From: an uncultured Kordia sp.
Lineage (GTDB): Bacteria > Bacteroidota > Bacteroidia > Flavobacteriales > Flavobacteriaceae
DNA length: 33,720 nucleotides
Assembly (NCBI RefSeq): GCF_947489565.1
Contig: NZ_CANLEA010000038.1
Location: 1-33,720, forward strand
Direction: 5' to 3'
In this document: positions 1 to 33,720 of the stretch, one piece after another
Numbering within the stretch: the first letter of the stretch is position 1
Layout: each line of letters begins with the position of its first letter
Translations under genes and position numbers: made by a program
Notes under the pieces: model-generated
Databases searched by the model: none
What the model saw: only the letters and a program-made list of their open reading frames with translations
What the model was told of the DNA's origin: nothing

Positions 1-663
1 CAAATGCTGCGTTCTTGAAAGATATTTAATTCTGAGCTAGAAACGTCTGATCGAGTGAAATCTTGGAAGGATTTTGTGTTGAGAGCTGCTTTGCTTTTGA
101 AGTATCTCACTACTCAATACTAGATTCTCACTACTTCTAAAAAGTTTGTCACGAATTCACGAATGATTTTTCGGTTACTTTTTTGTGTAAATAATTGTCA
201 CAAATGCTGCGTTCTTGAAAGATATTTAATTCTGAGCTAGAAACGTCTGATCGAGTGAAATCTTGGAAGGATTTTGTATCGAGAGCTGCTTTGCTTTTGA
301 AGTGTCTTACTACTCAATACTAGATTCTCACTACTTTTAAAAAGTTTGTCACGAATTCACGAATGATTTTTCGGTTACTTTTTTGTGTAAATAATTGTCA
401 CAAATGTTGCGTTCTTAAAAGATATTTAATTCTGAACTAGAAATGTCTAATCGAGTGAAATCTTGGAAAGATTTTGTATCGAGAGCTGCTTTGCTTTTGA
501 AGTGTCTCAATACTCAATACTAGATTCTGAATACTTCTAAAAAGTTTGTCACGAATTCACGAATGATTTTTCGGTTACTTTTTTTGTATAAATAATTGTC
601 ACAAATGCTGCGTTCTTAAAAGATATTTAATTCTGAAATAGAAACGTCTGATCGAGTGAAATC
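1..663. repeat. 200-bp tandem repeat, three full copies and a partial fourth
   Basis: Units begin at 1, 201, 401 and 602 with CAAATG(C/T)TGCGTTCTT. The first two are exactly 200 bp and the third is 201 bp. The fourth stops matching after about 62 bp, near 663. Units 1 and 2 differ at only a few positions; unit 3 is slightly more diverged. Each unit contains the segment TTTGTCACGAATTCACGAAT and ends in AATTGTCA. No open frame of useful length runs through the units. The array probably continues to the left of the window. I see no gene in it; its function is unknown. Confidence 0.95.
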
Positions 664-750
664 AAGTAAAAATTTTAGTAAAAACGCTAAAAGGCGAAGC
701 CGATCTAAAGCGAAGCGTGTCTAACAATCTAAAAGCGTTAGCGTTTCTAA
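664..750. repeat. Short interspersed GCGAAGC / TCTAAC repeat
   Basis: The stretch carries GCGAAGCCGATCTAAAGCGA, GTCTAACAATCTAAA and AGCGTTAGCG. Closely similar strings recur at about 10590-10660 (TCTAACAATCTAAAGCGATA, GCAAAGCCGAATCTAAG). Both copies abut the 3' end of a minus-strand gene, here the LysE-type exporter whose stop codon lies inside the repeat. Confidence 0.6.
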
Positions 751-1367
751 CTAAACATATACTTCATCAACTGTACACAACCAATGACAAACAACAAAAC
801 ACCAATGACACGATTGATCATCGAAGCAATATTTTGGACTCTGTTTTTGAGTAAAATACTAAATCGGCTGTAGCCATATAAGGTTAATAACTTTCCTAAA
901 TACACACCTGCAAAGAAGACAAATAAAATAGCAATCGAAGAATTCATGTTCAAATGAAAATTATTTTGATTGAGATACGAAATCATAAATAACCAATAGA
1001 CTAATACAGGCGGATTTAGCAACCCAAGAAATAAACCTGTGACATATTTGGACATTTTAAACTTTTTCTTGCGAGTTTCCGATTGTTTTTTGAAGAATAA
1101 AAAGCCACCAATTATAAAGAGTAAAAGCGCAATTGTAATCTGAATCCATTGATTCATCTCAATAAAAGAAGAAACCATCACACTACAGTGCAAGGCGTAA
1201 AATGAAATAATGATTTCAGCAATTCCAGCAGCAACGGCAATTTTCATCGCATTGCGCGCATCAGCTTTTAACGTGGTATTGATAACAGAAATATTAACTG
1301 TTCCCAAAGGAAGCGCACCAACAAAGGTCACCAAAATTCCAATCGCGAAGTAAAGTAAAAATTCCAT
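747..1367 (-). CDS. LysE/RhtB-family amino-acid exporter
   Basis: The 206-aa product is a small inner-membrane protein with about six hydrophobic segments. The N-terminus (GALPLGTVNISVIN) and the central FLLGLLNP-like segment (GLFLGLLNPPVLVYWL, about residues 112-127) fit the LysE/RhtB translocator family. These proteins export amino acids or related small molecules using the proton gradient; the substrate cannot be read from sequence. Length is typical for the family (about 200-210 aa). The ATG start leaves no unusual extension. The gene stands alone, with a small precursor gene upstream on the same strand separated by a terminator, and its stop codon falls in an interspersed repeat. Family assignment is good; substrate is unknown. 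Confidence 0.85.
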   Translation of the reverse strand: MEFLLYFAIGILVTFVGALPLGTVNISVINTTLKADARNAMKIAVAAGIAEIIISFYALHCSVMVSSFIEMNQWIQITIALLLFIIGGFLFFKKQSETRKKKFKMSKYVTGLFLGLLNPPVLVYWLFMISYLNQNNFHLNMNSSIAILFVFFAGVYLGKLLTLYGYSRFSILLKNRVQNIASMINRVIGVLLFVIGCVQLMKYMFS

Positions 1368-1465
1368 GAAGACTTAGTAGGAAGTTTTACACAATCATTA
1401 CATTTTTTTGAATTTTAATGAAAAGTTGAATGTGATCTAGAAAGGTGAAATGCTTATTTTATATG

Positions 1466-1512
1466 AAAAACCGAATCAATAATGAATTATATTCAACACA
1501 TGACTCGGTTTT
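1466..1512 (-). terminator. Intrinsic terminator after the 50-aa precursor gene
   Basis: On the minus strand AAAACCGAGTCA (1512-1501) pairs with TGATTCGGTTTT (1478-1467), with one G-U pair. A run of Ts follows at once. On the plus strand the wobble becomes an A/C mismatch, so the hairpin is best read as serving the minus-strand gene at 1548-1700. Confidence 0.7.
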
Positions 1513-1547
1513 ATGATTTTTAATCTTTAGAAAGTTTTAGATACTTC

Positions 1548-1700
1548 CTAATTGCATGGATCACATCTGTGTTCTTCAGCACTTGCAGAACAAAAAAGTG
1601 TAACAAAAGTTCCTCCTTTTAAATTGTTTGCATTTTCGTGTGAAAGATTAGAAATAGACTTTTTGTTGAATTTCAATACGTTGAGATTTTGTTTTTTCAT
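1548..1700 (-). CDS. Class I lanthipeptide-like RiPP precursor, 50 aa
   Basis: This 50-aa frame starts MKKQNLNVLKFNKKSISNL and has a double glycine at residues 29-30. The leader matches the Bacteroidetes pattern LxLxKxx(I/V)xxL...GG found in pinensin-type class I lanthipeptide precursors, here with F in place of the second L. The 20-residue core holds three Cys (37, 46, 49) and Ser/Thr at 31, 34, 38 and 40, which could form lanthionine rings. No modification enzyme, protease or exporter is nearby. The frame is flanked by a candidate promoter upstream and a terminator hairpin downstream, which supports a real transcription unit. Leader family is well supported by five relatives in the window; actual lanthionine formation is inference. 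Confidence 0.8.
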   Translation of the reverse strand: MKKQNLNVLKFNKKSISNLSHENANNLKGGTFVTLFCSASAEEHRCDPCN

Positions 1701-1717
1701 GGTATAATATTTTGGTT

Positions 1718-1773
1718 AAAATGTAATGAAAAGTATAAAATCAAATGCTAAATTGTTTACGGGAATACCGTAA
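1718..1773 (-). promoter_or_regulatory. Promoter and TTACGG-N5-CCGTAA dyad for the 50-aa precursor
   Basis: On the minus strand TACATTTT (1725-1718) approximates the -7 box TAnnTTTG. Upstream lies a perfect dyad, TTACGG, five bases, CCGTAA (1757-1773), centred about 51 bp before the predicted transcription start. The same dyad recurs at 24605-24621. The regulator is unknown. The -33 box is weak, so the promoter is less certain than the dyad. Confidence 0.5.
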
Positions 1774-1901
1774 TTAACATTAAAAAGTAATTTTCTTTTT
1801 GAAGGTGAAAAAAAACAGACTCCTGTATCGTAAATTCCTCGAAGTGACGTTTAGTTAGACGCTAATTGGCAAAAGGATGAACCAATAAATCCACAAAAAA
1901 A

Positions 1902-4556
1902 TCAATTCACAGAATCCTTCTTCTTCTCCGTTTCTTTCTTCTTTTTACGTTTATTAAAAAGATCACTGAATCCATTATCAAGTACACTTTTTACGTCTTT
2001 AATAGTTGAATTTGGAGTGGTAACCGTAGAATCTTTTTTCTTACCGTTTCCTAAAATTCCATCCAAAAGTTCATCCACTTTGTCATTTCCTGTTCTAATA
2101 TTTCCAAGAGCTTCTTGTGCTTTAATTTTTGCAAGTTTTACAGCCAAATCTTTGGTGGCGTTTGCTAAATCGGTTGTGAAATTTGGACTCGTAAAGTTTC
2201 CAGTAATTTTTCCAGAAACAGGAATGGTAATGTTTTTAGCGTCTTCCGATTTTATTTGCGAAAGTAGGTTGGTGACTTCTGAACCTAAATATTTTGCAGG
2301 AATTTGAAACGTTGCGTTATAATCTAAGGTTTGGTCAAATCCATGACTTCCATCCACCGTAATTTCGATGTCTTTATAGTTGAATGAAAATGGTTTTACA
2401 CTTACTTTTCCGTCATCAAAAGATAACTTCGCTTTGATGTCCTCAATGTCAATTTTATTAAGATCAATAAAAGTAAGTTTGTCATTAATAGTATTGAAAA
2501 AATCAATATTAGTAGACTTTAATGTTGTAGTGATTAATTCTGCAAAAGCATTTCCTGAAATTGTAGTGAATTTAGGTGTGTAACTTTCGTTTAAATCACC
2601 TTTCAGCGAAATATTGGTGTTTAATTTTCCGTCCAACGCTTTTGCAATCGGCGCAATGGTTTGCAATAATTCTAAACCGTTAAATGATTTTGATAAATCG
2701 AATGAATTCATGCCTAAATCCATAGCGAAATTTGGCGTATCTTTCTTTGTAGAAACCAATCCGCTCATCGTGATTTTTCCGTCAAAAACATCCGAAGTTA
2801 CATTGTCTAAAATCGCTTCTCCATCGACGAGAGCTAAGTTTCCTTTTACATTATTTAATTGAATATTATCGTAAAATACCTTTTTAGAATTCACATTAAT
2901 ACTACAATCTAAAAACGCTGGAATTTTTAAAGCTTCTCCTTGCGCGACTTCTGTATTTTGATTTTCGCTTCCTTCCTCGCTAGCAACCATAAAATCACTT
3001 ACGTAAAAAGCATTTGAATTTACATTAAAATCTCCTTTGAGTTTTCCTTCATTAAATAAAAATCCAAGTAAATTTTCAATCTTTCCTGTCGCATTAAAAT
3101 CACTTTTTCCACTTTTTGCGTCGAATTTTTTCAATGAAATTCTTCCCGGAACAAAATCAATCATTGCTTCTGAAATAGCTAATGGATTCACGACATCTTT
3201 CGAAGAAAACAAAAAGTCAGAAACCTTTACATTTCCAGTGTTTTTGATGCGTTCATATTGTTCTTTTTCAATAGTATTCATGTCAAAATTTGTCGTCAAA
3301 TTTGCATCTACAATTCCGCTCAACTCTTTGTTAAGTTCTATTGGATATGCTTTGGAAATATTGCTTAAATCGAGCTTTCCTTTAATTGTTGCATTTACTT
3401 TCGGGTTTGTCGTCAACTGCGAAAGAGTTCCGTTGCCACGAAATGTATCTTGATCAATTTTAAACGCCAGATTGTTAATGTTGAGATAGGTATCTTCAGT
3501 TTTTCCTGTTGTATTTTTTAATTGTGCATCAATGTTGATATTTTGTACGCTTTTTGGTAGATCGGGATATTTGAAAGATGCATTGTTTGAAACGACTTGA
3601 ATGTTAATTTTCGGAATGTGTTGATCATCTACAATTCCTTTGATTTCTCCTGAAACTTCAAAATTCCCAGTTGTTTTTACGTCTGAAATGTTCTTCGCAT
3701 AGGCTTCTGGAATAACAGCTAAAAAGTTTTTAAAATCTGAAGAAGGTGTTTGCAATTCCAAATCGATTTCCTGTGAATCTGGATTGATTTGTACAAAACC
3801 ATCAAACTTCAATGGCAACTGATTGATTAAGGCTTCATTTTCCAAAAACGTATATTTTCCGTTGACCAAATCCATGCCAATCACAGCATCCAATGCAATT
3901 TGTTGTTTGTTGATATAATGCATATCCTCTAGTGCAAACGAAACAAGTGCATTGGTCGTAGTTTCTAATTCGGAAGTTTCCAGTGAAAAATCGCCAAAAC
4001 CTTCATGTTGTAAATTTTCAACTGTTAGATAGGTTTTGCTTTTTGAGTCATGATACTTGATGTCTGTATCTAAAATATGATAGTTGTCTATTTTAAGTTT
4101 AAAATCAGATGTTTCCTCAGATGCTTCTGTCGTTTCTGGAGTTTCACTGGGTTTTGCAATATCATAATTGGCGTTTCCTCCTTCATCGACTTCAATATTG
4201 ATCTTTCCATGATCAATCGTAAAACTATAAATCTGTATTGCTTCATTCTTTCCTTTAAAAAGCTCGCCAATACCTGTGGTTACAGAAACTTCTTTTCCGT
4301 AAAAAAGCGTGTCATTTTCAAAAGGTGCATTATTAATGACTTCTACGTCTGTAAGAATGATGGAAGCTTTCGGGAAATTGCGCCAAAAACTGATATCTGC
4401 ATCGGCAAAATCAACACGAGCATTTACACTTTCATTGATACTTTCTTTCACCATAGCAATAATTTTATCCTTAAAGATATAAGGTGTGGCTATCAAAGCT
4501 ATGATGAGAATTAAAAGTGTAATTCCTGTTCTTTTTAGTATTTTTTTTACTTTCAT
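1902..4556 (-). CDS. AsmA-like inner-membrane-anchored protein
   Basis: The 884-aa product has one N-terminal membrane segment (about residues 10-27, ITLLILIIALIATPYIF). A long beta-rich body follows, with the AsmA-type opening (VNARVDFADADISFWRNFP, then ILTDVEV). The C-terminal third, including the repeated pattern DGKVSVKPFSFNYKDIEI, fits the AsmA-like C-terminal domain. The tail is strongly charged (RKKKKETEKKKDSVN). Family members are bridge-like periplasmic proteins implicated in phospholipid transport and outer-membrane homeostasis. Length is ordinary for Bacteroidetes members. It is a single gene with about 200 bp free on either side. Several antisense frames overlap it and look like shadows. 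Family is secure; exact substrate is not known. Confidence 0.85.
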   Translation of the reverse strand: MKVKKILKRTGITLLILIIALIATPYIFKDKIIAMVKESINESVNARVDFADADISFWRNFPKASIILTDVEVINNAPFENDTLFYGKEVSVTTGIGELFKGKNEAIQIYSFTIDHGKINIEVDEGGNANYDIAKPSETPETTEASEETSDFKLKIDNYHILDTDIKYHDSKSKTYLTVENLQHEGFGDFSLETSELETTTNALVSFALEDMHYINKQQIALDAVIGMDLVNGKYTFLENEALINQLPLKFDGFVQINPDSQEIDLELQTPSSDFKNFLAVIPEAYAKNISDVKTTGNFEVSGEIKGIVDDQHIPKINIQVVSNNASFKYPDLPKSVQNINIDAQLKNTTGKTEDTYLNINNLAFKIDQDTFRGNGTLSQLTTNPKVNATIKGKLDLSNISKAYPIELNKELSGIVDANLTTNFDMNTIEKEQYERIKNTGNVKVSDFLFSSKDVVNPLAISEAMIDFVPGRISLKKFDAKSGKSDFNATGKIENLLGFLFNEGKLKGDFNVNSNAFYVSDFMVASEEGSENQNTEVAQGEALKIPAFLDCSINVNSKKVFYDNIQLNNVKGNLALVDGEAILDNVTSDVFDGKITMSGLVSTKKDTPNFAMDLGMNSFDLSKSFNGLELLQTIAPIAKALDGKLNTNISLKGDLNESYTPKFTTISGNAFAELITTTLKSTNIDFFNTINDKLTFIDLNKIDIEDIKAKLSFDDGKVSVKPFSFNYKDIEITVDGSHGFDQTLDYNATFQIPAKYLGSEVTNLLSQIKSEDAKNITIPVSGKITGNFTSPNFTTDLANATKDLAVKLAKIKAQEALGNIRTGNDKVDELLDGILGNGKKKDSTVTTPNSTIKDVKSVLDNGFSDLFNKRKKKKETEKKKDSVN

Positions 4557-4785
4557 CAGTTGATGTTTTATTGTTTTTTGATCAGATGGAATTACTCATA
4601 AAATTGATATTTTACATGAATGAATTCGTGAATCTGTGATGTTGCCAAGAATCACTTCAAGAACCATCAAACTAGTCGTTGTGGTTCATTTCATGAGTTT
4701 GGTTTTTTACTACTTCTAATAACGTGAAATATGAATAGTTCACTGTTAAGAAGTTGATAAATTTTCAGAATAATTTCAGATAGAC

Positions 4786-5514
4786 TTATTTTGCTATTTC
4801 TTCAGTATAACTATCTAAGTCAATCTCTTCTCCAATTTTCAAGCCAAAACGCTTTCTAAATGCATAAACTATTAAATACAAGAAAGGAGTATCTAGAAAA
4901 GCTACTAAAACTTTAAAGATAAAACCAGCAGCAATTAAGCCAAAATAGCGATCCCATTCAATAACTCCAAAAGAGCAGAGTAGTGTAATAACGGAGAATG
5001 TATCTACAAACTGAGAAGCAAACGTAGAAAAGTTATTTCGCAACCATAAATGTTTTCCTTTGGTGAGTTTTTTCCAAAAATGATACAAGTGAATATCTAT
5101 AAACTGCGCAAACAAATAAGCAAGCATGGATGCTAATACTGCTAAATTTGTATTTCCAAAAACTCCAACAAATGTTCCATCGTTTACTGGAGACCATGTG
5201 GTTGCAGGGACATGTTTAGAAATCAAAATAATTCCCAAGGAAAAAAATGATGCAAAAATTCCTGCAATGACCACCTGATTGGCTTTCTTTTTTCCATAAA
5301 TCTCAGAAATGGCATCCGTAATTAAAAAGGTGAGCGGATATGGTAATAAGCCCACAGAAAGTTCAAAGAGGTTTTCCCCAAATACTTGAATGTCTACTGG
5401 ATACCAATAGAAAAACTTTTGAAAAATTAAGTTTGAAACAACTAACGAAGTGATGAATAGTGCTGCAAGATATAGGTAAATTTTGCCAGCTAGTTTTTTG
5501 TCGGCTACTGTCAT
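4786..5514 (-). CDS. yhhQ: Queuosine precursor transporter, YhhQ/VUT family
   Basis: The 242-aa polytopic protein has about six membrane segments. It carries the family's marker regions: LLPYPLTFLITDAISEIYGKKKA (about residues 56-78), LFAQFIDIHLYHFWKKLT and LRNNFSTFASQFVDTFSV. YhhQ proteins import queuosine precursors (preQ0/preQ1) for modification of tRNA wobble guanosine. No queuosine gene is adjacent. A -7 box (TATCTTTA on the minus strand) lies only a few bases before the ATG, so the transcript may be almost leaderless. The gene is divergent from the precursor-peptide array and shares its upstream region. Confidence 0.9.
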   Translation of the reverse strand: MTVADKKLAGKIYLYLAALFITSLVVSNLIFQKFFYWYPVDIQVFGENLFELSVGLLPYPLTFLITDAISEIYGKKKANQVVIAGIFASFFSLGIILISKHVPATTWSPVNDGTFVGVFGNTNLAVLASMLAYLFAQFIDIHLYHFWKKLTKGKHLWLRNNFSTFASQFVDTFSVITLLCSFGVIEWDRYFGLIAAGFIFKVLVAFLDTPFLYLIVYAFRKRFGLKIGEEIDLDSYTEEIAK

Positions 5515-5518
5515 ACTG

Positions 5519-5550
5519 TAAAGATACTAAAGTTTCTTTTTAATACTAAA
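5519..5550 (-). promoter_or_regulatory. Candidate promoter of the YhhQ-type gene
   Basis: On the minus strand TATCTTTA (5526-5519) matches seven of eight positions of TAnnTTTG. A TTTA lies 20 bp upstream (5550-5547). Transcription would start at or within a base or two of the ATG at 5514. Confidence 0.45.
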
Positions 5551-5579
5551 AGATGATTTGATGAAGAAACTATTTTCAA

Positions 5580-5635
5580 ATTTATAAATCTGAATATGCT
5601 TTTGTTTTATAACGTGTTGCATTGTAGTACTTTAG
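5580..5635 (+). promoter_or_regulatory. Promoter and ATTTATAAAT operator of the first array precursor
   Basis: ATTTATAAAT (5580-5589) lies 38 bp before a -7 box TACTTTAG (5628-5635), with TTTT (5605-5608) in the -33 place at N19. The predicted start is about 5639, giving a 21-base leader. The palindrome is centred near -55, as in four other small-peptide promoters in this window. Confidence 0.55.
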
Positions 5636-5659
5636 TTGTGAATCAAAAACGAATAGATT

Positions 5660-5869
5660 ATGAAAAAGCGAAAATTAGACAAGTTGTCGTTAAACAAGAA
5701 TTCAATTTCTGATTTAAATAAAGGAATTGTCAATGGAGGAGTATTTTCTATAGGATGCTCCGACGGTTGTACGCCTTTCCAAACGGCTTTTAATTGTACA
5801 AATGGTAATTGTACAGGCGATTGTGGTAATGGAAGTGGTCATATGGGCTGTCCATTTGACGATATTTAG
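5660..5869 (+). CDS. Class I lanthipeptide-like RiPP precursor, 69 aa
   Basis: The leader MKKRKLDKLSLNKNSISDL has the LxLxKxx(I/V)xxL motif of Bacteroidetes class I lanthipeptide precursors and ends at GG (residues 26-27). The 42-residue core has six Cys (33, 37, 46, 51, 55, 64) and many Ser/Thr and Gly. It includes two close NCT motifs (NCTNGNCTGDCGNG), which would allow several rings. It is the first of four tandem precursors on this strand. The gene has its own promoter with the shared ATTTATAAAT site and its own terminator, so it is probably transcribed alone. No maturation enzyme lies nearby. The precursor class is well supported by the leader; the product's structure and activity are unknown. 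Confidence 0.85.
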   Translation: MKKRKLDKLSLNKNSISDLNKGIVNGGVFSIGCSDGCTPFQTAFNCTNGNCTGDCGNGSGHMGCPFDDI

Positions 5870-5893
5870 TGTTTAAAGTTTTAATGTAAAGGC

Positions 5894-5939
5894 TGTTTAA
5901 AATTTCTAGTATTAGAAACTTTTAAGCAGCTTTTTTTAG
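5894..5939 (+). terminator. Terminator after the first array precursor
   Basis: GCTGTTTAAAA (from 5894) pairs with TTTTAAGCAGC (ending 5932), and TTTCTA pairs with TAGAAA inside. Seven Ts follow at 5933-5939. Confidence 0.85.
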
Positions 5940-5952
5940 TAAATTATTTTAT

Positions 5953-6037
5953 ACTCGAAATATATGAATTTCGACTCGTGATTTATAAATAGTTGACTAT
6001 GAGTGTTTTGATGTGATTTTCGACCTACCTAACTTAG
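5953..6037 (+). promoter_or_regulatory. Promoter and paired operator of the second array precursor
   Basis: TTTG (6007-6010), exactly 19 bp, then TAACTTAG (6030-6037) forms the promoter; the leader would be about 28 bases. Upstream, ACTCG and ATTTATAAAT (5981-5990) form a site, and a degenerate copy lies exactly 21 bp earlier (ACTCG at 5953, ATATATGAAT at 5960). The block from CGACTCGTG to the start codon is homologous to the one upstream of the precursor at 6957. Confidence 0.7.
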
Positions 6038-6068
6038 TAGAAGTATTAATCACATAAATATCACAATT

Positions 6069-6284
6069 ATGAAAAAAAAGAATTTAAAAAGTTTAGGATT
6101 AAACAAAAGTAGAGTGTCTAGTTTAATAGACTTACAATTAAAAGGTGGTGACACATCTTCTACATTTGGACGCCTTTCTTACAGAGGATGGACATGTCCT
6201 TACGATGCATCTGATGCATGTGGAGGCGGAACTGAGACATGTGGATTGACTTGTAACGGAGGTTCAGAATGTCATTGTCTGTAA
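6069..6284 (+). CDS. Class I lanthipeptide-like RiPP precursor, 71 aa
   Basis: The leader MKKKNLKSLGLNKSRVSSL matches LxLxKxx(I/V)xxL and ends at GG (26-27). The 44-residue core starts DTSSTFG and contains six Cys (43, 51, 58, 62, 68, 70), with Thr or Ser preceding several of them. The ending CHCL resembles other small thioether peptides. Its 5' region is a paralogue of that of the precursor at 6957, and both leaders continue with L-I-D-x-Q-L-(K/R)-GG, so the two genes are recent duplicates whose cores have diverged. It has a strong promoter and its own terminator. No LanB/LanC is in the window; in-trans modification is inferred. Confidence 0.85.
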   Translation: MKKKNLKSLGLNKSRVSSLIDLQLKGGDTSSTFGRLSYRGWTCPYDASDACGGGTETCGLTCNGGSECHCL

Positions 6285-6311
6285 TGTAGTTTCTTACCAA
6301 AAATTAATAAG

Positions 6312-6339
6312 CCTTTCCGTTTTTCGGAAAGGTTTTTTT
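6312..6339 (+). terminator. Terminator after the second array precursor
   Basis: CCTTTCCG (6312-6319) pairs perfectly with CGGAAAGG (6325-6332) around a short T loop. Seven Ts follow at 6333-6339. Confidence 0.9.
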
Positions 6340-6397
6340 ACGGTTTTACCTTACTTTTATTTGTGTTAAATGGTTTATTTTTAGGTAATTAACTTAA
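6338..6397 (+). promoter_or_regulatory. Weak dyad and candidate promoter of the third array precursor
   Basis: TTACGG, five bases, CCTTAC (6338-6354) is a degraded version of the TTACGG-N5-CCGTAA dyad. It overlaps the previous terminator's T run, so it could be chance. Possible -7 boxes are TATTTTTA (6376-6383) and TAACTTAA (6390-6397); neither has a clear -33 partner. This gene lacks the ATTTATAAAT site of its neighbours. Confidence 0.3.
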
Positions 6398-6409
6398 AAT
6401 TATTAAATC

Positions 6410-6622
6410 ATGAAAAAAAGAAATGTAACAAAATTAACATTGAAAAGAAATGTAGTTTCTAAGCTTGATGCTATAAATATCCATGGAGGAGGAAGTATGG
6501 CTTGCTCTGCAGGAGAATCATGCACAGGTCAGCAAACTTGTGGAAACTGTACCGTTGGTGGCAGTGGGACATTAGCAGAATGCGAAAAGAATACAGTATG
6601 GGGAATGTGCCCTAGACAATAA
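6410..6622 (+). CDS. Class I lanthipeptide-like RiPP precursor, 70 aa
   Basis: The leader MKKRNVTKLTLKRNVVSKL fits the LxLxKxx(I/V)xxL pattern, with K-R in the N-K position, and reaches GG at residues 26-27, the same place as in the other three array members. The 43-residue core has six Cys (32, 38, 44, 47, 58, 67) and many Ser/Thr and Gly (ESCTGQQTCGNCTVGGSG). It is followed by a perfect 14-bp hairpin and then by a decayed copy of the sppA 3' end. Its promoter region differs from the rest of the array. Class assignment is good; no processing gene is linked. Confidence 0.85.
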   Translation: MKKRNVTKLTLKRNVVSKLDAINIHGGGSMACSAGESCTGQQTCGNCTVGGSGTLAECEKNTVWGMCPRQ

Positions 6623-6630
6623 TACAACAA

Positions 6631-6661
6631 ACAAGCTCTTAAAATTGTTTTAAGAGCTTGT
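6631..6661 (+). terminator. Hairpin after the third array precursor
   Basis: ACAAGCTCTTAAAA (6631-6644) pairs perfectly with TTTTAAGAGCTTGT (6648-6661) around TTG. The following T run is short, so termination may be imperfect. Confidence 0.7.
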
Positions 6662-6668
6662 GTTTAAG

Positions 6669-6814
6669 TTAAATGTATGGTAAAAATAATTTCAGACACT
6701 CCATTTGTATAAGCTTCCTTATTTTCTTCGCTAAGCTATCATTTTTATCACCCAATTTTTTTCGTATATCGCTTCTTTGATTTTTAAATTTATCGATTCC
6801 CGATCCTTCAATAC
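6669..6814 (-). pseudogene. Decayed duplicate of the sppA 3' end
   Basis: Read on the minus strand, one frame gives LGDKNDSLAKKIRKLIQME followed by a stop at 6669. This aligns with the C-terminus of the intact SppA at 7231-8997 (LGDKNYQLLQRMKKLTQME...LLLPY). The segment before it (KDRESI...IKEAIYEK) matches SppA's KDLQSI...TKEKILQEE in another frame. The frames meet at a seven-base T run (6756-6762 on plus), so one base is missing, and about six residues are deleted. Nucleotide similarity is also visible, for example TTTTTATCACCCAATT in both. It lies 47 bp after a precursor stop, as real sppA lies 91 bp after the next precursor stop, so precursor and sppA tail were probably duplicated together. 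Confidence 0.75.
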
Positions 6815-6843
6815 TCTACTTTTGATTTAACTTTTCATTATGA

Positions 6844-6927
6844 ATCGTTATTTATAAATGACGACTCGTGATTTATAAATGATTGATTATAAGTTTTTTG
6901 AAGTGGTTTTTTTGAATGGTAAATTTG
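6844..6927 (+). promoter_or_regulatory. Promoter and double operator of the fourth array precursor
   Basis: TTTG (6897-6900), exactly 19 bp, then a perfect -7 box TAAATTTG (6920-6927) gives a 26-base leader. Two direct copies of ATTTATAAATGA lie at 6850-6861 and 6871-6882, exactly 21 bp apart. They are preceded by AATCGTT and ACTCGTG, so each half is a 17-base site. The proximal copy is centred near -55. Confidence 0.75.
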
Positions 6928-6956
6928 TTCAAGTATTAATTCAAAAAAATAGTATT

Positions 6957-7139
6957 ATGAAAAGAAAAAGTTTAAAAACATTGAAATTAAACAAGAGTAA
7001 GGTTTCTAATTTAATTGATGCTCAGTTAAGAGGAGGAATAAGTGGAAGCACAGAACTTACAGCTTTGGCATGTACATTACGATGTGGAGGAAATACGGGG
7101 CCAAAACCTTCAGGGAATCCAGATTGTGAGAAAAAATAA
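6957..7139 (+). CDS. Class I lanthipeptide-like RiPP precursor, 60 aa
   Basis: I chose the ATG at 6957 rather than an in-frame ATG at 6879, because it restores the leader MKRKSLKTLKLNKSKVSNL shared with its paralogues and because the promoter lies between the two. The GG is at residues 26-27. The 33-residue core has three Cys (39, 43, 57), Ser/Thr at 29, 31, 32, 35, 40, 47 and 52, and a Pro/Gly-rich end. It is closest to the precursor at 6069 in leader and promoter. The gene ends before a bidirectional terminator shared with sppA. Role in antagonism or signalling is unknown. Confidence 0.85.
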   Translation: MKRKSLKTLKLNKSKVSNLIDAQLRGGISGSTELTALACTLRCGGNTGPKPSGNPDCEKK

Positions 7140-7175
7140 GCTTTAGAAAATTTAATTTCTAATGTATTAAAAAGT

Positions 7176-7207
7176 AAAAGCCTTTCCATTTTCCAGGAAA
7201 GGCTTTT
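7176..7207. terminator. Bidirectional terminator between the last precursor and sppA
   Basis: AAAAGCCTTTCC (7176-7187) pairs perfectly with GGAAAGGCTTTT (7196-7207). T-rich tails follow on both strands, serving two convergent genes. Confidence 0.85.
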
Positions 7208-7230
7208 ATTGTGATTAATAACTAACAAAA

Positions 7231-8997
7231 TTATTTAATCTCAATTTCGTAGGGTAATAATAATTGCGGACCTTCCATTTGAGTGAGTTTCTTCATTCTT
7301 TGAAGCAATTGATAATTTTTATCACCCAATTCTTCTTGTAATATTTTTTCTTTGGTTTGAATATATCCGCCTGTATATTGATTCAAAATACTTTGTAAAT
7401 CTTTTTCATATACTGGCAGCTCCAAAATGTCATATGAAGAAATATTTGCTTCCGTTGCTGCTGCTTGTAGTGCCATGTCTAATCCGCCAATTTCATCTAC
7501 CAATCCTATGCCAACTGCATCATTTCCTGTCCAAACACGTCCTTGTGCAATTTCATCTACAGCGGCTTGTGTCATGCCACGTCCATCTGCTACACGTTGT
7601 GTAAATAAATCGTAAATATCTTCAATACCTTCTTTAATTAAAGCACGTTGTTCATCTGTCATCGGTTCAAAAACGCTGTATTGTACAGAATTCTTATTCG
7701 TTCCAACTTGCTCAGCATTGATGCCTAAATCTTCTGCCAATTGGTGCATGTTTGGAATCGTGCCAAAAACACCAATACTTCCTGTAATGGTATTAGGTTC
7801 TGCAAAAATTCTATCTGCATTACATGCAATATAATAACCGCCAGAAGCTGCTAAATTCCCCATAGAAACAATGACAGGTTTTACTTTTTTTGTCAATTCA
7901 ATTTCTCTCCAAATCAATTCACTTGCCAAAGCACTTCCTCCAGGAGAATCAATACGCAATACAATCGCTTTTACACTATCATCTTCTCGGGCTTCTTTTA
8001 GTGCTTCATTCATAACACCTTGCCCAATCATAGCTTCATCACCGTCTCCATATATGATTTGACCTTGCGCATAAATCACCGCGATTCTTTCAGTAGAACT
8101 ATCTGTAGTATATCGTTCGCCTACATGTCTGGCATATTCATAAATATTAATTCGATTGATCAATGTATTTTCTCCCATAGCAAGTTGAATTCCATCTTCG
8201 TACTCATCTTCATAAGCTATCTTGTCAATTAACTTAGCTTCCAAAGCAAGTTTTGCTGTACGTCCTGCCAATTCATCGGCTAACAGATTTAATTGATCTG
8301 TTGAAATTTTTCTACTAGCACTAATTTCTTTGCGCATTTCATCCCAAATTGATCGTAAAAACACAGAAATTTGCTCACGATTGGCGTCACTCATTTCTTG
8401 ACTAATATAGCCTTCTACAGCACTTTTATACTTTCCATGACGAATCACTTCCATTTTTACGCCATACTTTTCTTGAAAATCTTTATAATACATACGTTCC
8501 ATTGCCAGACCTTTAAAATCTATGAGTCCAGCAGGATTTAAATAAATGGTATCTGCAACAGAATTTAGGTAATAATCTTTTTGTGAATAGAAATCTCCGT
8601 ATGAAACTATAAACTTGCCAGATTCTTTAAAAGATAATAAGGCATCACGCAAAGCTTTGGTTTGTGCCATTCCAGCGCTAATCGAATTATTTTTGATAGA
8701 AATTCCTTTGATTTTTGGATCGTCTATCGCATGATTAATCGCATCAATAATATTAAACAATCCGTCATATTCTGGTGTGTTTGGGAAAAAAGGAACGCTG
8801 CTGTAATCAAATCGACCTGCGTAATCATCAATTGGTTGATACAAATCCAATTCTAACACTGTATTTTTCTTTACAACGACAAGGTTGTCAGCTGAATTTG
8901 CATTGATGAAAATCACCAAAAACAAGATTAAAAAACAAAGGGCAACAAAGATGGTCATTCCCACAATAGTGGAAAGTACTCGTTTAAAAAAATTCAT
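7231..8997 (-). CDS. sppA: Signal peptide peptidase SppA, 67-kDa type
   Basis: The 588-aa protein has one N-terminal membrane anchor (about residues 11-32) and two tandem peptidase S49 domains. The general-base Lys is K191 in GKYKSAVEG in the N-terminal domain. The nucleophile Ser is S385 in NLAASGGYYI in the C-terminal domain, the arrangement known for E. coli SppA (K209/S409). SppA degrades leftover signal peptides in the inner membrane. The length equals that of the long form. A perfect -7 box sits upstream. A decayed copy of its last 50 codons lies 400 bp downstream inside the precursor array. Identification is secure. Confidence 0.96.
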   Translation of the reverse strand: MNFFKRVLSTIVGMTIFVALCFLILFLVIFINANSADNLVVVKKNTVLELDLYQPIDDYAGRFDYSSVPFFPNTPEYDGLFNIIDAINHAIDDPKIKGISIKNNSISAGMAQTKALRDALLSFKESGKFIVSYGDFYSQKDYYLNSVADTIYLNPAGLIDFKGLAMERMYYKDFQEKYGVKMEVIRHGKYKSAVEGYISQEMSDANREQISVFLRSIWDEMRKEISASRKISTDQLNLLADELAGRTAKLALEAKLIDKIAYEDEYEDGIQLAMGENTLINRINIYEYARHVGERYTTDSSTERIAVIYAQGQIIYGDGDEAMIGQGVMNEALKEAREDDSVKAIVLRIDSPGGSALASELIWREIELTKKVKPVIVSMGNLAASGGYYIACNADRIFAEPNTITGSIGVFGTIPNMHQLAEDLGINAEQVGTNKNSVQYSVFEPMTDEQRALIKEGIEDIYDLFTQRVADGRGMTQAAVDEIAQGRVWTGNDAVGIGLVDEIGGLDMALQAAATEANISSYDILELPVYEKDLQSILNQYTGGYIQTKEKILQEELGDKNYQLLQRMKKLTQMEGPQLLLPYEIEIK

Positions 8998-9022
8998 AGC
9001 GTATGAGTTAAATGCTTTTTTG

Positions 9023-9053
9023 CAAAAATATCTATTAATTAACTAATTAGAAA
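9023..9053 (-). promoter_or_regulatory. sppA promoter
   Basis: On the minus strand TTTC (9053-9050), 19 bp, and a perfect TATTTTTG (9030-9023) form a Bacteroidetes-type promoter, with a leader of about 20 bases before the sppA ATG. Confidence 0.65.
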
Positions 9054-9172
9054 GTAAGTGTAGTTTTCTCTGTAAAAGTTACATTTTTTGTGAAATTAAA
9101 TCGAACTATTTTCTACAATCAAAATAAAAACACACTTTCGGTATTTTCACAATTCAATCTGTATATTTTGAC

Positions 9173-9180
9173 TATCTTTG
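9173..9180 (+). promoter_or_regulatory. -7 box of the folK fusion gene
   Basis: TATCTTTG is a perfect -7 box, 33 bp before the TTG start. A clear -33 TTTG at the usual spacing is not seen. Confidence 0.5.
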
Positions 9181-9213
9181 GCGCGGCTATTTTGGCTCTA
9201 CAAACGTATTTAA

Positions 9214-10347
9214 TTGCATCCAAACTTGTTACATACTACATACATCTCTATTGGAAGTAATGTTGGCGACAAACGCGCACACTTACAAAACGCAATTCAG
9301 AAACTTTCTGTCAAAGTTGGGCATGTCGTAAAAATTTCGCCAATATATAAAACGCCTTCATGGGGTTATGATGGCAATGACTTTTATAATGCGTGTTTGT
9401 GTGTTAAAACAGTATTGTCTCCTGCTGAAATGATGGCAGAGATCATAGAAATTGAAGTCTCTCTAGGTCGTATTCGAAGTCGTAAAAAAGGCTATCAAAA
9501 TCGTAGTATTGATATTGATATTATTTTTTATGAAGATATAGAGATGCGATCAGATTTGTTGGTATTGCCACATCCATTGGCACACGAACGAAAATTTGTC
9601 ATGCAACCGTTGTGTGATATTGCACCAAGTAAAATTCATCCAACTTACAAAAAGACGGTTTCGCAATTGAATGATGGAGTTCCTGCGCAAGGTATTGAAG
9701 TAAGCGAAGAAACTTTAGAATCACCAAATACGAATAAGAACTTTTCTCGATTTAATTATATTGCCATAGAAGGGAATATTGGAGCGGGAAAAACTTCGTT
9801 AGCAACTAAAATTGCGCAAGATTTTAATGGAAAACTGATTTTAGAACGTTTTGCAGACAATCCGTTTTTGCCAAAATTTTATGAAGATAACAGTCGCTAT
9901 GCGTTTCCGTTAGAAATGTCGTTTTTGGCAGATCGCTATCAGCAAATTTCAGACGATTTAGCACAATTGGATTTATTTAAAGATTTTATTGTATCTGATT
10001 ATGATGTAGTGAAATCCTTGATCTTTGCAAAAGTCACTCTGCAAGAAGAGGAATATAAGTTGTACCGAAAGTTATTTGATATCATGTACAAAGAAATTCC
10101 AAAGCCAGATTTGTATGTATATCTCTATCAAAATACAGAACGTTTGCTGCGAAATATCAAAAAACGCGGACGTGATTATGAACAAAAAATTCCTTCTGAA
10201 TACTTAGATAAAATCAACAACGGATATTTAGAATTCATCCGAACTCACAAAGACTTAAACGTAAAAATCATCGATGTTTCTGATTTAGATTTTGTAGCGA
10301 ATGCAAACGATTATCAGAAAATTGTTTCGGAGATTAATGAAATGTAG
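9214..10347 (+). CDS. folK: FolK-deoxynucleoside kinase fusion
   Basis: The N-terminal half (about residues 8-140) is 6-hydroxymethyl-7,8-dihydropterin pyrophosphokinase, with YISIGSNVGD, PSWGYDGNDFYN and NRSIDIDIIFY; it makes the pyrophosphorylated pterin used in folate synthesis. The C-terminal half (about 180-377) is a deoxynucleoside kinase with P-loop GNIGAGKTS (about 187-195), ERFADNPFLP and FLADRYQQI. Such fusions are known in Bacteroidetes. Translation must begin at a TTG: an in-frame TAA lies directly before 9214 and no ATG precedes the FolK core. A second TTG at 9226 is the alternative. The gene is monocistronic and precedes a repeat island. Domain calls are secure; the kinase substrate is not. 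Confidence 0.93.
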   Translation: MHPNLLHTTYISIGSNVGDKRAHLQNAIQKLSVKVGHVVKISPIYKTPSWGYDGNDFYNACLCVKTVLSPAEMMAEIIEIEVSLGRIRSRKKGYQNRSIDIDIIFYEDIEMRSDLLVLPHPLAHERKFVMQPLCDIAPSKIHPTYKKTVSQLNDGVPAQGIEVSEETLESPNTNKNFSRFNYIAIEGNIGAGKTSLATKIAQDFNGKLILERFADNPFLPKFYEDNSRYAFPLEMSFLADRYQQISDDLAQLDLFKDFIVSDYDVVKSLIFAKVTLQEEEYKLYRKLFDIMYKEIPKPDLYVYLYQNTERLLRNIKKRGRDYEQKIPSEYLDKINNGYLEFIRTHKDLNVKIIDVSDLDFVANANDYQKIVSEINEM

Positions 10348-10654
10348 ACTACTTAGATTTTTAGATTGTTAGACGCGCTTGCTTTTAGACTTGTTCCCGC
10401 GTAGGCGGGAATCTTTTAGACCGCTTTCGCTGTTAGATACTAGATCGCTTCGCTACTAGATTTTAGACATGTTAGATATGTCATTGCGAGAAGCATAGCG
10501 ACGTGGCAATCTGTTTCTTAAGTAACAGCTTACTTCAACAAGTTCAGTGCAAGTACTTCGCCATATTTCCTCGTAATGACGTATTGAATAATTCTAACAA
10601 TCTAAAGCGATAGCGTGTCTAACAGGCAAAGCCGAATCTAAGTGCAAAGCAAGT
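10348..10654. repeat. Composite island of interspersed repeats
   Basis: The 307 bp between the folK fusion and the methyltransferase hold no gene. They contain repeated TTAGAC/TTAGAT words, the palindrome TTCCCGC-GTAG-GCGGGAA (about 10394-10411), ACTAGAT copies around GCTTCGC (10438-10462), a bounded element at 10480-10580, and a copy of the GCGAAGC/TCTAAC repeat also seen at 664-750. The stop of the minus-strand gene at 10655 abuts the island. Confidence 0.75.
10480..10580. repeat. 101-bp element with GTCATTGCGAG inverted ends
   Basis: GTCATTGCGAG (10480-10490) and CTCGTAATGAC (10570-10580) are inverted copies with one mismatch. The left end continues AAGCATAGCGACGTGGCAAT, which resembles a short intergenic repeat known from many bacterial genomes. 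No coding sequence lies inside. It looks like a small non-autonomous, MITE-like element. Confidence 0.6.
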
Positions 10655-11185
10655 CTAAAAACGAAGTTTTCTAAAAACATCCCAAAGCACAACACCAGCG
10701 CTCACAGAAATATTCAGCGAATGTTTGGTGCCAAATTGCGGAATTTCAATCACATAATCACTTGCAGAAACCACTTCTTGTTGCACGCCTTTTACTTCAT
10801 TTCCAAAAACCAATGCATACGTATTGGATTTCTCAGGAGCAAACTCATGCAGCATCGTAGCATTCTCAGCTTGTTCAATAGAAGCTATTTTTACCTTGTT
10901 TCCTTGTAATTCTTTTACAAGCGCTAAAGTATCTTCACGATATTCCCAAGCCACGGATTCTGTAGAACCCAAAGCTGTTCTGTGAATGTCTTTATGTGGT
11001 GGTTTTGCGGTAATTCCACACAAATAAATCTTTTCAATCAAAAAAGCATCACTCGTTCTAAAAACGGAACCAATATTGTTTAAACTGCGAATATTATCAA
11101 GGATGACAATAATACTTGTTTTTTCTGACGATTTAAATTCGTCCACACTCAATCTGTTTAGTTCACTATTTTTGAGTTTTCTCAT
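10655..11185 (-). CDS. TrmH/SpoU-family RNA 2'-O-methyltransferase
   Basis: The 176-aa protein is a minimal SPOUT methyltransferase domain. Motif 1 is NIGSVFRTSDAF (about residues 37-48), motif 2 is VFGNEVKGV (about 125-133), and motif 3 is IPQFGTKHSLNISVSAG (about 147-163), which forms the knotted S-adenosylmethionine site. Family members methylate the 2'-OH of riboses in tRNA or rRNA. There is no added RNA-binding domain, so the target cannot be assigned. The best promoter lies about 220 bp upstream (TATTTTTG at 11411-11404 on the minus strand), so the mRNA would carry the 166-bp hairpin element in its leader. Confidence 0.88.
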   Translation of the reverse strand: MRKLKNSELNRLSVDEFKSSEKTSIIVILDNIRSLNNIGSVFRTSDAFLIEKIYLCGITAKPPHKDIHRTALGSTESVAWEYREDTLALVKELQGNKVKIASIEQAENATMLHEFAPEKSNTYALVFGNEVKGVQQEVVSASDYVIEIPQFGTKHSLNISVSAGVVLWDVFRKLRF

Positions 11186-11225
11186 AGATACTTCGTAAGT
11201 TTTCCTTGAATTTATTTAAATTCGC

Positions 11226-11391
11226 AATGAACTCATTTGGACTTTTAGGATTTAAGTGAAAATTAGGAATTTTAAGTTCTGTTGAAGTATTTTTTTAGTT
11301 ACATAGCAGCGCTACGGAACTCAAAAAATACAAAAGCAGGATTTAAAAGAACAATTTTTTAGCAAATATGAAAAGTTTAAATGAGTTCAAT
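11226..11391. repeat. 166-bp imperfect inverted repeat (hairpin element)
   Basis: The outer arms AATGAACTCATTTGGACTTT (from 11226) and AAAGTTTAAATGAGTTCAAT (to 11391) are inverted copies with about three mismatches. Inside, GTATTTTTTTAGTT pairs with AACTCAAAAAATAC, and the tip is TAGC-AGC-GCTA. The intervening segments also pair loosely, so the whole element can fold into one long stem. No coding sequence is seen. It resembles a MITE. Confidence 0.7.
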
Positions 11392-11403
11392 TTATGATTT
11401 CTG

Positions 11404-11411
11404 CAAAAATA
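11404..11411 (-). promoter_or_regulatory. -7 box facing the TrmH-family gene
   Basis: TATTTTTG on the minus strand is a perfect -7 box. A transcript from it would read the whole hairpin element before the methyltransferase gene. The -33 region is weak. Confidence 0.4.
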
Positions 11412-11430
11412 ACATTAAAAATAGCAAACA

Positions 11431-14040
11431 TTGGCAAAAAGTAGCGCGAAAAAAGTAACTCCTTTAATGAAGCAATACAACAGCATCAAAAGTAAATATC
11501 CTGATGCCATGCTGTTATTTCGAGTCGGTGATTTTTATGAAACTTTTGGAGGAGATGCTGTAAAAGCGGCCAATATTTTAGGAATTGTATTAACGCATCG
11601 TAATAATGGTGGCGATAATGTTGAATTGGCAGGATTTCCACATCACTCCTTAAATACCTATTTGCCAAAGTTGGTCAAAGCTGGCGAACGTGTTGCTATT
11701 TGCGATCAGTTAGAAGATCCAAAACAGACAAAAAAGATTGTAAAACGTGGTGTGACAGAATTGGTAACGCCCGGAGTTGCTTTTAATGATGAAGTATTAC
11801 AAGCAAAAACGAATAACTTTTTGTGTGCCATTCATTATGGGAAAAAACTCTTAGGAATTTCTTTTTTAGATGTCTCTACAGGAGAATTTATGACCACACA
11901 AGGTTCAGCAGAATATATTGATAAGCTCTTGCAAAACTTTAAACCGAGCGAAATTTTAATTCCGAAGCAGAAGAAACTAGCATTTGCAGATACTTTTGGA
12001 AGCAATCATCATATTTTTTACTTAGAAGATTGGGTTTTTAAGTCAGATTTTGCAGAAGAAAAACTCATCACACACTTTGATACAAGTTCGCTAAAAGGTT
12101 TTGGTGTAGAAGATTTAAAAGAAGGAATTATTGCTTCTGGAGCGGTTTTATATTACCTATCGGAAACACGACATAACAAATTACAACATATTACTTCTAT
12201 TGCACGTATTGCGGAAGATGCGTATGTGTGGATGGATCGTTTTACGGTGCGAAATTTAGAACTATATGCTTCTACTGCATTCAATGCGATTACCTTGTTG
12301 GATGTGATTGACAAAACGATTTCTCCAATGGGCGGACGTTTGCTGAAACGTTGGTTGGCATTGCCGCTTAAAAATAGTCAGCAAATAAAACAGCGACATG
12401 AAGTGGTGAATTATCTGTTGAAAGAAGCAGATGAATTGGAGAAGATTCAGCATCATATCAAACAAATAAGTGATATTGAACGCTTAATTTCGAAAGTTGC
12501 TACAGGTAAAATCTCGCCAAGAGAAGTCATTCAACTTAAAAATTCATTAGAAGCCATTGTTCCCATCAAACAAATTACGAGTAACAGCTCTAACGAAGCT
12601 TTAAAAGTAATTGGTGATACAATTCATGAATGCGAGTTGCTTCGATCTAAAATTAAAGAGACTTTAAACGAAGAAGCGCCAGTCAATATTTTAAAAGGGA
12701 ATGCCATTGCAAGTGGATATTCGGATAAATTAGATGAATTGCGCGGCATAGCATTTTCAGGAAAAGACTATTTGGATAAAATGCTGGAGCGCGAATGTGA
12801 AGCTACGGGAATTCCATCCTTAAAGATCGCTTCCAATAATGTATTTGGTTATTATATTGAAGTTCGAAATACGCACAAGACGAAAGTTCCGGAAGCGTGG
12901 ACGCGAAAGCAAACCTTAGTGAATGCAGAGCGTTATATTACAGAAGAACTGAAAGAATACGAAACGAAGATTTTAGGTGCCGAAGAAAAAATTGCGCAAA
13001 TAGAACAAGAATTATTTGCCGATTTAGTCATTTGGATCAATCAATATATCAAAGCTGTACAGCAAAATGCGAACATCATTGCAAAGTTAGATTGCCTGTG
13101 CGGATTTGCAACGTTAGCAAAAGCAAACAATTATATATATCCACAAATTGACGATTCGTTTGATTTAGATATTAAAAACGGGCGTCATCCTGTGATTGAA
13201 AAACAATTGCCTATTGGCGAAAGTTATATTGCCAACGATGTGTATTTGGATCGTGATGCACAACAAATCATCATGATTACAGGACCAAATATGAGTGGTA
13301 AGTCTGCCATATTACGTCAAACAGCCTTAATTGTACTATTGGCTCAGATGGGAAGTTTTGTGCCCGCAGATTCCGCGAGAATCGGTTTGGTAGATAAGAT
13401 TTTTACCAGAGTAGGAGCGAGCGATAATATTTCCATGGGCGAATCGACTTTTATGGTAGAAATGAACGAAACAGCTTCTATTTTGAATAATATTTCGGAA
13501 CGTAGTTTGGTGTTGTTGGATGAAATTGGTCGTGGAACAAGTACGTATGACGGAATTTCGATTGCGTGGGCAATTTCAGAATATTTGCATGAGCATCCAT
13601 CGCGCGCAAAGACATTGTTTGCAACGCATTACCATGAGTTGAACGAAATGACCGAAATTTTTGATCGTATCAAGAATTATAATGTCTCTGTCAAAGAATT
13701 GAAAGATAACGTATTGTTCTTGCGTAAATTGGTCAAAGGAGGAAGCGAACACAGTTTCGGAATTCATGTAGCAAAAATGGCAGGAATGCCGCAGCAAGTC
13801 ATTCACAAAGCCAATAAAATATTAAAACGTTTAGAAAAATCGCATTCCAGTGAAGAATTGGCGGATGATTTAAAAAGTGTGGAAAATGACATGCAATTGA
13901 GTTTTTTCAACATGGACGATCCGTTATTGGAAGAAATTAAGCAAGAAATTTTGATGACAGACATTGATACGCTCACACCTGTAGAGGCATTGATGAAGTT
14001 AAATGAAATAAAACGCATGTTGGTGCGTAAAAAAAAGTAG
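11431..14040 (+). CDS. mutS: DNA mismatch repair protein MutS
   Basis: The 869-aa MutS scans DNA for mismatches and recruits MutL. The N-terminal mismatch-binding motif is F35-Y-E37 in GDFYETFG. Connector, lever and clamp domains follow. The ATPase has Walker [11 protein letters not shown] (about residues 617-626), Walker [16 protein letters not shown] (about 693-707) and the histidine ATHYHEL. The length is standard for MutS1. The start is a TTG at 11431: an in-frame TAG lies three codons upstream, and MAKSSAKK fits homologue N-termini as I recall them. It is monocistronic, followed by the promoter of two tRNA genes. Confidence 0.97.
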
Positions 14041-14089
14041 CTGATTACGAGAAGATTAAAAAATAATTTATTCTTTTTCTTGAAAACGT

Positions 14090-14119
14090 TTTGGTATTTA
14101 AAGAAATGTTTTAAATTTG
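14090..14119 (+). promoter_or_regulatory. Promoter of the tRNA-Gly/tRNA-Leu unit
   Basis: TTTG (14090-14093), 18 bp, then a perfect TAAATTTG (14112-14119), ending 45 bp before the first tRNA. Confidence 0.65.
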
Positions 14120-14164
14120 CATCCGCAATACAGTAATAGTGTTGCACGTTCATTTAAATAAATT

Positions 14165-14237
14165 GCGAAAATAGCTCAGCTGGTAGAGCGTAACCTTGCC
14201 AAGGTTGAGGTCGCGGGTTCGAGCCCCGTTTTTCGCT
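14165..14237 (+). tRNA. tRNA-Gly (anticodon GCC)
   Basis: This 73-base tRNA closes with GCGAAAA/TTTTCGC. It has the D-arm TAGCTCAGCTGGTAGAGC, anticodon loop CTTGCCAAG and T-arm GGGTTCGAGCCCC. CCA is not encoded. It is closely similar to other bacterial glycine tRNAs. Confidence 0.97.
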
Positions 14238-14252
14238 CAATATAATATCCAC

Positions 14253-14336
14253 GCTCGAGTGGTGGAATTGGTAGACACGTTGGACTTAAAATCCAATGGC
14301 CTTTGGGCCGTGCGGGTTCAAGTCCCGCCTCGAGTA
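14253..14336 (+). tRNA. tRNA-Leu (anticodon TAA)
   Basis: This 84-base class II tRNA has acceptor GCTCGAG/CTCGAGT with a terminal G-U pair, anticodon loop ACTTAAAAT, a long variable arm (TGGCCTTTGGGCCGT) and T-arm CGGGTTCAAGTCCCG. CCA is not encoded. It lies 15 bp after tRNA-Gly and is probably co-transcribed. It reads UUA. Confidence 0.97.
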
Positions 14337-14342
14337 CTAAAG

Positions 14343-14378
14343 CCCTTCTTAATCTTTTTGATTTTGAAGGGTTTTTTT
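14343..14378 (+). terminator. Terminator of the tRNA unit
   Basis: CCCTTC (14343-14348) pairs with GAAGGG (14366-14371), followed by seven Ts. Confidence 0.8.
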
Positions 14379-14398
14379 ATGCGTTGATTTTTTTGATG

Positions 14399-16522
14399 TT
14401 ACCAAACATAAATCTCATCCACAAAAATCCACGCAGGATTTCCTGCCGCAGGATGCCATTTAGGAAGTTTATCATGATTTTTGATCGCAATTTTGAAATA
14501 ACGTGCTTCGGCTTCAGAAATATTTAAGGTAATTTTTTTCATTTCAGGTTCGCCACCTTCTCCAGTTCTAGACACATTAATTTCTCCAATTTTTTTGAAG
14601 TTTCCTTTTGTCTTGGAAGCGTATACGGTAAACTTTGTCGGATATAAAATCCAACTTCCAACATCTTCTAAGGCATTGAAAGAAATATTATGAATGGTTT
14701 TTACGGAGCCGATATCAATGGTGGTGTTTAAGTCATACCCAAAACAACCTGTCCATTCGCCATCTTTAAATGACAATGTTCCTTCTTTAAGGTCGAAGAG
14801 TTTTTTGGCGCTGGCATAATCAGGACTTGGTTTTTGTTGAACTGTGAAATTTGTGATTTTATTTGCCACTTTCGAGTATTCTCGTGTCAAAATTTCACTA
14901 GGCAACCAGCCTTTTTTAAACGTGGCGATTTTAAGTGTTTTTGAGTTTTCTAGAATAATCGGATTGGAAATTACTTTGGAAGTAGAATCAGGAGTTTCGC
15001 CATTTAAAGTATATCGTATATCCACATCTTTCAATCTGCTTTTAATGTTGAGGTGAATGGTATCGGTAAACAATGTGCCTGCTGGCGTAATTACAGGAGC
15101 TTCTAACTGACTTTTTTTGATAAAACCATCCACAATGCTATGCTGAATGTTTACGTTGAATTCCGCTTCTAAATTGGCTGCGGTTTGTGCATCAATATTG
15201 GTTTGCCAAGCGTAGATTTTTTTGGGTTGAATACTTTTAAGCAACTTTGCTAATCCATCGTTAGAAATCTGTGTATTATACAAATTAAGGACTTCTAAAT
15301 TCTCAAGATTTTGTAAGTTTTGTAACGCTTTATCTGTGATTTCTGGACTGTTGATGCGGAGCATTTTTAGATTTTCCAATTCGCCAATCACTGTTATCAT
15401 TTCGTCTGTAATATGCGAACTGTGAAAATCCAATTCTATGATTTGCTCACTGAGCAATGAAAGTTGTTCAATCTCTTCTTTGCTTGGTGTTTTGTTCAAA
15501 TACTTTGCTGTCAATTCTGATTCACCCGGAACCATTTCTAAAATTCTAAAATGGGAACTTTTTACCGTTTCAATTACATTTCTAGAAGCTTTTGGAATTT
15601 CAATTTTATTAAACACTAAATACTTTTCTAAAAGTGTCGAAAGTGTATCGTTTTCTTTACTGTTGGTTACATAGTTTTCAAAATCCAATCCTTCGTCAAT
15701 CCAATGTTTAAGCAGCCATATTTCATCTTTTGTCAATTGTGCTTTTCCTTCTGGCGGCATATGATCTTCGTGAGAAATTGGCAATAATAATTGTTTATAC
15801 AATAAACTGGCTTCTGCATTTCCTGCCAAGAACACATTCCCCGATTCGCCACCTTTTAATATCGCTTCGGGAGACGTGAGTGACAACGCGCCTTTTTGCT
15901 TGTTCGTATTGTGACATTGCACACATTTTTGGTCAAATATTTTTGTGACTACATCATCGTAGATGCGTAAACTGTCTACCACTTCGATGGTGCGTTCTTC
16001 AGGTAAAGGTTTGATGTATTCCGTTAAGAAATTATCACCATGCGTTAATACACTTCCATAATGTCCTGCAACACTGATGCTCACAAGAGAAACCACGAAC
16101 AAGATTAAAAAAGACGTTTTCGTGTTAAATGTAGGTTTCAAACTGTACCAAAACAATACGCTCGTTAATACAGCAGTAAGTATTCCTGTGTATAAATGCA
16201 AGTTGAGTGTAGCAGATTCGTATCCGCCTTCGAGCGATAAAAAATATCCTAAAAAGCAAGTTAATATGGCAAAAAAAGCAGTAAAACCTAAAATGTTTCT
16301 AACGGTGGCGACAGGATAGTTTTTTTGAATTCTTCCTAAAATATCAATGAAAAAAGCAACAATCAATGCGCCAATAGGTAAGTGTAATAAAAGCGGATGA
16401 AATCGTCCAAAAAATAGAATGATTCTTGGTGTTTCGGCAGTGTTGATTGCATACAAAGTGAGCAATCCGAAAATTGCAATTACGCCAAAAAACAAGTATT
16501 GTATGTAGTTGTGTTGTTTCAT
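14399..16522 (-). CDS. Membrane c-type cytochrome with LRR and sugar-binding-like domains
   Basis: The 707-aa protein starts with about four to five membrane segments, including GRFHPLLLHLPIGALIVAFF (40-58), a pattern of DUF2231-like domains. A planctomycete-type cytochrome domain follows, with heme motif CVQCH (200-204) and a likely axial Met in DHMPPEGK (255). Leucine-rich repeats follow (about 365-450: LENLKMLRI, LENLEVLNLYNTQIS), then a chitobiase/FN3-associated domain (about 475-550, RYTLNGETPDST) and a discoidin-like end (560-707). It is last in a five-gene operon. Its start overlaps the preceding stop by one base (TAATG). It probably passes electrons at the membrane while binding a ligand, but the pathway is unknown. 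The C-terminal domains resemble those of the next protein upstream. Confidence 0.8.
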   Translation of the reverse strand: MKQHNYIQYLFFGVIAIFGLLTLYAINTAETPRIILFFGRFHPLLLHLPIGALIVAFFIDILGRIQKNYPVATVRNILGFTAFFAILTCFLGYFLSLEGGYESATLNLHLYTGILTAVLTSVLFWYSLKPTFNTKTSFLILFVVSLVSISVAGHYGSVLTHGDNFLTEYIKPLPEERTIEVVDSLRIYDDVVTKIFDQKCVQCHNTNKQKGALSLTSPEAILKGGESGNVFLAGNAEASLLYKQLLLPISHEDHMPPEGKAQLTKDEIWLLKHWIDEGLDFENYVTNSKENDTLSTLLEKYLVFNKIEIPKASRNVIETVKSSHFRILEMVPGESELTAKYLNKTPSKEEIEQLSLLSEQIIELDFHSSHITDEMITVIGELENLKMLRINSPEITDKALQNLQNLENLEVLNLYNTQISNDGLAKLLKSIQPKKIYAWQTNIDAQTAANLEAEFNVNIQHSIVDGFIKKSQLEAPVITPAGTLFTDTIHLNIKSRLKDVDIRYTLNGETPDSTSKVISNPIILENSKTLKIATFKKGWLPSEILTREYSKVANKITNFTVQQKPSPDYASAKKLFDLKEGTLSFKDGEWTGCFGYDLNTTIDIGSVKTIHNISFNALEDVGSWILYPTKFTVYASKTKGNFKKIGEINVSRTGEGGEPEMKKITLNISEAEARYFKIAIKNHDKLPKWHPAAGNPAWIFVDEIYVW

Positions 16523-17316
16523 TAATTAAAAATCCATTCGTCCATAAATAGCCAAGCTTTCAAGCCTTTTCCAGCATGCCAATCGGGTAATTTTTGAACG
16601 TTTTTTACGTGTACGATTAAAGTGTTAATTTCTTTTTCTATTGGAATTTTTACGTCGTCTAGTTTGATAATTTCTTGCAAAGTCAAAGCTGGAATTTTCA
16701 AATTGATAGAATCTTTATCGTTAAAATACAATGTAATTTCTTCTGGTGGAAAAATCCACGATTTTGGATCGATTAAATAGCCAATTGTTAAACTTTTGAT
16801 ATAGGTTTTTTTCGGGAATGAAACCGTCGCTTTTGCAATAGTATCAAAACCTGTCCATTCCACATCTCTGAATTTTAAGGAAGCTTTTTTATTATTAATT
16901 AAGGTCGTTTCTCCTTGTCCTTTGTATGTGTCGCTTGCCTGAGTTTGCCAAGTTATTTTATCTGGAATAAATCCTTTTTTATACAATCTAATTTCAGTTG
17001 CCTCGCTCGGTTTCCAATCGGGATGATAACCTCTAAAATTGAAAGTTCCTGCTTCTTCAGCGATGACAGTTGTTTGTACTTTTGAAGATGATTCCATTCC
17101 CTTTTTTCCATCAACTTCATAGAATACAGATAAATTTTCCATGCGAATTTCAGGCTTCATCGTTACAAAAGAATCAATTATTGTACTCGAAACCGCAATT
17201 CTAGGTTTTGCCAATTGAATTTCTCCTTCTTGTACGTAGTTTGTGGTTTCTGTTTTCTTTTCAGTACAACTAAAAAAGATCAAACACGCAATTAAGATTC
17301 CCATAAAGTTTTTCAT
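16522..17316 (-). CDS. Putative lipoprotein with FN3-associated and discoidin-like domains
   Basis: I set the start at the ATG at 17316 rather than 42 bp earlier. It overlaps the previous stop as ATGA and gives a proper lipoprotein signal, MKNFMGILIACLIFFSC, with Cys-17 as the likely lipidated residue. The 264-aa product then has a chitobiase C-terminal/FN3-associated-like segment (about 45-125) and a discoidin-like domain. Its end (LPDWH...AWLFMDEW) parallels the end of the 707-aa cytochrome protein (LPKWH...AWIFVDEI), so the two share a duplicated module. It is probably surface- or periplasm-facing and may bind a carbohydrate. No catalytic motif is seen. Confidence 0.75.
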   Translation of the reverse strand: MKNFMGILIACLIFFSCTEKKTETTNYVQEGEIQLAKPRIAVSSTIIDSFVTMKPEIRMENLSVFYEVDGKKGMESSSKVQTTVIAEEAGTFNFRGYHPDWKPSEATEIRLYKKGFIPDKITWQTQASDTYKGQGETTLINNKKASLKFRDVEWTGFDTIAKATVSFPKKTYIKSLTIGYLIDPKSWIFPPEEITLYFNDKDSINLKIPALTLQEIIKLDDVKIPIEKEINTLIVHVKNVQKLPDWHAGKGLKAWLFMDEWIFN

Positions 17317-18356
17317 ACACGTGTCAATTTTATAGGATAAGTTTTGCCTGAATTCCATTGTGCTACATACATGTTTTCGTCATCATCAATACAGACATCG
17401 TGCGGATGTTGAAATAATCGTACGGTTTGATACAACTCGCTTAATTCATTGTTTTGATAAGATGGAGATGTCGCGCCTGGACAGGAAACGACTTCGTTTT
17501 TTTCGTTCATAATTAAGATGAATCCAGAATCAGAATTCACTGCATTTTTAGATCGTAATACAGCAAAATAAATATCTTTTTTGTGAATTACAGGACGACA
17601 AATCAACGCGCCTGGCACATTGAACGATTCTATAAAATTACCTTTCAAGTCAAATCGTTTTAACACATTCAATTCACGCGCAGAAACCAATAACGATGGA
17701 TTTTGTACATCACGATTGTCATAACAGATTCCGTGCGCGTTTAAAAATTGACCATCTTCCGTTCCGCGTCCGCCAAAAATGTTTTGCAATTCGCCTTTGT
17801 GATTGTAGTGTATAATATGTTGATTTCCGTAACCATCTGCAACGTAGATATCGCCATTTTCAGTAACGGCTGTTTCTGTAGGTTTGAATTCGCCTTTAGA
17901 ATTGTATTTTCCTGTATCTGCAGGATAATCGATGGTAAACACTACTTTTCCATCGATAGTTGTTTTTATGATTTGATGACGTTCATAATCAGTAATTAAT
18001 AAAAAATCTGCTCCGTTTTCTTTCACCAAAGTCAAACCGTGTGCGCCCGGATAATCTGTTCCCCAAGTTTCTAATAGCTTTCCAGACTTATCATAAATAA
18101 TCACATTGTTTTTCGTGTGATTGGTCAACAAAACGATTCTACCTTTCGAATCTTGTGCCATTTCATGACAATCGTTTACAGGCGTTTTGGAAGGATTCAA
18201 ATTTCCCCAAGAAAGATCTATTTTGTAGGTGTGTGAATTGTGTCCAACGATCACATCATTATTCGCGCCAAGCGAAAAAGCAGAACTCAAACTTGGAGTG
18301 ACAAGCAATCCTGCAGTGACTAACGATGATTGTTTTAAAAATTTTCTCCGATCCAT
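17313..18356 (-). CDS. Tat-exported NHL-type beta-propeller protein
   Basis: The 347-aa protein has a twin-arginine signal (MDRRKFLKQSSLVTAGLLV). NHL-like six-bladed propeller repeats follow, each with the HG/HD...D...(I/V)YVAD pattern: GAHGLTL...LLITDYERHQII, NGDIYVADGYGNQHIIHY, NAHGICYD and HPHDVCIDDDENMYVAQW. Such propellers are often linked with peptidylglycine lyase-like or binding proteins. Here no metal-site signature allows a reaction to be named. The stop overlaps the next start by four bases and the preceding gene ends one base upstream. Export by Tat implies folding, perhaps with a cofactor, in the cytoplasm. Confidence 0.8.
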   Translation of the reverse strand: MDRRKFLKQSSLVTAGLLVTPSLSSAFSLGANNDVIVGHNSHTYKIDLSWGNLNPSKTPVNDCHEMAQDSKGRIVLLTNHTKNNVIIYDKSGKLLETWGTDYPGAHGLTLVKENGADFLLITDYERHQIIKTTIDGKVVFTIDYPADTGKYNSKGEFKPTETAVTENGDIYVADGYGNQHIIHYNHKGELQNIFGGRGTEDGQFLNAHGICYDNRDVQNPSLLVSARELNVLKRFDLKGNFIESFNVPGALICRPVIHKKDIYFAVLRSKNAVNSDSGFILIMNEKNEVVSCPGATSPSYQNNELSELYQTVRLFQHPHDVCIDDDENMYVAQWNSGKTYPIKLTRV

Positions 18357-18357
18357 A

Positions 18358-19815
18358 TTAGCTTAGTAAATCGTGAACAACATGACCAGAAACGTCTGTG
18401 AGTCTAAAACGTCTTCCTTGATGTTTATACGTAAATTTTGTGTGATCAACGCCCATGAGATGCATCATTGTGGCTTGTAAATCATGCACGTGTACAGGAT
18501 CTTTGACAATATTATAACCAAAATCGTCCGTTTCTCCATAGGTGAATCCGGGTTTTACGCCGCCGCCAGCCATAAACATGGTAAAGCATTTTGGGTGATG
18601 ATCGCGTCCGTAATTGGTTTCTGTAAGCGTTCCTTGACTGTAATTGGTACGACCGAATTCCCCGCCCCAAACTACGAGTGTATCTTCTAACAATCCGCGT
18701 TGTTTTAAGTCTAAAATTAAGGCGGCAGTAGCCTGATCAATATCTTTGGCTTGCTTTTCTATCTGCGAAGGTAAATTTTCATGCTGATCCCAGCCCATAT
18801 GATATAATTGAATAAAACGCACATCTTGTTCTGCAAGTCGTCTTGCTAATAAGCAGTTTGCTGCATACGTTCCCGGAATCGTTGCGTCAGAACCATACAT
18901 TTGTATGATGTGATCAGGTTCTTCTTCAATATTCATTGTGGTTGGAACCGAAGTTTGCATTCGATATGCCATTTCGTATTGTCCGATGCGGCTGTTGATT
19001 TCTGGATCGCCAAATTCACGTTCTTGTTTTTCATTGAGTTCGCTTAAATGATCGAGCATTTTTCTACGTTCGGCACGCGTCATTCCTTCAGGATCTTTTA
19101 AGTATAATACAGGATCTTTCCCTGAACGGAATTGTACACCTTGATGTAAAGAACTTAAAAAACCATTTCCCCAGAGTCTGGAATATAACGGTTGCGATAA
19201 CGGTCTTCCTGTTCCGCGAGAAAGCAGTACTGTAAATGTGGGTAAATTGTTGTTTAAACTTCCCAAACCATAACTCATCCAAGAGCCAATACTTGGTCGT
19301 CCTGCTTGTTGCGAACCCGTTTGGAAAAAGGTAATGGCAGGATCATGATTGATGGCTTCTGTGTGCATAGATTTTACAAAGCACAATTCGTCTACAATTT
19401 TGGCAGTGTACGGCATGAGTTCACTTACCCAAGCGCGTGATTCGCCATATTGATCAAACTTGAAATTACTTCCCACTAGCGGAAATGTATCTTGTCCAGA
19501 CGTCATTCCTGTTAAGCGTTGTCCTTTTCGAACAGAATCGGGTAAATCTTGTCCGCGCAATTTGTCTAATAAAGGTTTGTAATCAAACAATTCCAATTGT
19601 GATGGTCCGCCACTTTGAAATAAATAAATGACACGTTTTGCTTTGGGTGCAAAGTGTGGTAAATTCATTCCTTTCAAAGGAGAATCGGCAGCTTCAACAA
19701 TAGCAGAAAACGGATCAAGCATAGACGCAGCAGCAATTCCGCCAATTCCTAAACCTAGTTTTTTTAAAAACTGTCGTCGTGTATTGTTTAAAAAATGTTT
19801 GTGAACTTCTTCCAT
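18358..19815 (-). CDS. DUF1501 protein, Tat-exported
   Basis: The 485-aa protein carries a Tat signal (TRRQFLKKLGLGIGGIAAAS, residues 13-32) and the DUF1501 fold, an alkaline-phosphatase/sulfatase superfamily relative. Marker segments are VIYLFQSGGPSQLELFDYKP, the HTEAINHDPAITFFQTGS region, GWDQHENLP, VVWGGEFGRTNYSQ and GRDHHPKCFTMFMAGGG. The Asp, His and Glu residues in the last three suggest a metal site. DUF1501 genes are habitually next to DUF1549/DUF1553 genes in Planctomycetes and some Bacteroidetes. The reaction is not established. It is the second gene in the operon, with gaps of 1-2 bp on both sides. Confidence 0.9.
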   Translation of the reverse strand: MEEVHKHFLNNTRRQFLKKLGLGIGGIAAASMLDPFSAIVEAADSPLKGMNLPHFAPKAKRVIYLFQSGGPSQLELFDYKPLLDKLRGQDLPDSVRKGQRLTGMTSGQDTFPLVGSNFKFDQYGESRAWVSELMPYTAKIVDELCFVKSMHTEAINHDPAITFFQTGSQQAGRPSIGSWMSYGLGSLNNNLPTFTVLLSRGTGRPLSQPLYSRLWGNGFLSSLHQGVQFRSGKDPVLYLKDPEGMTRAERRKMLDHLSELNEKQEREFGDPEINSRIGQYEMAYRMQTSVPTTMNIEEEPDHIIQMYGSDATIPGTYAANCLLARRLAEQDVRFIQLYHMGWDQHENLPSQIEKQAKDIDQATAALILDLKQRGLLEDTLVVWGGEFGRTNYSQGTLTETNYGRDHHPKCFTMFMAGGGVKPGFTYGETDDFGYNIVKDPVHVHDLQATMMHLMGVDHTKFTYKHQGRRFRLTDVSGHVVHDLLS

Positions 19816-19817
19816 AA

Positions 19818-22172
19818 TTATCCTTTTACAATTGCTTCATCCAAATTGAAAATTAGACTTGTGAGAACGCCAAACGCGTATATTTTTTCTTTAGAAATTT
19901 CGTTGGTAATACTATTTTCTGCGATATTTATTTTTTTAGTGACATCATAATTTGATTCGGCTTCTCTTAGAAAAGTCAACAAATTTTCCACTTCGGTTGC
20001 ATCAGGTTTTCGCGAAGTAATTTTTCTAAAAATAGTTTCAATGCGATTTTCATCTGTTAAGCTTTCTTCTTGTAACACTTGAACCGCTAAGGTATTGGCT
20101 GCTTCTATCAGTTGTGGATCATTTAGCATGACCAATGCTTGCAAGGGCGTACTTGTTTTTTGTCTTTCAACAGTGCAATAATCGCGTGTAGCCGCATCAA
20201 AAGTCATCATTGCTGGTGGCGGAACGGTTCGTTTCCAAAAGGTATATAAGCTTCTTCGGTATAAATTTTCACCAGAATCCATGATGTATTTTGTCAATCC
20301 TTGTCCAGAAGTTGTCTCTGCCCATAATCCTTCTGGTTGATAAGGTTTTACACTTGGCCCACCAACTTTTTCAACCAACAATCCGCTTACGGCAAGTGCA
20401 TTGTCGCGAATCATTTCTGCAGTCAATTTATCACGTGAACTTCTTGCCAACCAAACATTATCAGGATCAATTTCTAACAAAGCATCACTTACTTTAGTCG
20501 TTTGCTGATACGTATTTGATAACACCATACGTTTGATCATTTTTTTGGTGTCCCAACCTTCTTCACGGTACGTAATTGCTAGCCAATCCAACAATTTAGG
20601 ATGTGAAGGCAAGGCACCTTGATTTCCAAAATCGGAACTTGATGCTACGATTCCTTTTCCGAAAATTTGCTGCCATAATCTGTTGACAGCAACACGTGAA
20701 GTTAGTGTGTTCTTTTCATCAAACAACCAATTTGCCAAGCCAAGTCTATTTTGCTCATAGTTTTCTGTAAAAGGCAACACTGCTTTTGGCGTTGTAAAAC
20801 TCACTTCATCACCATGTGCATCATACGCTCCACGTTTGAGTACAAAAGTTTTTCGTTTTGGCGCATCGTCTTTCATGACCATGAGTTGTACTTCTTTGAT
20901 AGAATCTGGCATATTGATGAAATTCAGTGTTTCATCAATTTCTTTTTGTGTAATTTTTATATTGGGTTTAGGAATTTCGCCATAATCCATGCGTCCTTTT
21001 TCATTGACTTTGTTGAAAAAAGCATAAAAGCCAAAGTATTCTTTTTGCGAAATAGGATCGTATTTATGATCGTGACATTGCGCACATTCCATCGTCAATC
21101 CAAGTAAAGATTTTGAAACTGTATTTGTGCGATCTAAAACGTATTCTACGCGATATTCTTCATCAATAACACCGCCTTCTTGAGTTATTTTATGATTTCG
21201 ATTGAAGCCTGTTGCTAGGATTTGTTCCAAAGTTGCATTTGGTAATAAATCACCTGCTAATTGCCACTTTACAAATTCGTCATATGGTATATTCCTATTG
21301 AACGCACTAATTACCCAATCGCGCCAAGGCCACATCGTACGTTCCAAATCATCTTGATATCCGTGTGTGTCAGAATAGCGAGCAATATCGAGCCAATTTG
21401 TGGCAAAATGTTCGCCAAAACGTGTTGAGTTCAACAAACGATCTATCACTTTTTCGTATGCATTTTCGTCTTCGTCTTGTATAAAAGCATCAATTTCAGC
21501 TAGACTTGGTGGTAATCCTGTTAAATCAAAATACACACGTCTAATTAGCTTTTCTTTACTGGCTTTTTGCGATGGCGATATTCCTTTTTGAGAGAGTTTT
21601 GTTAGAATAAAATTGTCAATTTCATTGGCAATCAAACTATCATTCTTTACTGTGGGAACTTCACTTTTTTCAGGCATAACAAATGCCCAATGATCTTTCC
21701 AAACGGCACCTTGTGCAATCCATTTGGTTAATATTTTCTTTTCATATGTGCTTAGCGAAAGATTGGAATCTTCTGGCGGCATTAATTTGATAGGATTTTC
21801 CGTGTTGATGCGTTCTACAAGCGCACTTGTAATGGTATCACCCGGAACAATAGCAAAGTGATTTTTTTGTTCATTCAGTGCGGCAAAAGCTCCTTCTTTG
21901 GTGTCTAATCGTAAATTAGCTTCACGTGTACCATCATCGGGACCGTGACATAAATAACAACGATCTGAAAGAATAGGCTTTACATGAAAAATATAGTCAA
22001 TAGTTTCAGGAACTTTATCAGCATTATTAATGTCAGTAGTAGTTACTGTGTCAATTGCTACATATGTATTTCCGTTTGATCTATTGAAATATTTGTATGC
22101 TAGTACGGCTAAAAATGGCACTAAAAAATAGCATACTAACAGAAAAGGATTGGTTTTCTTTTTCGTATTCAA
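19818..22172 (-). CDS. PSCyt1-DUF1549-DUF1553 cytochrome protein
   Basis: The 784-aa protein has one N-terminal membrane anchor (about 10-27). A planctomycete cytochrome C domain follows, with heme motif CYLCH (72-76) and LMPPEDS as the likely Met ligand, then DUF1549 (from about 180, FILTKLSQKGI...RRVYFDLTGLPP) and DUF1553 (about 480-740, TSRVAVNRLWQQIFGKGIV, RQKTSTPLQALVMLND). A second CxxCH (CAQCH in MECAQCHDHKYDPIS) lies near residue 365. The start is TTG at 22172: an in-frame TAA sits 18 bp upstream and there is no ATG before the anchor. It leads the five-gene operon and faces a palindrome in the divergent promoter region. An electron-transfer role is likely; the substrate is unknown. 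Confidence 0.9.
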   Translation of the reverse strand: MNTKKKTNPFLLVCYFLVPFLAVLAYKYFNRSNGNTYVAIDTVTTTDINNADKVPETIDYIFHVKPILSDRCYLCHGPDDGTREANLRLDTKEGAFAALNEQKNHFAIVPGDTITSALVERINTENPIKLMPPEDSNLSLSTYEKKILTKWIAQGAVWKDHWAFVMPEKSEVPTVKNDSLIANEIDNFILTKLSQKGISPSQKASKEKLIRRVYFDLTGLPPSLAEIDAFIQDEDENAYEKVIDRLLNSTRFGEHFATNWLDIARYSDTHGYQDDLERTMWPWRDWVISAFNRNIPYDEFVKWQLAGDLLPNATLEQILATGFNRNHKITQEGGVIDEEYRVEYVLDRTNTVSKSLLGLTMECAQCHDHKYDPISQKEYFGFYAFFNKVNEKGRMDYGEIPKPNIKITQKEIDETLNFINMPDSIKEVQLMVMKDDAPKRKTFVLKRGAYDAHGDEVSFTTPKAVLPFTENYEQNRLGLANWLFDEKNTLTSRVAVNRLWQQIFGKGIVASSSDFGNQGALPSHPKLLDWLAITYREEGWDTKKMIKRMVLSNTYQQTTKVSDALLEIDPDNVWLARSSRDKLTAEMIRDNALAVSGLLVEKVGGPSVKPYQPEGLWAETTSGQGLTKYIMDSGENLYRRSLYTFWKRTVPPPAMMTFDAATRDYCTVERQKTSTPLQALVMLNDPQLIEAANTLAVQVLQEESLTDENRIETIFRKITSRKPDATEVENLLTFLREAESNYDVTKKINIAENSITNEISKEKIYAFGVLTSLIFNLDEAIVKG

Positions 22173-22206
22173 AAGTAGGTTGGTTTGTTAGCTAAATTTT
22201 CTTTGT

Positions 22207-22226
22207 TTAACTGGTCAACCAATTAA
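22207..22226. promoter_or_regulatory. Palindromic operator between divergent operon and regulator gene
   Basis: TTAA-C-TGGT-CA-ACCA-A-TTAA is symmetric at 16 of 20 positions. The TGGT-N2-ACCA core resembles sites of GntR/FadR-type regulators such as UxuR. It lies 35 bp before the operon's TTG start and about 155 bp before the TPR/AraC gene. The bound protein is not known. Confidence 0.5.
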
Positions 22227-22380
22227 ACTTTCGTAAGATACTAATAACCAATTTATTTTTAAAAAAATTAACATCTGTTAGTTGGATTAATACGCCATTT
22301 AGCGCTGTTATTTTTTTCTAAAACGAAAAAATTGTGATTGTAAATTAATTTTCTGAATAAAACATAGTACTTTTAATCAT

Positions 22381-24132
22381 ATGAAGCGACTGTATTTTCC
22401 CTTTATTTTTTCCCTTTTCTCCTTTTACATACATGCACAAGATCAACAACAAGTAGTGTTGGAAATGGACTCATTGCAGAGTTTTTCTGCGGATTCCTTA
22501 AAGTCACTAGCTGTTTCCAGTCGATATAAGAATCCGCTGCGAGCAAAAAGCTATGCTTTGGCATATTATACCAGAGCAAAAAGTCAAAATGATATTCAAA
22601 ATAGATATAATGCAGCTTATTTGAATGCAGAAATTTATAATGTGCTAGGAGAAAAAGATAGCGCCCATTTTTTTGTAGATGAATCTATGCAGATTGCATT
22701 GAAAGCGAACAAAGAAGAAGATTACTATAATAGTTTGCGTTTAAAAGGAGGTATTTGCTTTAGTTATGACGATTATGCAAATGCTATTTTACATTATACG
22801 CAAGTTTATAAATACTTTGAAGAAAGAAATGATATCGTTAGACTGGCAAAAATTAGGCATAATATTGCATTAGTTGAAAATCAAATTGGTCGACGAAAAC
22901 AGGCATTGATGAAGGTAAAAGAAAACCTTCGTTTGTATGATGAAGGAATTCTTGAGAAAGAACCTAAAATGGCAGAATATTTAAATACACTATTGAATTT
23001 AAGCAATATTTATACAACCATTGCAGATGATTTTACGAATGATAGATTGCAGTATTTGGACTCAGCAACTACATACAGTGCTTTAGGATTGCACAAGAGT
23101 TTAGAAGCAAGTGATTTAGAAATTCACAGTATTTTTCTAGCTATACAAGGAATTATTCATCAAAAAAAAGGGGAATTGTCCAAAGCAGCCGTCAATTTCA
23201 GTGCAGCTGAAAAACTAATACATACACTCGGATTGTACAATCAGCTATCGATCGTCTATTTGCACAAAGGGAAAAACTATTTTTTGCAAAATAATTTTGA
23301 TGATGCATTGAAATATTTATTGAAAACAGATTCCATAATCACTAAAGATGATACCTATTCTCCGCATCTTCAAGAAACATATATTTTATTGGCAACCGTA
23401 TATGAAAAGAAAGGAGACATAAAAAAGTCTTTAAAGTACTTTAAAATCTTTGAGGAAAAGGATACTGAGAACGATATTCTTATTCGTCAAGTATCTGAAA
23501 ATCTTTATAAAAAATATGATATTGTCACCTTTAAAAATAAAATAGAATCACTTACAGATGCTACAAAAACAGCACATTTTAAATCAAAAATATTAATTTA
23601 TGTCTGTGTGTTTTTAGGAATATTTACGATACTAGGTTTTTGGTATTATAAAAATCGTGAAAAAACGTTTAAGAATCGTTTTGATGCAGTTTTAAACGAA
23701 CTAAAGGATTTGGAAAAAATACAAAAAGACAGCGAAGAAAAAACCTCTCAAGCATACAAAATTACAGATGAGAACATTCAAAAAATCTTGGACGGTTTGG
23801 AAAAGTTTGAAAAGAAAGAATTGTTTTTACAAAAGAAATGTACGCTCAATTATGTTGCCAAAAAAGTGAATACCAACAGCACGTATTTATCAAAAACATT
23901 ACAATCACACAAACAGAAAAAATTTGTACAGTACATCACAGATTTGCGTTTGAATTATGCGTTAACACGTTTAAAAAATGACACTCGATTTAGGACCTAT
24001 GACATTAAGTCGATAGCTTCTGAACTTGGATTTAATACAGCAGAATCGTTCTCAAAAGCTTTTAAAAAACGGACAGGTATATATCCTTCGTTTTATATCA
24101 AGAATCTCAATAAAATCAAGGATGAAGCTTAG
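22381..24132 (+). CDS. Membrane-bound TPR / AraC-type regulator
   Basis: The 583-aa protein has an N-terminal signal peptide (MKRLYFPFIFSLFSFYIHAQ) and a periplasmic run of tetratricopeptide-like helices (about 60-390). One membrane segment follows (about 403-422, ILIYVCVFLGIFTILGFWYY), then a short coiled coil and a C-terminal AraC-type DNA-binding domain (about 487-580, with LNYVAKKVNTNSTYLSKTL and IKSIASELGFNTAESFSKAF, the two helix-turn-helix units). This one-protein sensor type is common in Flavobacteria: periplasmic repeats sense a signal or partner, and the cytoplasmic end binds DNA. It is divergent from the cytochrome operon and 99 bp upstream of a lanthipeptide-like precursor, so either may be its target. 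Domain order is clear; the targets are inference. Confidence 0.9.
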   Translation: MKRLYFPFIFSLFSFYIHAQDQQQVVLEMDSLQSFSADSLKSLAVSSRYKNPLRAKSYALAYYTRAKSQNDIQNRYNAAYLNAEIYNVLGEKDSAHFFVDESMQIALKANKEEDYYNSLRLKGGICFSYDDYANAILHYTQVYKYFEERNDIVRLAKIRHNIALVENQIGRRKQALMKVKENLRLYDEGILEKEPKMAEYLNTLLNLSNIYTTIADDFTNDRLQYLDSATTYSALGLHKSLEASDLEIHSIFLAIQGIIHQKKGELSKAAVNFSAAEKLIHTLGLYNQLSIVYLHKGKNYFLQNNFDDALKYLLKTDSIITKDDTYSPHLQETYILLATVYEKKGDIKKSLKYFKIFEEKDTENDILIRQVSENLYKKYDIVTFKNKIESLTDATKTAHFKSKILIYVCVFLGIFTILGFWYYKNREKTFKNRFDAVLNELKDLEKIQKDSEEKTSQAYKITDENIQKILDGLEKFEKKELFLQKKCTLNYVAKKVNTNSTYLSKTLQSHKQKKFVQYITDLRLNYALTRLKNDTRFRTYDIKSIASELGFNTAESFSKAFKKRTGIYPSFYIKNLNKIKDEA

Positions 24133-24145
24133 ATTTATTGGTCGT

Positions 24146-24202
24146 ATTTACATAAATACGACTGTTTCTTCTTGGGAAGATTTTTTTTCAAGATTAACTT
24201 TA
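24146..24202 (+). promoter_or_regulatory. Promoter and dyad of the 77-aa precursor
   Basis: A perfect 22-bp dyad, GTCGTATTTA-CA-TAAATACGAC (24141-24162), includes ATTTA-CA-TAAAT at 24146-24157. TTGG (24172-24175), 19 bp and TAACTTTA (24195-24202) form a promoter; the leader is about 26 bases. The dyad centre is near -55, as in the array promoters. It could also act as a weak terminator for the regulator gene. Confidence 0.55.
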
Positions 24203-24231
24203 GCAGCATAAACTTTTTATTACTATTTACA

Positions 24232-24465
24232 ATGAGAAAAAACAGAAAATTAAATCTAAGAAAACTTAGTATTGCTAGACTAGATATGAGTCTTGTAACA
24301 AGAGGTGTTAAAGGAGGAACTGACTTGGGTACAAATGATGTCAATTGTCAAACTAATGAGGTTAACTGTCAGACTTCGGTAAAAACGAGACCTGAATTTA
24401 CCGATCCGAATGGTCCAAATTTATGTGAACCAACTTATACATATCTTGTAGGTCCTTGTATTTAA
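24232..24465 (+). CDS. Class I lanthipeptide-like RiPP precursor, 77 aa
   Basis: The start at 24232 gives the leader MRKNRKLNLRKLSIARLDMS, which fits LxLxKxx(I/V)xxL; an upstream in-frame ATG at 24172 lies within the promoter. GG is at residues 28-29. The 48-residue core contains a tandem duplication, NDVNCQT-NEVNCQT, then a Pro/Asn-rich stretch and an ending of LVGPCI. There are four Cys (39, 46, 65, 76). It is the longest and most distinct precursor in the window. It lies directly after the TPR/AraC regulator gene, has a promoter dyad like the array genes and is followed by a strong terminator. No modification enzyme is adjacent. Confidence 0.8.
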   Translation: MRKNRKLNLRKLSIARLDMSLVTRGVKGGTDLGTNDVNCQTNEVNCQTSVKTRPEFTDPNGPNLCEPTYTYLVGPCI

Positions 24466-24487
24466 ATGCGCTACTTTTAATGTTAAG

Positions 24488-24522
24488 AATCTCCAAGGAT
24501 TACGGTTTTTGGAGATTTTTTT
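24488..24522 (+). terminator. Terminator after the 77-aa precursor
   Basis: AATCTCCAA (24488-24496) pairs perfectly with TTGGAGATT (24509-24517), with a T run to 24522. Confidence 0.9.
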
Positions 24523-24604
24523 ATTTTTTTTACTTTTTTCAATAAAATGTAAAGCATTGTAAATCAGACTATTGCGTATTTTTCAAATTGAAAACCTACT
24601 ATAA

Positions 24605-24671
24605 TTACGGTAAAACCGTAACAGAAGTAATGTTTTATCGTATCCACCTCACGAGATATAGTTTAATTTTG
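24605..24671 (+). promoter_or_regulatory. TTACGG-N5-CCGTAA dyad and promoter of a candidate small RNA
   Basis: A perfect dyad, TTACGG-TAAAA-CCGTAA (24605-24621), lies 42 bp before a perfect -7 box TAATTTTG (24664-24671). No convincing -33 box is seen. The dyad equals the one at 1757-1773. Confidence 0.5.
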
Positions 24672-24674
24672 TTA

Positions 24675-24768
24675 AAAACATATTGAGGTTTAGGGGAATC
24701 TCATTATAATAGTATTATTCTATTAGATAAAAGGGAGATCATGCTTGTGATTACTCCCTTTTTTTTTT
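24675..24768 (+). ncRNA. Candidate small RNA, about 94 nt
   Basis: A perfect -7 box ends four bases before 24675. An intrinsic terminator, AAAAGGGAG (24729-24737) with CTCCCTTTT (24755-24763) and eight Ts, ends at 24768. Two smaller hairpins, TGAG...CTCA and TAATAG-TATTATT-CTATTA, lie between. There is no coding frame beyond a few codons. A promoter and terminator with no gene between them suggest a small regulatory RNA. I do not recognise its family. Confidence 0.5.
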
Positions 24769-24953
24769 AGTGTTGCTGAGGAAACTTAGAGAAATATAAA
24801 AGTTAGTTATGTATTAAATCGAGAAATTAGGGGGTCTCATTTAGTAGTGAAAATAACTTCCATTAACCTAAAAAGGGATTTCCCAAACTTTCGACTCTTC
24901 CAAACAATTCAGCAGTATTTATTTTCAAAAATAGTTCCAAAAAGGCTGCGTGA

Positions 24954-25009
24954 ATTTATAAATATCACGATACTTTTTTATTTAGAATAAATTAAAATAA
25001 CTACATTTG
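24954..25009 (+). promoter_or_regulatory. Promoter and ATTTATAAAT operator of the 53-aa peptide gene
   Basis: CGTGA-ATTTATAAAT-A-TCACG (24949-24969) is an extended dyad with ATTTATAAAT at 24954-24963. A perfect -7 box TACATTTG (25002-25009) follows after 38 bp, giving a 26-base leader. The spacing equals that of the lanthipeptide-like promoters. Confidence 0.6.
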
Positions 25010-25038
25010 TACCCTAATTAATATCTAAATAAATTCTT

Positions 25039-25200
25039 ATGTCTTTTTTAATCGCCATCGAAGATGCTCCTGCAAAATCGAAGAAAAAAATTAAGATTGC
25101 ACAGAGTGTAAAAAGCAAGTGTTGTAAGAAATACAAAAAAGGAAAGGGCAAGCGCTGTAAACGTTGCCCATGTTTTGATTTATTGAAAAAAGCTTCGTAA
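25039..25200 (+). CDS. Small Cys/Lys-rich protein, 53 aa
   Basis: The frame begins MSFLIAIEDAPAKSKKKIKI and continues with a very basic stretch. It holds five Cys (28, 29, 40, 43, 45) in the pattern CC-x10-C-x2-C-x-C, ending FDLLKKAS. The pattern could bind zinc or a nucleic acid, but no family function is known to me. There is no GG leader, so it is not obviously a RiPP precursor. The coding claim rests on a perfect -7 box at the usual distance, the ATTTATAAAT site, a terminator overlapping the stop, and a composition too ordered for chance. I recall similar short proteins in other Flavobacteria but cannot verify this here. Confidence 0.75.
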   Translation: MSFLIAIEDAPAKSKKKIKIAQSVKSKCCKKYKKGKGKRCKRCPCFDLLKKAS

Positions 25201-25217
25201 AAAGCTTCTGTTTTTTA
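25190..25217. terminator. Bidirectional terminator between the 53-aa gene and the acyl-CoA dehydrogenase
   Basis: AAGCTT (25190-25195) pairs with AAGCTT (25202-25207), each self-complementary. T runs follow on both strands. It overlaps the last codons of the 53-aa frame. Confidence 0.6.
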
Positions 25218-26393
25218 TTTGAAAGCGTTTAATCCAGTAACGTCAAGTCCTGTGATTAATAAGTGAATGTCATGTGTTCCTTCATAAGTAATAACACTTT
25301 CTAAGTTCATCATGTGACGCATAATTGAATATTCACCACTAATTCCCATTCCACCTAACATCTGACGTGCTTCACGGGCAATTTTTAAAGCCATATCCAC
25401 ATTATTACGTTTAGCCATAGAAATTTGTGCAGAAGTAGCTGTACCATTTTCACGCATTACTCCTAAACGCCAAGCCAATAATTGTGCTTTGGTGATTTCA
25501 GTAATCATTTCAGCTAATTTCTTTTGTTGTAATTGAAATTGACCAATAGGTTTTCCAAACTGAATACGTTCTTTACTATAACGTAAAGCAGTATCGTAAC
25601 AATCCATGGCTGCTCCAATAGCTCCCCAAGCAATTCCAAAACGTGCAGAATCTAAACATCCAAGCGGCGCTCCAAGTCCAGATTTTCCTGGTAATAAATT
25701 TTCTTTAGGAACCTTTACGTTGTCAAAAATTAACTCCCCTGTAGCAGAAGCTCTTAATGACCATTTATTATGTGTTTCTGGTGTAGAAAATCCTTCCATA
25801 CCACGCTCAACGATCAATCCGTGAATTCTTCCTTCTTCATTTTTTGCCCAAACCACTGCGATTTGACAAAAAGGTGAGTTTGAAATCCACATTTTCGCAC
25901 CATTCAATAAATAATGATCGCCCATATCTTTATAATTGGTCGTCATTCCTCCAGGATTACTTCCGTGATCAGGTTCTGTTAAACCAAAAGATCCCATCCA
26001 TTCACCAGAAGCTAACTTTGGTAAATATTTTTGGCGTTGTTCTTCGTTTCCGTACTTCCAAATAGGATACATTACTAAAGAAGATTGTACAGATGCTGTA
26101 GAACGAACTCCAGAATCTCCACGCTCAATCTCTTGCATGATCAATCCGTAACTAATTTGGTCTAAGCCAGCACCACCATATTCTGCAGGAATATAAGGTC
26201 CAAAAGCACCAATATCTGCTAACCCATTAATGATTTGTTTTGGAAACTCAGCACGTTGTGCATAGTCTTCTATAATTGGCGAAACGTCTCTCTTTACCCA
26301 TTCGCGGGCTGCATCTCTTACTAATTTATGTTCTTCGGATAAAAGCTCGTCTAAGTTATAGTAATCAGGAGCTTGGAATAAATCTGGTTTCAT
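25215..26393 (-). CDS. gcdH: Glutaryl-CoA dehydrogenase-type acyl-CoA dehydrogenase
   Basis: The 392-aa flavoprotein has the standard acyl-CoA dehydrogenase layout. FGLTEPDHGSNPGGMTT and MWISNSPF form the FAD and acyl sites. RIQFGKPIGQFQLQQKKLAEM and RQMLGGMGISGEYSIMRHMMNLE form the C-terminal bundle. The catalytic Glu is E371 in YEGTHDIH. The segment GVRSTASVQSSLVMYPI, with its Arg, is the signature that binds the glutaryl carboxylate in glutaryl-CoA dehydrogenases. The enzyme oxidises and decarboxylates glutaryl-CoA to crotonyl-CoA in lysine and tryptophan breakdown. The gene is single, with a -7 box overlapping a TTACGG-type dyad about 36 bp upstream of the ATG. Confidence 0.92.
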   Translation of the reverse strand: MKPDLFQAPDYYNLDELLSEEHKLVRDAAREWVKRDVSPIIEDYAQRAEFPKQIINGLADIGAFGPYIPAEYGGAGLDQISYGLIMQEIERGDSGVRSTASVQSSLVMYPIWKYGNEEQRQKYLPKLASGEWMGSFGLTEPDHGSNPGGMTTNYKDMGDHYLLNGAKMWISNSPFCQIAVVWAKNEEGRIHGLIVERGMEGFSTPETHNKWSLRASATGELIFDNVKVPKENLLPGKSGLGAPLGCLDSARFGIAWGAIGAAMDCYDTALRYSKERIQFGKPIGQFQLQQKKLAEMITEITKAQLLAWRLGVMRENGTATSAQISMAKRNNVDMALKIAREARQMLGGMGISGEYSIMRHMMNLESVITYEGTHDIHLLITGLDVTGLNAFK

Positions 26394-26424
26394 TAATCGT
26401 GTGTTTATAGCATTTTTTAATACT

Positions 26425-26446
26425 CAAATTTACGGAATGTCCGCAA
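26425..26446 (-). promoter_or_regulatory. -7 box overlapping a TTACGG-type dyad before gcdH
   Basis: TTACGG-AATGT-CCGCAA (26430-26446) matches the TTACGG-N5-CCGTAA dyad at 11 of 12 arm positions. A perfect -7 box TAAATTTG (minus strand, 26432-26425) overlaps it, a position that suits a repressor. Confidence 0.45.
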
Positions 26447-26497
26447 ATAGCGATCACAAAAGTAATTAATGAAATGTCACAAAACAAAGACAAATTG

Positions 26498-27211
26498 TTA
26501 TAATTTTAAATAAAAGGCTTTTGTGAGTGAAATATAAGCGTCTGTATATTGGTGTCTTGCAGTTTCAATGACTAATTCTTCAATACTATTCGCTTTCTCT
26601 TCAAACGAAAAAGAAATCAAACTGCGTTTAACTTCTGCTTCAGGATTTCCTTTTACATGACAAGTTTTATAAGGAAATAAATTGTTGGCTTTCGCTAGAT
26701 TTACAAAATGCTCATATGCTTTGTGCGGAATAATCGTGTGAAAAGTTCCCGTAGGTTCTAACAAATGTGCAACGCCAGCTAACAATTCTTCAAAAGGTAA
26801 AGCGTCTGTAAAACGTGCCGTATCACGCTGTGTATTGTCTGTTTTGTAATTTTCGGTATAGAAAGGCGGATTGGATACAATTAAATCGTATTTGTCTTCA
26901 ATTTCCGCTACAAATTCATCCAGACCTGCGTGATAACAAAACAATCGATCGCCCCAAGGAGAATTTTCAAAATTATCAACAGCTTGCTCGTACGCATCAT
27001 CATCAATTTCAATGGCATCAATTACTTCTGCATGGGAGCGTTGTGCCAATTGTAGTGCAATCAAACCTGTACCTGCACCAATATCTAAAATAGAAAACGG
27101 ATTACTTTCTATAGAAGTCCAAGCGCCTAACAAAACTCCGTCAGTACCGACTTTCATGGCCGTTCTATCTTGTTGGATGGTAAATTCTTTAAAGCGAAAA
27201 GGTTTGCTCAT
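26498..27211 (-). CDS. trmN6: tRNA1(Val) A37 N6-methyltransferase TrmN6 (YfiC)
   Basis: The 237-aa protein begins FRFKEFTIQQDRTAMKVGTD, the typical opening of the family. It has the S-adenosylmethionine site ILDIGAGTGLIALQLAQR (about residues 41-58) and the N6-adenine methyltransferase motif SNPPFY (about 112-117). The enzyme methylates A37 next to the anticodon of tRNA1(Val). Length is typical. The start is three bases after the stop of the RibA-like gene, so it is the last gene of the rimM unit. Identification is secure; tRNA specificity is by homology. Confidence 0.92.
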   Translation of the reverse strand: MSKPFRFKEFTIQQDRTAMKVGTDGVLLGAWTSIESNPFSILDIGAGTGLIALQLAQRSHAEVIDAIEIDDDAYEQAVDNFENSPWGDRLFCYHAGLDEFVAEIEDKYDLIVSNPPFYTENYKTDNTQRDTARFTDALPFEELLAGVAHLLEPTGTFHTIIPHKAYEHFVNLAKANNLFPYKTCHVKGNPEAEVKRSLISFSFEEKANSIEELVIETARHQYTDAYISLTKAFYLKL

Positions 27212-27214
27212 AAC

Positions 27215-27715
27215 TTATAATTCAAGCGATTTTGTTCCTGAAATTGTAATTCCGTGTTGGGTAAGTGTATTGACTTTCTTCTGATTGTTGGTCAACATGG
27301 TAATCGATTTGATATTCAAGGCTTTTAAAATCTTGGCTGCTGCCGAAAAATCGCGCGCGTCTTTTTGAAAACCTGCGGCTTCATAAGCTTCTGCTTGCGG
27401 CATTCCGGCACGTTTAAAAGGAATACTTTTTAACAAAGCATAATGTCCATTTCCTTTTCCTTCTTGCTCTAGCCATATCACAATTCCGCAACCTTCTTTC
27501 TGAATCAATTGTTGTGCAATGGCCATTTCTTCTCTGCATTCACATTCAACACTATTAAAAATATGTGCATGAATACAGGAAGAATGTACACGACACAATA
27601 CATCTTCTCCTTCAGAAATATCGCCCATATAAAAAGCGATGGCTTCTTTCTGTCCATCATAAAAAAGTACTTCATGAAAAGTTCCGTACTTCGTTTTCAA
27701 ATCGACTTCCGCCAT
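27215..27715 (-). CDS. Divergent GTP cyclohydrolase II (RibA)-like protein
   Basis: I prefer the ATG at 27715, since AGGA lies eight bases before it; another ATG nine bases upstream (27724) follows AGG directly. The 166-aa product is a single RibA domain. The three zinc Cys are kept (RVHSSCIHAHIFNSVECEC), as are QEG, the Asp/Arg pair of KDARDF and LTNNQKK. Compared with E. coli RibA as I remember it, the catalytic Tyr-105 is Ile, QEGRNIGLL is QEGKGNGHY, and the C-terminal 30 residues are missing. It may therefore not make the riboflavin precursor. It sits between rimM and trmN6 in one tight unit, with no rib genes. Fold is secure, activity doubtful. Confidence 0.8.
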   Translation of the reverse strand: MAEVDLKTKYGTFHEVLFYDGQKEAIAFYMGDISEGEDVLCRVHSSCIHAHIFNSVECECREEMAIAQQLIQKEGCGIVIWLEQEGKGNGHYALLKSIPFKRAGMPQAEAYEAAGFQKDARDFSAAAKILKALNIKSITMLTNNQKKVNTLTQHGITISGTKSLEL

Positions 27716-27737
27716 TTTTATCATCCTACATACTTTT

Positions 27738-28265
27738 TTATTGTAAATACAAATCTATCAAGCCTTCGGGCGCTTCTATATGAATGGTTTTATTGTCGCG
27801 ATCTACCTTTTTAATAATATCATCATTCATCGGAATCAAAATCTCAATTGGTCCACGTTCCACTTCAAACAAAGGTTGTGCTGTTGAATCGTTCACACCT
27901 ACAATCGTTCCAACCTTTCCAAAAGAAGCATCTTCAATGGTAAAACCAATAACTTCATGATAATAAAACTTGTTTCCTTCTAACTTTGGTAAGGCTGCTA
28001 ATGGTAAATACAAGTCACATTTCAATAATTGGTCGGCATCTTCTTCTGTGTCTACATCTTCAAACTTCAACCGCAACAAATCTGACTTGTGCAAAGAGGA
28101 TTTCTCAATAAAAAACGGTAAAAAATCACGTCCAAGTTGTACAAAAACAGCATCCAAATCGTCGTATAAATCTGGTTGGTCTGTATCTAGTTTTGCAAGC
28201 AATTCGCCTTTAAAGCTATACTTCTTAACAATTTTTCCTAAATAAAAACAGTCTTCAATTCTCAT
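27738..28265 (-). CDS. rimM: Ribosome maturation factor RimM
   Basis: The 175-aa protein begins MRIEDCFYLGKIVKKYSFKG, the usual RimM N-terminal barrel (LGKI...G..GE). A C-terminal PRC-like barrel follows (YYHEVIGFTIED...GKVGTIVGV, EILIPM). RimM binds S19 and helps assemble the 30S head. I moved the start from an upstream in-frame ATG at 28292 to 28265, because the former lies inside a terminator hairpin and the residues before MRIED do not belong to the family. It follows rpsP, as in many bacteria, but trmD and rplS are absent here. Confidence 0.93.
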   Translation of the reverse strand: MRIEDCFYLGKIVKKYSFKGELLAKLDTDQPDLYDDLDAVFVQLGRDFLPFFIEKSSLHKSDLLRLKFEDVDTEEDADQLLKCDLYLPLAALPKLEGNKFYYHEVIGFTIEDASFGKVGTIVGVNDSTAQPLFEVERGPIEILIPMNDDIIKKVDRDNKTIHIEAPEGLIDLYLQ

Positions 28266-28283
28266 ATCAATATCATAAAAAAA

Positions 28284-28310
28284 GCCTAGCAAATTTAGTA
28301 TTTACTAGGC
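28284..28310 (-). terminator. Hairpin between rpsP and rimM
   Basis: On the minus strand GCCTAG and CTAGGC pair, extended by ATTT/AAAT, and seven Ts follow directly before rimM. It should stop part or all of rpsP transcription. Confidence 0.8.
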
Positions 28311-28336
28311 TAAAAATTATATGTAATATCTATAAT

Positions 28337-28840
28337 TTATTCTTCTTCACCTGCAGGAGCTTCTCCAGCATCTTCAGCTGCATCTTCTACAACAGGAGCA
28401 TTAGCGGCAATACGAGCTTCGTTTACAGCTTTTTCTGCTTCAAAAGCTTTCGCTTTTGCATCAGCTTCAGCTTGCGCTAAACTGTCAACTTTACCTTGTA
28501 CTTTACCTTCTTTAGCTTCAATCCAAGCAGTAAATTTCTCTTCTACTTGCGCTTCCGTTAAAGCACCCTTACGAACTCCACCAAGTAAGTGATTCTTGTA
28601 CATAGCACCTTTGTAAGAAAGGATTGCTCTTGCAGTATCAGTTGGTTGAGCACCGTTTTGTAACCACTGTACAGCGCCATCAACGTTTAAGTCAATAGTT
28701 GCAGGGTTAGTGTTTGGATTGTAAGTACCTAATTTCTCTAAGTATCTACCATCTCTTTTTGCACGCGCATCAGCGGCAACAATCCAGTAAAAAGGTTTTC
28801 CTTTTTTACCGTGTCTTTGTAATCTAATTTTAACAGACAT
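28337..28840 (-). CDS. rpsP: 30S ribosomal protein S16 with long acidic tail
   Basis: The first 80 or so residues ([50 protein letters not shown]) are S16, a primary 16S rRNA-binding protein. The protein is 167 aa instead of about 82 in E. coli. The extra C-terminal half is Ala/Glu/Lys-rich, probably helical, and ends in an acidic [15 protein letters not shown] tail. Long S16 tails are usual in Bacteroidetes. The promoter has a perfect -7 box upstream, and the gene is followed by a terminator before rimM. Confidence 0.97.
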
Positions 28841-29153
28841 AAAAATTAATTTGTGAGGTTCTCGACCTCGATTATTAATAAGGCTGCAAAAATACTATTA
28901 TTTCTGAAACACAACTACTTAAAACGACTTTTTTTGGTATTTCCGCCCAGAAAAAGTGCGGTCGTGTCTTCGCTAGTCGCTTTTCTAGCCACAAAAATAG
29001 TTAATAACTTTACACTTAACGTTTCTTTCTGTGGCTAAAAAGAGCTCCAACAAGCCGCTCAACCACTAATACGGTGTTAATAACTCCATCAGAAAAACAG
29101 GAAAAAAAATTGTAATTTTATAGCTTCAAAATCCTCCGATACAACCACGTTAT
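28841..29153. other. Intergenic region between divergent rpsP and dnaE
   Basis: This 313-bp stretch holds no convincing gene. It carries the rpsP promoter (28887-28894), a second perfect minus-strand -7 box TATTTTTG at 28999-28992, and an inverted pair TAGCCACA (28986-28993) / TGTGGCTA (29030-29037) that brackets an AT-rich segment. A 25-codon GTG frame on the minus strand (28992-28915) overlaps the second box and is not credible as a gene. A weak plus-strand -7 box TAATTTTA (29113-29120) could serve dnaE. Confidence 0.5.
28887..28894 (-). promoter_or_regulatory. rpsP promoter -7 box
   Basis: TATTTTTG on the minus strand is a perfect -7 box, 46 bp before the rpsP ATG. A TTG lies 17 bp upstream in the -33 area. 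Confidence 0.6.
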
Positions 29154-32100
29154 ATGTACTTAATATTTGATACCGAAACCACAGGTTTACCAAAGCGTTG
29201 GGACGCACCAATTTCTGATACAGACAATTGGCCAAGATGTATACAAATTGCTTGGCAATTGCATGATGAATTGGGGAATCTTATTGAGCATCAAGACTAT
29301 TTGGTACAGCCTGATGGATTTAATATTCCGTATGATGCTGAAAAAATTCATGGAATTTCTACAGAATTAGCAGTCGAAGAAGGGATAACCTTAGATGAAG
29401 TATTGTCAAAATTCAACATTGCCTTGTCCAAAGCAAAATTTATCGTAGGACAAAATGTAGGTTTTGATGTCAATATTATGGGCGCAGAATTCTATCGTGA
29501 AGGTGTTGAAAATAATTTACAAGAATTACCCGTATTAGATACATGTACGGAAGCAACGGCAAGTCTTTGTCAATTGCCAGGAGGAAGATTTGGGAAGTTT
29601 AAGTTACCAACACTAACTGAATTACATCAGTATCTTTTTGGAGTTGGTTTTGGCGAAGCGCATAATGCAACTGCCGATGTTGAAGCAACTACGCGTTGTT
29701 TCTTAGAACTCATTAGAAGAAAAGAATATACAATTGAGCAGCTAGATGTTGCGCCAGATTATTTTGAACGTTTCTCGGAAAACAATCCGCAGTCAATCGA
29801 AATGATCGGATTGAAACATATCAATCTCAAAGCAGCATCAGAGAAAATCCGAAAACGTTTAGCCAAAACACAACAAGGCGAAGGTATTTCTCAACAAGAA
29901 ATTGAAGAAAATCTTGAAGCTTTAAAAAATGCGCCGTTTTCACACTTACACAATCATTCGCAATTCTCAGTATTGCAATCTACGTCAAGTATTGGCGATT
30001 TGGTAAAAGCAGCCGGAAAGTATAACATGCAAGCCGTGTCTATCACCGATCATGCAAATATGATGGGCGCGTTTCACTTTGTAAAAGAAGTGAGCAGTTA
30101 TAATAAAGGTGTCAAAGCTAAAATTGCGGAAGCGGAGGAAAAAGGAGAAACTACAGATGCACAAATATTAAAACCTATTGTAGGTTGCGAATTTTTTGTT
30201 TGTGAAGATCATGAAGATAAAACCAGAAAAGACAATGGATATCAAATAGTTCTTTTAGCCAAAAACAAAAATGGCTATCACAACTTGGCAAAAATGTCTT
30301 CCATTGCTTATACAAAAGGATTCTACTACGTACCACGAATCGATAAAAAAGTAATTGAGCAATACAAAGAAGATGTCATTGTATTGACTGGAAACTTATA
30401 CGGAGAAGTACCAAGCAAAGTGTTAAATGTCGGAGAAACTCAAGCAGAAGAAGCATTACTTTGGTGGAAAGAGACGTTTCAAGATGATTTGTATGTAGAA
30501 ATCATGCGTCACGATCAAGAAGATGAGAATCGTGTAAATGAAGTCTTGGTCAAACTAGCCAAAAAGCATGATGTTACCTTAGTAGCAACGAACAATACAT
30601 ATTACATCGCACAAGAAGATGCAACAGCACATGATGTTTTATTATGTGTAAAAGATGGTGAAAAACAAGCAACGCCAATTGGTCGCGGACGTGGTTATCG
30701 CTACGGATTGCCAAATCAAGAATATTATTTCAAGTCGCCAGACGAAATGAAAACCTTGTTCAAAGATTTGCCGCAAGCCATTCTTTCTATACAAGAAATT
30801 ATAGACAAAGTAGAGCCATTTGAACTCGCCCGTGATGTATTATTACCTGCGTTCGATATTCCAGAAGAATTCCAGTTCGAAGAAGATAAAATGGATGGTG
30901 GAAAACGTGGAGAAAACAAATATTTACGTCACCTAACCTACGAAGGTGCAAAAAAGAGGTATGGTGAAATTACACCAGAAATTGAAGAGCGACTCGATTT
31001 TGAGTTAGCAACTATTGAAAATACAGGATATCCAGGATACTTCTTAATTGTAGAAGATTTTATCCGCGAAGCGCGAAACATGGACGTTTCCGTTGGGCCA
31101 GGTCGTGGATCTGCCGCAGGATCGGTAGTAGCCTATTGCTTATGGATTACCAATATTGATCCGATGTTGTACGATCTACTTTTTGAGCGTTTCTTAAATC
31201 CTGATCGTGTATCCATGCCCGATATTGATATTGACTTTGATGATGAAGGACGTGGTCGTGTCATGCAATATGTAATTGACAAATATGGTGCGAATCAAGT
31301 AGCGCAAATTATTACCTACGGAACCATGGCAGCAAAATCTTCCATTCGTGATACAGCACGTGTGTTAGATTTGCCATTGAGTGATGCAGACAGAATTGCA
31401 AAGCTGATTCCGAATACCAAATTGGCAAAGATTTTTGGAAAATCGGAAGCAGAACTCAAACAAAAATTTAGAGCGGAAGAAGTTGTCCTTATCAACGAAT
31501 TGGTGAATATTTCGGAGGAAGATGGTTTGGAGGCTGAAACGGTCAACATGGCGCGTGTCTTAGAAGGTTCGGTTCGTAACACCGGAATTCACGCTTGTGG
31601 TGTCATCATTACACCAGATGATATTACAAAGTTCGTTCCTGTTGCTTTGGCGAAAGATTCAGATATGTACTGTACACAATTTGATAACTCAGTTGTGGAA
31701 AGTGCAGGTTTGCTAAAAATGGACTTCTTAGGTCTAAAAACACTTACGCTAATAAAAGATACCGTCAAGCTAGTTAAATATAAGCACGATGTTGAAATTG
31801 ACATTGAAAATATTCCGCTTGACGATGAAGAAACCTATGCATTATTCCAGCGAGGAGAAACGGTAGGTGTGTTCCAGTATGAATCTCCCGGAATGCAGAA
31901 GCACATGAAATCGTTGAAACCAACAACCTTTGCCGATCTCATTGCCATGAACGCATTGTATCGTCCAGGACCGATGGAATACATTCCGAGTTTCATTAGA
32001 AGAAAACACGGAGAAGAAGATATTGAGTACGATTTAGATGCCTGTGAAGAATACTTAGAAGAAACTTACGGAATTACAGTATATCAGGAGCAAGTGATGC

Positions 32101-33536
32101 TGCTGTCGCAGAAATTGGCAGACTTTACCAAAGGTGAAGCCGATGTCTTGCGAAAAGCGATGGGTAAAAAACAGAAAGCTGTACTGGATAAAATGAAGCC
32201 GAAATTTATCTCGCAAGCATCTGAAAAAGGGCATGCAGAAGATAGACTTGAAAAAATCTGGAAAGACTGGGAAGCATTTGCAGCTTATGCCTTCAACAAA
32301 TCGCATTCAACCTGTTATGCTTGGATTGCCTATCAAACAGCTTATTTAAAAGCACATTATCCTGCAGAATATATGGCAGCGGTACTTTCCAACAATATGA
32401 ACGATATCAAAACGATTACTTTCTTTATGGAAGAATGTAAACGTATGAAATTGGACGTACTTGGTCCAGATGTGAATGAATCGTTCTATAAATTTACCGT
32501 AAATGATCAAGGAGCAGTACGTTTTGGAATGGGCGCAATTAAAGGAGTTGGACATGGCGCTGTAAAAACTATTGTAAAAGAACGTTCGGAAGGAAAATAT
32601 AAGTCTGTATTCGATTTGGCGAAACGAATAGATCTTCGCGCAGCAAACAAAAAAGCTTTTGAAAACTTAGCACTTGCTGGAGGATTTGATTCTTTTGGAG
32701 ATACACACAGAGCGCAATATTTCCATGCAGAAAATGATGGCATCACATTTTTAGAAAAAGCAGTAAAATACGGAGCAAAATTTCAAGAAAATAAAAACTC
32801 AGCACAAGTTAGTTTGTTTGGTGAAGCAAGCGAAGTGCAAATAGAAGAACCCAAAGTGCCGCCAGCAGAAGAATGGGGAACCATGGAGAAATTGGCGCGT
32901 GAAAAGGAAGTAGTAGGAATTTATATTTCGGGACATCCTTTGGATGATTTTAAAGCGGAAATGAAATTTTTCTGTAAAGGTGACTTGTCCTATTTCTCTC
33001 AAATGGAAAACTATGTAAATCGTGAAATTCCTTTTGCGGGCGTTGTGACGGAAGTACAACACAGAGTTTCTAAAAACGGAAAAGGTTGGGCATTATTTAC
33101 TGTAGAAGATTATTTGGAATCGTATGAATTTCGAATTTTTGGAGAAGATTATTTAAAGTTCAGACACTTCTTTGTGCCGAATTCATTCGTATACATAAAA
33201 GCATTCATAAAAGAAGGTTGGGTAAATAAGGACACAGGAAAACGCGGAGATCCTAGAATTCAATTCAATTCCATGCAATTATTGCAAGATGTGATGGAAT
33301 CGGCGGCGAGAAAGTTAACTATTCAATTGGATGTAAATAAATTAGAAGAAAAAACACTCGATTTTATCAATGAAATCTTAGAAACACATAAAGGTGATAA
33401 ATCGTTGCATTTTACGTTGTATGAAGCAAAAGAAAAGATAAAATTGCAATCGCCAAGTAAAAAGAAAAAAGTAAACATTACGCAGGAATTATTGGATGCT
33501 TTAGCGGAAGAAAATATTTTGTATAAAATCAACTAA
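29154..33536 (+). CDS. dnaE: DNA polymerase III alpha subunit with N-terminal proofreading exonuclease
   Basis: The 1460-aa replicative polymerase is about 300 residues longer than E. coli DnaE because a DEDD-type 3'-5' exonuclease precedes it. Its motifs are FDTETTG (D6, E8), VGQNVGFDVNIM, and HNATADVEAT (His and Asp). The PHP domain starts near residue 262 (HLHNHSQFSVLQS). The polymerase palm has GPGRGSAAGS and PDIDIDFDDEGR (about 688-699). A beta-clamp-binding motif QVSLFG lies near residue 1218, and an OB domain near 1300. The fused exonuclease suggests proofreading in cis, a known Bacteroidetes arrangement. The gene is divergent from rpsP and complete; its stop lies 12 bp before a microsatellite. 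Confidence 0.97.
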   Translation: MYLIFDTETTGLPKRWDAPISDTDNWPRCIQIAWQLHDELGNLIEHQDYLVQPDGFNIPYDAEKIHGISTELAVEEGITLDEVLSKFNIALSKAKFIVGQNVGFDVNIMGAEFYREGVENNLQELPVLDTCTEATASLCQLPGGRFGKFKLPTLTELHQYLFGVGFGEAHNATADVEATTRCFLELIRRKEYTIEQLDVAPDYFERFSENNPQSIEMIGLKHINLKAASEKIRKRLAKTQQGEGISQQEIEENLEALKNAPFSHLHNHSQFSVLQSTSSIGDLVKAAGKYNMQAVSITDHANMMGAFHFVKEVSSYNKGVKAKIAEAEEKGETTDAQILKPIVGCEFFVCEDHEDKTRKDNGYQIVLLAKNKNGYHNLAKMSSIAYTKGFYYVPRIDKKVIEQYKEDVIVLTGNLYGEVPSKVLNVGETQAEEALLWWKETFQDDLYVEIMRHDQEDENRVNEVLVKLAKKHDVTLVATNNTYYIAQEDATAHDVLLCVKDGEKQATPIGRGRGYRYGLPNQEYYFKSPDEMKTLFKDLPQAILSIQEIIDKVEPFELARDVLLPAFDIPEEFQFEEDKMDGGKRGENKYLRHLTYEGAKKRYGEITPEIEERLDFELATIENTGYPGYFLIVEDFIREARNMDVSVGPGRGSAAGSVVAYCLWITNIDPMLYDLLFERFLNPDRVSMPDIDIDFDDEGRGRVMQYVIDKYGANQVAQIITYGTMAAKSSIRDTARVLDLPLSDADRIAKLIPNTKLAKIFGKSEAELKQKFRAEEVVLINELVNISEEDGLEAETVNMARVLEGSVRNTGIHACGVIITPDDITKFVPVALAKDSDMYCTQFDNSVVESAGLLKMDFLGLKTLTLIKDTVKLVKYKHDVEIDIENIPLDDEETYALFQRGETVGVFQYESPGMQKHMKSLKPTTFADLIAMNALYRPGPMEYIPSFIRRKHGEEDIEYDLDACEEYLEETYGITVYQEQVMLLSQKLADFTKGEADVLRKAMGKKQKAVLDKMKPKFISQASEKGHAEDRLEKIWKDWEAFAAYAFNKSHSTCYAWIAYQTAYLKAHYPAEYMAAVLSNNMNDIKTITFFMEECKRMKLDVLGPDVNESFYKFTVNDQGAVRFGMGAIKGVGHGAVKTIVKERSEGKYKSVFDLAKRIDLRAANKKAFENLALAGGFDSFGDTHRAQYFHAENDGITFLEKAVKYGAKFQENKNSAQVSLFGEASEVQIEEPKVPPAEEWGTMEKLAREKEVVGIYISGHPLDDFKAEMKFFCKGDLSYFSQMENYVNREIPFAGVVTEVQHRVSKNGKGWALFTVEDYLESYEFRIFGEDYLKFRHFFVPNSFVYIKAFIKEGWVNKDTGKRGDPRIQFNSMQLLQDVMESAARKLTIQLDVNKLEEKTLDFINEILETHKGDKSLHFTLYEAKEKIKLQSPSKKKKVNITQELLDALAEENILYKIN

Positions 33537-33548
33537 GAATGTTTATTG

Positions 33549-33660
33549 GCTAAATGCTAAATGCTAAATGCTAAATGCTAAATGCTAAATGCTAAATGCT
33601 GAATGCTGAATGCTGAATGCTGAATGCTGAATGTTGAATGTTGAATTTTGAATGTTGAAT
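33549..33660. repeat. 7-bp tandem array, 16 units
   Basis: There are seven GCTAAAT units, then five GCTGAAT, then GTTGAAT twice, TTTGAAT and GTTGAAT, without any break in phase over 112 bp. It begins 12 bp after the dnaE stop. The ordered change of unit type suggests stepwise expansion. The last 60 bases of the window show nothing further. Confidence 0.95.
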
Positions 33661-33720
33661 TGTTTGTGAAACGGTTCAATTCGTGGAAATGATTAAGATA
33701 AAGCAATAGAAAAACCATTC

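Follow-up and report, generated by a model that had tools for sequence, protein, structure and literature searches.

Palindromic sites upstream of lanthipeptide-like precursor genes in Kordia as putative operators of paralogous TPR-AraC regulators

Which protein, or proteins, may act on the short palindromes that precede five small-peptide genes in an uncultured Kordia sp. is the question raised by the stretch analysed here (the window; 33,720 bp, positions 1 to 33,720 of contig NZ_CANLEA010000038.1). A first-pass annotation had assigned all five to one class I-type activator. The five palindromes and their distances to the -7 box, counted from the end of the motif to the start of the box, hold at 38 bp (5589 to 5628 and 24963 to 25002), 39 bp (5990 to 6030 and 6880 to 6920) and 37 bp (24157 to 24195), though two of the boxes in the window (TACTTTAG and TAACTTAG) are imperfect. 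With the -7 box taken at -12 to -5, as given for F. psychrophilum in the available part of PMC9723704, the centres fall at -55.5 to -56.5, i.e. near -56. Each site lies upstream of the -33 element and at a constant distance, as in class I-type activation. All window features described below are on the forward strand.

The exact 10-mer occurs five times in the window versus 0.42 expected, and a count of at least five was reached in 0 of 100 shuffles; once a single mismatch is tolerated, the count in the window equals expectation (9 versus 8.9). Genome-wide, 103 copies were found compared with 71 of the reversed control, and hence the bare 10-mer alone is weak evidence and was rejected as a regulon marker. 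Moreover, the sites listed for ATTTATAAAT come mostly from regions chosen around precursors and are a biased sample, and the five sites are not independent, since 5981 and 6871 belong to paralogous promoters. What does generalise beyond the window is the fixed spacing to the -7 box. Among 75 distinct regulator-linked promoters of this genome and its relatives, chosen for a palindrome score of at least 8, 18 copies of TAnnTTT[GA] begin 43.5 bp from the centre of the palindrome, compared with 0.26 in shuffles. TAnnTT lies at 42–45.5 bp in 37 of the 75 (shuffled mean 7.0, maximum 13 over 50 shuffles); thus, about half of these promoters have no in-phase box. Arms matching at 8 of 8 positions are also enriched at -100 to -70 from precursor ATG codons (13 versus 2.2).

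The 10-mer is the AT-rich core of putative 22–23-bp operators, palindromes whose outer bases differ. The core is often TTTATAAA, which accounts for the recurrence of ATTTATAAAT. At least three operator types are present in the window, contrary to the idea of one operator for one regulator: a GTCGTnATTTATAAATnACGAC-like type at 5954/5981 and 6844/6871, GTCGTATTTAnnTAAATACGAC at 24141 adjoining its own regulator gene, and a TTCA/CTCAA type at 5574. They resemble operators located beside different TPR-AraC paralogues. The extended GTCGT-type palindrome is found 10 times genome-wide versus 1 for its control, compared with 103 and 71 for the bare core. Another ("second") operator type, TACGGTnnnACCGTA, was also noted.

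The window includes one TPR-AraC regulator gene (22381..24132), the product of which scores over the Pfam cut-offs for HTH_18 (57.3 bits, cut-off 33.6) and for TPR_12 (36.1 bits). From the N-terminus, it consists of a signal-like helix, a TPR superhelix, a putative TM helix and HTH_18; the signal peptide and TM helix were judged by eye from the sequence. The AlphaFold2 model (mean pLDDT 77.3) has helices at residues 37–378, a long helix at 381–447 and HTH helices at 463–578. The candidate operator GTCGTATTTACATAAATACGAC (24141..24162, centre 24151.5) follows, 43.5 bp before the -7 box TAACTTTA (24195..24202), and a lanthipeptide-like precursor of 77 aa (24232..24465; NF038153 12.6 bits, a weak match, cut-off 22) with the leader KLNLRKLSIARL...VKGG is directly 3' of the regulator. 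This operator is kept in three of four orthologous loci and in one paralogue, and is absent from L160 (K. jejudonensis) despite a nearly identical HTH. Loci L157–L161 encode orthologous leaders followed by different cores.

The same arrangement recurs across the genome. Of 98 HTH_18 matches, 53 were retained by ORF length and 46 as TPR-AraC regulators, and for 43 of these 46 a precursor-like ORF begins within about 150 bp after the regulator gene. Strong palindromes (score at least 8) lie in 27 of these 43 gaps. A loose rule places a precursor-like ORF within 220 bp at 79 of 86 loci in relatives; at least six regulators are counted twice, one of the 79 (L177) proved spurious on inspection, and five loci were skipped, four with a longer neighbouring ORF (read separately) and one short. 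A score of at least 8 was reached in 53 of the 79 relatives' gaps, compared with 5.3% in mononucleotide shuffles of them. About a third of the regulator-precursor gaps thus carry no strong palindrome. The operator is repeated (at least 19/22 bases) upstream of the regulator's own gene in 8 of 71 regulators versus 1 of 207 mismatched pairs. The operator-finding script misplaced the sites of some regulators, e.g. C3_341404, for which a 22/22 copy upstream of its own gene marks the true site. LuxR-type (GerE) regulators, with 29 matches in the genome, were set aside as binders because the genes beside precursors were of the AraC-TPR type.

At 5574–7139, three precursor promoters follow one another. 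The candidate operator TTTCAAATTTATAAATCTGAAT (5574..5595, centre 5584.5) shares 18/22 bases with the operator of regulator C1_311733 and is near-identical in genome G002; it precedes a 69-aa precursor (5660..5869; NF038153 21.3 bits, over cut-off with neighbours). The next two promoters each include a second site that the first-pass annotation did not contain, the variant CTCGAAATATATGAATTTCGAC (5954..5975, centre 5964.5), 21 bp upstream of 5981, and a further copy of the motif at 6850–6859, 21 bp upstream of 6871, and the second sites (5954–5975 and 6844–6865) form exact 21-bp tandems with the downstream ones. At the former, the downstream operator CTCGTGATTTATAAATAGTTGA (5975..5996, centre 5985.5) has only 5/11 pairs and looks like a half-site copy; it lies 44.5 bp before the -7 box TAACTTAG (6030..6037), which is followed by a 71-aa precursor (6069..6284; 14.7 bits, below cut-off) with the leader LGLNKSRVSSL...LKGG and an orthologue in the same place in G004. 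At the latter, the upstream operator ATCGTTATTTATAAATGACGAC (6844..6865, centre 6854.5) differs from TCGTGATTTATAAATCACGA at two positions, and the downstream operator CTCGTGATTTATAAATGATTGA (6865..6886, centre 6875.5; 6/11 pairs), which like its counterpart at 5981 amounts to no more than a half-palindrome, is again 44.5 bp before the -7 box, TAAATTTG (6920..6927), of a 60-aa precursor (6957..7139; 17.2 bits, below cut-off).

Across nine Kordia genomes, the interval that holds 5580–6871 contains 13 promoters in which the tandem sites and the promoter boxes are found again, although the peptides differ, and these conserved promoters carry TTTTG at -33 as well as TAnnTTTG. As the 13 were picked for CGACTCG or CGAGTCG, conservation of those letters is partly due to selection. 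The G006 interval was covered for 1500 of 2367 bases; no precursor was found in the G007 interval (176 bp), and none of the GTCGT type in that of G010. Footprints in other Kordia genomes bear out a palindrome at a fixed position before the lanthipeptide-precursor promoters at 5580, 5981, 6871 and 24146.

The fifth gene does not follow this pattern. It is preceded by the palindrome GCGTGAATTTATAAATATCACG (24948..24969; 17/22 bases as in the operator of C2_216650) and encodes a conserved Lys/Cys-rich protein of 53 aa (25039..25200) that is not a lanthipeptide precursor and gave no family over its cut-off in profile searches. A search of 11 Kordia genomes matched the gene in all 11. Of its 10 orthologues, however, just one has the core upstream, while another promoter element, TTATTTAGAwTAAAT, is conserved. 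Gene 25039 was accordingly rejected as a member of the proposed regulon, and the site at 24954 is probably incidental or lineage-specific.

Palindrome sequence follows the HTH more than it follows flanking DNA among 91 regulators of the genus, pre-selected for a palindrome score of at least 7. In pairs with an HTH distance below 0.1, 21% of outer operator bases differ versus 50% of spacer bases, and at distances of 0.5–0.6 the values are 71% and 68%. In partial Mantel tests, HTH and operator remain correlated given sensor and spacer (r = 0.27, 0/2000), in contrast to HTH and spacer given sensor and operator (r = -0.03, 1657/2000); a sensor-operator residual correlation was also present (r = 0.15, 0/2000). 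For this genome alone, the plain test is not decisive, as HTH and spacer (r = 0.20) are correlated almost as strongly as HTH and operator (r = 0.25), and it was replaced by the larger set and the partial tests; HTH-operator given sensor was 0.16 (reached by 60/5000 permutations). Among 131 non-adjacent promoters, 14 match the operator of a regulator at 18/22 bases or better (decoys: mean 2.0, maximum 7 over 60). Most dispersed precursors have no matching operator (at 15/22 bases, 49 real versus 44 decoy matches), and 6957 was not assigned to the GTCGT type by the matching script, its best match being off register.

Roughly 170 class I lanthipeptide-like precursors were found in this genome. 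Scoring of 150 of 289 first-look candidates against NF038153 (lant_leader_L1a, cut-off 22 bits) missed 6069, 6410 and 6957 of the window, which were added by hand. Among the 150 matches listed, 43 are over cut-off, some only with neighbours; 10 without ATG or DNA and one ORF of less than 40 aa were left out. Only 5660 of the four precursors in the window is over cut-off. The leader motif LxLxKx5L is present in strict form in 93 and in relaxed form in 165 of 173 sequences, 169 leaders end in GG, GA or AG, and 172 cores contain Cys with Ser/Thr. Leaders of the precursors next to regulators mostly have another form, and 11 of these 43 contain the strict motif. The genome has one LanB (Lant_dehydr_N) match, far from most precursors, and six LANC_like matches, including two weak ones; the genes in the window are not adjacent to LanB or LanC genes. 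Thioether rings, a feature of class I lanthipeptide products, are putative here.

We consider it likely that the palindromes are operators of a paralogous set of TPR-AraC one-component regulators. These would probably act as activators, and each would have a separate operator and separate lanthipeptide targets. The proteins would be a large membrane-type family with a signal peptide, TPR sensor, TM helix and AraC-type HTH, in which a signal at the TPR domain is coupled to the HTH. A class I lanthipeptide-like precursor would come after each regulator gene, with a 22–23-bp palindrome in the gap centred about 56 bp before the transcription start, and the outer five to six operator bases would set specificity. 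The site at 24141 would belong to the regulator in the window. The same operator types, single or in 21-bp tandem, appear to precede a minority of dispersed precursors (5574, 5954/5975 and 6844/6865), which are therefore probably driven in trans, the GTCGT-type sites perhaps by a regulator of the C9_23387 clade and 5574 by a CTCAA-type one.

A single class I-type activator running all five genes through one ATTTATAAAT operator would account for the like core and spacing at each. It is improbable, given that the outer bases vary from site to site and match those of operators next to different paralogues, that only the extended palindrome stands out clearly genome-wide, and that just one orthologue in 10 retains the fifth site. 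The activator part of that proposal stays plausible from the placement of the sites upstream of the -33/-7 elements, which suggests activation. AraC-type proteins are mostly activators, which likewise counts against the same proteins being repressors, or repressor-activators, released by a signal. The sites also do not overlap the promoter elements; yet 21-bp-spaced tandems and operator copies upstream of some regulator genes fit it as well, and conserved promoters with both TTTTG at -33 and TAnnTTTG need not be weak. Repression is unlikely, though the most credible of the alternatives.

Two further readings dispense with a regulator. Terminator-like hairpins with T runs do lie upstream of some precursors (e.g. 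C7:61062 and C3:96770), and symmetric changes could come from pairing in terminators of upstream genes or in RNA or DNA hairpins. The operators, however, are AT-rich and mostly have no T run. Their phase relative to the -7 box is constant, they also occur at promoters that no regulator gene precedes, and they track the HTH; a structural role is very improbable. Chance palindromes in AT-rich or UP-element-like sequence would agree with the AT-rich genome and the lack of an excess of the one-mismatch 10-mer in the window, and would probably explain the fifth site; at the four sites of lanthipeptide genes, the shuffle controls and the 13-promoter footprint leave this explanation hardly credible.

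The preferred reading, of paralogous regulators with their own operators, can be extended, tentatively and at somewhat less than even odds, to dozens of parallel, insulated peptide circuits in each Kordia genome. The TPR domain, outside the inner membrane, would recognise the core of the neighbouring lanthipeptide, the private operator of the HTH would drive that peptide and a few dispersed ones, and sensor-core and HTH-operator codes would diversify together by duplication. With HTH, leader, linker and spacer controlled for, the two sensor halves covary with the core (partial r = 0.29 and 0.30; 0/500 permutations each, n = 106), compared with low or no covariation for a linker of similar length (0.05), the spacer (0.08) and the HTH (-0.07); part of the former could come from rate differences between regions.

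AraC sites are usually direct repeats. The Kordia regulators are like the AraC/XylS family in their C-terminal two-HTH domain (over the Pfam cut-off) and in sites just upstream of the promoter, and differ in the 22–23-bp palindrome, the membrane-type architecture with an N-terminal TPR sensor, and the dozens of paralogues paired with peptide genes. RRNPP regulators such as Rap and NprR act in the cytoplasm and share the TPR fold; the Foldseek matches, which comprise many other TPR proteins, include NprR (5dbk, E 3.7e-5) and a Rap-Phr complex (6t46, E 4.6e-5), and the best of them are eukaryotic LGN/Pins TPRs. The Kordia TPR domain is predicted to be outside the membrane, and an AraC-type HTH with an N-terminal signal-like helix sets the window regulator apart from a family defined by cytoplasmic TPR, XRE-type HTH and imported peptide; by analogy, it possibly works like RRNPP proteins without being a member. 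On the peptide side, the leader motif, the cores with Cys and Ser/Thr, and the presence of LanB and LanC genes agree with class I lanthipeptides of Bacteroidetes, for which the available part of PMC7268733 gives a leader LxLxKx5L often ending in GG; the distance of most precursors from the single LanB match and the other form of regulator-adjacent leaders do not. Many dispersed precursors with conserved leaders, variable cores and few modifying enzymes recall the prochlorosins, where one LanM serves many dispersed precursors (same source, as available), but the Kordia enzymes are class I-type, from another phylum and accompanied by dedicated paralogous regulators.

A motif at five sites thus leads to a natural library, with about 46 sets of regulator, operator and peptide in a single genome and more than 200 across the genus (the sum of per-genome counts), from which recognition rules of AraC-type proteins may be read. 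It would also offer a direct way to ask under what conditions, and for what reason, marine flavobacteria produce so many lanthipeptide-like peptides, whether as signals, weapons or both.

The five palindromes described in the first-pass annotation (at 5580, 5981, 6871, 24146 and 24954) are present, and their ends lie 37–39 bp ahead of the -7 box. The placing of their centres near -55 agrees with the value of about -56 obtained when the -7 box is taken as -12 to -5, the position stated for Flavobacterium psychrophilum (PMC9723704). The exact 10-mer occurs five times in the window against 0.42 expected, a count attained in none of 100 shuffles; with one mismatch permitted, this excess in the window is gone, and the count in the whole genome (103 versus 71 for the reversed control) is only a modest surplus. 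Two sites had been overlooked, at 6850–6859 and, as a variant, at 5954–5975, each preceding its downstream neighbour by exactly 21 bp. In a set of 75 distinct promoters with good palindromes, 18 have the start of TAnnTTT[GA] at 43.5 bp from the palindrome centre, as compared with 0.26 in shuffles, and 37 have TAnnTT at 42–45.5 bp (shuffled mean 7.0, maximum 13).

The contig belongs to a 6.42-Mb genome, and the closest named relatives of its AraC-type gene (22381–24132, forward strand) are from Kordia. A class I lanthipeptide leader search of the genome gave at least 150 matches, 43 of those listed being above the curated cut-off. The listed matches yielded 139 ORFs of at least 40 aa, and 173 distinct precursors once the regulator-adjacent ones were added. 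Lant_dehydr_N has one match in the genome and LANC_like six, two of them weak. At locus L113 (C2:165432–171574), the sole LanB match and one LanC are found within a few kb of a TPR-AraC gene and two precursors. The 98 HTH_18 matches include a TPR-AraC group of ~500–630 aa, to which the product of 22381–24132 belongs, and 46 of these proteins were selected for analysis.

A same-strand precursor-like ORF follows the stop codon by ~75–150 bp in 43 of the 46 TPR-AraC genes. Most pairs have a palindrome between regulator and precursor, with a score of at least 8 in 27 of the 43. In relatives, a loose rule found a precursor at 79 of 86 loci (the 86 include at least six repeats of the same regulator, and L177, among the 79, is spurious), and the palindrome score is at least 8 in 53 of the 79, as compared with 5.3% in shuffles. 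One TPR-AraC gene, at L039 (C2:240790, 241069, 242191), is followed by exported-looking proteins, not a precursor, with in-phase ATTTATAAAT sites. All 10 other Kordia genomes have at least 15–34 regulator matches each at E ≤ 1e-40, with no more than 34 scored in any one genome; outside the genus, 6 of 29 genomes have 1–3. A precursor-like ORF lies 101 bp downstream of the regulator in one of these (G020) and was read by eye in the DNA of another (G026); none was seen beside the regulators of G022 (L176) and G028 (L173). Searches outside subscription papers gave no paper whose listing describes the pairing of a lanthipeptide precursor with a TPR-AraC regulator, a result that does not establish its absence from print. 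In PMC7268733, precursors were confined to seven genes from a LanC, a limit by which dispersed precursors would be missed.

The proposal of one operator for all sites does not hold. The outer bases vary around a common AT-rich core (GTCGTATTTACATAAATACGAC, GTCGTTATTTATAAATCACGAC, CGTGATATTTATAAATACCACT, ACTCAAATTTATAAATTTGAGC, CCCTATTTTAAAGAAAATAGGG, CCTTTAATTCGATAATTAAAGG and others beside regulators), and similar HTHs go with similar operators; from these comparisons, we infer that the palindromes are a family of operators. In 91 regulators pre-selected by palindrome score, the distance between outer operator bases grows with that between HTHs, being 0.21 where the HTH distance is under 0.1 and 0.71 where it is 0.5–0.6; spacer distance increases less over this range (0.51 to 0.68). 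In partial Mantel tests, r is 0.27 for HTH and operator (0/2000 permutations) and -0.03 for HTH and spacer (1657/2000); the sensor retains a residual correlation of 0.15 with the operator. The genome alone is not decisive (0.25 versus 0.20 for operator and spacer, respectively), the HTH–operator value given the sensor being 0.16 (60/5000 permutations). This specificity is independently supported by regulators that have a copy of their operator ahead of their own gene, as do 8 of 71 at 19/22 bases or more, versus 1 of 207 mismatched pairs; at 17/22 there is little surplus (21/71 versus 49/207).

The operator at 24141–24162 lies 8 bp past the stop codon of the window's regulator. Three of the four orthologous loci retain it, as does one paralogue; it is missing from K. 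jejudonensis. The tandem promoters at 5981 and 6871, with paired sites 21 bp apart, are of the GTCGT type. In the sppA–Vut_1 interval, 9 Kordia genomes together have 13 such promoters. All of these retain both sites at 21 bp and TTTTG at the -33 position, 12 have a -7 box at a distance of 44.5 bp, and the peptides differ; the promoter-proximal copies are half-palindromes only. By Kordia genome, this interval (5514–7231 in the window; L264–L273) holds 0 to 4 precursors, with conserved promoters and changing peptides, and is a hot spot of peptide turnover. In decoy-controlled matching, the operator at 5574–5595 shares 18/22 bases with the CTCAA-type operator of regulator C1_311733, and the element is present in genome G002 too. 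The fifth site is retained in one of 10 orthologues of the gene that it precedes (25039–25200), which encodes a 53-aa Lys/Cys-rich protein (CCKKYKKGKGKRCKRCPC) present in 11 of 11 Kordia genomes. A conserved element, TTATTTAGAwTAAAT, lies upstream of this gene.

Of the 131 promoters not adjacent to a regulator gene (those of 130 precursors and of gene 25039), 14 agree with some regulator's operator at 18/22 bases or more, and decoys in which the outer bases were permuted gave 2.0 (maximum 7 of 60); the numbers are 32 versus 16 at 16/22 and, with no clear surplus, 49 versus 44 at 15/22. A regulator can therefore be assigned to no more than a minority of the dispersed precursors. Another palindrome, TACGGTnnnACCGTA, precedes 7 of the 139 precursors at ~66–74 bp from the ATG (0.24 expected). 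One of these seven is the window's precursor 1548–1700, where the palindrome lies upstream of 1700 (reverse strand); the window also has a degenerate copy at 6339–6353, before precursor 6410–6622. A perfect TACGGTAAAACCGTA copy at 24606–24620 has TAATTTTG downstream of it at 24664, and ~70 bases beyond comes a hairpin (GGGAG...CTCCC) with a T run; 24606–24763 is possibly a small RNA under control of a similar kind.

The window's regulator is predicted to have a signal-like helix, a TPR superhelix (37–378), a long helix with a hydrophobic stretch and an HTH domain (mean pLDDT 77.3, pTM 0.53). Its best structural matches, unspecific as matches to TPR proteins are, are to LGN/Pins, TPR proteins that bind peptides; the matches listed also include NprR and Rap. 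It would thus be a one-component membrane regulator that senses a signal outside the inner membrane and then activates transcription from -56; activation is judged more probable than repression because of the site position. When HTH, leader, linker and spacer are controlled for, both sensor halves covary with the peptide core (partial r = 0.29 and 0.30, 0/500), as the linker hardly does (0.05), the spacer weakly (0.08, 1/500) and the HTH not at all (-0.07). The sensor–core covariation is the pattern expected of a receptor matched to the peptide of its neighbour, but unequal evolutionary rates may contribute to it.
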